NCBI GenBank assembly: GCA_016617785.1
Contig: JADILM010000003.1
Location: forward strand, 2,232,001 to 2,296,000
Length of the DNA: 64,000 nt
Direction: 5' to 3'
Source of the DNA: Sporobolomyces roseus
Taxonomy: Eukaryota > Basidiomycota > Microbotryomycetes > Sporidiobolales > Sporidiobolaceae
In this document: positions 1-64,000 of the stretch, piece by piece
How the letters are laid out: every line of letters begins with the position of its first letter
Position numbering within the stretch: the stretch's first letter is position 1
Made by a program: the position numbers and the translations under genes
The notes under the pieces: model-generated
Database searches by the model: none
What the model saw: only the letters and a program-made list of their open reading frames with translations
What the model was told of the DNA's origin: nothing

Positions 1-440
1 AACAAATGAAATCGTGTGAGTTCAGTTCTCGCTCAGTCCTAGCCGAGCATGTTGACTAAGCGTGGGACAAGCCTACAGTCCTTCCTTTCACCTCTGGATC
101 AAGGGGATGTATCGGTAAACAATTCTCTCTCGGTTCGTCCTTCCTTTCTCTTCTATATCCGCTCTCTCGCCTGACGCTTTCTCTTCCCGCAGTCGAAGCT
201 GTCGCTCTTCTCTCCTCCGTCATCCTCAAGTACAAAGTCGAGATCGCTCCTCACAACAAAGAGGAATGGGCCTTGAAAGACAATGAATCGCTTAACGATA
301 GGCACGATCGAGTTTTGAAGGTAAGTCTTCGACCTCTCACTCCCAGTCGAATGTACCTGACGCTACGACTTATGTAGCCTGGAAACTTCTTCACTCTCGG
401 TCCTACCCACATCGACTTGCTCTTCGTTCCGAGGGAATGA
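1..440 (+). CDS. Cytochrome P450, C-terminal part (5' end outside window)
   Basis: This is the end of a heme-thiolate monooxygenase. Three exon pieces join in frame: 1-15, 79 to about 136, and 193-320, followed by 378-440 with stop TGA at 438-440. The joined reading gives PFTSGSRGCIGKQFSLVEA, the P450 heme-binding loop with the axial cysteine, followed by the last helix (VALLSSVILKYKVEI) and a short beta-rich tail ending in LLFVPRE. Introns have GTGAGT, GTTCGT and GTAAGT donors. The substrate cannot be told from the C-terminus. The gene converges on SMC4, leaving about 280 bases between the two stops. The family call is firm from the heme motif; the subfamily is unknown. Confidence 0.85.
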
Positions 441-723
441 ATAGTCAAAACGCTTTTTTCGCTTGTAGCTTGTAGCTTTCAGATCGATATCATACTCTAG
501 CTGTCGATCGTATCTCTTTTCCTCTCGTGCTATACGCAGAGCGAAGAGAAGCGAGTGAGCGCAACAACGGAAATTGCGAGAGAAAACGAAATATATAGCA
601 TCTCGAGAAAAGGAATACGGGACAATAAGAGAGTCCGATAATGGCGCGATGGAGTGAAAGACGAAGGGGGAAGGGGAAGGGGAAGGATACAGATAAGATA
701 GTATACATACCAGAGACTGAGGA

Positions 724-3700
724 TTAGACAGCGATTTCTCGTCGACTTGGAGATGGTCGGTTCTCATCCTCTTCGACTTGTAGCTCTGATAGCTCCTTGT
801 TGTCTACATACATCGAGGAGATCATCAGTCATGAACTTGCGAGCAGGAAGGAGGATCAGACGTACCGATGGCGACACTTCGAGTCTGATTCGCAACTTTG
901 TAAATACCGATGAGGCGAGCAGATAACTCGAACATGTTCTGTGAGATCCTCGATTATGTCAGACTCAGGGCCAAGAGAGTATGGCAGATGAGTGACTCAC
1001 GTTTCGAAGCGAGATGATGATGAATTGAGCGTTCTTTGTTCGATCTTTGATGTAGTTCGCAACGATGGAGACGTTTCGGAAATCGAGGGCGGCGTCAATC
1101 TCGTCCATGAAGTATAGAGGAGTAGGCTATACAATCGAGTGAGTCAGTGCGAGAGCGAATGAGAGGAAGAGTAAATGAGAGCTCACCTTGTAGACGTGAA
1201 GAGCAAAGACGAGAGCGAGAGAAGAAAGAGTCTTCTCTCCTCCTGACAAGTTTGAGATGTTCTTCCAACTCTTCTTTGGTGGCATGACTGAGAAGAGGAT
1301 ACCTTCGGAGAATGGATCGGCGGAATCATACAGTTCGAGTTCAGCGTTTCCTCCGAGCGTGATCATCTAGTGAGCGATGCAAGGTCAGTACGATCGACAA
1401 GGGCTCGAAAGCAGGGTTAGCGTACCTGATACATCTCCTTGAGCTTGTTAGAGATGATTCCAAATCCTTGCATGAACTGAACGAGTCGTTGATTCCGTAG
1501 CTCCGTCACTGAGTTCTTTGCCGCATCCCAGAGTTGAGAGACCGCTGCAAACTCTTCTGCTCGTTTCCGGAACTCTTCATTTCGACGACGGTACTCTTGA
1601 AGGACGGCGAGATCGGCAGTGTTCTTCTCGAGTCGCTCTGTGAATTCGACACTGCTCAACTGGGCTTCACGGGGAAGTTGACTGGCAACAAACTCACCTT
1701 CGAGGAAAGCGATGTCAGCTTTGAGCTTCTTACCATCAATCTCATCGATCTCTTCGGGTTCAAGCACTCGAAGCACGTCTTCAAACTTGACTCTTCTCGC
1801 TGTTCCTTCTTCACCTTCTTCATCATCGTCCTCATCTTCGAGTCTGTACGGGAGGGGAAGACTGGTGAGCTCATCGTGCACCATGAGGCAGATTCACGAA
1901 ACATACTGATCAGTTTCAGGCATTTCGAGTTCGCCTAATTTAGCAGTCCAATGGTCGAAGATTCGGTTCATCTCCTTGAGTTGCTTCTCATGATCATTAA
2001 ATGTCGCTCGAAGTTTCGCCTATGTCGAAGGGAGACAAGGAGTAAGCGAGAGCAAACGAGAGACTGAAGAGATCTGCTCACCTCGAGCTTCTTGAATTCG
2101 ATGATCGCTCCTTCTTGCTCGTCCAGCTCGCTCTTGAGGGTTTGAAGCTCCTCCCGCTTGTCAGATAACGCTTCTCGGATGCTTTCGACAGTCTCGCGAA
2201 TCGGGTCCATCTCAGCCGTGTTGGCCTCAAGTTGCTCGACGAGTTCCGCAAGTTCAGCTTGAGTCTCCTCGAGTTTCGCAGTGTTCGTTTCGAGATTCTT
2301 GAGTAGCTTGGCGAGATCCTTCTCAGCTTTGGCTTTACCGGTCTTCGCCTTGACGTATCGATCTTCGTTGTGTCGGATCTGATCTTGCAAGTCGGAAACT
2401 TTCGCTTTCTGCGATTTGAGCTTGAGACCTCCAACCTCCTCGATCTGAGCTTGCAGCTTGTTGATCCGCTCCTCGTAGCCGGAAGCTTTCGTTCGAAGCT
2501 TCTCGAGCTCTTTCTCGAAACCTTCGATAGATTTGGCGAGTTGCGAAATCCGCTTGACGTCTCCAGCATCGGGCTTGCTGTGCGATCTAGGTGTGCAAAG
2601 AGCGGTGGTCAGCTGAGAATTGCTCAGAAGGAGGGAACGGTTGGGCTCACTGAAGTTCTTCGAGCAATTCTTCCTTCTCAGCAGCATCTTTCTCGTTTGC
2701 CTCGAGATCCATCTCCATCTTCGGTATCTCTCCCTCGATAGCATTCAATCGCTTCTCCAACGCCTTGACCTCATCCTCAACCTTCTTGTGATCGTCGAGG
2801 AATGCTCGAAGCTTCGTGCTAGCTGATTCTTCGTCTTGTTCGAATCTTGCGACTTGTTCTGGTGAAAAGTCATCTGCGGCGATCTTCGAAGACATCTTGC
2901 CTCGTAGCGGTCTCGATCCTCCTACTTGAGCTGCACCAGACGCTTCGGCGATGTTTCCGTCGACAGTAACGACCCTCCATCTTCGACCATCGATTTTGCC
3001 GGACGAGACTGAATGAGCTTCGTCCCAAGTTTTCGCCACGAGAGTGTTACGAAGAGTGTGAAGAAAGACAGGAGCGTAGATGGGATCTTTGGGAGTGACG
3101 AGGTCGAAGAGTCGTCGAGTTTCGCCGGGAGTTTGGATAGGTGAAAGGTCGACTTCGCCGAATCGATCGAGAGCGAGACATTGAGCACGTCCGATGTTGT
3201 GCTTTCGAAGGTGCTCGAAGATGGCCTCGGCGGTTTCACGAGAGTCGACGACGAGGGAATCCAATACTCCGGCTCCAGCGGTGGAAATCGCGACATCGAA
3301 TTTATCGTCAATTCGTCCGAGATCTCCGAGACGACCCTTCGATTTGTACAGTGTCATCGACCGAGAATAACAGGAGAAACAGAGGAACAGAGCGTACATG
3401 GAAACCAGGGAGTCGACCTTGTTCTTTCAGCTTGAGAACTGCTGAGAGGACGTCACCGGCAGATCGACGAGCGGTTTGAGACGCCTTGGCTTCAGCAGTC
3501 TTTGATCGAGCATCTGCTACCTTCGCTCGATGTTTCGCTTCATTTGCCTTCTCCGCTTGAAGACGTTCTCGACTCGAGGCGACTTCTCCAGCCATCGCCT
3601 TGCGTTGCTTCTGGAGATCTTTGAGTTCGGCAAGCTGTTGACCGACGAGTTCATCAAGCTCATCGTGTTGATGGAGATGAGGGATTCGCTCGGACGAACC

Positions 3701-6700
3701 TTCGTTGTCCTACTCTCTTTCAATTCCTCTAATTCCGCCTCGGTTCGCTCGATATCGGCTTTGACACTCTCTCCTCGTCCCTTGAGATCGTCGAGTTGCT
3801 GTTGAGAGATCTTGATCTCGTTCTGTTTCTCCTCGATCTGTTCCTTCCAAGGTGCGAGAGCTTGTTGTTCAGTTTCGATTTGGGTCGAGAAACCTTCGAT
3901 CTTGTCTGTACGCCGAATCCCTCTCCGTAGCTCAGCTCGGCTACTCAAATGTGAAAGATAGATCCGAACGTACCTCGAAGATTGTCCATGACTTTCCCTA
4001 ACTCGGCTTGTTCCTTCTCCAATTCACCTTTCAACTTCTCCTTCTCTCCTCCAAATCGCTCAAGCGTCTCTCCATGGTTCCTCATAGCGTTCTCAGCCTC
4101 ACTCTTGCCATGTCGATCTTCAGTCATTGATTTCTCGAGCTTCTTGAGTTTCGTAGAGGCAGCTTTCCGTTGTTCAGTCAATTGAACGTCGGTCTTCTTG
4201 AGGGTCGCTAGATCCTTCTCGATTCTTGCTACTTCATCCTCGACGGTCTGTGAGAAGAATTAAACGTTAAGCCTTCGTTCCGGACGAGCTGAGAGGGAGA
4301 TCTTCGACTCACCTTGCATTCCGCTTTCTGTTGATCGAAGTAAACTTGATCTTCCGTATACTTCTCTCGATCAGCTTTCTGCTTCTCCATCTCGTCATCT
4401 AGCTCTTTCTTCGCATTAGCCTGTACGTTACAGCTTCAAATGGTCAGCAATGTCTCGAAAGCACTGATCTGAGATCGAACGTACAGCACGACTTTCAACT
4501 TCAGTCTTGTCAGCTTGAGCTTGATGCGCGTTCCTCTGATACAGTTGATTCTGGAGAGACACGAGTTCGAGCTGATCCCGAAGGTAAGAATCGGCGTCCT
4601 TCTTTCGAGACTGTTCGAGGGCACGAAGACCGAGAATCAGTTGCGCAAAGCGAATGCCGATACTTGAAAGCGGCAACGAACCTCGAGAGCACCTTTCTCT
4701 TTCTCTACGAGCTTGACTCGGTTCATCTGAGATTGACGGTCATCTCCAAGTTTCTCGACTTCGACTAAAGCTTCTTCGATTTGAGGCTTGTATCTGTTTG
4801 AGCGGGCGAGCCATGTCAGTCTCGAGAATATCAGATAGAGAGTAGTAGAGAGAGCTTGCCGAGCTGTACCAATGATGTCTTCGAGATACTCAAGTAAACC
4901 TTCGTCTTGATCATTCGAACCTTTCGGTTTCATTTGAGCGATACTCTCGACTTCACCCTGTAAGCGAATCGGGAATCCTCAATCAGCGGCGTATTTCGAT
5001 GGCACGATCGAGGGAGACAGATTGCGTACTTGTAAGATCAAGAATCGATTATGGGTCAAATCGATTCCTCTCCCCAACAACAAACTCTTGACTTCGCCAG
5101 CGGTAACGTTCTTTCCGTTGACCGTGTACTTTGTCGAGTTGTCCCTTCTGACGGTACGAGCGACGATAAGCTGAGAATTGGGAACGACTGAGAAGTTATC
5201 TTTTCCTCCAGGCTGTACGAGACAGATGAAGATCCCAGTCAGTTCGGCAGCGAGGAGACTGGCGAGGGTCCGTGTACGTACAAGATCGATGACTTCTCTG
5301 AACCACACTTCGACCGTAGCGAAATCGCAACCTCCTTTACTATAATGATCCTCCTTGGTCTTCTTCTTCCCCTTTCCTTTCCCCTTCTTCTTTCCTTTCT
5401 TCCCATACCCCACCTCTTCCTCACTACTATCACTCTCTTCCTCAACCTCCATCCCTTCAATCGGTTCAACCACTTCTCCTTCGTTCGTCGCAACTGGTCC
5501 CGAGTTGTGAATCAATTCAGAGAATTTCCCTTGACGCATCTTTGAAGCCCTGAATCCGAATACGAAGAGTAATGCATCGATCGTATTGGATTTTCCAGAT
5601 CCATTAGGTCCAACAATCGATGAGAAGGACTGTACACCCCCGTTCCGTCAACGCGAGCTCGTTCGGGAAGAAGAGAGAAGGAGAACGTACTTTGTGGAAA
5701 GGACCGATCACTCCTCTACCTTTATAACTCTTGAAGTTCTCTAATACCAATTGATGAATCACTAACCTAGGTTTCCCTTCCAACTCTTTCTCCCTCGCAG
5801 CCGCGATCGAAGCGTGGTCGATCGCTGCTTGACGTGCGATTGCGGCGAGGGCGGAAGCGGTAAGTGCAGTAGGAGGAGAAGGTTTGTGTTCTGTTGGAGT
5901 AGGTTGTCGGGATCGAGGCGAGGGAGGAATGGATTGAGGTTGAGGTTGAGCAGCGGCAGGAGGAGCGATTTCAACCTTTTCTTCGTCTTGTGAAATTTCT
6001 CCTTCTTCATCGACGACTTGAGGGGGAGCTTCGACTTCTGGTGTTGCTTCGACCGAACCTTGCATCTCTTCATCGTCGTCCGAATCGATCACTCGTCGTT
6101 TCTTTTGAGGAGTCTGTTTCTTTGACGAAGAACGTTTCTTTGGAGTCGTTTGTTCTGGTTGCTCCTCCTCCTCCTCCTCCGATGGAGCTTCTTCACCTTC
6201 CTCCTCCTCCTCCTCCTCGAGATCGGGTTCAGGAGTAGGTAATACGATCGATACCCTTTTCGATTTCCCTTTCTTGACTGGCTTGACCTCTTCTTCCTCA
6301 ACTTCTGATTTCTCTTCACTCTCTTCCTCCTCACTAGCTTCCTCCTCTTCCCCTTCTACATCGCCTTCTTCCTGAGGAGCAGGAGTCATTTCAGGCGAAG
6401 GAGGTAAAACGACTTTCTTCCCTCTAGTCGATTTCGTCACTACCTCCGAAGCCGTCGAGTTCCGTGTAGATTTGGCACGACTAGCTCTCGCACGAGACTT
6501 GACGACCTCCTCCTCCTCCTCTTGAGATTCTTGCTCAGATTCCTCCTCCTCTTGAACGACTGTCGGAGCCTTTGAACTACCTCGCGTACTTCTCGCTCCA
6601 TTCGATCTTGAAGAAGTAGTTGAAGCCCTACTAGTCGGTTCAGCGACTACTTTCCTTGTTGCAGTGGAAGTAGATCTCCTTTTAGGTTGAACTATTTCCT

Positions 6701-6947
6701 CCTCACTTTCCTCTTCCTCGCTCTCACTATCCTCCTCCTCTGGTTCACTAGATTCTTCTTTGACTACTCTCCTGCCCCTAGTGGATCTGGTAGAGGTGCT
6801 TGCGGTGGAAGAAGTGGATGAAATTGGTTTGTTTGTTTTCGAAGTTGAACGACTAGATGAGGAGGGTTTGAGGGTGTTTGGAGAGAGGGATTCGAGTGGT
6901 GGAGATTGTGGTGCGGTTGATGGTGGTCGGGTACGGCGGGGAGGCAT
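724..6947 (-). CDS. SMC4: Condensin subunit SMC4 (Cut3-type SMC ATPase)
   Basis: This is one of the two ATPase arms of condensin, which compacts mitotic chromosomes. It is read on the minus strand from ATG 6945-6947 through many short introns to stop 724-726. Order seen: an acidic, Ser/Glu-rich N-terminal extension of roughly 400 residues; KSYKGRGVIGPFHK at about 5700; Walker A GPNGSGKS at about 5600; long coiled-coil segments on both sides of a hinge at about 2880-3420; the ABC signature NLSGGEKTLSSLAL at about 1210-1260; and Walker B/D-loop YFMDEIDAALDF at about 1090-1120. The C-terminus is MFELSARLIGIYKVANQTRSVAI plus a short tail, read through an intron at about 812-865. KSYKG...GPFHK and the IHNS segment identify SMC4 rather than SMC2. 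An acidic and Lys/Gly-rich insertion follows IHNS (see findings). Exact exon borders inside the coils were not all resolved. Confidence 0.95.
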
Positions 6948-7621
6948 CGCTGAGGGAGTGGGAAGAGAACAAGCTACGCGACTCTGAGATTTGGATGTTA
7001 CGAGGCTTTTCGAAACTTCTAACTCTCGCTAGGAGGACTCTTTGTACTTGAATGGAGTGTACGATATTATCATAAAATCGTCAAAATTGGCCAGAAAGCG
7101 TTCTGTGAGAGTCGAAACCCCCGCTCTCTGTTGAAAAGCGAGCGAGCTCTCTCTTCTGCTTCCACTCACTTCACTCAGTACGACCGCAAATTCAGATCGA
7201 CCCATAAGAGTCAGGAGGAGCGGCGACCGTCCTCTCTGCGTGTCAGCTTCTTCGCACGCTCCCCCCTCTTCATCAATTCTTTCCCTTCTCCTCCTCTCGA
7301 AACACGGCATCAAACAAACCCATCACCTTCCTCATAACATCGAGAGATAGCATCTGGATCAGAGAACACTTCGAGCTGGACTTGAACGCGTTACAACTGC
7401 TCATTCGGAGGTGTCATCTCAGGAAGTAAAAGGTAAGTCCCCTCTTTATTCACTCGCTCGTCTATCCCGATAGCATACGTTAACGCGCAGTGTGCGAGAA
7501 TAGACTGTCACTTCGCCAACACTCATAACTACGACTCTCCACCCGCACTATTCCTTCCGACTCTTCTCGTTCTCAGCGCCTCTCGCTCTCCCTCTTACCC
7601 CTCCCTTCCCACCGCACGACA
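6948..7621. promoter_or_regulatory. Divergent intergenic region between SMC4 and BFA1/BYR4
   Basis: Shared upstream region of two cell-cycle genes transcribed apart. It is pyrimidine-rich on the plus strand toward the Bfa1/Byr4 start. A good donor (GGTAAGTCC) near 7431 suggests an intron in the plus-strand 5' leader. No gene seen inside. Confidence 0.5.
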
Positions 7622-10600
7622 ATGGCAGAAGATTTCGAATCATGGGATTCTGACCCAGACTTCCTGATTCCCTCTTCCGGTCTCTCCCTCCCACTCTCCG
7701 CCTCAAATTCCCCTTCTTCTCATTCTTCTCCCCTTCCCTCACAAGAGGACTCTACCGATTTCTTCTCCCTACTCGACTCGAAACTACACGAACCCGACGC
7801 TGAGGGAAGGGATAGGAAAGAAGATAGTTTGGATAGTTTGAGGAGTACAACGAGTACTGAATCGACCGTTTCGACTACTGCAACCATCAAGGGATTAATG
7901 GAAGGTCTTTCACTCGACCACGAGGATGGGGAAGCTACGTTCTCATTCGAACCTGAAGTGAGAGACGAGCAAGTGGTGGAGAAACCTAAATCTAAAATGC
8001 AGACTCTGAGGCTAGGATCGGATCTCTCGAAATTACTCGCTACGACGGTTGCGGGGAGTGGGAGAGGGAAAGTGATGCATCTGGGAAGCACGCCATTTGG
8101 GAAAGCGGTGGATGTTGGGGAAGGGGATTGGGATCAAGATTTAGAATTTGATGAACCTGAGGGAGAGGGGGATAAGCTTGGATCGAGAGGAGGGGAGGAG
8201 GAAGAGAGGAGGAGGATCATGAAGAAGGCGAGTTGGACAAGTCATATCTCGCTTGATGATGAATTCGAGGAGACACCTCAATTATCGCTCAAAGACAACG
8301 AGGAGAAACCCGCTCTCAAGCAAAAGATCTCGATCGATTCGTTCAAGGATGATCCGGAGAGTGAAGAGATCTCGGACTTGGATTTCGACCTACCCTCAAC
8401 TCAAGCAACTTTCGAAATCTCCCCTTCTCTTTCCCTCAATCGTCCAAGCATGTCTTCACTTCGTTCTCACACCACTTCCGATTCTCAACATCCTCCGAGA
8501 GAATCCTCAACCGATTCCATTTCCTCCGTCAAAACCACTACTCTCTCCTCTATCCGCGCTCCTCCTCCCCTCTCTCTCGCAACCGCTCCTTCTCGACTCT
8601 CAGTAATCTCGGTGAATTCGACCTCAGCTTCCGCAACTACCGACGACGACGATTCAGATGCCGAATTCTTCCAAGATCTCGAGTTACCTTCCTACTTTCT
8701 CGGAGGGAGTTCAAACGAATCCAATTCGAGTCCGAACGATCGAAGGAGAGGAGGAGGAGCGACTACTCCACCAACGAGTGAAGGGGAGATGGATGCTTTC
8801 TTTTCGGAGAACTCTCCTTCCCCAAAGAAAGAGGAGGGAAAGATCGATCTTCAGAGCCTGCTGAAAAGGAAATTGGAGTTGAGGGGTGGGAGGGGTTTAT
8901 TGTTTGGAGGAGTGAATTCGACTAGTCCCACGAAGGAGCAGTTGGAGGGATTGGAGAAACATAGGGAGAGGGATGAGGAGGAACAGGAAGCGGGGAAAGA
9001 ATTATCGTTGTCTCAATCGAGGGAGAAAGAGAAAGAGGAGGTCGAGGAGAGCTGGAATGCGGAGGAAATGAGGGAGAGGATGAGAACTATCTCTGGAGCT
9101 AGAGCTAAGGAGGCGCAAATGGCGAGAAACTCGAGAAGTGGACTTGCTGGGAGAGCGAACGGAGGAATGAGGAGAACGGTTTCGATGGGTGGAGGGAAAT
9201 TACCGATTCTTCCGACTGGTGCGAACAAGCGACCTTCGATCGTCAAGAGGAGCGATACAACTCCGGAAATTACGAGAGGAGTAGGAGCGACTCGAACTGG
9301 CTTGAGCCGAAGTGGATCAAGCGCTGGTGTCACTCAGCTATCTTCTTCCTCGTCAAGATCTTCACTACCTCAACTCGCTCGACCCACTTCAGCTCAGTCT
9401 TCTGATTCGACGTCAACCACAGGCTCTCACTCGACGAGGAAAGGACCCCCTCCCGCTCCGAGTACAGCAAGTCGAGATCGAGTACGAATGAGAACGATCA
9501 GTCTCCGAACTGTCGGTTCAACTTCGGATCTTCGCAACGCACCAACTTCCTCGAACTTGATTAGGAGACCCAGTCGCCTCAACTTAGATCAAACGAGTGA
9601 CAATCGAAGCTTGAGTCCAGTCCCGGTTACTCCCGTTCAAACTCCCTCGCATCCCCCTCGAGCTGCATCTTCTCCCGGACCTACTCCTTCTCTTCGTCCC
9701 AAGCGTAGTCAGCAACACCTGCGCCCGTCTCTCGCTCCATCAGGCACCCGGACAATCGAACGCAAGCGTTCTCTTCAAAACCTTTCTTCGACCGATCAGC
9801 AAGTTCCTCCTTCTTCCGCCTCTCGCCCAACATCTCGTCAGAATTCTCTTCGCTCCCCTTCTCCAGCCCATTTGCACCATACTCCTTCGAATCGACCTTC
9901 TTTCGCAGCCCCAACCGCTTCCTCGGCTTCTCGAGTTCGAGAGCGAGTCAACTCGAACCCTCACCCTTTACACCCATCTATCGTTCCCGCTTCTCCCAAT
10001 CACTCCATCTCATCCACTCGCTCGTCTTCAACTATCGCCAGACTCCTCCAGCCGACTCTTTCCTCCGCTTCGAAAACTCGTTCATCGACTAAACCGACAC
10101 CCACCAAGTCCCATCCTCCCCTCTCAGGCGTTGGAATTCCTTCTCAGTCCCTCACTCTCGCTCGACCTGCTAGCTCGAATAAGAAGAGACCTCAAGATGA
10201 TGCGTACGGTGACGGGACTGAGTTGGATGGGTTCGATGATCTGCCTGTCTCGAAGGAGCGCGAAAAAGCATTGATCGTTACTACGAAGGGAAGGAGCGCG
10301 AGTAGAGCTAGCACAGTCGAATCGAAGAAGAGTGGTGCGGGTAGCGTTGGCAGTAGTCTCGCTCGAGAAGGGAAAGGAGTTGGAAAAGTGGTCAAGTCGT
10401 TACTGCCTACTATGGGCAGGGGATTGATGGGTAAGAAGGAAGGCGACAAAGCGAAGGAGAAGGAGAAGGAGAAAGGGAAGAAGAAGAGAAGGGAACCTCA
10501 TTTGATTCGACATCTCGGAGGTGCTCAAGGTGTTCCCAAAGGTGAGCATCCACTCTAACCAGGATTGTACGAGATCTAGTACTGACTCTTTGATGCAGTT

Positions 10601-11309
10601 CACGGCGAGATGACATATAATCCGACCTTGCAACGATGGGAAGGAAACGAATCGATCCTACGAGAATTCGATAAAGTTCTTTCCACCTCGACTCGACCCG
10701 CTCTCATCTCTCCCTTCTCCTCGACTCTCGGATCTCCTGCACGATCTGGCTTCTCTTCACCTACGCTTCTCCCAACCGATTCTATCACTTCTCACCTCGA
10801 CCCTACTCCTATCGCTCAACATTCCAAATCGCAATCCGCTTCGAGAGGAGGCGTCAAGGTCGTAGGAGATATGGTGTTCGATCCTGCTACATGTTCTTGG
10901 CACGCACTCTCCGGTCCAGACGCAGAAGACGAGTTGGATCTCGATTGGGGCGAAGTTGCGGACGATGAAGAAGGAGGAGAAGGGGATGGATGGGAGAAGG
11001 GAGAGCATGAGAGGATGTTGAAGAATAGAGCTAGCTTCGTGCTTTCTGAGGGGGAAGAGGGAAGTAGTGAGGAAGAGGGGAAGAAGGGGAAAATGACGAA
11101 GAGAGGGATTTGGAGGGAGAGCAAGAGAGCTGAGGAAAGATGTAAGCAGGAGATGAAGAGTTGGATCGTCAGAGAAGAGGAGGGGGAGAAGGAAGGTAGA
11201 TCGTGGTTGTACGAGTTGAGAGCTGTACGTGCATTCTTGCTTGAATCTCTCTTTAACGCTGCTGATCCCTCTCTCGACTTGTCCGCAGCTTATAATGGAC
11301 TCTCAATAG
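7622..11309 (+). CDS. BYR4: Bfa1/Byr4-type subunit of the two-component GAP of the mitotic exit/septation network
   Basis: Scaffold half of the Bub2-Bfa1 (Cdc16-Byr4) GTPase-activating complex, which holds the Tem1/Spg1 GTPase inactive at the spindle pole body. Exons 7622-10541, 10599-11224 and 11289-11309 join in frame (1,188 residues). The N-terminus EDFESWDSDPDF carries the acidic ESWD motif of the family. A long Ser/Pro/Arg-rich disordered middle follows. The conserved C-terminal block is HLGGAQGVPK, then (across intron 1) VHGEMTYNPTLQRWEGNE, then GDMVFDPATCSWHAL, ending WLYELRALIMDSQ. The last exon is only 21 bases. These C-terminal motifs are diagnostic. The open frame past 11224 is intron read-through. 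Confidence 0.9.
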
Positions 11310-12025
11310 CCACTGGTCTCGTGTTCGCTTGGGTTTGTTTCTCGGTATCCTTCGCTCTGTCCTTCGTTGTTTCTACACTTTTTCGCAATTTTCGTTCCGC
11401 AAGTTTCCTTCGTTTAGATTTTTTACCCTATTTCGTTATTACCCTTTTCTGTGCCGTTCCTCTCGCAATCAAGATACCCTTTTAGTGCTCCTCTGAGCGC
11501 GAGTCGAGAGTGACTTTGCGATGAGAACGCTCTTCTTCCTCTACCAGAACCATCGACCTCGCTCCCTCGCATCATCGGCTCTGCCAGCCTTACTTCGACT
11601 GCTCAGCAACACGCCGGTAGGCAATCTGCGTTCTCTCGACGCCTCGCTCTTCTTCCCTTCACTGTCATCAAGTTCAATCCCCTCCTCTCTCCACAAAGCC
11701 CGCTCTATCTATCCCTGATCTTCTGGACCTGCTCATTATCATCGAAGATGCCTCTGTGAGCTAGCTGAGCGCTCAGCTGCTCGTCCTTCAAGAGTAGGCT
11801 TCTCCCTCTCTTCGACCTCCGACTTCGGCCCTTTCCGCCCGCTCCATAAGTGCTATCGACCATCTCTATACAAAGTGTAGCTCTGAGGAAACGAGTGAAA
11901 TGGGACTCACTTTTTTCCCACTTTTGGCTCCGAGGAGTATCGGAAACTCCGAAAAGAGTGGCCTCTCCTTTTTTCCCTCCTTTCTCTCTTTCTCCTCTTA
12001 CCATCTACTTCAACCACACGAGACG
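11310..12025. other. Intergenic region, BYR4 3' side and promoter of the syntaxin-like gene
   Basis: About 0.7 kb without a convincing gene. It contains a perfect 16-base palindrome AGCTGAGCGCTCAGCT at 11763-11778 and a T/C-rich stretch at 11918-12010 just before the next start codon. Short open frames here lack coding character. Confidence 0.5.
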
Positions 12026-14214
12026 ATGTCGGTCCCTTACGATCCTCCAATCGACAAGTCATCTCGTCGAGGTCGATCTACTTCCTTCTCTGCTTCCTCA
12101 GCTCCCTCTCCATCCGTCTTCAACAACCGTACCCGACGCCAGTCCCTCTCCTCAGTTCCAACATCCGATCCAAGGAAATCGTCTTTAGCTCTATCAGACG
12201 ATGAAGCAGAACGCCCCTCTCAGCAACCCCTTATCGACTTGGAGGACGACTTTCGTCAAACTTTCAAACAAGATCCTGCTGATGCCGCTGCCGACCGAGC
12301 TCTTCAACGAGAAGGACGTCAGAGCAAGATACAACGATTGGAGGATGATCCCGACTATCACGCTACTGGAGATATGGAACAGTTTATGGCTCAGGTTCGT
12401 CTCCTTTATCGCTTAGCCATCTCTTACCGTTTCGATGCTGAGCAAAGTCCGGTCATGAACAGCTCTACGATCTCACTCACACCATCGATGCACTCGACAA
12501 CGATATCGACGAGATTGTCGCGATGAGGAACAAGATCGTTTCGCTCAAACCCTCGGTCGACGTCGGTCAAGTCTCGCTTCAAGCTGATCTCAAGGCTCTC
12601 GCTGCCTTGACTACCGACTCTGGCAAACGTATTGTCAGTCTCGAAACCTGGTTACTTCAGCTACACAAGTGGAGTAAGGAGGTCAAGAAATTGGTCAAGA
12701 GTGGACAAGCGGGTGAAACGATGAAAGAGGTTGGAGAGATCAAGTTCCAACTCGCTAATGCAAAACTGGTGCGTTGCGTCTCCCTTTTCAGCATCTTGGC
12801 CCTCTCATCGACGCTGACTCGGGCTAACGTTCGCAGGACTTTGCCGCTGCGATGGAAAGGATTCGAGAGGGAGCGTACAAGGAACAGCAGAAGCGAGAAC
12901 GTACTCGAATCTGGATGGCTCGACACATTCGCTCTCGTGAGCCCGAGATCGAAGACAAGGATGTCAGAGGATTGTTGAAAGCGGCAGAGTTGGGAGCTGC
13001 TGATGGTGTCGGTCAATCTCATGTTACGTATGCTGTCTTTCTCTCCTCCCTCTTCTCTCTGGCGAGCCCTGACTGACAATATGGACTGCTACGTAGCTCG
13101 TATGCCGGTTTATGGGCTTTGCAAAGTACGTCTCCTCGCTTTCGACCGTCTTGCTTTCGACCCTTACTTGCTTTCCTTCGCAGATCCCTTCACCGAGCTC
13201 GCCGAACTCACGAACGGTATGCGCTTCCTCCACGACGAGCTCGACCGTGAGATCGTCGATCAAGTCACCGGCAAGAATCAGCCCAAACGCATCATCTACT
13301 TGAACGGAGTTTGTTCACTTCTCCCTCACTGCCTTGTCTTTCTTCTACTCACCATAGCTCAATCAACAGGTCTACAGTCGAGGAGCTCCCAAGTCATCAT
13401 CGACATCGAAGTTAGCTCCGATCGAAGAGAAACCGAAATCTAGCGCGACTTCATCTTGGTTCGCTTCTCGTATGGGACTCGCTACTACTGCTCGTCCCGC
13501 TCGTGGAGGAGACGACTACGATAGCAAGATGCGCTACATTCAAGCACAAATGTACGCTTCCGCGAAGGATCTCGAATATGGTTTCGCTAGACAACAGCAA
13601 CTCGATCGAATGCAGTTTAGGAAGAAGATGGTTATCGCTCTTCTCTTGGGTGGGTTGCTCAGTCCGATCCAGCTCTCCTGCGACTCAAGCTGATCGGAAG
13701 TCTCGTGTCCACAGTTGTCATCGCCGCTCTGATCCTCTTCGTCTCCCTCGCGACCATGAAGATTCCAAGCGAAAGCTCCGACTTGAGTTCTGTCGCTCAA
13801 CAAGATCCCAGCTCGACTTTCGTCTGGGGAGACTCGTCCTCGGCTCAGTCTCCTACCGCCGTCGCGACCAACCCTCTCCCAACTTCCGAGCCATCAGCCG
13901 CGATTCCCTCGCAGTCTTCCCTGTCGCAAACCGACACGAACTCTCATTCTTCGTCCCTCAGCGCCGAGACATCCTCCTTATCCTCCGCTGTTACCGAGAC
14001 CGATTCGGGATCTGCCTCTCAAACGATCGATTCTCCCTCCGCTTCTTCCCAAACTCGAAACGTCGTTACTTTCACTTCTTCTCCGCAACCTCTCGTCGCT
14101 CCAACTCCGACTCAGACGACTAGTATTGTGTGGTGGCAGCCCGAGACTACGCAAGCGGTTCAACAAGCAGCTCAAGTTGTTGGACAACCTTCGATTCTCC
14201 CCGCTTTCGTCTGA
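12026..14214 (+). CDS. Syntaxin-like helical membrane protein with one transmembrane segment and a Ser/Thr-rich C-terminal tail
   Basis: Seven exons join in frame: 12026-12394, 12463-12768, 12837-13027, 13097-13125, 13184-13308, 13370-13649, 13715-14214 (599 residues). An alternative acceptor at about 13357 for exon 6 would add four in-frame residues. The N-terminal 90 residues are Ser-rich and disordered. Residues of about 95-270 are long amphipathic helices (LYDLTHTIDALDNDIDEIV; KQQKR-type basic helix with RTRIWMARHIRSREPEI) that recall a syntaxin Habc bundle. The FTELAELTNGMRFLHDELD helix could be a degenerate SNARE-like segment. One hydrophobic segment (MVIALLLVVIAALILFVSLATM) spans about residues 427-448. 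Unlike a SNARE, about 150 Ser/Thr-rich residues follow it. A bona fide SNARE motif was not found, so the family call is tentative; the gene model is good. Confidence 0.6.
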
Positions 14215-14503
14215 GACTTCTGTGCAAAGCTTGTAGGGGAAGAGGAGAAGTGAAGTGAGGAAAGTAAGAGGAGGAAGTCGGAGAACAGTGAACACAGGAG
14301 TTTACGGACAGTCTCTTGAGTAAAGGTTTTCTCGTTTCTGCTTAGATGTGGCACTATTATTCTTTCTGTTCCGCTCTTCCTCGTGATTCGATCGACACGA
14401 GAGACTGCGAAAGACTGCGAGTAGCCGAGAACCTCGCAGCTCGAGAGGCTGAGAGATTGAGAAACAACGTAAGTTACAAACGATTCCAGATCGATACAGC
14501 GAT

Positions 14504-15195
14504 TTATGGTCGACGTTGAAGGAAGAAGACCTCCTTCCATAGCGTAAGGTCTCCAACAAAGGAATAGAAAGGGTGCTTGAAGGTCGCGGGCTTGTTCTTT
14601 TCGAAGAAGAAGTGCCCAACCTATTCACTCGATTCGAATTAGCTCCGTTTCCCGAGCATGAGGGCAGCGAGACGAGACATAACCATGCCCACAGGTATCC
14701 TTGAATAAAGCCGCCTAGTACGAGCTTCCCGACTGACTTCCAGCCGTCCAGTCCGAATCTAAGAGGATTCAAACGACGTTCATCCGGGAAGAGTAAAGGG
14801 AGAGCGGCGACGGCAGCTCGAGTGAAAGTGCCGAGTGCGATGGTAGTTCCCACGAGCTACACATGGATCAAGATTAGCTCGAGGGTTGGTGAGGGGGGGA
14901 GTAGAGAGTCTTTACGTGAAGTCGTCGCTAAATCAGTGGGGAAAGGTCAATTCTGGTTTACTCATTGCTGAGACGGCATGAAACTCACATTAGTAGCATG
15001 GTGATGCTCTCCGAGGTAGTACGGGCTATTCACAAGGGTCAGAGGAGGGTCAGCCAGCGTTTGAAGATGAAAGTGGAGAAGGGGAATTTTGGCTCACTAG
15101 AAGTCCCTGAACGAGCGGTACCCCTTGACAGAGTATGTTTGAGGCTCGTAAGAAGGATTAGCGGCGGTAGTGATGGTTCGAGACGAAGTCGACAT
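14504..15195 (-). CDS. DUF962/Mpo1-like small membrane protein (short form)
   Basis: Four exons on the minus strand: 15098-15195, 14989-15025, 14674-14856 and 14504-14620 (144 residues). The joined protein reads RSFRDFYPYYLGEHHHATN, then LVGTTIALGTFTRAA, then two hydrophobic stretches, then VGHFFFEKNKPATFKHPFYS and a short end. The FYPYYLGEH and VGHFFFEKNKPATFKHP blocks are the signature of short DUF962 proteins, relatives of yeast Mpo1, an ER iron-dependent dioxygenase in fatty-acid alpha-oxidation. Conserved histidines are present in both blocks. The first three joins are clear. The last intron (14621-14673) needs a weak GTCTCG donor but restores the family motif in frame. Activity is inferred from the family only. 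Confidence 0.8.
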
Positions 15196-15527
15196 GTTGG
15201 TTGAAGGAAGAGAAGTGAAAAGTTCGATTCCGGCGATAGAGAACTCCTCTTGTCGCACTTCAAAACGATGCTCTATTGCAGCGACAGGCAGATATCGACC
15301 TCTCAATGTCGTACGAGCGAGCCGAAGAAAGCGAGAGTAACAGCCCGCGAGCTTTCCCAACTTCGCAGAGGGTCGAACACGAAAGGCAAAGCTGAACAGG
15401 GCAAGCTACCTTGCGGCTCCCGTAACTCAACAAGACTACAAGAGTACATTTGCAGCAGATTCAAGCGGCAAGCAGTACAAAAAGACGGTTTCGTGAAGGA
15501 GAGCAAGCGAAAAGAATCAAGTGAAGT
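15196..15527. other. Intergenic region between the DUF962 gene and the F-box pseudogene
   Basis: About 330 bases upstream of the DUF962 start (minus strand) and downstream of the F-box pseudogene. No gene or clear regulatory motif seen. Confidence 0.4.
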
Positions 15528-16635
15528 CTACCTCCCGTCAAACTCCTCAACAATCAAACTCCTCCAATCCTCCCTCCACTCAAAGAGATCCAATTGAATC
15601 CCTGGCCATCGTTCAATGAACTCCTTCTTCAACCCGTAGATGACGACCTTTTGTCAATCTTGACGTTTTTCCTCCTTCCTTTCAGACTGTCCACCAACCG
15701 AGTTCTCGTAGAGTCGTGCCACGCGAGCTCGACCGTCAATCTTGGCTGCACTCGAATCGGTAGATGAAGTCTTTCGAGAGAGACCTTGAAGTTGTGATCA
15801 TCTAGGAGCGAATTCGCATCGAAAGCCCCTGGAAGAGCCAAGTGCTTGAGATTCCGGGCGTAGGCCAGCAGTTCCGTTGTTCGACTATGTGTCAGTAGGA
15901 AGTTACGATCCGACAGAGCCAGGGTTTCGAGTTGAGGGAAGACGTTGGCGAGAACTCTTGTCGAAACCCTTGAAATTGAATCGATGTCGCGCGAAAGATT
16001 GACCAATTTCGGATGTCGCATTGGATTGAATGTCGCTTGATAGGTGTTTAGGTTGAAGCGCAAGGTGCTGAATTTGAGTGTGGACCCGAAGAGAAGGCGT
16101 TCGAGGTCGGGACAGGAGAACTCGACGTCAGAGACTTCGAACGATCCGCCGTCAAGTTGGAGAGTCTTGAGATCTGTGCGTTGTATATCGTGAGCTCGTC
16201 GCTTCTGTTCTCAAACGGCACAACGCAAGAGACACTCACTGGGTAGCTTCGAGAATTCGGCTAGTCCTACGGAGGTGTAACCAGACTTTGGCAGGTATCG
16301 TAAATAGGTGAGTCCGATCCATCCATCCATCACTATCGGAGCCTTGAAGACCGACTCGTAAGCTTCTCCCACCGTCAAGAACTTCGTCCCTTGGATCCCG
16401 TTGCCCTTCGATCTTCCTCTCCTCCTCGTCTCAAATCGGGACAGCCAGTCGACCCAAACTTCCTCTTGAAGCTTCGCTCGAGCTAGTCGAGTCCATGGCG
16501 ATGAACGAGAGAAGAGGCATTGAGATTGTGTTGCCCAGTGAGGTGTACTGAACGGATTCGAGTCGGAGATTCTGGGATAGCAAAGGAGAAGATGTCGAGT
16601 AGGAGCTCGGGAGGTAGAGTGGGAGCGGGAGACAT
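15528..16635 (-). pseudogene. F-box/LRR family pseudogene (copy A1; mirror of the intact gene at 39.1-40.2 kb)
   Basis: Reads from ATG 16633-16635 as MSPAPTLPPELLLDIFSFAI, a normal family F-box start. In the LVHR block one base is missing relative to the intact mirror copy (LVHRTWT), shifting the frame into TAG. The correct sequence resumes in the next frame (RLARAKLQEEVWVDWLSRFE). The family intron (GTGAGT...CAG) and the PNLKTL junction are kept near 16150-16240. A second one-base loss occurs before VVIYG at about 15650. The end, EWREDWRSLIVEEFDGR, reaches stop 15528-15530. Two independent frame breaks argue for a dead gene rather than one sequencing error. It belongs to the inverted duplication described in findings. 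Confidence 0.8.
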
Positions 16636-17074
16636 CGTGAGAGAGACCGTGAGCGAGATGGGCGAGAGGTGGAAGCGATTCCTGTGAAAGGCGATTGAGA
16701 GGGGTCGGCGCGATCAGAAGGGAGAATGGGAAAGGAGAGAACTAACGAGGGTCGAATCTGATGCTGACGGAGGCCGTATGCAGCTGCCTCCAGGCCTGAG
16801 ACTCGAGTCAAGCTTGAGGGAAGGAAGAGCAGAGAGCAAGAGCGAGAAGCGAATCCAGTTTCAGCGAGAATCGAGAGAGGTCCGCGGTATAGAATTCTGA
16901 GAGCGAGCGGGCGAAGATAATTCGTAAGGTCGATTCTTTGCGAGTTCATCGGCTCTCGTTGCTGAAGACAATATATGACTGCTCAGCTACCTACATTCGC
17001 GAGGTGATTAATCAGCCGACTCCGGAAAGGGCAGATCGAGAGAGACACTTACTCATCCAACTTCTCCTCGTTCA
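16636..17074. promoter_or_regulatory. Upstream region of pseudogene copy A1
   Basis: About 440 bases. Holds a CCGCGG core at 16882-16887 in the context TACCGCGGACC (minus strand), matching the flank of the intact mirror gene at 38867-38872. Downstream of it on the minus strand the two copies stay alignable (GATTCTCGCTGAAACTGGAT). The upstream half CGG of the motif is missing here. Confidence 0.5.
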
Positions 17075-18177
17075 CTATCTCCCGTCGAAATCCTCAAAAG
17101 GAGGTACATCTCGATCATTCCTCCATTCAAAGACCTCACTATCGACCATATAAGGTCTGCTCGCTGACAAGCTTTCTTCCTCCTCGTAAAACACAACCCT
17201 CTTTACTCTGATCGTTTCCGGTTCTCCCTTTGCGAGGGCCATCAATCGAGGGAGGAGAGTAGCCGAGTCGCCAATAGCGAATGGAGACAGGTGTAGTGAC
17301 TCGAGCTGCATCCCAGCGGCATCCGTGAATAGGAGGGATTCGAGATCGTCTGATTCGATAGCGAGTGAGAGGTGTTTGAGATTCGAACATTGACCGATCA
17401 ATCGGAAGAGAGCTGAGTCCGAGTAGTCCGTGGTGATGTCTGATAGTGCGAGGGTTGTGATCTGGGGTAGAAGGTGGCCGAAGAGCTCAGCTGGTCCAGA
17501 AGAAGCGGATTCGGGACTTGCGATAGCGAGATGAGTGAGATTCGGCATGTGAATCGGAGAGAGTGATCCTTGAATCGCTTCGATCTTGCCTCGAACCACT
17601 GGTCGAGAGGAGAAGACTAGGCGACGAAGTTTACTGAAAGAGGGTTTGAGGAAGAGGTTGAATCGGTCGAACGAGAAGATTGCCATTGAGAGGTGTAGAG
17701 TCTCCAGATCTGCAGCGACAGCTATCCGGATGAGAGATATCCCGCAGAGTGTGAGGGGAAACGTTGCTCACTCGGGAATTGGGCAAAGGTTTCGAATCTA
17801 GTCGAATCGCGAAAGTGATACATGGGTCGATTTCTTAGGTAAACGAGATCTCTCCACCATTCGAGAGTAGTCGTCCTCAGTAAGACCGCGATATCTCCAT
17901 CCACTGACAAGTACAACGTTCTCCCTCCTTCCACCGTCCTCATGAGTTGTTGACAGTGTCGCTCCAGTTTTTCATCCCTAAACGTTATATCGCCCATCCA
18001 TACCTCCCTTCGCAGTATCTCTTGCGCTACACGAGTCCACTGAGAATGGACGAGTGCGAAGGAGAGCAGTATCCGAGTGCGTTGGAAGTAATCTTCATGT
18101 TCGAGGGAGGGAGAACCGGGAATAGCTTGGTCGAAGACATTGAGGAGCAGTTCTGGCGGGAGATCGAGGATAGACAT
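17075..18177 (-). CDS. F-box/LRR family protein (copy A2)
   Basis: Two exons, 17772-18177 and 17075-17709 (346 residues), joined by a phase-1 intron within FPN-LETLH. The F-box lies at residues 1-55: SILDLPPELLLNVFDQAI, then LVHSQWTRVAQEILRREVW. The rest is a run of degenerate leucine-rich repeats (LETLHLSM, LRRLVFSS, MPNLTHLAI, ITTLALSDI, NLKHLSLAI, LESLHLS) ending EDFDGR next to the stop. F-box proteins of this type usually act as substrate receptors of SCF ubiquitin ligases; the substrate is unknown. It is nearly the same protein as the one at 37486-38585, about nine residues in ten by eye. The start codon context and intron are kept in both. Confidence 0.85.
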
Positions 18178-18734
18178 TACTGGGGTAAGTTGGAGGTAGT
18201 CCTGAGGATGCTATTGAGGTGTGGAGAGAGGGAAAGGAGGTGGGAGATGAAAGAAATGGGAAGGGGGAGCGGAGATAGGAGGGAGACGAATCGGTTGCTG
18301 TTGAGTTTTCGAGTGTTCTGCTAGTCTACAGAGGGTGTGCTAGGCTGTAAATGAGAGAGAGGAGAGGAGAGGAGAGCGAGTTGAGGGGAAAGATGGATGG
18401 AGAATCGAGGTTCGAGAGGTGTTCTGCGCTGTGGGAGACGGATGAGTTGAGTCTGGAGTGGACTGGCGCATTAGGAGAAGGAGCGAAAGGTGAGACGGAG
18501 TGGAGAGAAAGGGAGAATCTCCGCGAGATTCGAAATTCTTCGGTCGCTGAAGGGTGGATCCTCTCACTGAACTTGTGTATCTCAATCGAGGACAGACCGT
18601 TGTTCGAGGGGAGCAATTACAGGGTCCAAGAAGCGACAAAAAAGAAAGCTACGACAAGCTAAATCATGCTATTTCCGCAACAAAACCCTCAGTAGTTGAT
18701 GGCGCCGTTCAAAAGCCTCCAAGCCAACGACGAT
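18178..18734. repeat. Non-coding part of inverted duplication, copy A
   Basis: This stretch, read on the minus strand, matches 36908-37485 over long parts, including an AACGGCGCCATCAACTACTG block and a GAACAACGGTCTGTCCTCGA block. No gene is supported; the open frames here differ between copies. Confidence 0.6.
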
Positions 18735-19052
18735 TTACATCCTCCTGAGCTGTAGCTCCTGAGCCGGGTGCCTCCAAGTCGAATGAACTAGGGAGAAGGA
18801 TTTCAAGTTTTGCATGCGGTCTTGATCGCGGAAGATAGAGAAGATGACGACGAGAACTTCAGGAGGGAGGCTTTTAGCGAGTGACCTGTCGGGATTCGAG
18901 AAGTAGAGCAAAGGTCGAGCGATCGAGAGGAAGGTTTTCGAGGCAGCGCAGCAGCTGGCGAGATCACCGGAGTATGAAATATTTCTATTATCGGAGTATG
19001 AAATGTTGCTGATGATGGCTCGCAAGAGTTCAGGAGGGATGTAAGGGACCAT
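18735..19052 (-). CDS. Short double-F-box-like protein (copy A3)
   Basis: A 105-residue open frame without the LRR part. It starts MVPYIPPELLRAIISNISYS, continues CCAASKTFLSIARPLLYFSN (one F-box-like unit), and then repeats the pattern as SLPPEVLVVIFSIFRDQD and SFSLVHSTWRHPAQE (a second unit). It stops right after, where full members continue into REVW. The mirror copy at 36587-36907 has the same layout and stops at the equivalent place despite a small indel. It may be a functional mini-F-box protein or a truncated relic; conservation of the open frame in both copies favours use, but not strongly. Confidence 0.55.
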   Translation of the reverse strand: MVPYIPPELLRAIISNISYSDNRNISYSGDLASCCAASKTFLSIARPLLYFSNPDRSLAKSLPPEVLVVIFSIFRDQDRMQNLKSFSLVHSTWRHPAQELQLRRM

Positions 19053-19236
19053 CGAGCGAGTCGTGAGAGTGGAGATAGATCTGGGGAGAAGAGCGAGATC
19101 AGCTGAGCGAGAAGGGCAAAGAAGGTATAGAGGGACTCACAAACGTGCTTGATACCGCGTTTGAGGAGTTTCTCAAACTCGAGGGGGGGGAGAGGGAGAA
19201 GAGAGGAAAGAGAGCAAGAGACGGACCTCCTTCGGA

Positions 19237-19252
19237 CTGACCCGCGGAACTC
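19237..19252 (-). promoter_or_regulatory. CGG-N4-CCGCGG element upstream of copy A3
   Basis: On the minus strand it reads CGGAGTTCCGCGGGTC, preceded by a CGT/CGC triplet tract and GCTT. It lies about 190 bases before the start at 19052. The spaced inverted CGG...CCG triplets are what Zn2Cys6 zinc-cluster regulators bind; that role is inferred. Confidence 0.5.
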
Positions 19253-19256
19253 CGAA

Positions 19257-19267
19257 GCGACGACGGC

Positions 19268-19303
<36 letters not shown>

Positions 19304-19312
19304 ACGACGAGA
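19257..19312. repeat. CGA/CGG trinucleotide microsatellite
   Basis: Imperfect tract of CGA and CGG triplets (TCG/CCG on the minus strand) directly beside the CGG-CCGCGG element. Shorter versions of the same tract accompany that element at other F-box loci. Confidence 0.85.
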
Positions 19313-19542
19313 ATATTCGCCCTACTGATTGAGGCGAAGCGAGCACGATCCAGGAATCTATAACACTGAGTCCAATCGAGGAAAGAGACTGAAAATGTGA
19401 ATTCTTGCGATTCTTCTTCCTTCGACAAGCGTTTCCAATCTACTAGATGCGATGGACTGTAGCTCTACCATACAAGTGATCGTCAGTTCAAGAGCAGGGG
19501 AGGAGTAGAAAGACCCAAACGAAAGAGCTCACCTCATTTCCG

Positions 19543-20631
19543 TTACTCTCCATCAAAATCATCAAAGGATGGCTTGTCTTCGTTCTCCCTCCATTCGACA
19601 ACACCGAGATCTGACTCCGGCAAGTCACATTTCCATTTCTCTTTCGATCCGTACAAAACTACCCTCTTGAATTTGAGCATCTTGTGTTCTCCCTTCACGG
19701 CCATGATGAGAAGAGGGAGCACGAAATCTGCGAACTGTGAATGATCCTCGGAGAGGTGGAGCGATTCGAGATCGAGTTTGACGGTATCGTCGAAGATACC
19801 GTAGAATTCGGTGTTGCAACAATCGGGAGCGAGATGAACGAGATTCGTAGCTTGAGTGAGCACAGTACGTAGCGTGTTGTCAAGGAGTTCGTTGCGCCTG
19901 TCGCTGATCCTGAGAGTCTTGAGTTGCGGGAGGATATTGACGATGACTGCTTCCAAAGGAAAACCGCTACTCGCGGCATCACAGGCAAGGTTGACGAGGC
20001 TCGGCATGCATTCGGGTGAGATGATGCGCTGGAGGTCAGAGTCAGTGCCGGCGAGAGACATCCAATTGACTGCGAGGGTGCGAAGACTGGTGAAGCAACA
20101 TTCGAAAGCGAGTGGTTTGAATAGGATGACACCGAACAGGAGAGAAAGCTTTTCGAGACCTGTTCGTCAGTATTAGCTTGTCAGTATTGCAGTTAGAAAT
20201 AGGTAGGAAGGAGGAGATAGCTTACTCGGGAAATGGGAGCAGAACTCGATACCGATTGGTGCTAAAGGCTTCGGCCAGTGCTGGAGCTGAAGTACAACGA
20301 CTTCCGTCCAGATCTCGTCGCCAGTAGCCTCCAAGAAGGTTTCGAGATTACCAACGACGGTCAAGAACTTGGTTCCCTTTACTCCCTTCTCGACGAGTAA
20401 ACGACCAGCTTCTATAATCCGTTCTGAGTCGTCTGAAGTTGGGTTTGCCATAAGGAAGACTTCCTTCTGCAACGTCGCTTGAGCAGGTTTCGTCCATGTA
20501 GAGTGTACGAGAGAGAAAGTGCAGAGGTCGTGCGCTCGGGGAGGGTAGCTGAAAGGACCTGAAGGATTCGAACCGAGAGTGTGTGAAAAGACACTGTAGA
20601 GGAGTTCCGGAGGGAAAGAAAGGATAGACAT
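19543..20631 (-). CDS. F-box/LRR family protein
   Basis: Two exons, 20226-20631 and 19543-20159 (340 residues), with the family's phase-1 intron (here FPS-LEKL). F-box: SILSFPPELLYSVFSHTLGS and FSLVHSTWTKPAQATLQKEV. The LRR-like middle includes MPSLVNLACD, LPQLKTLRISD and LDLESLHLSED. The end FKRVVLYGSKEKW, EWRENEDKPSFDDFDGE carries the family signature in a slightly altered form. It is outside the inverted duplication and clearly more distant from the other copies. No CCGCGG element was found in its upstream region (20632-21067). Probably an SCF substrate receptor by family. Confidence 0.85.
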
Positions 20632-21067
20632 GGTTGTTTGATAGTCTCCTACAGTTCCCGAGGGTCAGCACGAGCTAGCAAGAGCTGTTGAACACATTGT
20701 TCGATGAGACAGCAAAGACAGAGGAAGCTGGGAGGGCTCACGGGGACGCTGATGTAACACCTTGCAAGTTTCCCGTGTAGTCCTACTGATTGTTTCTGAG
20801 TGTCTAAGCGACGAACAGGTGCTGTTGAGTGAGGAGTAGAACCTAAAGGGCGAATTTGACTTTCTCTGCTTACGACACTTCACTTCCGATGTTAACAAGG
20901 ATCAATGTACTGTAACCCTGATTACATAGCTCTCAAACGTAGCTCGGCAAGATTCGCTCAACTACACCAAATTCGGTCATTGGAATTTGACCAATTTTTC
21001 TCCGCTTCGGATCCTGCAAGCTCGCTTCCCCTCTCTCACTCCTTTCCGCTCCTCTACACCTCATAAG
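20632..21067. promoter_or_regulatory. Divergent intergenic region, F-box gene and HPP gene
   Basis: About 435 bases shared by two divergent genes. No strong motif. An in-frame upstream ATG at 20987 could extend the HPP protein by 27 residues. Confidence 0.4.
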
Positions 21068-22704
21068 ATGTTCGACAACGACGTCAACTTGACCCTCCCA
21101 CCACCTATACAACCTGCGACTCAATCCAAAGTCTCTTACTCCTCCAGAGAAGAGTCCCCACACAACAATGGATCCCGAGGGAGAGGAGGAACTAGTATTG
21201 GACCGACCTCTACGTCGAGGAGTCGATCGAGATATGAGAGGAATGAAGGGGAAAATTGGAGTAGAGAAAGAAGCGAATCGAGGGGATCGTCAAATGGGAG
21301 AGCAGGGAGTCGAGTACCGCTGTTTCGACGAGCGAGTGTCGACAACCTGAAGGAGGAGGACATTGAAGCGACGAACGGAGGAACAGGCTGGGAAGAAGCT
21401 GAAGTAGAGGAGAAGTTTCGAGGGAAACAGAACTCGCCGGGATTTGCGAAAAAGTTGGGAAGACATTTCATTGGGATACGAGATAAGCAGTGAGCTAGAA
21501 CTCTTTCACGAAGCTACGATCGTGCTACGCTGACTCCTCGATCGACCTGACGCTCTGTACCCTCACAGCTCCTTCCAATCACCTCTCCTTCGACCACTTC
21601 GATATCTCTCGCAACCTCACGAGAACTATCTCCTCGCATTTCTCGCCACCTTCGTAGCCATCCTTGGAGCAGGAGGGATCTCTTACTCGTTCAAGGATGT
21701 TCAAGGTTTCGAAGGAGGAACACCTCTCGCAATCGGTAGTTTGGGAGCCACAGCTGTGTTACTTTACGTCGTTCCAGAATCACCGTTGAGTCAGCCTCGG
21801 AATGTAATTGGAGGTCATATGGTCAGCGCTGTATCAGGAGTCGTCGTGAGTCCCCATTCTGCTCCTAGCTTGCGAATACGAGATTGATCGTTACGCTGCG
21901 CAGATTTCGCAACTCTTCTCATTTTCTGATCGATTCGACGGCCCTCTGGGGGAAGACAACGCAGTCGTACAGCAAAACTCGTGGTATCATCTTACTCCTG
22001 TCGCTTATGCTCTCGCCGTCGCGATCGCCGTTTTCGGAATGCAAGTTACGAAAACGGTCCATCCTCGTAAGTTTGAAGTTCTCCCACTCCTTGCATTCGA
22101 GGCGCAACTGACTCGTTTGCTATTGTTTAGCTGGAGGAGCGACAGCTCGTTCGTCTTTTCGTTTCTTTTCCTCGCATGCGACTTTCGCACACTGACGCAT
22201 TCTGTGATTCGACAGTGATCGCTTCAGCTCATCGAACCGTCAATGCACGATACACCTATCTACTCGACATCTTCCTCGCTGTGACCTGGATGACGCTCTG
22301 GTCATTCTTCATGAACAATATCGGTCGACGAAAATACCCTACTTAGTGAGCTTTCTCTTTCCTATTCCTTCTTCTTCAAAGCTGAGAGAAGGTCCCCACG
22401 TCGTAGCTGGTGGTCTCCTGCCCCGCCAAAGGAAGAGAAGAAACCAGTACTTCCGACGACTTCTTCTCCCCTCAAAGACAAAGTGAACGATACCTCACCT
22501 CACCCTCAACCTGATCAAGAGAAGGCTTACAAGAGCTCTACATCTCCGCCTCGACACTTCGAGTACAGTCGGAGCGGAGAGAGGGATGGGTCTAGAACGA
22601 GGAAGCTCGGAGATGTCCACGAGGAACGAGGAGAGGAGGATGGGATGCGAGAGCTGCGAGACGAGGAAGAGGGTGAACGAGGCAGAAGTAGAGTCACACA
22701 GTAG
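21068..22704 (+). CDS. HPP-family integral membrane protein
   Basis: Six exons: 21068-21489, 21569-21845, 21904-22066, 22131-22148, 22216-22345 and 22407-22704 (435 residues). After a Ser/Arg-rich cytosolic N-terminus come four hydrophobic segments. The HPP signature is intact: SPLSQPRNVIGGH in the middle and, spliced across an 18-base micro-exon, HPPGGATAL, then NNIGRRKYPTYWW. The C-terminus is charged and disordered. HPP proteins are membrane proteins of poorly known role; a plastid/cyanobacterial branch is linked to nitrite transport. Splicing of the micro-exon is needed to restore the motif that names the family. Start 21068 was chosen for context; 20987 is an in-frame alternative. Confidence 0.9.
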
Positions 22705-23057
22705 ATAGCTCATCTTTATATCATATGTGTTATCCTTCTTCCCCTAATTTATAGATGAAGAGTTCACAAAGCTTTCGTTCGCAGAGGTGACGGTCTTTTT
22801 TGCGTTGGTCGCTCTTCTCCACTTCTCTTTCCTCTCAAGCTTGCTCCCCGCCGATAGATAGCTCTCGACGAAAAATCAAAGCAGAAGAATAGAATGAGGC
22901 GACGATAACGAGTATTAGAATTGCGATTCAGAATAGAGAGGAGAAATGGGTATGTTTCGTGTACGAGTTCCGAAGATTAGAAAAGGGGGAGATATAGATT
23001 ATGTGCAAGAAACTGGGGGTATGTACAAGCTGAAGTAGAGAGGGAGAGAGGGGCGAT
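22705..23057. other. Intergenic region, convergent 3' ends
   Basis: About 350 bases between the HPP gene stop and the stop of the small minus-strand gene. AT-rich patches fit 3' processing; no gene seen. Confidence 0.4.
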
Positions 23058-23488
23058 TTAACCCTTCTTCGAGACAGAAGATGATCGTCGAAGAAGGGTT
23101 CGTCTATCTTCTCCGACCTCCGCAACTGAAGATACGACTCCACTGATCAGGTTCGAGTCACACAGCGTCAGATAGAGGTTGAAGAAGCTTACCGGCAGCA
23201 GAGGACGTCTCCTAAGCATCTGAAGAAGGATGCGAAGATTCCGGCGATACTACAGTGGGAAGAAGAGGTCAGCTTTCGTAACGACGACGAGAGAGGTGAG
23301 GACTCGGAGCGTACCCGTTAACGACCGCCATAAGGCAAGAGGCAATGCCCGAGATGATGGCTGAAATACCACGACCAATTCCCGCGAAAGCGTTTGCGAT
23401 CTATTCGACAAACATTGAGAGAGGTCAGCTTCACTCGCCCGAAAAGAGTATAGGGATACAGACTCACGGCTGAACAGACTGATCCCAT
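23058..23488 (-). CDS. Small hydrophobic Ala/Ile/Gly-rich membrane protein, four exons
   Basis: Too short for ordinary gene finding. Exons 23468-23488, 23315-23400, 23193-23249 and 23058-23142 join in phase to give 82 residues: MGSVCSAIANAFAGIGRG, then ISAIISGIASCLMAVVNG, then FASFFRCLGDVLCCR, then a Ser/Arg-rich tail ending SKKG. A glycine at position 2 and a nearby cysteine (MGSVC) suggest N-myristoylation plus palmitoylation, and a C-terminal CC pair is also a lipidation candidate. Similar short MGxxxSAIxxAI proteins with a CC motif are widespread, uncharacterised fungal proteins. If the last intron is retained, the protein ends at CCR (55 residues). Three of three exon joins keep phase, which supports the model. 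Confidence 0.75.
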
Positions 23489-24321
23489 TGTGAATAGACT
23501 ATAAAGTTGTAGAGAGTAGTGGCTGTTGAGGGAAGGGATGAGGGAAAGGGAAGGTCAGCACCGCTTCAAGGAACAAGCCCGATGTTTGATAGAGGCATGG
23601 TTTTTCGAAATGAGTGAGGCCGACTCACCTTTGATAAAGTGAGCTTGAAAGGTTGGAAGTTGGGAGCTCGAAGTGATGGGAAGGAAAGAGAGAGAGAGTC
23701 ACAAGCTTTCTCACCAGCGGAAGGGAGCGAGAAACTCAGCTGCGCCTTGCTGTCAGAAAATACTCTGTACGTCACTTCAACCTTCTCTCCTGACTTTTTT
23801 TTTCGTTCGCAAGCTTTTTAACCGGCAGCTTTTCGTTCTCATCCGGTTGAGCCCCAGATTAGAGTGCGTCGTTCTGACGATCTGTCTGACTTGGAGCACA
23901 TGGTGAGAAGTTCTTCGCAGAACTTTGGTCGTCACTTGCAAACGGTCAGAGAGGTGCCCCCGAGACGAAAGCAGCTCTCGTTGACGACGAGAAAAAGCTA
24001 GCAACCGTCGAGAAGATATCTCGGAGATACATCAGGCGAGGTGAACTTCGGAGAGGGAAGAAGAAGCGAGGATGAAGGAGACGAGAAAATAGATATGAAT
24101 TTCCTATTCGATAGCATTAGAGAACGGCGACGAGAAGGAGAGGGGGAGCTACAGTGGAAGTGGAGTGGATTAGGGGACGTTGTAGAGTATAGTTGATTTT
24201 GTTATTTTTGAGTCGAGGGTAATAGTGAGAGAGCGAGAAAGAAAGGGGTATCGTGTGTTTTGTTTGAGTATGCCGAGAGTATCATATTGAGCGAGAATCA
24301 TCGTCGAGTACAAGAGTCTGT
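23489..24321. other. Intergenic region upstream of the small membrane-protein gene
   Basis: About 830 bases: promoter of the 82-residue protein gene and 3' flank of the BAR-like gene, both on the minus strand. Open frames here (for example around 23570-23900) are short and unlike coding sequence. Confidence 0.4.
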
Positions 24322-27300
24322 CTAGTTGACAGCTTTCCCTTTCCCTTTATCGACCTTGTTTCCACCATTTCCAAACACCTCGTCCATCTGCTTCGTTTCC
24401 TTCCTGAGCGCTCTCCTAGCCGCCATATATCCACCATCTCCATCCTCTTCATCACTAGAGTCCATCATACTAGCTCTGATTGACTCTCGGGTAGGCCAAC
24501 CTCCTCCTGACGAAGCGGCGGGAGCTGGGGAAGGACCTCGTGCTGGGGAATTGACGAGGATAGGTCGAGGAGCAGCTTGAGGTGAGGATCCACGAACGGA
24601 GGAAGCGGGAGAAGCGGGGACGTGATGAGGGTTCGGAGAGGGGACTCCGAGGTTACTGCTCTCGGCGAGTCGAACCGATTTACGTTTCGCTAATCCTCCT
24701 TCTCCTGCCGCTCCTCCTCCATTCATCCATTTCGGACCAGTCGAAGGTGAAGGTGAGAGAGTTGCTTTAGCTGAACCGGTACTCGAAGAGAGAGCGTTGT
24801 TGGGAGTAGTCGTTCCAGAGTTTGGTTTACTACCGGTGTAAGTTCTCGAAGGTTTCGCAGAATCGATAACACCTGCTCGTTCGACTGCGGCGAGGAGTGA
24901 TTCGTCTCCTTCGTGAACATCGTTGCGAGGGTTTGAACTTGATCGAGTGTGACCTCCACCTCCTGACGATTGAGTGATCGGGTGTGCTGAAGGAGGCAGA
25001 GATACCCAGTTTCCTTCGCCGTGAAGCTGAGAGTGTCGCTTGTTGCGTTTCTCGTCAGCTGCGAGTTTCGTTTCGGCGAATTTGGGTTTGACTGGTTTCG
25101 AAGCGGCGAGAGCTTGAGCGGGAGTCGAAGTGGGTGCTGGAGCAGCGGAGGGAGCGACGGTGGAGAGAGGACGAGTAGATTTCGAATTGTAAGGATCGTC
25201 ATCAGGTCGAGGGAGTTGAGTCGTGAAAGCGGAAGAACTTGATCGAGCGGTAGGAAGGGTTTTGGCGAGATCGTCGGCGGTAGGAAGACGAGATTCGGAA
25301 GGTTCCTCAGCGATACTGCCAACTACGGAAGGAGTCCTCTTCTTCTTCTTGATCTTGGGTGCTGCCGAAGTTGAAGAAGTGACAGTGTTGCTTCGGGAGA
25401 CTCCAGCGGGACGAGCAGGTGCGAAAGCGGGAGAAGACTGAGGAGTAGGACCTCCAGCGGCAGGGGAAGGAATTCCGAGCGCTTCAGCAGAGAGGATGAC
25501 AGTCTGAGAGGGTTCCTTGACAGACTTTTTCTTCTTCTTCTTGATTGAACCAGAATCGGGAAGTGCGGTCGAGACGTCGCTACTGGGAACTGGAGGAGGT
25601 GCGGGCTGAGCAGCTTTGGGTTTGATATAAGCTGGAGTAGAGGAAGGAGATCGATTGAGGTTGTTGGTCGAAGGAGAGGAAGGAGTAGGAGGAACGGTCG
25701 AAGCCCAATTTCCACCCGAGTATCCGATATCGCTGGCAGCCTTCTTCACCTTCTTCACCTTCTTCTTACCTCCCACCTCAGATCCTTCCTGCTTCTCGAC
25801 GAATTTGGGTCGGGTGACGGGATCTTGAATCATCGACATCGGGCGTCCAGTGTTCGAGCTCGAAGTTCCTTTCCTCGATAGAACGGGTCGAGAAGTCGAA
25901 TTGTTGAGGGTACCACTCTTCGACTTGCCGAGGGAAGAAGAAGAAGCTCTTCCGACGTCGCTCATAGCTTTGAATCGCTGTTTGGGTTCGTTGACGTTCC
26001 TGACGACGTTCCTCGGTTCGTCATCATCACTCGAATCTCCTCCTCTTCCTCCTCCTCCTCCTCGTTGAGGTCCACGTACTCCAGCGCCCATGACAGCAGC
26101 CATCACATCATCGTTCGTTCTTCCACCATTCCAAGCTCCTCCCGAAGCCAATCGATTCCTTCCCTCGTAATAATCGACTTCACCATTATCCCTCTCCCTC
26201 TCCTCTTCTTCATCCTCATCATCTCGCTTGTTCTTGCGTTTGAATAACGCCGCAATCCCACCAAAGAAACTTCCACTCCTCTTCCTCTGCCTCGGTTGAC
26301 GATCATCGATCGAACTCGAATCACTCATAGCTCGCCTCCTCGTAGATTGCGACATCGACTTGGGTCTTCCAACACTTCCCAAATTGAATCCACTTCGTTG
26401 AGGACTAGCGAGACCTGGTGAATCAAGTGGGTAACTCCTACTCCTATGTTTCGCAGGTACTCCACTGTTCATCATTTCCGTATGAGTGACACTCCTGACC
26501 TCCGTTCGATTGTCCTCTTCATCACTCGAATCCTCATCCGGTCTCCTTGAAAGATCGGGTGCTTTGGGGATATCGAAAGTCGGTAAACCTTCGTGACGTT
26601 CGGTGTAGGCTACTTGAGAGATCGCTCGAGGTGCGGTAGGAACTGGTGGCATGATAGGTTGAGGAGGAGGAGGAGCAGAGGCGGAAACGGATTCGGATCG
26701 AGGAGCGGCGGATACTGATCGACCACCGAATTGAGAGGGAGCTCGGGATGCAGTAGGGGAAGCGATAGAACCAGCAGTCGATTGTCGAAGGTGGGAAGAA
26801 GAAGATTGACCGTTGGGTTGACGGTGAGAATGAGAAGTCGAAGTGGGAAGGGGAGGTGCGTTCTGATGTTGTTGGGCTTGGAGTTCTCGTTGTTGGTCGT
26901 CGTCGAGAGACGCGTTCGAGGATGCACGAGACATTGCTTGAGAAGCAGAATCAAAAGGTGCGATCGACTCTCCAGCTTCGGAACCAATCTCGTAATTGAG
27001 ACCATCTTGGTAATCTGCGTGCAACACTATCGTCAGCTCAATGCACTGTTTGAAAGAAGGTGCAGCGACTAACGATCAGGATTGAATGCTCCGTCGGGTC
27101 CATCGAGTTGAGCGAGAATATCAAGCGCTTCAATCGCTACATCCTCCATGACTCTACCGAGTTCTCCCATACTTGTCATTCGATGAGCCAAAGCTTCTCT
27201 GAACGACCTTCTCTTGATCTCGCTCAAAGCGTGTTCCTCGTCTTGAAGGAAACCTGTAGCGGAAAGGGTCAAGGATCAGCCAAACGGAATGAACCTGATA

Positions 27301-27959
27301 CTTGAGAACCTTTACGCACTTTCGCAAGCAGTCAATTCACGTTGAGCGTCCTCCAACTTCATCTGATGATCATGTAACCTCTCATCTTTCGGTTTCTTGT
27401 TCCCCAACTTGATCACTCGATTCACCAAGATCTCTCGATCCCTGACGACGGTTCTCAAGGCTACTTCTTTCCCTAGTACTTCTTTCAATGACGAGCGGTA
27501 GGTCGTGAGTGCGTTGAGGTAGGAGCGTTGGTTGTCGGTAAGGGAACTGAGTAATTGAGTGATTTGAGTTGATGCATCCTGATCGATGGGGAAAGGAGCG
27601 TCAGGTTCGAAAATCTCGAATGTAGACCTGACGCGTAGCAGGTACGAGAGGAAGATAGGGGGGAAGAGAGAGAGAGTAGAGAGGGGAGGCCTACCATGAT
27701 ATCAGTAGTATTGCCCGAATCTGCCGTACTCCAAGTACTCAACGCCGCTGCCGCACTACCCGAATTCAACGTGTACTGCTTGAATCTGTTCCCATCTAGC
27801 AAGCATCAGTATCGATTCGAGTAGATCGGGAGAAGTTGATCGAGTTCGGCGAGTTTGTGGAGAACGAGAAAGAGAGAAGAGAGAGACTAACGCTTGAGTT
27901 GCTTCTTTCTCTCGATTGATCAGGTTGTTGAGTAATCGTCCATCATGTTGAGCAGGCAT
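24322..27959 (-). CDS. BAR-like helical-domain protein with long disordered basic/Ser-rich tail
   Basis: Exons 27892-27959, 27695-27785, 27320-27614, 27074-27253 and 24322-27014 join in frame (about 1,108 residues). The first 210 residues form a helical bundle: LLNNLINREKEATQAFKQY, ALRTVVRDREILVNRVIKL, EDAQRELTACESFLQDEEH, KRRSFREALAHRM. This is the pattern of a fungal BAR/IMD-like membrane-bending domain found at cortical actin or eisosome-like sites. The remaining 900 residues are low-complexity, with Ser/Pro/Lys runs (KKKKKK, KKVKKVKK) and SDDEE patches. The short-intron exons in the helical part are well phased; the acceptor at 27614 is chosen because it keeps the frame. The exact family name is uncertain. 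Confidence 0.75.
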
Positions 27960-28800
27960 GATTGCGAGCTAGATAGTAGAGTGAGATGGAGAAGAGAGAG
28001 AGAACGTTTTTCGATCGCTTTCGAGTGATGCAATTAATTCGTAAAGGAGGGAGCCGGGAGTGCCTGTAGCTATCTGGCGAGTGTTTGGTCGACCGAAAGC
28101 GACTTTGAGATAGTGTTACTGGTGAAACGAAGTAGAGTAGCGAAGTGAGGGAAGGAAGGGGAAAGGGTTGAAATTGGGCGATCCAATCGTGCAAGTCGAA
28201 TGCAAAATGAAATGAAAAAATGTCGCATCGTCACTCTCATTTTTCAGCAGAGCAAGATATGTATGTTTTTCTAGGATTGACAGAAGGTAGATGGGTAGAG
28301 AGAGAGAGAGCGCGAGAGAGGTGGTATGAACGAAAGAGAGAAGGGTGGTAACTAGTAGATGTCAAGTCAAAAACAATCGAATTCAAGAAATCCTGCCTGA
28401 TTCATCCCTTCAGTCCCTCCTTGATCCCGTTCAGCTAGCTGTCCACATCACTATCCTCCAGTCCTACGTCTCTCCCTTCCCGCCGCACCGTCTCCAATGA
28501 GAAGAAAAAGGAAGTCTATTTTGAGGTAAACGAACAACATTTTGTGCGAATAAAGACAGGCGAACTGGGAGGGGAACGAGACTTGCGAACTGAAAAGGAA
28601 TGCGAAGGCGGTGCAGTGCGTTGAGGAGTGCAGGGAAAGTGTGTGTGAAGGTCGAATTAGGTAAGGTTTGATCCAAAGTTGACGAGGTGGAAATGGTCGA
28701 AAAAGGTTGAGAGATGGTTGCGGAAAGAGAGGAAGATTTGGTTTGAATACGGGAGATGGGGTAGCTGGAGAAACGAGAGAAGAGAGGATGGTCGATTCGT
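27960..28800. promoter_or_regulatory. Intergenic region upstream of the BAR-like gene and 3' flank of eIF1
   Basis: About 840 bases. Purine-rich GA repeats near 28301-28320 (AGAGAGAGAGAGCGCGAGAG) and a CT-rich minus-strand leader. The long minus open frames at 28451-29023 are 3' flank of eIF1 in other frames. Confidence 0.4.
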
Positions 28801-29650
28801 TTAGAAACCGTGCATCCTGGGAACACGAGGAGCAAAAATCAGCACTACTTCGAAAAGTCAAGTCCAGGTGAGCGTACTTGATAGTCTCTTTCTCAATTCC
28901 CTCCTCGATCAAAATTTCCAAAATCTTTTGCCTCTGGTCGCCTTGGAGTTGAATAACTTTGCCCATCTCCTCATCATCTACTATCGAACCATTGCACGCA
29001 AACTCCTTTTTGAACGCCTTCAAGAGTTTCTTGGGATCATACTCGGATGGAACTCCTTGGAGGGTGGTGATTGTCTTTCGTCCGTTTCGTTGTTGAATAC
29101 GGATGTGGATGTGGTTGGCTGAAGTATGCGAAAGTCGAGCGAGGTGATGGGAATGAGCGAGATTTTGTAGGGAGAGGTACGGGATTTGGCGAGCGGGGAT
29201 GATCGAACCGTTTCGGATGAATGACAGAGGAGGTAGAGAGGGTAAGGAGGAGAACGGAAACGAAAATGTCAGTAAATGCTGTTTGAGGGTGCTAATGCAG
29301 GTGTTTCGCTCTCCGCATCACTCCTTCACTGCGTTCTCTGCACTATACGGGAGTATTCCATCCTATGATTCCCTCACGTAAACAGGCGAAACCACACTAG
29401 CTCGTAATGACCGAGAATAACCCCATATTTCTCCTTGCCACCCCCTTCTGCCCTTTCCAACTCTCAGAACAACAACGAGGAGTACGAGCCTACTTTGTTT
29501 AGATTTCTTTACTTCGACTTGAACGTCTTCTTCTTCGTCACCTTCGTCGGCGAAAGCGTCGTAGGGTTTGTTCAAGAGAGTGCTCACTAGACACGCCAAC
29601 CTGCATCAGTACGAGCCGTTCCAAAGCTGAAGAGTGTAGGAATACTCACT
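28801..29650 (-). CDS. SUI1: Translation initiation factor eIF1 (SUI1) with intron-split start codon
   Basis: eIF1 binds the 40S subunit near the P site and enforces AUG selection. Exons 29494-29586, 28878-29118 and 28801-28816, plus a first exon ending at 29650, give 116 residues: MSTLLNKPYDAFADEGDEE, NHIHIRIQQRNGRKTITTLQ, FACNGSIVDDEEMG, VIQLQGDQRQKI, ending KMHGF. That is the complete SUI1 fold and the usual length. No ATG exists in frame in exon 2; instead exon 1 ends in A at 29650 before a perfect GTGAGT donor, and exon 2 begins TG at 29586 after GTCTAG, so the AUG is created by splicing. The last exon encodes only MHGF. Confidence 0.92.
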
Positions 29651-30215
29651 AAAAGCTTATCTGTATATAAGAAGAGCGGTCAGAAGGAAATTGAGAGGAG
29701 TTGATGAAGTCAGTGATCAAGCGTGTCAGGATTTTCGAGGCAGCTTTGGAAGCGGAGAAGGGAGAAGAGGCTTACAAAGGGACTACTGGGAGAGCGTAGG
29801 TTTGGGGAAGGAGATTCAAAGAACGGAGGTGGAGACGCTTTGAAGGAGTAAGTTAGAAAAGAAGGGAAGGAATTTGGTCTTGACAAAGTCGGAGGACTCA
29901 AATCTATTCTTGCATTACAAAACTTCGCAATTCGACTTACCCTGTCGCTTAGCTGATTGTCACGATGTAGGAAGCTCTCTTGCCGGAAGAAGTCAGACGC
30001 TCGTAGCGTTTTGTCGTTGTCGACTGCGGAAGTTTTCCGATTCTTTGCAACACCCTCTTCGAAAGTATACCTCCGATAACTTCCTCTCGACGGCGTATCG
30101 ACCGAATCGTCAATGCGCCGACGGGAAGAAGGATGACTCCCAACCGAAGTCGGGTTTAGACGCAAAAAAAGCAAACTCCTTTCGACGCTTTTCTCCTCTG
30201 TCCTCTCACTTCAGT
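29651..30215. promoter_or_regulatory. Divergent intergenic region, eIF1 and unknown-family gene 1
   Basis: About 565 bases. It carries the eIF1 leader exon (minus) near 29650 and the upstream region of the plus-strand gene. A TATATAAG-like stretch at 29664-29671 lies just upstream of the eIF1 leader. No CCGCGG element here. Confidence 0.4.
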
Positions 30216-31199
30216 ATGGCTCACCTCGAGTCGTTTCCCGACGTTACAGGACCAGAACTAGCTACAGCGAGTATCAGCTTCGTCAAGAAACTCAAGGCAT
30301 CACATCCCTCTCTAAAAGCGGTGTTTACGGGTATAGGAACCGATCCTTCTTACGCCCACTCCCTCTAAGCTGACCTTTCTCATCGAGATAGGAGGATCGC
30401 CTGCATTCTTGTGGTACCGAGCCTTCAAATTCGCTGCAAGAAATGCTCTCAAAGTTGGCTCCCACCTCAATCGCGCAAATATCGAAGGCTGGATCAATCG
30501 TGTATATCGCTCGAAAGACGCTGTGAGTCTTCTTTGCTCTCCCGAAGGGTTCTCTGGAGCTGAAATTGTCAATTCAGACGGTCTGCGTGACAGTAGTAAA
30601 GTTTGAGGAGGACGAAACAGCCACGATTCCGCAAAACGAGCATCTTTCGATTCTGAACAGCGTTCTATCTGCAAGCGCTCGTATCGGGAGTCGAGACGAC
30701 ATACTAGAGTACGTCGGGAGGATGAATGAGAGCGAGGGGCAGCCCACAATCCGGTAGGTTTGATCGAGCTTTTCGCAATCTTGTTCAAACCTCACTGAAT
30801 TCGTGCTCGCTTTTCGACAGTTTCCGACTCAGATTTCTACACGCTGATGAGTATATTCCATCTTGTACTCGACTCCGACTTTCGCCTACTGCATCCGACG
30901 ATTCCCTCATCTTGGTCGAAAACCCAGTGTCGCTCATCATTCATGCGATTCAAACGCTCTTCACTGTCGAGCTGAACTTCTCCGAACTCGACGCCTCACC
31001 ATACTGGACGACTCTTCTCATCTTCGACCTCGCTCTCGAAGCCTGGGTTATTGAGGCTAAACCCCCTCTTCCGAGACTCCCTCTTTCGCACGTCAATTTC
31101 GCCAACATCCTCTCGACTCGACAGCTTCAAAGCCTCAGACAGCTTGTCGAGAGGCGCTTGGAACAGATCGATACGCGCCTTGAGAGGTTTCATCATTGA
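30216..31199 (+). CDS. Unrecognised family protein, copy 1
   Basis: Exons 30216-30330, 30392-30522, 30578-30753 and 30821-31199 join in frame (266 residues). I do not recognise the family. It begins MAHLESFPDVTGPELATAS and continues FVKKLKASHPSLKAVFTGG, SPAFLWYRAFKFAARN, GWINRVYRSKDA, LILVENPVSLIIHAI, WTTLLIFDLALEAWV, NFANILSTRQLQSLRQL. No signal peptide, transmembrane helix or catalytic motif stands out; it looks soluble and helical. The neighbour at 31707 has the same exon pattern (first exons of identical length) and aligns along its length, so this is a tandem duplicate pair. The C-terminus after 31199 is shorter than in copy 2. Confidence 0.7.
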
Positions 31200-31706
31200 G
31201 ATCCTCATCTCGTCGCGAGGGAAGACGAGCAATTGAAACTCGAAATCGCTCGTAATTTGTTTGCGAGGCTCCTTGAGCTTCTATCAGTTCGTCACCGATT
31301 CTTTACATCTCCGATCGCCACGTTGATCAATCTTGATTGCAGGGTCCTGGAGATGATCGAGCCACGAACCACTCTTTTTCTCATCGAGGTCAAAGCATTC
31401 CGATTTTCCCTCTCTCGCAATTCGAAGCGCAATCTCAAGGTAGCTCTCTCGGATGGTTCAGTAGATAGTATACTCGTATGAAGAAGGTAGAAAGCCTGTA
31501 GTCCCAAAATTCGGAAACAACTCGAGAGCACATTGCGAGGGCTTATTCTCATACTGCTACGTTGCCCTCTGCTCTACTCGTTATCTTACTCGTACGTATG
31601 CTGCCCCCCACATCGCTGAGCGGAGTTCCGCGGATCGACGATGCAAGCGGACTTTGAGCGATGAACCTCGTGCTTTCTTTCCTCTTCACTCACCAACTCT
31701 TCAACG
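31200..31706. promoter_or_regulatory. Spacer between the two unknown-family genes
   Basis: About 500 bases between tandem copies. Contains the CGG-CCGCGG element at 31621-31637 close to the start of copy 2. Short open frames around 31233-31552 look like decayed or chance sequence. Confidence 0.4.
31621..31637 (+). promoter_or_regulatory. CGG-N4-CCGCGG element upstream of unknown-family gene 2
   Basis: Reads CGGAGTTCCGCGGATCG, about 70 bases before the ATG at 31707. It shares the CGGAGTTCCGCGG core with the F-box-linked element at 19237-19252, although the downstream gene is unrelated. The triplet repeat seen elsewhere is absent here. Confidence 0.5.
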
Positions 31707-32796
31707 ATGGCTCACTCTCTTCATCGCCCAGGCGTCACGGGACTACATCTAGCTGCTGCCAGCGCTACCTTTGCCAGAATCTTCAAGGATCAGCATCCGC
31801 AACTCGATTGTATCTTCACTGGTGAGCGAGACAAACTCTCCTTCTTTCACTCCACCCAGCGAGCTCATGACTTGCATGTAAAGGCACTTCCGCCCCCTTC
31901 CTCTGGTGGCAAGCCGCTCGCTTTGCGGCTTCAGAGGGGAATACCTTCAAATGCTTCAGACACCTTGGACTCGCCGTGAGCGAAGGTTGGCTAAGCCGGT
32001 TATATCCTTGGGACGTTGCCGTGAGTTCATTATCAAGATTTAAGGGAGTGACTGAGAGCTGAATCGATTGATGCAGGTTGTCGACATCTCGATTGCTCGT
32101 TTCGAAGGAGAGAATCTCGTCGCGATTCCTCAGGGGAAGCATCTTTCGCTTATCAGGAATACCTTGCTCGAGGTCTCAAAGCTCAGAAGCTCAGAGTACG
32201 TCGGAGTACTGTGCAGTAGCCCGGAGCGTCCTCCGATCAAGTGAGCTTTTCTTCGTTCTTCGTTTTTCGCAATCGAAAGCTCATTCTCGCTTTGTTCCAG
32301 CTTCCGCATCAAATTCCTTCAGCCAGCACAGCAAAGCGAGATTGAAGACATACATCGCTTACAGCTCTCGAACGACCTCTACGAGACTCCACTCATTCTG
32401 GTCGAAAATCCAACTCGTTTGATCAAAACCTCCCTCGAAGCTATCTTTGACCAGTCAACACCAATTTTGGAGCATCACCCATCGCTTCACTGGACAACTC
32501 TCCTCCTCTTCTGCCTGATCGTCCAGGCTTGGAACCTCGACAAGGTTCAGTGGAAACTGCGGGTTTTACCAGAGTTCCACTTCACTCATCAAACTTTCAA
32601 ACAACTGCTCGAATCGGAAGCGCATAAGCACACCGGACACCACGCTGAAGAATGCCTCCGGAAGATCGACGAGCAGCTTTGCGAAGTCAATTATGCCGCT
32701 CAATCGCAACGTCGCGACGATGCCAGATCGAAAACAATTCAAGATGCCTTTCGCACTCTTGATAAGCTGCTTGCGGTCAGTCACCTAGTATCATGA
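31707..32796 (+). CDS. Unrecognised family protein, copy 2
   Basis: Exons 31707-31821, 31884-32020, 32077-32240 and 32301-32796 join in frame (303 residues). Paralog of the gene at 30216: MAHSLHRPGVTGLHLAAAS, FARIFKDQHPQLDCIFTGT, SAPFLWWQAARFAAS, GWLSRLYPWDVA, LILVENPTRLIKTSL, WTTLLLFCLIVQAWNLDKV, and a longer helical C-terminus (HHAEECLRKIDEQLCEV). The stop at 32796 comes from straight reading. An intron at about 32776 could instead lead into an open frame ending at 33041 (SIKQRLISTDSSS), but I could not phase that join. Function unknown. Confidence 0.7.
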
Positions 32797-33391
32797 ACAA
32801 GAGACTTCTACTGATAAACAGAGAACAGGCGCCTCACTCTGCAACTTCGCACGATCCCCGACAATTTCCAGCTCTCCATGCTCGCTTGATCTCGACGTTC
32901 CCTCCGAGCAAGTTCATCCCTCAGCGTCGAGCAGCATTCGATGTTGAAGCGCAAGCATTGGGGGAAGAACTGAGGGAGGAGAATAAGGGGTATCTTGAAT
33001 CGATCAAGCAGAGGTTGATTTCGACCGACAGTAGCTCTTGACTTGTACCTCCTTGTTTAGTTTGTCTATATTTGTGTTGAGTCGTAGTGGTACCTCGTGC
33101 GTAAAGTATCTACTGTTCTGTGCTAGAAGATCCAACGTCAAATCTATGAGTTGGAGAGGCTTTCGAAGCTTCGCGTGCGAGACCTGCTTTCGAACTCCGC
33201 AGAAAACGACGGCGACAGAGGTCGATAGGGTGGAAGTGAAGTTGTATGATAGATTCGGATATGTTCAATATAGGAGACTGCCAATGAGGGATACAAGTGA
33301 GTGAGAAGTGCAATAACGAAGAATCAAACAATAGAAAGTGGGAAAAAGTGAAAAGGGGAAAGCGACGTTACGACCGATACCTTCCGCCGAA
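32797..33391. other. Region 3' of unknown-family gene 2
   Basis: About 600 bases. An open frame to 33041 has protein-like composition (AFDVEAQALGEELREENKGY) and may be a missed 3' exon of copy 2 or a remnant. Nothing convincing after that. Confidence 0.35.
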
Positions 33392-33781
33392 TCAGCCCAG
33401 AATCTTTGTCATGGCCACGAGGAACAGAATGAACATAAGGATCCCTCCAAAGAGGTAACCAAAGATCTGAAGACATTCTCTGTTTCCCTTCCTATTCCTC
33501 ACTTCCGCCCTCAACTCGTCTACCTCTCTCTGCCTAAGCGTGAGATTCTCCTCCTTCAGTTTCGCGTTCTCCTCCCTCAACCAGCTCAGCTCCTTCTGGT
33601 AAAACTCGAGTTGTCCGTTCGCTCCAACCGTGCTAGCGTAAGGATCCACCCTAGCTGCTTTCCCATCACTCGGGTAGCTTGGGGAGGGAGTGGAAGGGTT
33701 ATCGGGGTGTAAGGGATCCTCTGCTTCGCTCGACAAGGCCGAGTAAGGGATTGGGTTTGCGGAGAAGTTGGAGGTGGACAT
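33392..33781 (-). CDS. Small tail-anchored coiled-coil protein
   Basis: Single exon, 129 residues, ATG at 33779-33781. The N-terminal half is polar and Pro/Ser-rich. Residues of about 62-105 form a charged heptad helix (FYQKELSWLREENAKLKEEN). The protein ends in one hydrophobic segment (IFGYLFGGILMFILFLVAM) followed by only TKILG, the layout of a C-terminally anchored (GET-pathway) membrane protein facing the cytosol. I do not recognise the family. It could be a tether or adaptor; no sequence motif decides this. Confidence 0.7.
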   Translation of the reverse strand: MSTSNFSANPIPYSALSSEAEDPLHPDNPSTPSPSYPSDGKAARVDPYASTVGANGQLEFYQKELSWLREENAKLKEENLTLRQREVDELRAEVRNRKGNRECLQIFGYLFGGILMFILFLVAMTKILG

Positions 33782-33889
33782 TTTCACGACTTGATGCAGC
33801 CAGGGGAAGAGGGTTTGATGTCTTTGAGTGGATGTGGGAGAGGAAGATAGGCAGAAAAGAGGGAGAGGAAGGAGGTGGACTCGGGAGGC

Positions 33890-34170
33890 GTCGTAACGTC
33901 TTTGAGGCGGTGTTTTCCTCGAGCGGTTCCCGACTTCGCAAGGGGTCCAATTTTCCCTTCACTGATGACGAGCTGCTTTGGAACGCTTCTGGACTAGCTC
34001 TACGCTTCGAATCCTGGCTGTAGACGGCCTTCGGTACGTCGATTGAACTTCTATACTTTTCAGAGTCGTCACTTTCGCAAACTCTTTCACCGAGCTTCAA
34101 TCCGACGTGCTCATCTCCTTGTCCAGGCATGGATAACTTCTAACGTATGGTGTCAACCTAGGTAACGCAG
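33890..34170 (+). pseudogene. Possible remnant of the unknown gene family
   Basis: Broken frames give fragments resembling the two unknown-family genes: VFEAVFSSSG (compare KAVFTGG), SGLALRFESWL (compare LGLAVSEGWL) and, in another frame, LVQAWITSNVW (compare LIVQAWNLDKV), in the same order. Stops and frame changes separate them. The similarity is weak and by eye only. Confidence 0.3.
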
Positions 34171-34239
34171 ACGGCGGTTCGAGTGTGCTGAGGGAGTATT
34201 AGAGGCAGCCGTCGTCATTACAAAGATCATCATCCACCT

Positions 34240-34550
34240 GCAGATCCTGGTCAACCAATCTCCTGGCTTCGAGCTTGAATCTTTACACCTCTCTGGCGAC
34301 AAACTGGGAAGCGAGAAGGGCGAGAGAATGATTGGTGTTGCAAAGAGAGAGCACGAATCGATCAAGGTGGAAAAGTTGGTACTTCACGGTAAACCAGGGG
34401 AGAGTCCTGATCATGAATAATTACCCAGTGAAGGAACTCGCACGGCTCACTTGGGTCAGTCGAGGTGGCTTCAGATGCGGACGTTTCGAGATGGATTATC
34501 CACCTTCCGAGGATTTCGACGGAAGTTATCACTCTGCAAACCTTGTCTAG
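34240..34550 (+). pseudogene. 3' remnant of an F-box/LRR family gene
   Basis: The frame FELESLHLSGDKLGSEKGER, KREHESIKVEKLVLHGKPGE matches the last repeat and the KRVVLYGSK block of the family, then hits TAA at about 34419. The terminal signature PPSEDFDGSYH follows in a shifted frame and ends at 34550. No F-box part was found upstream, so only the 3' third survives. Confidence 0.6.
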
Positions 34551-35058
34551 CTTACCTTTATTGGCCTCTTCCTGTCTACGTATGTTTTCACTGTTCATCT
34601 GATACCTGGGTCAGAGTTTGAGCCAGTTAATTCTTCGAAATTCGCCTCGTCGTCGTCGTCGTTTCATTTTCGCAACTTCGAAAATTGATCAATTTCTGTC
34701 CTTGTTCTCGCCTACTTTTACCTCATAATACGTGCTCATCTAATGAGACTTTCAGGATCGATATAGACTCACATTTCTAGACGAGCGAGGGCATCGAAAC
34801 TCGTCTTCTCGCGAAACTTCCTCTTCCCTTCTCCCGCATCACTTCGATTGTATTCCTCGACTCGAATTGCTCTCAGACAACCAAGGAATAGTCTCTGGTG
34901 TCCAACAAGCAACTCTCGACTCGCCCCTCGCCGTTCAACAAGCTTTCGACCTTCCCCTCGACTCCTCATCTCCCGATTCCTCCCCTTGACCACGCACAAC
35001 TCAATACAGCTCAATAGGATCATCAGATCATCCTGATTATCCATCAACACCATACCTC
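34551..35058. other. Intergenic region with short GTC repeat
   Basis: About 510 bases before the F-box pseudogene. A (CGT)5 tract lies at about 34648-34662, like the tracts beside the CGG-CCGCGG element, but the element itself is absent. Confidence 0.45.
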
Positions 35059-36150
35059 ATGTCGTTCTTCTCCCTCCCACCCGAACTTCTTCTTCTCATC
35101 ACCTCTTTCACCGTCCCCACTCCTTCTCTGAACCGTCAATCCTACGTGAAACGGCAGAGCACACTTCGCTCTCTCTCATTAGTACATCGCAGCTGGACTG
35201 AGATAGCTCAAGAGCTTTTACGGAATTAGGTTGGGTCAGAGAACGCGAAGGCGAGGCAATGGAAGCGAAAGAGAAGTCATTCATCCGGAAAGTAACCGGG
35301 ACCGACTACGTCACGCTAGAAGGGTTCCTCTACGTCACGCTGGGCTACACCAGTTTCAAAATGCGAAACCGAGTAAAATATGTGCGGATGCTGATGGAGG
35401 ACGAGGCCTCTGTAGCAGAGGAGGACTCTGAGGATGAAGGAGACGTCGGTTGTGCACATCTCTGCGAGGTAGCAAGATTCCCTCGTAAGCCTCGTACCGC
35501 TCCTGTCATTTTCGCTCAAACCCGAATTTCTGAATTCATTTATCTGTAGTCCTCGAAGAGCTCGTTCTCGCTCAAGAATTATTCCTCATTGGCATACTCG
35601 ACGAATGGATATCCCTACCCAATCTGAGTCGACTCGTCCTTCAAGGCAAACTGGAGATCGACGACCTCGGATCAACTCCAACTCCCGTCTTTATTCCTCG
35701 CAACACGCCGAACCTCGTCAATCTAGCGCTCGATGAGACCAATCTCGAATACCGGGGCTTCAATCATTACTTCTCCCACATCTTCAACCAAATCTCGACT
35801 CTCGCCATCCGAAATTTCGATGGGGACGGCAGCGCTTCAGCACTGAAATCTCTCGACAAACTTCGCAATCTTCAACATCTATCCCTCGATACCATCCGGT
35901 CCATGAACCAAGTTTGACTCAGACTCAAAGGTTGCAAGTTGCAATCTCTGCATCTGTCATCGAGAGTGCTCAGAAATAAACCGAAATTGACGGGACTCTT
36001 GGATGACATCGCCACGGGGAAAGTCAGAGGGCTCAGGATCAAGCGCGTGATTATCTACGGATCGAAGGTTTCGAGCTCGGAGAGAACTCAAGACGGTATC
36101 GAATGGGGAAGATCAGAGTAGACCGCCTTTCGAGGATTTCGATGGGAGAT
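35059..36150 (+). pseudogene. F-box/LRR family pseudogene with several breaks
   Basis: Starts as a normal member: MSFFSLPPELLLLITSFTV, LVHRSWTEIAQELLRN. At 35227-35229 an in-frame TAG replaces the residue before the usual VW, and one base is missing directly after; the frame resumes as WVREREGEAMEAKEKSF. The family intron (GTAAGC...CTGTAG, about 35486-35550) is kept. LRR-like text follows (NLSRLVLQGKLEI, TPNLVNLALDETN, ISTLAIRN, NLQHLSLDTI), then TGA after MNQV at about 35916. The end has a further frame change between EWGRSE and the expected RPPFEDFDGR. At least four lesions make this a dead gene. Confidence 0.85.
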
Positions 36151-36586
36151 AGGAGAATACTGTGACTTATCTCGCTCTTCGTCGTCTCTTCACTTTGAAA
36201 CTGATCATATTGTCCGTGATCGCAGCTGTATAGCTTTTGTCAAACGAACGAACTCGCAAAGAACACTCGTTTCCTCCGCTTCTCTCGTTCGACTCTTCAC
36301 ATTTCCGATTTTCGAGTTCCCGTTCTCACGTTCGCTATCGAGCGAACTATCGACCTTAATCATCCTCCTGTCGCCGTCATCGCTTCGGAGTTTCCGCGGG
36401 TCAGTCGAAAGGAGGTCCGTCTCTTGCTCTCTTTCCTCTCTTCTCTCTCTCCCCCCTCGAGTCCGGGAACTCCTCAAAAGCGGTACTAAGCACGCTTGTG
36501 AGTCCCTTTATACCTTATTTGCCCCTTCTCGCTCAGTTGATCTCGCTCTTCCCTCCAGATCTATCTCCACTCTCACGACTCGCTCG
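36151..36586. promoter_or_regulatory. Upstream region of copy B3, left border of inverted duplication copy B
   Basis: About 435 bases. From about 36370 onward it matches the minus strand of 19052-19260. The element at 36386-36400 is listed separately. Before 36370 no match to copy A is seen. Confidence 0.5.
36386..36400 (+). promoter_or_regulatory. CGG-N5-CCGCGG element upstream of copy B3
   Basis: Reads CGGAGTTTCCGCGGG after TCGCCGTCATCGCTT, about 190 bases before the ATG at 36587. It is the duplicate of the element at 19237-19252, with the CGG-CCG spacer one base longer. Confidence 0.5.
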
Positions 36587-36907
36587 ATGGTCCCTTACCT
36601 CCCTCCTGAACTCTTGCGACCCATCATCAGCAATATTTCATACTCCGATAACAGAAATATTGCATACTCCGGTGATCTCGCCAGCTGCTGCGCCACCTCG
36701 AAAACCTTCCTCTCCATCGCTCGACCTTTTCTCTATTTCTCGAATCCCGACAGGTCACTCGCTAAAAGCCTCCCTCCTGAAGTCTTTGTCGTCATCTTCT
36801 CTATCTTCCGCGATCAAGACTGCATCCGAAACTTGGAATCCTTCTCCCTAGTTCATTCGACTTGGACGCGCCCGGCCCAGGAAGTTTTACAGCTCAGGAG
36901 GAGGTAA
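36587..36907 (+). CDS. Short double-F-box-like protein (copy B3)
   Basis: A 106-residue open frame, mirror copy of 18735-19052. It contains two F-box-like units in a row, MVPYLPPELLRPIISNISYS/CCATSKTFLSIARPFLYFSN and SLPPEVFVVIFSIFRDQD/ESFSLVHSTWTRPAQEVL, then ends LQLRRR. Relative to copy A it has a small insertion near the end but keeps the frame and nearly the same stop. No LRR-coding sequence follows before the next gene at 37486. It could bind Skp1 without a substrate domain; this is speculation from architecture. Confidence 0.55.
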   Translation: MVPYLPPELLRPIISNISYSDNRNIAYSGDLASCCATSKTFLSIARPFLYFSNPDRSLAKSLPPEVFVVIFSIFRDQDCIRNLESFSLVHSTWTRPAQEVLQLRRR

Positions 36908-37485
36908 ATTGTCGTTGGCTTGGAGGCTTTTAAACGGCGCCATCAACTACTGAGGGTTTGGTTGTGGAAATAGCAAGATTTAGCTTGTCGTAGCTTTCTT
37001 TTTTGTCGCGTCGCTTCTTGACCTCTGTAATATGCTCTCCTCGAACAACGGTCTGTCCTCGATTGAGATACACCAGTCCAGTGAGAGGATCCGCCCTTCT
37101 GCGACCGAAGAATTTTGAATCTTGCGAAGAATCTGCCTTTCTCTCTCTCCTTCGCCTCACCTTTCGCTCCTCTTCGCAACCCGCCAATCCACTGGAGACT
37201 AAGCTCGTTCGACTCTGTCAGCTCAGAACGCCTCTCAAACCTCAGATTCTCAATCTATCTTTCCCTCAACTCGCTCTTTTTCCCTCACTCCAATCTCGCA
37301 GCTACAGCCTAGCACACCTTCAGTAGACCAATCAAACAACCGAGCACCTAACAGCAACTGATCGGCCTCCCTCGAAGTCCTTCTTCCCCTCGAATCTCCC
37401 CTCCCTCTGCTTTCATCTCCCACCTCCTTCCACTCTGGCTACACCTCACTAGTAACCTCAGAACTACCTCCAATCCAGTTCAGTA
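36908..37485. repeat. Non-coding part of inverted duplication, copy B
   Basis: Matches the minus strand of 18178-18734 in blocks, with indels. Open frames on either strand are not shared between copies, so no gene is called. Confidence 0.6.
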
Positions 37486-38585
37486 ATGTCTATCCTCGAC
37501 TTGCCGCCAGAACTACTCCTCAGCATCTTCGAGTACACCATTCCTTCCCCTCCTTCCCTCGAACATGAAGATTACTTCCAACGTACTCGAGTTCTGCTCT
37601 CCTTCGCACTCGTACATTCTCAGTGGACTCGTGTAGCGCAAGAGATACTGCGAAGGGAAGTATGGATGGGCGACATAACGTTCAGGGATGAGAAACTGGA
37701 GCAACACTGTCAACAACTCATGAGAATGGAAGGAGGGAGAACGTTGTACTTGTCAGTGGATGGAGATATCGAGGTGTTGCTGAGGACGACTACTCTCGAA
37801 TGGTGGAGAGATCTCATCTACCTGAGAAATCGACCGATGTATCACTTTCGCAATTCGACGAGATTCGAAACCTTTGCCCAATTCCCGAGTGAGCAACGTT
37901 CCCCCTCACACTATACGGGATATCTCTCATCCGGATAGCTCTCGCTATAGATCTGGAGACTCTGCATATCTCGATGGCAATCTTCTCGTTCGACCGATCC
38001 AACCTCTTCCTCGAACCCTCTTTCACCAAACTTCGTCGCCTAGTCTTCTCCTCTCGACCAGTGATTCGAGGCAAGATCGAAGCCATTCAAGGATTGCTCT
38101 CTCCGACTCACATGCCGAATCTCACCCATCTCGCTATCGCAAGTCCCGAATCCGCCTCTTGTGGTCCAGCTGAGCTCTTCGGTCACCTTCTACCCCAGAT
38201 CACGACCCTTGCATTATCAGACATCACCGAGGACTACTCGGATTCAGCTCTCTTCCGATTGATTGGCCAATGTTCCAATCTCAAACACCTCTCACTCTCT
38301 ATCGAATCAGACGATCTCGAATCCCTCCTCTTCACGGATGCCGCTGGGATGCAGCTCGAGTCACTACACATGTCTTCATTCGCTATTGGCGACTCAACTA
38401 CTCTCCTTCCTCGATTGTTCGCACTCGCTAAAGGAGAACCGGAAACGATCAGAGTGAAGAGGGTTGTGTTCTACGAGGAAGAAGAAAGCTTGTCGGCGAG
38501 CAGACCTTATATGGTCGATAGCGAGGTCCTCGAGTGGAGGAGTGATCGAGATGTACCTCCATTTGAGCATTTCGACGGGAGATAG
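37486..38585 (+). CDS. F-box/LRR family protein (copy B2)
   Basis: Exons 37486-37888 and 37951-38585 (345 residues), intact mirror of 17075-18177. F-box: SILDLPPELLLSIFEYTI and LVHSQWTRVAQEILRREVW. LRR-like text: LETLHISM, LRRLVFSSRP, MPNLTHLAIAS, ITTLALSDITED, NLKHLSLSIES, LESLHMSS. End: RVVFYEEEESLSA, EWRSDRDVPPFEHFDGR (EDFDGR in copy A has become EHFDGR). The stop is followed by a stretch (GTGAACGA) also shared with copy A. Family role: likely SCF ubiquitin-ligase substrate receptor; target unknown. Confidence 0.88.
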
Positions 38586-39113
38586 TGAACGAAGAGAACT
38601 TGGGTGAGTAGTCTATCTTTTTGCGATCTACCTTTTCTTTGCCTTGGCTGATCAGTACGTCGTGACGATAGGTAGCTACGCGGTCCTACGTGGTCTTCAG
38701 ATCGTTTCATCGAGCGAAGGAATTCCGCAGAGAAACTACTTTTCGAAATGCCCTTGTTTCGTTCGAATGTGCAAAACTCTCGTTCCGCAGATCGCTGGGC
38801 TCTCGTTCTGACTCGATTGGACAAGCTAGCTCTCAAGACTCGCCGTCGTCGCTGCTTCGGAGTTACCGCGGACCTCTGTTGATTCTCGCTGAAACTGGAT
38901 CCGCTTCTTGCTCTGGCTATCTACACCTCACTCTTTGACTCTACACGTCGTCGAAGCTCAGGTGTGGAGATAGTCTCTCTTGCTTCTTTCCATCTCCGAA
39001 TTCGTCTCTCGTTCGTTCTCTCCTTTTCTCTTCATCACCTCCTCTAATCCCGCTAACTCCTTGTCTTCTACAGGCCGCTCTCCTCTTCTCCCCTACACCG
39101 CTCTCATTCTCTC
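38586..39113. promoter_or_regulatory. Upstream region of copy B1
   Basis: About 530 bases. The first half matches the 3' flank of copy A2; the second half holds the CGG-CCGCGG element at 38859-38875 and the GATTCTCGCTGAAACTGGAT block shared with copy A1. Confidence 0.5.
38859..38875 (+). promoter_or_regulatory. CGG-N5-CCGCGG element upstream of copy B1
   Basis: Reads CGGAGTTACCGCGGACC after CGCCGTCGTCGCTGCTT, about 240 bases before the ATG at 39114. It closely matches the elements at 58333-58348 and 56553-56569 (minus strand), which belong to other F-box loci. Confidence 0.55.
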
Positions 39114-40214
39114 ATGATGCCCGCCGTCCTATCACTTCCCGTCGAGCTTCTGCTCGATGTCTTCTCGCTCGCCTCTCCGAAATCGCCTTCACAGGATTTC
39201 TCGGTGTACTCTTCTAGACAACGAGATCTTCGCTCTTTCTCCCTCGTACACCGCACATGGACATCACTGGCTCAGGCCGTACTCGAAGAGGAGATCTGGG
39301 TTGATAGGAGAACCCGTTTCGAAACGAGCAGGCGATCGAGGAGAATCATTAAGGACCTCAAGGGAACGAAATACTTGACCGTCGGACATTCTTATAGGTC
39401 AGTCCTTGCATCAAGGGCAGTATCGGATGGCTGGGCTGGATTGAAGTATCTGCTTTACGTGACGGATAAGATGTTTTCGAATGTTGGACTAGCCGAATTC
39501 GCTCGATTGCCCAGTGAGTCGCTTTGCTATACTTCCTTGGCTCGTTTCGCTGACGCTTGTTCTACGCAATGTGCAGATCTCGAGACCCTACATTTCGACG
39601 GTGGCCTTATTGAGAATGACATTTCCGACGACCAGCTCACGTTCCACCATCTTCGTCGCCTGACTTTCGGAAGCGATGCACGATTCAGGGACACTCCCGA
39701 TCATTACAAACAGGTCTTCTCCCCAGCGCGAATGCCGAACCTGGTCCACCTCTCTTTCGATGTCAATTCAGTCTCCGGCGGCTCGTCAAGGGTACTCGAC
39801 CTGATCCTTCCTCAAGTCGAAGCCCTGGCTCTCTTGAACGATAATCGCCGGCTCACTCACCTCCGACTCACGGGTCTCCTGGCTCGAGCCCGAAGTCTGA
39901 AGCACCTGACTCTTCCGAAGGCTTTCAACGCAGCTGCTCTCCTCCTCGACGACGACTTCAGCCTCGGGCTCGAATCTTTCCATCTGCCAATCCGATCTTC
40001 GGAGGATTGGACGAACTGCGAATGGCTGCAGGCAACGCGTAATTGGCTTGTCGGTGTTGCGATCGGAACAAGGAGGAATGTCACGATCGACAGAATCGTG
40101 ATCTACGGATCAAAGAGGGAAGCTCTCGAGACCTGGCCAACACCTGAGTTTGATCTCTTTGAATGGAGGGAGGATTGGAGGAGATTGGCCGTTGAGGAGT
40201 TTGACGGGAGGTAG
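39114..40214 (+). CDS. F-box/LRR family protein (copy B1)
   Basis: Exons 39114-39513 and 39577-40214 (345 residues); the 63-base intron has no stop and can be mistaken for coding. F-box: LSLPVELLLDVFSLASPKS and FSLVHRTWTSLAQAVLEEEI. After the LPN-LETLHF junction come LRR-like units (MPNLVHLSFDV, LPQVEALALLND, SLKHLTLPKAF, GLESFHLPIRSS). End: RIVIYGSKREALE, FEWREDWRRLAVEEFDGR. It is the intact counterpart of the frameshifted copy at 15528-16635. ATG 39114 and 39117 are adjacent; either could start. Likely an SCF receptor by family. Confidence 0.87.
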   Translation: MMPAVLSLPVELLLDVFSLASPKSPSQDFSVYSSRQRDLRSFSLVHRTWTSLAQAVLEEEIWVDRRTRFETSRRSRRIIKDLKGTKYLTVGHSYRSVLASRAVSDGWAGLKYLLYVTDKMFSNVGLAEFARLPSESLCYTSLARFADACSTQCADLETLHFDGGLIENDISDDQLTFHHLRRLTFGSDARFRDTPDHYKQVFSPARMPNLVHLSFDVNSVSGGSSRVLDLILPQVEALALLNDNRRLTHLRLTGLLARARSLKHLTLPKAFNAAALLLDDDFSLGLESFHLPIRSSEDWTNCEWLQATRNWLVGVAIGTRRNVTIDRIVIYGSKREALETWPTPEFDLFEWREDWRRLAVEEFDGR

Positions 40215-41019
40215 TCAACTTCGAAGGGTTCGTCTGACTCCCTCTATGATCTGCGCGTCTCACGCGATCCACGCTGACGGTGTAGATTAATGGACCACAA
40301 CAGGGATTGCTGTGTTTACCAAAGAACGATCGCGGGAGATACCAAACGCAGATGGTTTTGAGAGTGTCGCTTCGGAGTCTAGCTTTCCCTTCTTCCTGTA
40401 ATGTTTGACGTTTGCTAGCTCGGTGAGGGCCTCTCGGCGACGATTGAAGCGAGTTGCGAGTACCTGAGTCCCGCCCGAGAGCAGCAGCAAGCGACGAGCT
40501 GCAATTTCTTCGGACGTTTCATCAGAAGAAGGCTTCGAACGACACTTGCTGAGTTCCGCTTCGTTGGATGAATCATAGCGACTCTGGAGAGACGCGACAG
40601 AGGCTAAGCCAACCCAAATAAGCTTGGAGGAAACCTTGCGAAACCAACTTGAAACTTTTCGCAATTTCGCCTCTTGCACTTTCCTTCACTCTACCATTCG
40701 ACTTCACTACCCAACGATCGCTTCCACTTCTCGCTTGAACTTTTCTCGATCCTCAGCACAAATCGCACGGTGCTCGACCGTTCCTCCTCTCCAAAAATCG
40801 GTCAACTCGCTCCTCTTCCTCAACCGTCCGTCTCTCCTATACCACTTGAGATTGACGCAGACTCAAAAGTGATATTCTCTGAGTACACCGAACCTCTTTC
40901 TACGCGTTCCCCAAGCTTCACTGACTCTCTTTGTATCCTTCAACAGTACGATCCTCCACTCTTCAACAAGACTCGACACAGCTCCCATCAACCGCTAGAC
41001 AAGCTGGACGAGTTACTAG
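40215..41019. other. Intergenic region between copy B1 and the SWDDDF-motif gene
   Basis: About 800 bases. A minus open frame (40287-40679) and a plus open frame (40674-41063) exist but neither has an in-frame ATG near its start or recognisable motifs; the second is more likely leader of the next gene. Confidence 0.4.
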
Positions 41020-44000
41020 ATGCTAGCTGCGCGTGTACTGAGCGGCATGAGGACAGGCGTTAGAGAGAATGACCGTGAGGAAAGATCAGGAGGGAATGGA
41101 GGTCTCAACTCGGTTTCAACGTCAACCAGCGAGACAAGCAAGGTCACCAATGACGAGGGACATAATGGGAGAGTGAGGGAGCAAGACCTTGATCGATGGA
41201 AGGAAGATGATGAGGACGATGGTTTCGAGGTTCCGGCGGTGAACGTTGTTGGCTCGAGCAGGGTAATGGGCGAAGGAGACAGCGAAGGATTACTGAAACG
41301 AGAAAGAGCAAAGCGAGCTGGTGAGCCTTCCTTTCTTCGAGCGAAACGAGATTGCTCTGCATTCGAGCGAAAAGCTAACCTTTTTCCTCGAAGGTATCGC
41401 AGTCACTTCGGAATCCTGGGACGACGACTTCCTCTTCCAACATGATCCCACTCCTCCCACCTCTCCAGCCCGTCTTCGATCTCGCACCCCCTCCCGCTCT
41501 TCTCGACCAGTGTCTCCACTCCCTCGTCAACCAAATCTTCTCTCTCCATCTCGACCGAAGTCTCATCCTTCCTCTCCTTCGGTTCCACCTCGTACTCAAG
41601 CCAATCTTCTCACGGCTCCCTCCGCGCGAAACGGAGATCTCAGCGGCATCAACAACCCTTCTCTCGATTCTCTCGTTTCTTCCCTCGATTGGTCAATCGC
41701 ATCGGATCACGAACCTACCCTCACAATCCACAGCAACTCGAATGCGTGTACTCCTCCTACGCCAGTATCTCCTCCCGATTACCATCGATCACATCAACCG
41801 AACCTTTCGACTTCGACAGCTCGACCAACGACTGCATCTTCTCAGCAGACCCTCTCTCCTCCGAGCTCGCATCTTCCGAAGCGACCTTCACCTCGTCCTG
41901 TATCGTACAACTCATCCTCCCGCACACCTTCGAGCGCAACGACGTATCGATCAGAAACACCGAGTTTGACTGCCGACAGTCTTCGAAGTCTTACCTCAGA
42001 AACCACGGGGGATGAGCTCAAGACTGAGACGGAAGATGACGAGACGGAGGATGAACGAAGGACGAGCTCAATGTCGAATCGCCCATCGATATTCGGGTTG
42101 AAAAGGTGGTCTCAGGAAATCATATCGAGTCCTCCAACTTCACCCACTCTCAAGCCAACGAACAGTAAGAGATGGAGATTCGGCAGGACAAAGAAAGAGC
42201 CCTTGGAATCAAAGGAGAATGGTCAGAATGGAGGAATCTTCGGGAGGAGGACGGGACCTAGAGAACCAGAGCAAGTCTCGATCATCGATCAAACGGAGAA
42301 CAAACACTACCTCCGCCGATCGGGACTACCTCTACCTGTACGCGACGGCCAATTCGTAGTGTTGGGGAGAAGAGGGAGAACAGGTGCTGGAGGCTCAGCG
42401 AGTAGGAGCTCAGTCGAAGCGGTCGATGGAGTTCCCGTTCGACCCGCTCCTCCACCTCGCGCAAAACACTCGAGTGGAACATCGACATCGACCACATCCA
42501 CGTCGAGTAGTGACAACATACGATCTCGCCCTCAACGCAACTCGCTTCACTTCCTTCCCATGTCGCTTCAGAACCCAACTCCTCCCGTCCCACAATCTCC
42601 TCATCTTCCTCCTCACTCTCACAGCTGGCAAGAGTACGACGGTGCAACGGATGATCGAGAAGAAGAAACGACTGAAGCCGAAATGAGCGAATTCTCTGGC
42701 GACGAACGATTCCATCTGCCGACCTCCCACTCTCGACTCGATTCACGGAGGAGGAGCGTCGTCACCAATACCCCATCGAACTCATATTCTTCTACTTCGC
42801 CTACCTCTCCTTCCTATTCTGCGAGACCCAATTCTCCGGTCGAATCGATCCTCGGAGACAGAATCGGTCGATGGAACACCTCTCAAGTCTCGTTCGTTTC
42901 GACTTCATCCGCCTTCGGTCTGCATCAGAGTCAGCCTTCGATCACTGAAACCGGTTCGACTGGATACGATACGACTAGACCAGACGATACGATGAAGAAT
43001 CGCAAACGGAAACTCGTCAAACGGAGACCTGGATCTGAGGATACAACTTTCCGAACGGAATCTACCTTCTCGATGGATGACGGCGTGAGTCAACGACCGC
43101 TCCTGTCCGCTGTCTCCTCCAGATCAAGCGCTTCCTCGAAACCTCTTCCCTCGACAACATCCCTACAACTTCCTCCTTCTCACGGTCATCGACAAAGTCC
43201 TTCTCTCCCCTTCGCACAAGAGTCTGATACCGAAGCTGCACAAAGACCAAAGTTTGCTCGTCGAAGGAGCTCGACAACTCCTGGCAAGATTCCTTCGACA
43301 GAAAGAGGTCAAGTCGTCGACATCGATTCCGACTGGCTCGGAATCGTTCCGTTTCCACCTTCTCCGCGGTCCTCTCTCGATGCTCGCAGTTCTCCGTCAA
43401 TTCCACCACTTCCTCTCACTCCTTCTGCAACTTCGAAATGTCCCTCCAGCTCGAATTCTCGCAAAGTTTCCGGTACCGTCAAGTCGCATCCTCCTGTCAC
43501 TGGTCGAACGCAAGCCGAAACGAAGACGAAAAGATCTAGCGGAGGAATCGGTCAATCGATTTCGAACATGCTGTCAAGGTCAACTTCGGCTCTCCCTCTC
43601 GGTGGCAGCAAACGAGCTCCGAGTCCTGCTCCTTCCGCCAAATCTGGGAAATCGAATCGAAGCCTGTTGACGAGGAGTGGATCGAAGAAAGCCAAGAAGA
43701 ATGAGATCAATCAGGAAACCGCACCATCGACTCTGCCGAAATCGCCGTCTCTCTCGCTCCTCAAGAATCGTTCCTCAGCTATCATCTCCCCACCTCACGA
43801 TCTCCCTCCCAGTCTCCCTTCCGCGAAACGACAGTCCTCCTCATCTTCAAAAGCAGCACCATCCCCTTCGAAAACCCCTCATCGACCAAACCCAAGCATT
43901 GAAAAGCCTCGTCCGAGCCGTCCGATCGCTTCATCTCCATCCTTCTTCAGTCGATCTCGCGGTCTATCTCGCTCGACAAACGCGAAGGAATCGACTTCAG

Positions 44001-45963
44001 CTACTCCTCCTTCTCCCGTCAAACACAACATTTCGACCTCGAGAATGTCACCTCCTCCTGTTCCATCTCGCTCGTCGGCCCCTCGCGCACCGACTTCTCG
44101 CAGTCGGCCGACTAGTCAGCAGTCACCAACGAAAGGACAGCTCAACACGACTTTCAAGATGCCTCGACCTGAGAGTACGCTTTCATCCGGAACTGGCAAT
44201 TCGACAGCTTCAATTTCACTGCCGGATGGACGTCCTCCGAGCTCGTTGAGGATCAAGGGACAACGCTCTTCGCCTCAGACGAGATTTGGACAAGCTGGCC
44301 ATCGTCCTTCGCTTTCCCTCTCTTCGATCATGCGATCCCCTTCTCCCACTCCCCGCAGTCTGCCGCCTCCTTTACCTTCAGCCACCTCGACAACGCCGAT
44401 CGATCTATCTCCTCCTCGCACGCCTTACGAACGACCTCGAACCGCTCTCGGAACCGATCGACCTCCTACTTCTTACTATTTCGACGAGGACCTATTAAAT
44501 GAGGAGGACTTCATCTTACCGAGGAGAAACAGTTTGAGTGATCTTCGTATTCCCGCGAGAATCACGAATGCGCAGAAGAAGATTGAGGAGGATCTCGAAC
44601 GAGTGAAACAGTTTGCGAAGGGAATCGAAGGTACGTCGATAACTTCATGCAATCTCGCATTCAGAAACTGATTACGTCGAGTGCAACGAGTACAGATCTC
44701 AAAGCGCTTCGTCGACAATACGAACAACTCGTTGAGATCTTTGTCGAACCTCCTTCACTCGACCACTCTACTCCTCGACGATCGATGGATCTCTCCGCTG
44801 TTCCCGTCAACAGCAAAGTCAGTCAAGGGATTCGACGAGTCGAGATAGACTATTCGCAATGGTGGGAACAAGCGAAAACTTTGATCGATCTCGGAGACGG
44901 CAAACCCCAGCAAGCTCAGCGCACCTCTCCCGGCACTCTCGCAAGTCGGAGAGATCGTTGTGTGTCGATGGCACCGGAGTCGAGTCCTTCGAAAAGCTCG
45001 CAACGATTGAGCGCTGTTTCAGGATCAGAGACTGAAACTGAGGAAACCTACTCCCTCGTTCTGAACTCGATGTCTTCGAGACCGGGAGGACTCCTACGGA
45101 GCTTGACTGAAGGTGGGAAAGAGACCAGACCAGGGATCCCGAGGATGCCGAGTGCTTCATCGATCGAAACGGAGGCGAGCGTTGGAGCGAGGCAGAGGGA
45201 AATGCTTCGAGGAGTTCTCGCACCGGCGCTCAAAGGCGCATCTCTACCTTCGAGAGGTCCTCCTTCACCTCGACCAGGTCTCGCTGTACTCGCTAGAATT
45301 GACACGAATCTCGAAGATCCACCTCGAACTCCTCCCCTAACTTCCCCTACGAAACGACCACCCTTCTCTCTTCAGTACCCTTCTTCCTCTACTTCGATCC
45401 GACAGAAGCCTAACAACAATCGACGGGTCAGTCGTGTCGGAGTCTCCGGGATTCGAGAATTCCTCCTTCGCCTTCGAACCCGGGCGACCCAAGAACTCGC
45501 CAACTCGGTTGGCAGCCTTCCTCCTTCCTCCGATTCAACTCCAGCTCCTTCTTCCATCATATCTGCACCTCCTCGTCGCTCTGTGTCGGACCCATCGACT
45601 CGTCCTACAACTCCTTCTCACTCTCGTCGACCGACTCCTTCCTCTCTTCTTCAGCACGTCGCCGCTTCCGCTTCCGAATCTTCATCTCGTCATCGATCAC
45701 ACTCGATGAGCTCAGAAGAAGACTGGGATGCAGATATGTCACCACCTCGCAATTCACTCATTGAAATCGACCATCCCTCCTCTTCCTCTTCCCTTCGTCG
45801 AGGTCGAACAGTCAGTGCCGGACGCCCTTCCACTCCCGGTACCGCTAGGAAGGAGATGATGATCTTGACGACGGACAACATGCCTCAATTGCTCGACAAG
45901 GTCAAGGAGGTGCAGGAAAGATGCGAGAACTGCATCGACATCTTGAAAGGATTGACTCTGTAG
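41020..45963 (+). CDS. Large Ser/Pro-rich disordered protein with SWDDDF/DWDAD motifs, possible septation-network scaffold
   Basis: Exons 41020-41320, 41394-44630 and 44696-45963 join in frame (about 1,601 residues). An acidic motif TSESWDDDFLFQ lies near residue 106, and a second, EEDWDADMSPP, near the C-terminus. Between them is a very long Ser/Pro/Arg disordered stretch, then a structured part: DLKALRRQYEQLVEIFVEPP, QGIRRVEIDYSQWWEQAKTL, IDLGDG. The end MPQLLDKVKEVQERCENCID is helical. Acidic W-D-D motifs of this kind occur in fungal septation-initiation proteins such as Byr4 (also in this window), but I cannot assign an ortholog. ATG 41047 is an alternative start. Confidence 0.7.
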
Positions 45964-47795
45964 TACTCCTCATCCTTTCCTCCACTTGCTTTACTGTTTC
46001 TTGTATCTACTATGCACACTGCGCTTTTCTCGTTCGGCACTCGCAACTCGCAATACTTCTCGTTCTTTTCTCATTTCGAGCCCCTTGCGAGAGCTTGCTA
46101 TCTGCTCCCACAATCTGCATGAGTGCAGCTAGCGATCTGAAGGCAGAAATCCAGCGTCTCCTTGCTTTCTGCGATAATTTAAGCCAAATCAAAGCGCGGT
46201 AAAAGATGCTTCGTCTCGTCGCTTCCCCTCTCGAGCGCTTCATTCGGTTTCGCGCTTCTCAGCACGAGTTAGCCTTCGAAACGACGAGCCTGCGTGATCG
46301 CAGTCTCGGCAACACGGTAGCTAGGTCGAGGTCGACTTGAAACGGAACGTTGCGAAATGCACTTGTTCGTTATCGGTTTGAAGGATACTTGCGAAGTCTC
46401 TTCTGATCAGGTAGCCAACCAGACTCTCACGGACGCCAGACTCTGCACGACCTGCACACTCAGCGCAAGAGAGCTCGTCCGACGTGAGATACGGTTTTCC
46501 TGCACGAGGTCTTTTCCTTTTGCAGCTACGACACCCTTTCGCTTCCACCTCTATCCCCCTCAAACGTCGTTTCATGGGCTCTATCAAACTCTGAGATCCT
46601 CATGCTCCGAGAGTAAGCTAGTTTGTGCAGGAAAGAAGTTCGACAAATTTCAGATTGGTTCGTTCTGCGATTCCGTCGCAACGTCTACTTTCTCACTTTC
46701 CCCTTCACCCGCTCATTCGAACGCACTTGAGACGTCAAATAGATGGAATCTTACGTCGACCGGCCGAAGAACAAGTGGAAGGAAGAGTGACGTGAGGGAT
46801 CGACGAAACCAAGGTCGGAAGGGGAAGGAGGAAGGTAAAGAACACTAGATGTCTGACGTCTTGTACTTTGAGCGGACGGAGTAGAGAAATGCAGCTTGTG
46901 CTGGGGTACGTTGCGCGTGAGAGGCGGGGAGTATAGGGCAGAAATGACTGGTTGCGAAGGTGTCGAGAACTTTCGACGTAGCTGGACCGCATGAGCTGCA
47001 TCTTCTACTTCGGCGAGTCTCGACGTCAACTATCGACGTCAACGATAATAGAATCGGACGGCTCAGAGAAGCAAGCTATCGAGGCGAACCTGCGACTTCG
47101 TGCGAAAGAAATTTGATCTCATCTTGCGAAGTGAGGTACGGAAGGAGACAAGACTTCCCTTCGGTTGACAGTTGAACGACGACGTGTACGATAAACGAGG
47201 AAAGTGATGAGAAACACAAACAAAGTGTCAATTTCAAGACCGTCGTGCGAAGTCGACTGAGACAAACGAAGTAGAGCGAAGGTGAAGCCCTGCAACTCGC
47301 ACAAAGGAGTTCGTCGAGTGTTTGTAGCCCATAAACAGGTAGAAACGAGGTGAACAAGTTTAGCGTTCGAAACCAAGTCGAATCGAAATCAGCGAACTTG
47401 CGAGGCAACTTTCCCCCCCCTCTCTCTAGTTCCCCTCACACCCTCGTCTCTCCACATCCGAAGAGCAAGGTGAGTATTCTCGCTCGTATAGCTCTACATG
47501 TATCCGACTAACGCTACTCGTCTGTTTCACAAGTCTAAATTCGAAGACAAGGACTCCTCCTAAATTCCCCCTCCTCGGTACCTCAACTTCTACTCGTACT
47601 TCCTCGAGAGTAGCTGTACAGTACTCGCACTACTCTACAAGGACTTTCTACACTAGTCTCTGCAAGACGCGAGCCCCTCAACTCTCATCTCCCAGCCGCT
47701 TGATCTGCTTACATTCACCTCCAATCTCCTTTCCAACAAACAACAACAACACCTCGCAATCAAGCTGATTTTACGGATACAGTCAGGTTCAAGTA
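45964..47795. promoter_or_regulatory. Long intergenic region upstream of the SFP1-like gene
   Basis: About 1.8 kb, the longest gene-free stretch. It carries a cluster of ACGTC motifs (46564-47041) and, near 47470, AGCAAGGTGAGT, which looks like the donor of a leader intron ending before the ATG at 47796. The open frame 46357-46848 lacks recognisable content. Confidence 0.45.
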
Positions 47796-50172
47796 ATGCC
47801 GGCTCCAGTATCGATAGCTAGGCGTGATGCTGCCTTCTCTCCCGAGTGAGTCCATCAACTCATTACCTCTCTCATTCCCCTAAACCCGCTTGTTCGATTC
47901 GACCGCATTTGACCCGGGTATCACACCTGGATTGTGTGGTTTGCATCAAGCATCAATGAGGATCATTTCGAGGTTACGACGCCTTGTATGATCGAAATTT
48001 GTGGCAATCCGCTCAATAAATTGGCCGACTCGTTTTAGCCTGATTCTCGGACATCTCCATCGACTGCACTATCATCGGAGACTCTACTGGTGCACATCGT
48101 ACTGATTCCATCGTTGTATTGCTTACTCCCCGCAGTCCCTCTCGTTCTCCACTCCTTCACCCCGCCATGTCGACGTCCCTCTCTAAATCGTTCGGCTTCA
48201 ACTCTCCCTTCTCCCTTTCCGCCATGTCGACCTCCCTGAAAGACCTCTCTTCCTCTCCCGGTTTCTCCTCGATGGCCATGTCACTCGGCCGCTCTTTCGA
48301 AGAAAGGCCTCGCATCGAGGCGCAGTTCTTCAAGAACTTTACCTGTTGTGGACTCGACCTACAAGATCTTCACGGTCTGCTCGAGCACTTTGAAGAGTGC
48401 CACGTTCAATTCGAGGACGACCGCTCGACTGATGGAGGAATGGATGGTGTCGACATGGAGGGGGAAAGCGAAGGAACTATTTCGGGACCTCCATCTCCTC
48501 GGTTACTCGCAGCTGGAACTCATCGAGGGGTCTTTGAAGTCAAGAAGTCGGCACTCGGGGAGACGTCGTTCGAAGCGCCGGATTCGCCAGCAGGTCATCT
48601 CGACGGAGGAATGGAATTAGATATGGAGATGGGTGATGACGACGAAGCGAGCTCTCCCAGTTCTTCCGCCGAATCATCTCACTCTCAAACTATCAACCCT
48701 CAGAACTTGACCTCTTTCGACAACTCGACCATCTCCCTCGGACGTTCAGGAAGTCAAAAGAAGAAGCAAAACCAATTCACTACTACTCCGATCGACACGA
48801 CCCAAGGCATTCAACCTTCTCTCGTCGCTTTCGACCCACTCGGTTCTCGCAAGACGAACGGTTTCACTCCTCCCGCTTCCGAATTACCTCGATCCGAGAA
48901 ACAGACGAGTCCCTCAGATCCCCTCAGCTTCACTCCCGCCGGTACCGTCAATCCCGCTCAAGCTCTCAATCCAACTGGTGTCAATCCCGGAATCGGTGGA
49001 CTCGCTCCTTCCCTCCTCTTCAACGGATCTACGACGAACACTCCCAATTCTCTCTCCCTTACCTCTCCCTCCGGCGCTTTCGACGACGATATTCACATCG
49101 AACCGGTACAAGAGACGGATGATGAAGAGGATGAGGATGATACGGATGATGATGATGAGAATCACGACTCGAACTTCAATCGACATCCCGCTTTCGTCGC
49201 TCCTCCCGTTTCTTCCCTTCCTCCGATTCCAAATAGCATCCCCACCATTCCCGCAAACCCAAATCCGAATAAACCTCACACTAGACCTCGCAAACCTTCC
49301 GCTACTACTCTCTCACCAAACTCCGGAGGACCCCTTCCTCATCTCCCTCCCTCCCAAATGCCCGTCCTGAATCCGAATGATCGTGCAACTATCACTGCCC
49401 TCGCCCATACGACTCTCAAGGATCCTATGCAAACTGCTGCTGCGATCGCCGCTCTCGGACCCAACTCTCTCGCCGCGTTACCTACCGCTCTTCACCCTCT
49501 CGGACAAGGAGTTCAAATCTCTCCTTCCGGTCGACCGTATACCCCACCGAGTGAGAAACCCTTCAAATGTACGATACCCGGTTGCGAGAAATCGTACAAA
49601 CAACAGAACGGGTTGAAGTATCATCGATTACACGGACACTGTGGAGAGAAGAACGCTCAAGCACAAGCTTATCAGTTGCAACAACAACAAGCAGCTCTCG
49701 TCGCTCAGGAACGACAACAGCAACAACAGATTCAACAGCAAATAGCAGCTCAGCAGCAGGCTCAGCAAGCGTATTATTGGGCTACTCAAGGGGGAGGTGC
49801 GACGGGAGAAAAGATCGAGGGGAAACCTTATGTGTGTCATGTCGCTAGTTGTGGGAAACGGTATAAGAAGTAAGTCGAATCTCTATGACCTCGTTCGTTC
49901 TCGTCACTGATCGCTCTTTCGCTTTCTTTAGCATGAATGGACTTCGATATCATTATCAACATTCGGGAGCTCACGGTGCACTCGGTTTGCAAATGCTCGC
50001 ACAAGGTTGTCACCCTCCTCCGATGTATCCACCAGGTCACAAGCGTTCTCACCAACTCCAACAAACCTACATTCCCGGTTCGACCTCTTCCTCCCGAGCG
50101 AGCAGTCCAGCACACAGTCACTCGAGAGCAGGAAGTCCGAATTATCACGGTATTCGAATGGGATTCAACTAG
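47796..50172 (+). CDS. SFP1: SFP1-like C2H2 zinc-finger transcription factor
   Basis: Exons 47796-47845, 48136-49869 and 49932-50172 join in frame (674 residues). In yeasts Sfp1 controls ribosome-biogenesis genes and cell size in response to nutrients. The N-terminal domain IEAQFFKNFTCCGLDLQDLH with LLEHFEECH is the degenerate zinc-finger block of fungal Sfp1. An acidic, Ser-rich middle follows (DDDIHIE, EEDEDDTDDDDE). Two C-terminal fingers: CTIPGCEKSYKQQNGLKYH and, split by the last intron, CHVASCGKRYKN-MNGLRYHYQHSGAH. A glutamine-rich linker (about 49675-49770) separates them. The 290-base first intron is long for this window; MSTSLSK at 48168 is an alternative start. Confidence 0.88.
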
Positions 50173-50863
50173 ACGCCTTTCCTTTTTCATTTCGACTTGT
50201 ATCAACGATAGATCGCCCTCTTCTTCGCACTTCTTTTCGACCGGTTCGGATTCCATCACTTCCTCTTCTTGCACTTCTTATTCTTCCCTAAACTTCGCCT
50301 CAATTGTTGCCTCTCTATTACCACCGTACTTCTCTCCTTTCTCTTTCCTTTTTAGATTTTCTCTCGATTGATACACTTTCTTCCATCCCTCTCTATACAA
50401 AGTTTCTCTGTACTTCTTCTCTATTAATTTCACTCCTTTCTATATTCACACTCGTCGTTCACACAACTTCTTCCTCCTCTTGTTCTCCCCTCTCTCTATC
50501 TTTCGTTTTCGTGACTTTCGACTACTTTACTCTTTCATTGTTGCTGTAAACAGTTGCTTTCATTCTCTACCTCACACAGATCGCCTCTCAGAACAATTAT
50601 ATGCAGAGGTTCAAGCGAGCAACTCGAAGTTGTTGAGGATTCTTCAGTTTTTTTGTCCTCTACACCCCTCCCTCAACTTCGCACGACCTCATCTCAGCGA
50701 GACAGAATACTTCACAATTCCATTACCTGTCGAGAGCTATTGGCTACCGTCAGATCCCTCTCTCTCTCTTCTTTCGAAACCCCACATGCTTCATCTCCTC
50801 ACGCCTTTCCTCCCTTTCTACAGCCATCTAGCTGCCCATTCTACCTCTCCGGGTAAATTAAAG
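50173..50863. other. Pyrimidine-rich region, SFP1 3' flank and F-box gene promoter
   Basis: About 690 bases, strongly T/C-rich on the plus strand through 50550. No gene and no CCGCGG element seen. Confidence 0.4.
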
Positions 50864-51970
50864 ATGTCCATCCTTGATCTCCCGCCGGAGCTACTCTCCG
50901 AGATTCTCTCCCTCACCGTCAGCAACTCGCCCTCTCTAGGTCGATCCGAATACCTCACAAAGATCAGGATACTCCTCTCATTCTCACTAGTACGTCGTCA
51001 GTGGACATTAGTCGCTCAAGAGCTCTTACAAAGGGAAGTTTGGATTAGCGGTAGGAGGCCGAATCAGATGAAACGGAAAGCGGAAAGAATCGTCGCGAGT
51101 CAAGTCAAGGGTACTCGATATTTGACAGTACAGGGTGGGATTGAAATGCTCTTGGGTATTACAGGGACGGAGAAATGGAAGGGAGTTACTTATTTGAAGA
51201 ACACCGCTGATTTGGCATTCGGACCAACGAAAATGGAACTCTTCGCACAACACTTCCCTAGTGAGCTCCCTTATCTTGTTTGATGACATCACAGCTGATA
51301 CAAGTGCTGAGTAGACCTCCGCACGCTATCGCTCGAATCTGCTCGCTTCACGATCGAATCCATTCCCTCCTCCCTTTCTTTCCCTCATCTTCGCCGACTC
51401 GTCCTCCCCGGCACCTTCTCCGATGCTCGTCGCCCCTGCGTCGACGCTTCCCTCCCTTTACTACAACTACTCTTCTCTCCCTCTTGCCTGCCCAACCTGA
51501 TCCATCTCGCCTGCGACGTCGCTTTCTCTTCACACGATTTCATCCTCGTCTTTTCCGGGATTTTACCTCAAATCAAATCACTCTCGATCCGGGATGTATT
51601 CAGTCTCACGACGGAAGAGAGCTATAGGGCACTGTTCGAGCGGGCAAAGAAGTTGAGCCATCTAGCGGTGGATTGGGTCGAGGAATCGAATCAAAGTCTT
51701 TCGAGATTCTTCGAGACGAACACGATGATTCCGGTCAACCTCGACACGCTACATCTCGATAGTGATCTCGTCGCTGATGACTGGGATTTTGGAGATCAGT
51801 TACTCGAGATTGCGGATGGGAGATCCGAGATCTTCAAGATTAAAGAGGTTATCATTCACGGGGTGAGGCAGAGTGAGTATTTCCATTCGAGGTTCGACTA
51901 CACATGGGGTATGGGCATGGCACCGTTCGAGGACTTTGACGGGAGTTACAAGAGACTGGAGAAGTGTTGA
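50864..51970 (+). CDS. F-box/LRR family protein
   Basis: Exons 50864-51260 and 51315-51970 (350 residues). F-box: SILDLPPELLSEILSLTV and FSLVRRQWTLVAQELLQREVW. The phase-1 intron splits FPN-LRTLSLES. LRR-like units: LSFPHLRRLVLPGTF, LPNLIHLACDV, LPQIKSLSIRDV, KLSHLAVDW, LDTLHLDSD. End: EVIIHGVRQ, MAPFEDFDGSY plus a short KRLEKC tail. Intact and not part of the inverted duplication. Its F-box is closest in wording to the copies at 17.1 and 37.5 kb. Likely an SCF substrate receptor; the target is unknown. Confidence 0.87.
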
Positions 51971-53059
51971 CGAATCTCTCGAGTTCTTTGCGAGGGAGTG
52001 AGGTGAGCTGCTTTCGTCCTGTCTCTCGGTTGCTCGTCTCGTCGTCTTGACTGAAAATGTATCTGCAAGGACCTTAGCTCGATGTGAATGCAGGACTCAG
52101 GCTAGTCTGGGAGAAAGGTTTGTACCAATTCTCTGCGAAAGAGAATCGACATTTTCTACTTCTGCCCGGGAACTTTGCTTCTATACTTCTGATCAACTCA
52201 CTAGTGGACCAGTGCGTATCGCTTTTCTCTTTGACGAGTTACGAAATCTGATGTCTCTGAAATTCTCTCTCTCAGAAGCGCTTCCCTCCAAAACTTTCCC
52301 TCTCCTTTCTCTCTTCCCTCACCCACCTCAACTCGTAAGTCTCCAACATCACTACAAGCGACAAAGGACAAGACGAATTTTACGCTGGCACCCGTCGTAA
52401 CGCTCCCAATTTATTGCTCTCTTCTCTCGCTGGCTTGGTTTACTCCTCGTCAGTGGGAAGAGAGTAGGGAGCTAAGCCGATAAAAACTGCATAATCCAGG
52501 AGCTTCGCGGCCCTGGCTCGGATCCTTCAATCATCTAGCACTGTTCAGAGGAGAACGATGAACTGACTTTTTTTCGTTCTTTGTTCGCTAGGTAATTCTT
52601 CAAGCTCTCGGCAATTTAGGATGGGATTAATAGGATCTAGTGATGCGCAATTCACTTTACAACCATCTTTAGAAGCGTTTCCTTTCCGTGAGATGTGAGA
52701 GGCTAGAGAGCGTTTTCGTTGGAGAAGACTCTCAACAGTGTCAGGCCTCGCTACTACCCTTGAGCAACGCAGATACATCTCCTTCTATTACTGTTCTACA
52801 ACTCTAGCCTGCCCTTTTCAGACTCGCGAGAAGTTGAATCTGAGTCGTTCAATGTTTCTCTTTCTCCTCGCTTTCCTTCTCTCCTCACACTCCCCCAATT
52901 CCGGGTTCTGCTCTTACTCTACGCGATCACAAAGACCACCATACGACCCCACTAGCCCGCGACCTCTACCCGTTGCAAGTTCGCTCAACGTCATCGCCTC
53001 CTCTCCTTCCTTCTCTCCTTCCTTATCTCCCTCACATCACAGTCTTACACTCAGAGAGT
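51971..53059. other. Intergenic region upstream of the Rab18-like gene
   Basis: About 1.1 kb without a supported gene. CT-rich blocks near 52260-52330 and 52840-53050 look like promoter/leader sequence. Short open frames in both strands have no motifs. Confidence 0.4.
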
Positions 53060-54586
53060 ATGGCTACACAATCAAACTACTCAACAGCTTCACCGACAGC
53101 TACTCCAAGTTTCGGAAACTTGTCGGATCCTCCTACTACTTTGAAATTACTCGTCATTGGTAAATTACCCACCTTCTATTCACTCAGTTGGTGTGGAAGG
53201 GACAGACAGGATAGTCAGATTTGCTATAGGGGTATAGAGTGCGGAACTGGCTTGATAGGGAAGCAGGGGAAGCTGCAGAGGGAAGAAAGGGGAGATCGCC
53301 GTGCACCTTCCATAGCTCTCTGGGATAGAGGGAGAACGAACGCAGGTGTCGGAAATCAGGAGTGAATGCTTCAGAGCGATCTACTGTCCTCTCGTGTTAA
53401 GCCTGCTGGAAGTTACCTCGTTTCGCCCCCACCTACTTTTCGAAACATTCCTGTCTTTTACTCTCATTCAACTCTCACCCGACTCTCCTGCACGCTGTAC
53501 TGACACTCAAACCCTTTAAATATGGTATAGGTGCTTCGAGTGTAGGGAAATCATCGTTACTCTTGAGGTTCACGGATGAAACTTTCTTATCTCCTGAAGA
53601 AACTTCTGGTGAGTTCGAACGGAACCAGCTAGTCTCTGTCTTCCATGCTGACTCGTGTATTCTCATCCGATCCACAGCTACGATCGGAGTTGATTTCAAG
53701 GTCAAAGTGGTAGAAAGGAAGAATCGTCGTTGGAAATTGTCAATTTGGGTGCGCGACCATCATTTGACACGAAATCGCTGCGTCCATCGCTAACAAGCTC
53801 CTCGTGTTGTCGAGGTATGGTTTGTCACAGGATACGGCAGGTCAAGAACGGTTCCGAACTCTCACTTCTTCCTATTATCGAGGAGCACAAGGAGTGATTC
53901 TCGGTACGCTTTCGTCTCTTCTCTTCCCTCGCTCTTCGACTTAGTTCTCTCCCACTAACTCTCGCACCCCGTCTATAGTGTATGATATTACTGCACGAGA
54001 CACGTTTGATTCTCTCGCCTCATGGATCTCGGAACTCGACACCTTTGCGGGAACTGGACCTGCTTCAAGAGAAGTTGTCAGGATGATTGTCGGAAACAAG
54101 GTGGACAAAGAGTTTGGGAGGGTTGTGAGCACCGAGGAAGGAGAGGCGTTTGCGAAGAGTAGGAATCCTCCTTGGTTATTCGTGAGTCGTGGAACTTTGT
54201 GCGATCTTGTTCTGAAGGCAGCGCTGATCATCTGACCTCCTGACCCACAGATGGAATGCTCTGCGAAGAAGGGAGGAGAGGATATCTCGGGTGATGCTGG
54301 AATCTTTGGGAAAGTCGTTGATCGAGTACGTTTGAACTCTCCCTCACTTCTGTCTCTCAGATTCTCTTACGAACTCTTACTGACTCTACCTCCTCGCTCC
54401 ACTCAGATTGTTGATACTCCTTCGCTCTACACGAAATCTCTCCAACAACCGACAACTTCGAATGGGGCAGGCAAGAAACGAGCGGATGGAGGGAAAGCAC
54501 CACCCGGTGGATTCCCTGGAGGACGACAGACGGTCAGTCTCGACGACGAGATGAGCGGAGAGGGAGGAAGCTGGTGCGCTTGCTAG
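53060..54586 (+). CDS. RAB18: Rab18-type small GTPase
   Basis: Seven exons: 53060-53159, 53531-53608, 53678-53748, 53831-53903, 53979-54181, 54251-54325 and 54407-54586 (259 residues). All G motifs are present: P-loop GASSVGKSS (split by intron 1), switch [31 protein letters not shown], and ECSAKK. The [20 protein letters not shown] start and [20 protein letters not shown] point to Rab18, which acts at ER and lipid droplets. It ends in CAC, a CXC double-geranylgeranylation site. A Gly/Lys-rich hypervariable tail precedes it. Intron 1 is unusually long here (371 bases). The N-terminal 25 residues are a Ser/Thr-rich extension. Confidence 0.93.
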
Positions 54587-55087
54587 GCGATATCACGAAG
54601 ATATGCGAACGATTTCGTTTTTCGCTCCTTCCCACCTTCTCGGTCTTCGACTTTCGCTCGACCTCGTTTCGATTCCTTGTACCTACTCCTTACTCCCCTT
54701 TCGCTGATATCGACATTATACCTCTCTCTCCCCTCCCTCACGATTCTACATATTCTCTCGCTTTCCTCTTGTACTTTCTATCACTCTTTCGACTTTCTCT
54801 ACCCTATGACTGAATTCTCTCTTCACGCTTATTTCGATATATCTCTTCTTCTAATCCGCTAGTACTACTTCACATGACCATGTTTTCACTTTCCTCCTCT
54901 CTGGTTTGAGTTCGATTCTCGTTTGACCTTGAGCGAGCTATGATCGCTTGTTTCGTTGTAATTATCTCGTTCGTCTCAACTCTTCAGATGATGCGAACGT
55001 GAAGAAGAAGTTACGAGTACAGACAAGGGCAATCTATCGTCAACGAGTACGGAACAAAAGAATGAAATCGCAAAACAAAACTGATCT
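54587..55087. other. Intergenic region, convergent 3' ends of Rab18 and an F-box gene
   Basis: About 500 bases, T/C-rich on the plus strand, holding the two 3' flanks. No gene seen. Confidence 0.4.
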
Positions 55088-56255
55088 TTATCTACCGTCA
55101 AACCCCTCCCAAGGTAGCTCTGTGTATTCCCTCCATTCATACCGGTCTACCTCAATCTCCGGGCAGAGTCTCCTCACAACTTCCTTGGAGATTTTGTAGA
55201 GTACGATTCTTCCGATAATGACATCTCGATTCTGCCGCCTGCGTAGCTTGTCTATCCACCGCAGCTGTTTCCTCGAATAGTGAAAGAACGTCAGGTGAAG
55301 CGATTCTAGCTCGAACAGGACATGTTTGGGGAAGAGCTGCCACAGGACTCGATTGGTGTCTCCGACCTGAACTGCGAGGTGTTGAAGGTTCGAGTGTTGA
55401 GTTACGCGATGAAGAGCTTTGCTTGGTTCATCCCAGCAGTCCTCAATCCTGTAGCATCGGAGAGCAAGAGTGGTGATTTGGTCGTTGAGGGATACCATGA
55501 CTTCGTCGATTCGCTCGAGGTCCTCGAAATCATCCAGTTCCATGTAGCCGAATGAGTCGTACTCCCATGCGAGGTGCCTGAGATTGGGCATGTGTTGTGT
55601 CCGAAAGAGCTTGTAGTCGTCGCCATCGCGAGTGCCGGGCGCGGGATTTCCCTCAATAGTCAAGCGACGAAGGTTACGCAAGCAGAGCTCCCGGTCGAAT
55701 TGCCTGACCACATAGTCACCGCCCACATGGAGTGTCTCAACGTCTTGATCACGTGCAAGGGCAGTCAGTATGGCGTAACTTGATAAGCACGATGAAGAGA
55801 ATATCCTTACTCGTGAAGCAGGCGAGTTTATCTATTCGGACCGTGCCCAATAGATCGATGACCGTCACGTGCATAGGTCCCGGATACGAGGCAGCGCCTG
55901 CGCTTTTCAGGAATACCGACAGGTTTCCCCAAATCCCGAAATACTTCGTTCGTGGAGACAGTTCCCACTCCTTTCCGTCTGACGATTCACGTTCCTCCAG
56001 TTCAGCAGTATCGATCCACACCTCGAGTTTATTCCGGAGAACTTCTTGCGCAGGAGCCGTCCATTTCCGGTGGACGAGGGTCAGCGCACGAAGATTTCGC
56101 CTCCTCTCGCGATAATCGACATAGATCTGAGTCGGGAGCTCACCTCCAACGAGAGTGAAGATGTCGAGTAAGAGCTCGGGAGGGACGACGAGTGCGACTG
56201 GTAAGAGTTGTTGAGGTAAAGAGGGGAGTTGAGCGGGAGAGGAAGTGAGAGACAT
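55088..56255 (-). CDS. F-box/LRR family protein
   Basis: Exons 55811-56255 and 55088-55743 (366 residues), the longest intact member, with extra residues before the F-box. F-box: VALVVPPELLLDIFTLVGGE and LTLVHRKWTAPAQEVLRNKLEVW. Intron inside FTN-VETLHVGG. LRR-like units: LRRLTIEGNPA, MPNLRHLAWEYD, ITTLALRCY, NLQHLAVQVGD, LESLHLTFF. End: RIVLYKISKEVVRR, YEWREYTELPWEGFDGR. In this copy a Trp-Glu-Gly replaces the usual F-E-D before FDGR. The second-exon acceptor (ATCAAG) is less pyrimidine-rich than usual but keeps the phase. Likely SCF receptor. Confidence 0.85.
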
Positions 56256-56786
56256 GGCGAAAGGAGTTGAGGAGGGAAGGTGAGGTGACGGGGAGAGGAG
56301 GAGTGAAGTGTAAGAGAGAGAAGTGAATCGGTAATCGGAAAGAGGTCGAGAGACCTGTTCAAAGAAACCGAATCAGCGGGAATAGATAGCAAGTGAAGAA
56401 GAGGTAGAGCTCACGTCGAACAGTGAAAAGCGTGTAAAACCTGTCCTTCGCGAACTGGTCAAGTGAGTGACCCCAAGAGTTGACACGACAAGAGTAAGAA
56501 GGAGAAAGAAGAGAGGGGAATCTGATTTCGACTCCCTTGCTTTGAGTGAAAAGGTCCGCGGATTGTCCGAAGCGACCGAGCGACGACGACGACGAGATTA
56601 TCATCGACGAATGAAGGCCTTTTCGAGATCCGGCTACCTGATAAGCGGTCGAATCAAGTGAGGGAAACAAAGGTTGAGATTTCTAGAGTTGAGTTTCGAA
56701 GGTACAGATTGAAAGAGATGGAGAAGAAGTTCTATCTAGTCGGGAAGCCGTTTCAGTGACTAGTATCAGTGTATGCAAAGAAACAG
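56256..56786. promoter_or_regulatory. Region between two minus-strand F-box loci
   Basis: About 530 bases. Upstream region of the F-box gene at 55088-56255, with the CGG-CCGCGG element at 56553-56569 and a (CGA)5-type tract at 56581-56595. Confidence 0.5.
56553..56569 (-). promoter_or_regulatory. CGG-N5-CCGCGG element upstream of the 55.1-56.3 kb F-box gene
   Basis: On the minus strand: CGGACAATCCGCGGACC, preceded by CGTCG repeats and TCGCTT. It lies about 300 bases before the ATG at 56255. The CGG and CCGCGGACC parts match the other copies while the spacer differs, as expected for a bound site. Confidence 0.5.
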
Positions 56787-57982
56787 TCAAACGAAAGGAA
56801 GGATAACGAACGAAATTCGAGCGCGACCATCCAATTGATCGAAACTTTGAACAGCCTGCGGCGATTCGAAGGAGTCGAGATCCAAATCAGGCCATCTATC
56901 CGTCAATTCTCGCGGTAAATTGTCTCCCCCGTGGAACACGATTCTGTCGATTCGCATTCCTGGATCTTCACCCATCATGATCGCAAACAAGCGTGAAAAG
57001 ATTTCCGTTTCTTCTTCACTGTCGTAAAACTCGTCAAGATACAAAGAGTCAAGACTCCAGCCCCGACAAGCGAAAAGGTTTCGCAAAACAGCAAGTTCGG
57101 ATGGAATCGAAAGGTGACGAATGTTGGGGTGTTGAGTGATTGCGGCAGCAGGAGCGCACTTTCCTCCTTGTCTTGCGCAAGGATAGAGAGACTTGAAAGG
57201 TACGGAAGCATGCACTCGACTGCAGCATATGGGAGGCTCGAAGTTAAGTAATCGAGGTGTCGGAGATTTGGCATGTTGAAAGGAGAGAAGAGCTGCTTGC
57301 AAGTCGCCGCAACTTCCGCATTGTTGAACTGATGTCGAGAGTATTCAGTCGGGTAGAGTTCTAGGGTGAGCCTCCGAAGGTTAGGAAGTCGAACTTGAGC
57401 GGGAGCTGGGTCGATCCGCAAATGAAAGGACTGGTCGCACATGGCCTCCTCAATGAGCAGCTCCTCAAGGTCTGAGAGTCAAAGACATTAGGTGAGTACA
57501 AAGAAGAGCGTGGAAGAAAGAATACACGCACTCGTAAAGCAGTTAAAATCCCTCATTCAAACCCCCTTGTCAACGCTGCCGTTCAACAACCGCAAATACC
57601 GCACTTGACGCCATGTCTCGTCTCGAGTTCTGCCTACTAAGTCGTCAATGTACCTCTCGAATGTCAAGTACTTTGGTGTTCTACATCCCGCGTTGATCAT
57701 GCGTCGTGTCCTCCGCGTTACCTCCTTCGCCAGGCCTTGGTCTGATTTCCACACCTCCAACGAGTCCCGCTTCCGATAACAAAACGGTTCCCTCGCGATA
57801 GCGTAGATTTCCTCCGTCAACACTTCCTGTGCGGGATACCTCCAAGTTTTGTGTACGACTGCGAACACCTTGAGGTTTCGGTTTCGTTCTAGGTATCGTT
57901 TGCGATCTTTGGAGGGCGAGTCGCTGACGATGGAGAAGATATCGAGGAGAAGCTCGGGAGGAAGGGAGATGGCGAGAGACAT
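56787..57982 (-). pseudogene. F-box/LRR family pseudogene
   Basis: Begins MSLAISLPPELLLDIFSIVS and FAVVHKTWRYPAQEVLTEEI, a normal F-box start. The frame meets TGA at about 57570 (after VDKGV), then continues MRDFNCFT to the usual intron (GTGCGT...CTCAG) and N-LEELLIEEAM. LRR text follows (LPNLRRLTLELYP, MPNLRHLDYLTSS, LPYLSSLSILA). Near 57180 the frame shifts: the matching sequence resumes as ITQHPNIRHLSIPSE, LDSLYLDEFYD, RIDRIVFHGGD. The end SFDQLDGRARISF is a poor match to EDFDGR. One nonsense and one frameshift make it a likely pseudogene, unless the TGA lies in an unrecognised intron. Confidence 0.75.
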
Positions 57983-58411
57983 GTCGAGAATTGTATGATT
58001 GAAGGGAGTTTGGGCAGAGTGGGAGAAAGTGGACGAGAGAAAGTGGACGAGGGAGAGCGAGGACTTGTCGGGATGAGGGGACGACGAGTGAAGTGTCGAA
58101 GGTTAAAAGGATAGATATCGGAGGAATCCGAATGGAGAGGATCTGAAAAAAGGAGACGAAGAGTCAGCGGGTATTGGCTGAAGAGGAGGGAGCGGAATAC
58201 TCACGGAGTTGCAGCGCGACAAGCAGTATTGGATACGTGCGCTAGAGCTCAAATCCTGTTGAGGTCGACCTTGCGAGTGAATTTGGAGGAAGAAAGAGAC
58301 GAAACTGAACTCGTGCCATCTCCCGTTCAGAAGGTCCGCGGTACTCCGAAGCGACGACGACGACGGCGATCGAAAGTACTAGTGTTGTAGAGCCGTACAC
58401 GAGAGTCAAAG
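57983..58411. promoter_or_regulatory. Divergent intergenic region between F-box pseudogene and the unknown gene
   Basis: About 430 bases with the CGG-CCGCGG element at 58333-58348, which lies about 355 bases before the F-box start and only about 65 bases before the plus-strand ATG at 58412. Confidence 0.45.
58333..58348 (-). promoter_or_regulatory. CGG-N4-CCGCGG element with CGT tract
   Basis: On the minus strand: CGGAGTACCGCGGACC, preceded by a CGTCGTCGTCGTCGCTT tract. It is the cleanest copy of the shared element and may serve the pseudogene at 57982, the gene at 58412, or both. Confidence 0.55.
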
Positions 58412-59383
58412 ATGCCGAAACAGCGAAGCGAGATGACGAGACGAAGCGAAGTCGAGGAAATTGAGGATTCGAAACCCGCTGAAGCTGGCAGCACGATGAA
58501 GACGCTGGCTCACAGGAGACCGGAGCGGATTTGCGACAGCTATGAGCCAGGGACTAGCGATCAGCTGATCGTCAGAGGCAGCGATAACAGAGGAAAACGA
58601 GGCGAACCTTTCGAAATTCTTGCTATCCCCGTCTCGTCTCTCACAAAGCTGTCCCGTCTCGACAGGCGTACGATCCTGAAGTCCTACCCATGCTATTCTC
58701 ACTGCTGTTCTTCTCTAATACAAGCCTGCAGCTTTCCTTCCTATTGAATCAAGTTCTTTGTCCGACCTTCCGTCATTCTTGCAGCAGCTTCCTCAATAGT
58801 TTGCTCGTAGTATTGGAACTAGATGTTGAGTATTCCGTAGGTGTTGTAGAAGCCCGTAGAGTCGAGAGAGGTCGAGGGCGAAGGTTTCAAGATGAGATGA
58901 TTCGATGGGGCCGTAAGGCCGCTGGACTAGCTTGATCCTCCTGCGGAACGACCTATCGAGCTTCATGTCTTGATCTGGAGGTCAGAGGGGCGAATCAGGA
59001 GCAGTCTGAGAGTCGAAGAGGTGGAAGGTAGGAATAGAACGAGAATCGCTTCGAATTTGGAACTCTCAAGTCTCGCAAATTCACCATCACTCTCTGATCA
59101 CAACGATTCGAGTAGAGGACAGCAACAGACGTTTCCAGTATCGAAGTTCAGAAGTAAAGTAAAGAAAGCGAAAGAATTGGCTCAAAAACCGAAACCATAT
59201 CGAAAGGAGTGGGAACTATTCTTGAAAGCGAGGGCAGTGAAAGGGAGAGAAGAGGGGGAAGTCAAATTATATAGCAGCAGAAGGAAAGAGGAAAAGGGGG
59301 GAATAGAAAGGATCGAAAGGAGTGTGAAAGGGGAACCTTTGAGAAAACTTTTGAGTGTGAGGAAGAGGAAGAGGAGGAAGTGA
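58412..59383 (+). CDS. Unrecognised basic protein, exon structure incomplete
   Basis: An ATG at 58412 opens MPKQRSEMTRRSEVEEIED, running to SLTKLSRLDRRTILKSYP at about 58688. A later exon, from about 58930 to the stop at 59381-59383, reads ERPIELHVLIWRSEGRI, KFRSKVKKAKELAQKPKPYR, KEWELFLKARAVKGREEGEV, and ends in a very basic RKLLSVRKRKRRK tail. Between them (58690-58925) is a protein-like stretch (VVEARRVERGRGRRFQDEMI) whose splicing I could not settle. I do not recognise the family; the basic helices and tail fit a nuclear, nucleic-acid-associated protein. The stop lies 40 bases from the stop of the convergent RSF1-like gene. Confidence 0.45.
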
Positions 59384-59422
59384 GAGCGAAGTAGAGTGGG
59401 ACTTGATAGAAGCTATGAGAGC

Positions 59423-62400
59423 TTAAGGCATTGGAATTCCGAATTTCTCGGAGAAATGTTGTTGATAAGCTGGAGGTAGTTGACCCAACAACCTAGGATC
59501 TTGTTGTACCCTCGCACTCAATTCTTCGTAAGTCATTTGAGGTTGAGCTGCGGGTGCTGCGGGGGCGGGTTGAGGGGCGACGGGTTGAGGAGGAGGGGGA
59601 GGAGAAGGTTGGGACATGGTAGGAGAGACGGAATGTTGAACGTGAGAGTAAGCTGAGGGGTGGTAGAGAGGGTGATGTCCATGACCGTAAGGTACTCCAT
59701 TTGCGGGCATAGGTTGTTGCTGAGCGGAGAACAAAGAGCGACAGTCAGTTTCGATTCGACTGTGAACTTTCTCGTATCGACTCACCTTTTGAGCCTTGGC
59801 TTTCTTTGGTGCAGGTTGAGCCTTGCCAGTTTGAGCTTTCCTCTTTCCACCGATCGCTTGAGGTGGAGGAGCGACAGGAGCGGGAGGAGGAACGAGGATA
59901 GGTGGAGGAGGAGGAGGTAATTCGTGAGCGGGAGGAACAGGTCTAGGACGACGGCCAGGTTGAGCTTGACAGCGAACGCAGTAGAATTGATAAGCGTCGT
60001 CAGAGTAGTTGACGGGATGTCGTCCTTCCAAAGCGTCTCGTTGAATGTGACAAGGTAAATGTTGCCATTCTTCGCATTGTTCACAACAAATCGTTTCGAC
60101 TCCGTCGTCCTGTGACGTTTGAGCAGCTCTCATCAGCTTCTCCATCTTATGAAGTGGGTGAGAAGAAGCGGTGAAACTCACGATGTTCCATCCTTGACGA
60201 CCACAAACTTCGCAATCAGTGTACCAAGGAGGTTCTTCGTTCAAAGGTTGAGCTAAAGGAGCAGCAGGTTGTTGTTGATAGTATTGAGGAGGAGCGACAG
60301 GTAATTGATCTTGAGCGTGCATCATTCCGTCGTCGTGAGGGTTGATTTCCGCTTCGAATTCGGCGAGTTCTGCTTCTGCTGCCTCCTTTTCGGCTTTCAA
60401 TTCCGCTCTTCGCTCTTTAGCTCGTTGACGCTACAAGGCACGTTCTCCAGATCATCAGTCACCGAACACTGGAGACTCGCGAAAGAGAGAGAAGGGAAAG
60501 CGTACCTTGACATCCTCTCGTTTCTTCTTCTCATTCTCCTTCTGAACACGCTTCTTCTCCGCCTCGATCGCTCTGTTGTACTCTTCCTTCTCCTCCTCAT
60601 TCATCAACTCGAACGGTAAGACGCCTCCATTCTGTTCCCTCGCTTCTTGCCTCTCTCGTTCCCTGACCTCTTCCAACATTTTGTTCTCCTCCGCTTCTTC
60701 CCTCGCACGTTTCTCGTCCTCCCTCTTCTTCAATCGCTCTTCTCTCGATTCTCCAGTGACTTGTTTCGAGGAACCGGCGAAGGGAGATGATGATCCGGTT
60801 GAATCGTCGAGGGAAGCCATTTGACCACGAGTAACTCGAGTGAATCGTTCAGCGAGAGCGGCTTCTTCTGCTGCGAGTCGAGCGACAGTGTCCATAGTAG
60901 AATCGCGTCCTCCTCCTCGAGTAGTACCTCGTCGTTGAAGTGAAGCGATTTCTTCATCTCTAGATTTAGCTCGTTCCTGGAAACGAAACGCAAATTGAAT
61001 CAGGATTGAACAAGAGAGATCGAGAGAGAGGTAGGCCTAGCTTACTTGTAGGATCTTTTGGTATTCAGGAATCCAATCCAGAGCATACTGTCTCAAATCC
61101 AACTCGTCTTGATCTTGGGAATGTTCGTATCTATCGGCGAATTGTTGCCAATCCTCGAGAGTGATGCAGACCTACGTCGACGAGTCAACCTTCTATCAGT
61201 ACTCACTCAAGAAGAGATAGATGAGAGAGAGAAAGTTGTCGACGTACAGCTTCCCATTCTTTGAAACCAGGAGTATTCTCAGCTCTCCACCTCTCTTCCC
61301 AAATCTCTTTTTCCCAACTCGGCATTTCCCTCATACTGTCCCTCTCCTCCGCCGCTTTCAACCTCTCTTGTTGCTCCCTCCCTTGTTCCGCTTTCTGCCT
61401 CTCAGTATCCTCCAACTCGGCATCCAAATCCTCCTCATCCTCCTCCTCTCCAATTCTCTCTCCATCTCCAAATTCCCCATCCCCATTCTTGTTGTTCTTC
61501 TTCTTCTTGAACCCGGCACCCTCCTCTTCATCCTCTCGTACTTGTCGGAATTCACCACTCTTCGGATCCCTCTTCAACTTGAACCTAACCGTACCCGTGA
61601 TCGTACCTTTCTTACTCTTGTCCCTTGGCCCAGCTCTCAATCCCAACAAACTCTTGGGTTTCGTGATTGGGTTCGGAGCTTCTGGACAACCGAGAGAGCG
61701 AGCTTCGACGAGAGTTGGAATGGGTCGTTGAATCCAAAGTCGATCGTCAGAGAGGTGGTAGTAGTAGTTTTGGGAAGAGTCGAGTCCGGTGGGATCGAGT
61801 CTCTGCTGAAGGAGGGGTCAGATTGAAACGGATCAGAGGGAGAGGGGAAGGAAGGAGAATAAGAGGCTCACCCAGGCAGATTCTCCGTCGAATTGCAAGT
61901 ATTTACGGAATTGTCGATCAGGATCAACCATGTGCCATTCACAAACATTGTAAATCGCGTCGATCTGTACGGCTCAATGCTTTCCCTATCAGCTCCCTGT
62001 CGAGATTGATAAATAGTAAAGAGTCGATAGCGCACCTTTGTTTCGAGTGAAAGATCTTTCCATTCAACTGCCCTCTGTTCCTCCCACCATTCCTCCTCTC
62101 CCTCCTCCTCTTTGACTCCATTCCCATTCTCCTCCTTTTTCACCTCTTCGAGTTCATTCTCCAATTTAACCGTTTCCTTTTCTTCTTCCTTATCACCCGC
62201 AATAACATCCGCCAATTCACCATTGAACGCATCATCCTCTCCTTCTCTCGTCAAAGGTGGTTGCACTGCCTCAGTACTGTGCTCCTCCTTGACAAGTTTC
62301 CTCCTATATTTCTTTCCCTCTGCCAATCTCAACCTCTCCTCTTCTTCCATAAAGATCCCTTTCTTCCTTTCCTCATCAATCTCATCATCTGATGATCCCG

Positions 62401-63136
62401 CCTCTTTAAGTTTCGCGAGACGTTCAGATTCAATCTCTTGTTCTACTATGTGAGAGGGTACGCGAATCCATTGATAGAATGGGTTGTCTTGTCTCAAGGT
62501 GACTCGACGGTTGTAGGAACGTCTCAAAGCGTTCAACCAATTCGTATGACTGTTAACTCATTTCGAGAGGAGAGAGGAGAAGATAAAGTGAAGGAAAAAA
62601 ACAAAAGAGAGGGAAAGTTATTGATAATTAGTTAGGCTCGCTCAAAGTTCGTGGGATGAAGGAGAAACAGGGAGTGTTTTGCTTACTTTGTGTTTCTATC
62701 GTTTGCGAGAGTGTTTAGGAGTTTACCGAGCATGTAAGGGAGGTAAACTTCTTGTCCGATTCGAGAGGGTAATAAATCTTGTTCCAATTCCTACACACCT
62801 CTTGATGGATCAGTTTAGAGTTCACTGATAGTACTAGGTGATCATTGAGCGCGTAGAGTGAGAGATAGAGAAAGAGGGGGGAACGGGAGGCTTGTTTACT
62901 CGTTACTCCTTTCTCCTTCTCTCCTTCTTCCCTACCTCGCTCGATCACCTAGTAAGACAGAAGGGAATGTGTAGACTCACGTAAACTTGGTGTTTGAAAT
63001 CCAAGTGATGAGAGTAGAGTCCGACAAAGTGAGAAACTGCTGCGAGTTTATAACTAGTTCTCATCACTTGTAACAGTTGTTCATCTGTACGAGTATCTTG
63101 TGGAGGTTGTTGAGGTTCGATTGGAAGTGGTTCCAT
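59423..63136 (-). CDS. RSF1/CECR2-type WHIM domain and PHD-finger chromatin protein
   Basis: Ten exons join in phase: 62981-63136, 62687-62790, 62036-62549, 61872-61964, 61248-61802, 61046-61171, 60506-60976, 60182-60430, 59786-60109, 59423-59719 (962 residues). N-terminal helices with acidic spacers lead to a WHIM-like block: DAIYNVCEWHMVDPDRQFRK, then WRLDPTGLDSSQNYYYHLSD with DRLWIQRP. A long Glu/Arg/Lys helix region follows, then a PHD finger split by an intron: CEVCGRQGWNI, CCEQCEEWQHLPCH, FYCVRC (C4-H-C3 order). The tail is Pro/Gln-rich. WHIM plus PHD is the layout of ISWI-remodeller partners such as RSF1, CECR2 and yeast Ioc2. The finger likely reads histone H3 tails; partner identity is inferred. 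Confidence 0.85.
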
Positions 63137-63295
63137 CCTTGTAGGAGGTTGAGGTCGAAATGGGGGACAGGAGGGATGGAGAGAGGGAAAAAAGGAGGGA
63201 AGGGAGCGACGCCTTTCCATAAAAGGAAATCCCTTTCGACTCTCTCTCACAAAAAATATCGACACTCTCTCCCTCGAAGTCACAACTATTCAAAG
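63137..63295. promoter_or_regulatory. Short divergent promoter, RSF1-like gene and TOM70
   Basis: Only about 160 bases between the two start codons, so the core promoters must overlap or sit side by side. No specific motif recognised. Confidence 0.5.
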
Positions 63296-64000
63296 ATGGC
63301 GTCTACTCCAGCTACTACGACAACAAGTGGATCATCACTATCACAATTCTTTACATCTCACCGTCGAGCCCTCTTGATCACTGCAGCAGCCATCACCGTT
63401 TCAACTTGTGGTGTCCTTTATTACAACTCTCAAATATCTGGATCTCCTCCTCCTTCAACAGGTTCACAGAAGAAGAAGAATGGAAAGAAGGGAAAGAAGA
63501 GTACGCCTGGATCAACGGGAACTATCGAAGAAGAGCAACAGAAGGATGAGCAACTTAAAACGAATGAAAAGAAAGATGATGACGGTTAGTTTAAACACCT
63601 TTCGAATGAATCAATCGAGCAGTTCACGGGACAAGGTGTGGGGAGTAAGAGATCAAAGTTCAGTTACTAGTGGAGGCAGTGGGAGAGGGGAAAGTTTGGC
63701 AAAGGTCTTGCGTCATGGCAATCTTCAACCTACTCTACTGTAAAGAGAGGGATCGAAGGAGATAGTCATTATATCAAGGAGCGACATACTTAGTGTATGA
63801 TCCCCGAGTAGCTGAACTGACGAATCTCTCGTGTGTTAGATCCCCTCAATCTCTCCTCGACCGATATTTCCCTCATGTCGACCTCTGCACGATCGAAAGC
63901 CGCCCTCACCCTCAAAGCACGAGGCAACAAACTCTACTCTTCAAAACAATACGATCAAGCAGTCAAACTCTACTCGAAAGCGATCGAATGCGAGGAACAA
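63296..64000 (+). CDS. TOM70: Mitochondrial import receptor TOM70, N-terminal part (cut by window end)
   Basis: Exons 63296-63584 and 63840-64000 join in frame and run off the window. TOM70 is an outer-membrane receptor that accepts hydrophobic precursors and chaperones. The start has a short polar end, then a single anchor (ALLITAAAITVSTCGVLYY) near residue 30, a Lys-rich disordered linker (KKKNGKKGKKS), and after the intron the first TPR: AALTLKARGNKLYSSKQYDQ, AVKLYSKAIECEEQ. Anchor plus linker plus a TPR of the LKxxGNKLY type is the Tom70 arrangement. The rest of the TPR array lies beyond base 64000. The gene shares a 160-base promoter with the RSF1-like gene. Confidence 0.88.

Follow-up and report, generated by a model that had tools for sequence, protein, structure and literature searches.

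Zinc-cluster sites of the Gal4, Ppr1 and Leu3 type are inverted repeats of the form CGG-Nx-CCG, and the yeast regulators Pdr1 and Pdr3 are zinc-cluster proteins. For the latter, passages of two papers give the recognition consensus (PDRE) as TCCGCGGA and TCCGTGGA (PMC5539612, PMC2536678), and the abstract of a further paper describes Pdr1/Pdr3 of C. glabrata as zinc-cluster proteins (PMC2607542). Another paper (PMC5821985) was discarded as a source for the PDRE, since TCCGCGGA occurs in it solely as a primer. The velvet regulator VosA, according to an excerpt of the corresponding report, binds an 11-nt consensus that includes CCGCGG and TGG (PMC3876986). In the main text of a paper on R. toruloides cis-elements (PMC9853887), neither CCGCGG nor CGGA occurs. 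A different kind of reference is the msg-I CRJE of Pneumocystis jirovecii, a 33-bp stretch that separates a promoter region from interchangeable genes. As described in PMC5676039, recombination is thought to swap genes at this sequence, which contains an imperfect inverted repeat and lies at the start of the gene's single exon, in a system with one expression site and present-day switching.

The window analysed here is a stretch of 64,000 nucleotides of Sporobolomyces roseus DNA, for which an initial annotation had reported a CCGCGG core at seven places. All seven are present at the given positions, but an eighth copy exists at 43364..43369 (plus strand), within a long ORF; the rest of the motif is absent there and the copy falls outside the element. 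Eight copies compare with a mean of 9.24 expected from 100 shuffles, so that the hexamer is not enriched in the window, and bare CCGCGG was ruled out as a signal because of this chance frequency. On the minus strand, the half site CCGCGGACC (16879..16887), whose CGG half is missing, lies 252 bp 5' of an F-box ATG at 16635 (by eye). The DNA upstream of it is 95% identical to that of C3_2174486 to about -88 there and then jumps to CCGCGG; from this alignment, the half site looks like a deletion product, the deletion ending at the site. Site GCTTCGGAGTTCCGCGG (19242..19258, minus, CGG-N4-CCG) precedes a short F-box gene, whose ATG at 19052 is 195 bp away and which has a predicted 5'-UTR intron at 19140-19081 (both by eye); the site is adjoined by a (CGT)n tract at 19259..19310 on the same strand (Tandem Repeats Finder array 19258-19310). 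On the plus strand, CGGAGTTCCGCGG (31621..31633) lacks the usual GCTT and lies 79 bp 5' of the ATG of an unknown-family gene, with an earlier ATG also present 33 bp downstream. A tandem relative of this gene at ~30.2 kb carries no site, and a Pfam search with one ORF of each of the two genes gave no match. Two further plus-strand sites, both N5, are GCTTCGGAGTTTCCGCGG (36382..36399) at locus 36394, 193 bp 5' of the F-box ATG 36587, and GCTTCGGAGTTACCGCGG (38854..38871), 248 bp 5' of the F-box ATG 39114. The remaining two are on the minus strand, each with a (CGT)n tract upstream: GCTTCGGACAATCCGCGG (56556..56573, N5) lies 306 bp 5' of the ATG 56255 and GCTTCGGAGTACCGCGG (58336..58352, N4) 359 bp 5' of the ATG 57982, and both genes have predicted 5'-UTR introns (56414-56355 and 58204-58143, respectively; ATGs and introns by eye). 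These distances, counted from the first C of CCGCGG to ATGs chosen by eye with the aid of matches, agree with the annotated range of about 70-355 bases.

To place these sites in a genomic context, one assembly of 22.4 Mb was scanned and scored against a reversed-pattern control. TTCGGA-N3/4-CCGCGG gave 67 matches (control 2), CGGAGT-N1/2-CCGCGG gave 59 (control 0), and a further pattern 22 (control 0). Pooling both composite patterns yielded 93 sites on 11 contigs, 34 with a CGG-to-CCG spacing of N4 and 59 with N5. Each site combines CGG-N4/5-CCG with CCG.CGG, that is, two CGG triplets in a defined orientation that is partly imposed by the pattern; since the sites were collected by fixed patterns, CGGA and CCGCGG are invariant partly for the same reason. 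Opening the spacing to TTCGGA-N{0,16}-CCGCGG also gave 93 matches, a set different from the 93 sites, with 67 at N3/N4, seven at N2 and 19 scattered. The spacing is narrow, though it takes more than one value. When the A of TTCGGA was replaced, one match was left (control 3). Places in which CCG does not continue into the C numbered 29 (control 4), four of them in one C8 group, and by this count the third CGG is mostly not optional. The palindrome TTCGGA-N{0,8}-TCCGAA was rejected as a true site class because of its scarcity (34 places) and the scatter of its spacings. Matches in prokaryote genomes (at least 117 stretches, against an estimated ~240 chance matches in 257 Gb) and viral contigs (12 stretches) are read as chance. 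Removal of near-identical flanks within each spacing class left 84 of the 93 sites, and a stricter filter 74, which bears out the suggestion that a shared upstream element exceeds what duplication explains. In the logo of the 84 non-redundant sites, conservation is confined to about -12..+8 and the flanks beyond are unrelated; the trailing ACC, described as usual for the window, is weak genome-wide. The composite element is real, and the hexamer on its own is nothing special.

With its CGG-N4/5-CCG inverted pair, the element resembles sites of the Gal4, Ppr1 and Leu3 type, from which it differs in that two spacings occur together and the CCG is extended to CCGCGG. Spacings of 4 and 5 bases side by side are unusual for one rigid dimer. 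Relative to the PDRE as given in the passages above, both have an everted CCG.CGG without spacer, whereas the element here adds a third triplet, CGGA, 4-5 bases upstream, is fixed in orientation and start-proximal, and precedes genes that mostly belong to lineage-specific families. Flanks of the TCCGCGGA type were examined at 54 non-redundant N5 sites, with T at -1 in 35 and A at +6 in 20. The CCGCGG core is likewise shared with the VosA consensus of the excerpt; however, the logo here has CGGA 4-5 bases away and TGG is not clear. The idea of a zinc-cluster protein reading the CGG triplets would fit the sequence.

The initial annotation had also described the sites as pointing toward the adjacent gene, and this holds genome-wide. 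With the C3 cluster left aside, the remaining 80 sites have more sense than antisense coding signal downstream in every bin to +1300, with 27 vs 4 at +100, 34 vs 10 at +400 (p 4e-4) and 35 vs 6 at +500 (p 5e-6). On the upstream side (n=31) the picture was mixed, with a sense excess at -800..-500 (13 vs 1 at -800). The first ATG of any kind lies 75-100 bp past the site in 22/93 cases, compared with 8/93 when counting from +700. A coding-like sense ATG follows 66 of the 93 sites, 15 of these 66 at 50-125 bp and 20 at 200-300 bp; given a sense control from +700 of 54 and an antisense control of 23/93 that was drawn from a different stretch (+1400 back to +800), this test speaks for strand more than for distance. 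The motif precedes a pyrimidine tract by ~30 bp, with a pyrimidine fraction of 0.70-0.72 at +30..+70 and 0.46-0.62 in the other bins, and TATAWA was found on neither side of the motif in any of the 74 non-redundant sites. Some sites are not promoter-like, being located in an ORF or antisense to one (e.g. C4_924657, C1_4017631). In its nearness to the presumed transcription start and its fixed orientation, the motif is closer to a core-promoter element than to the usual upstream activating site.

F-box genes lie downstream of 21 of the 93 sites, and the others front BTB-like, kinase-like and orphan genes as well as a few conserved ones. Because so many unrelated genes stand behind the sites, a regulon of F-box genes plus one other family, as had been proposed, is too narrow a description, and the same breadth rules out a marker of F-box genes only. 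Close same-strand F-box cases number nine, and the Poisson calculation had used ten. Of the 93 sites, 60 had a single ORF each scanned against Pfam; no transporter is among the matches, and most of these ORFs matched nothing. The comparison with housekeeping promoters was a weak one: none of 47 RRM places (66 listed matches minus 19, mostly neighbours within one gene) lies within 3 kb of a site, although too few were expected for this to be informative. In a small Pfam control, 6/22 ORFs in upstream flanks and 4/55 non-F-box ORFs downstream passed the cut-off (Fisher p 0.028), the 22 being drawn from 28 eligible upstream ORFs (without L024, L035, L004, L017, L019 and L021) and the two groups being unmatched in length (median 126 vs 178 aa).

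A (CGT)n tract before the site, initially described as part of the arrangement, is enriched but not general: at least three units precede 19/93 sites and at least two 30/93, compared with at least three in 1/1296 background windows.

Homology between site loci often ends at the site, and it does so in both directions, in keeping with the earlier hint at rearrangement. Of 83 interior block ends, 33 are no more than 50 bp from the site in each member of the pair; the 83 come from overlapping pairs and are not independent. Blocks shorter than 100 bases, same-contig pairs less than 5 kb apart and ends no more than 120 bases from a sequence limit were excluded. By our count, the independent events comprise about six downstream-shared ones and one two-sided chimera. 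Of the 31 left block ends that precede the site, 19 fall at -23 to -42 and 12 elsewhere (-110 to -726). Pairs of site loci above threshold were similar upstream only in 20 cases, downstream only in 27 and on both sides in 13. Two downstream-shared pairs are C5_1025532/1048817 (z 24-31 downstream, 0 upstream) and C7_496490/524868 (z 33-60 and -0.3), both about 90% identical from the site on and without similarity before it. The C7 block, the only one traced to both ends, runs from -42 to +2438 and has a site at its 5' end only. The upstream 175 bp of C10, the one module tested in this way, occurs in three places only. Where the upstream part is shared and the downstream part has diverged (C10, C12, C2 and the C1/C3 orphan trio), rapid evolution of the genes could be the cause. 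With about 70-92% identity, the exchanges at sites are old. A promoter swap at 16882/38866 was considered and withdrawn, as the relationship of the two upstream parts is an old one and 16882 carries the deletion.

Judged from its homologies, locus 36394 is a chimera, with a promoter like those of other F-box loci and a gene like that of 19242, joined at the site. Its upstream module (36122..36399, plus strand), comprising the end of the preceding F-box gene and intergenic DNA, shares 75-79% identity with the DNA upstream of C3_2033630, 2085902, 2151852 and 2170936, and the homology blocks stop at the last base of CCGCGG. For two pairs tested, z was 25-30 upstream and 0.1-1.8 downstream, and scores against all four C3 relatives were 69-87 and 12-18.5, respectively. 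The downstream module (36370..38700, plus strand) matches the minus arm 16962-19270 at 87% identity (z 38-50 downstream, 4.9 upstream; maximum of 40 random pairs 6.0). This homology begins at the site and passes unbroken across the promoter of the following gene, which has no site.

Direct observations cover the occurrence of the element, its sharp boundaries, orientation and distance to the pyrimidine tract, the breadth of genes behind it and the homology breakpoints at the site. We consider it probable, with some reserve, that it is a strand-specific, start-proximal promoter element, probably bound by a zinc-cluster protein and often accompanied by (CGT)n, and that its ~30 bp form a junction at which promoters and genes have been reassorted. 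In this model, (G)(C)TTCGGA-N3/4-CCGCGG would belong to promoters of a TATA-poor class. Most likely, a putative fungal CGG-triplet reader would bind the inverted CGG-N4/5-CCG, its right half overlapping the everted CCG.CGG, and the bound element would set the transcription start about 30-70 bp further on, inside the pyrimidine tract. It would serve a wide range of mostly lineage-specific genes, among them several F-box subfamilies and BTB-like, kinase-like and orphan families. Since the same core sits between promoter and gene at many loci, duplicated genes could have gained other promoters at this core, often following (CGT)n. What we infer is zinc-cluster binding, the start position, and that the breakpoints arose by exchange, either homologous or mediated by microhomology.

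A sharp, directional motif before many unrelated genes could also be a regulatory site and nothing else, a zinc-cluster regulon in which the breakpoints reflect segmental duplication with unequal divergence of promoter and gene, selection keeping the site. The C10, C12, C2 and orphan-trio genes are paralogues that may simply evolve fast, and the 12 left ends away from the site agree with this account. We nevertheless find it doubtful, because gradual divergence cannot produce the step from ~90% identity to none at the site in the C5 and C7 pairs; the 19 left ends gathered just before the site and the 36394 chimera, each side of which draws on a different source, also argue against it. Somewhat less plausible, and in our view unlikely, is that the (CGT)n tract alone drives recombination and the neighbouring promoter motif is a bystander. 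The enrichment of the tract at sites favours this, and as nearly all strong downstream-shared events have (CGT)n or a degenerate form, the repeat alone could be the substrate. However, upstream-shared blocks of the 36394 chimera and the C10 trio extend through the core to +6..+15, so that the overlap includes the motif, and most CGT runs in the window (11 of 15) lie away from sites.

That downstream-shared blocks begin at about -23..-28, near the presumed start, would also be expected of retrocopies, with the site marking the mRNA 5' end. This is very improbable, given that the predicted 5'-UTR introns named above and the gap between two coding parts in L-type copies suggest retained introns, and that upstream-shared blocks stopping at the site are left unexplained. 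Least probable of all is a relic or terminus of a mobile element, to which a dispersed ~30-bp sequence at the ends of duplications might point and which had been raised at the outset: the flanks of the 84 non-redundant sites are unrelated past about -12/+8, the 3' end of the C7 block has no partner site, and the sites are oriented toward genes. In its simple form, this proposal is not upheld.

The preferred reading, a promoter element that is also a junction, invites comparison with the CRJE as described in the sections cited above. In both, a promoter region and a gene appear to have been exchanged at a short shared sequence, here, by sequence comparison, at the 36394 chimera and at block ends in two directions. 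The core here differs in that it lies 5' of the start codon and is dispersed over ~90 promoters whose genes are unrelated, with old exchanges, and 93 sites on 11 contigs together with about 70-92% identity would argue against single-site, mutually exclusive, ongoing switching. A dispersed, genome-wide counterpart of the CRJE, with one sequence acting as core-promoter element and recombination junction for dozens of fast-evolving families, is only a tentative proposal that we hold to be rather unlikely. Under it, exchange at the site might be aided by a dedicated recombinase or by a protein-DNA complex prone to breakage, and since one sequence would be both promoter element and junction, duplicated genes could land behind a ready-made promoter.

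To our knowledge, core promoters are poorly defined in most fungi, and how new or duplicated genes acquire working promoters is an open question. The element offers a testable answer to the latter, with 93 located sites, an orientation rule, and loci at which promoter and gene appear to differ in origin. Should this be confirmed, it would help to explain how large F-box and orphan families of one genome retain working promoters after duplication, and could provide a landmark for the starts of genes without recognisable homologues.

All seven CCGCGG sites listed in the initial annotation were found in the window, where the bare hexamer itself occurs at chance level (8 occurrences versus 9.24 expected). 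All 22.4 Mb of the genome, on 15 contigs, were scanned with extended patterns; its spliced genes and gene content suggest a fungus, probably a basidiomycete yeast. The pattern GCTTCGGAGTN{1,2}CCGCGG gave 22 exact matches, TTCGGAN{3,4}CCGCGG gave 67 and CGGAGTN{1,2}CCGCGG gave 59, versus 0, 2 and 0 for the reversed controls. The union of the latter two patterns defines 93 sites, 34 with CGG-N4-CCG and 59 with N5 spacing, of which six lie within the window. Sixteen of the 93 are located beyond 2.0 Mb on C3, a contig of 2,329,553 bases on which the window covers 2232001-2296000 and stops about 34 kb short of the contig end. Furthermore, 25 of the 93 are no more than 100 kb from the end of a contig, versus about 12.5 expected, an excess that is weak without the C3 cluster (15 of 77 sites, p 0.085). 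On contig C2, five identical matches exactly 3,718 bases apart (G000:C2:1856005-1870894) represent a 3.7 kb unit repeated in tandem.

After near-duplicates were removed within each spacing class, 84 sites remained, in which only (G)(C)TTCGGA, CCGCGG and the T-rich spacer between them carry information, while the flanks are near random except for a pyrimidine rise from about +33 (positions counted from the first C of CCGCGG, plus being downstream and minus upstream). Part of the core's invariance follows from the search pattern itself. With the spacer released, TTCGGA-N{0,16}-CCGCGG gave 93 matches, a different set from the 93 sites and equal in number by coincidence: 67 have a 3-4 base spacer, seven have exactly CT and 19 are scattered. 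Replacing the A of TTCGGA with another base left 1 match versus 3 in the control. A form with a spacer one base shorter, TTCGGACTCCGCGG, is present genome-wide in seven exact copies (for example at G000:C1:3266494, C4:594875 and C10:986958), and a variant, TTCGGAGTTTCCGT followed by CCGCGG about 5-6 bases on, occurs in four copies (G000:C8:48648, 128660, 157271 and 165066), perhaps as another family with a modified site. At least three CGT units precede 19 of the 93 sites and at least two precede 30, compared with at least three in 1 of 1296 background windows; 13 of these 19 sites are F-box loci. Of 74 non-redundant loci, six have a second motif, AARAGTGGG, shortly before the site (L030, L101, L075, L077, L081 and L082; 22-30 bp before CCGCGG), and two more have it further upstream. 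At window position 11941, the similar sequence AAGAGTGG adjoins a site-like TTCGGAGTTTCCG.

The element is real, genome-wide and directional, and probably a promoter element. When the C3 F-box cluster is set aside, 80 sites remain, and downstream of these a sense coding signal was more frequent than an antisense one in all bins between +100 and +1300 (24-35 versus 4-10; 34 versus 10 at +400 and 35 versus 6 at +500). With the codon model, 64% of single windows in the true frame and 1.3% of those in a wrong frame passed threshold; as the profile keeps the highest value among adjacent windows, its false rate is above 1.3%. The upstream signal (n=31) was mixed: sense prevailed between -800 and -500 (13 versus 1 at -800) but not beyond -800 or nearer than -500. 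Some sites lie inside or antisense to ORFs. A coding-like ATG follows within 600 bp at 66 of the 93 sites, versus 23 in the antisense control (read from +1400 to +800) and 54 in the sense control (from +700); the count is thus better evidence for strand than for distance. When every ATG is considered, the first one lies at 75-100 bp for 22 of the 93 sites, versus 8 when counted from +700. The ATG is at 73-113 bp in several orphan families that are unrelated to each other (named by contig and position: C1_160723, 98; C1_372141, 73; C10_1025411, 91; C10_1063467, 104; C4_1664191, 113), and at 200-375 bp at other sites; at the longer-distance F-box loci of the window, 5'-UTR introns were predicted by eye (19140-19081, 56414-56355 and 58204-58143). 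Pyrimidine content is 0.70-0.72 at +30 to +70 and 0.46-0.62 in the remaining bins. TATAWA was found on neither side of any of 74 sites, and TATAA upstream of three. Taken together, these data would place the element just before the presumed transcription start.

The initial annotation had assigned the element to F-box loci and one unrelated family. The F-box association held at 21 of the 93 sites (13 within the C3 cluster, another two on C3 at 0.99-1.01 Mb, and three in each of two further subfamilies, on C5 and C7), with two further genes F-box-like by eye only, but the element is broader. The F-box superfamily is large in this genome, with at least 148 places matching PF12937 (E of 0.1 or lower). 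Nine of them follow a same-strand site at 167-375 bp, versus about 0.12 expected by chance, and none of the 148 has an opposite-strand site within 1.5 kb. Most F-box genes therefore lack a site, and most sites front other genes. Many of the F-box places, mostly lacking a site, are grouped between about 28 and 160 kb on C5 and between about 316 and 470 kb on C9. Ten other genomes are listed with 3-43 F-box genes in a table of PMC4469406, which used another model and method. The F-box protein at 39.1 kb, used as a search query, returned three relatives. One ORF per site, chosen by best codon score, was scanned against Pfam at 60 of the 93 sites: five matched the F-box models, two over cut-off, and four of the other 55 passed a curated cut-off (profilin, about 700 bp downstream of its site, M16 peptidase, SET and WW). 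Among control ORFs in upstream flanks, six of 22 scanned (28 eligible) passed. This difference (4/55 versus 6/22, p 0.028, with a small control) suggests that site genes are biased towards lineage-specific ones. BTB-like and kinase-like labels at several loci are by-eye readings, not Pfam hits. At 30.2-33.0 kb in the window, a tandem gene pair without a Pfam match in scanned ORFs carries a site at the second copy only.

All 93 regions were compared, with 200 bp upstream for about half and 1.5 kb for the others, and block ends were counted only between loci that are not neighbours. Of 83 interior homology-block ends, 33 are no more than 50 bp from the site in both loci of the pair: 19 are left ends of gene-sharing blocks, at -23 to -42, and 14 are right ends of promoter-sharing blocks, at +6 to +30. 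Twelve further left ends fall at -110 to -726. Over a single threshold, 20 pairs matched upstream only, 27 downstream only and 13 on both sides, a few weak ones of which may reflect low complexity. Shuffle scores change steeply across the site: C7_496490/524868 gave z -0.3 upstream and 33-60 downstream, and C5_1025532/1048817 gave 0 and 24-31. The C7 duplication runs from -42 to +2438, and the sequence inspected at its other end contains no second CCGCGG.

Within the window, the pair 19242/36394 scored z 4.9 upstream (random maximum 6.0, 40 pairs) and 38-50 downstream, and 36394 scored 25-30 upstream and 0.1-1.8 downstream against two of four C3 loci that share its upstream region. These steps indicate that locus 36394 is a chimera, whose promoter part (36122-36399) is of the type of the C3 2.03-2.17 Mb loci and whose gene part (36370-38700) is of the type of 19270-16962; the two parts overlap in the site. 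The window contains an inverted duplication of three tandem F-box genes (15528-19270 and 36370-40214; arms 66-87% identical), with sites 19242/36394 at one edge and the end of the third genes at the other. Within this duplication, the promoter of the next gene has no site and does not interrupt the homology. An exchange at 16882, the half site that lacks its CGG half, was considered, and a deletion explains it instead.

The block-end counts are inflated by overlapping pairs. On our grouping, there are about six separate downstream-shared events (19242/36394, two L-type F-box groups, C3 against C5, two within C5, and C7) plus one clear two-sided chimera. For six out of thirteen independent left ends to fall into one 30-bp window, the Poisson probability is 4e-7, a rough figure that rests on the same grouping. 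The orphan families of C10, C12, C2 and C1/C3 have common upstream regions and little or no downstream likeness near the site. As these orphans are paralogues, and the C10 upstream region is confined to its three loci, rapid evolution of the genes could also explain the pattern there. The (CGT)n repeat may itself be the real recombination substrate, since the strong downstream-shared events carry it or a degenerate form.

The right half of the element resembles the pleiotropic drug response element of Pdr1/Pdr3, TCCGCGGA (PMC5539612, PMC2536678), and the VosA consensus also includes CCGCGG (PMC3876986). A text search of the R. toruloides cis-element paper did not find CCGCGG. The element was not recognised among titles and abstract openings on CCGCGG, basidiomycete, promoter and motif, a limited search that does not show it to be unpublished. 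The Pneumocystis CRJE is a 33-bp sequence with an imperfect inverted repeat, between a promoter region and interchangeable msg-I genes (PMC5676039). As a junction, the element would work like the CRJE; unlike the CRJE, it occurs at many scattered promoters and stands before the ATG, and the exchanges observed here are old. In this genome, the element lies where rearrangement junctions fall in gene families that change rapidly.
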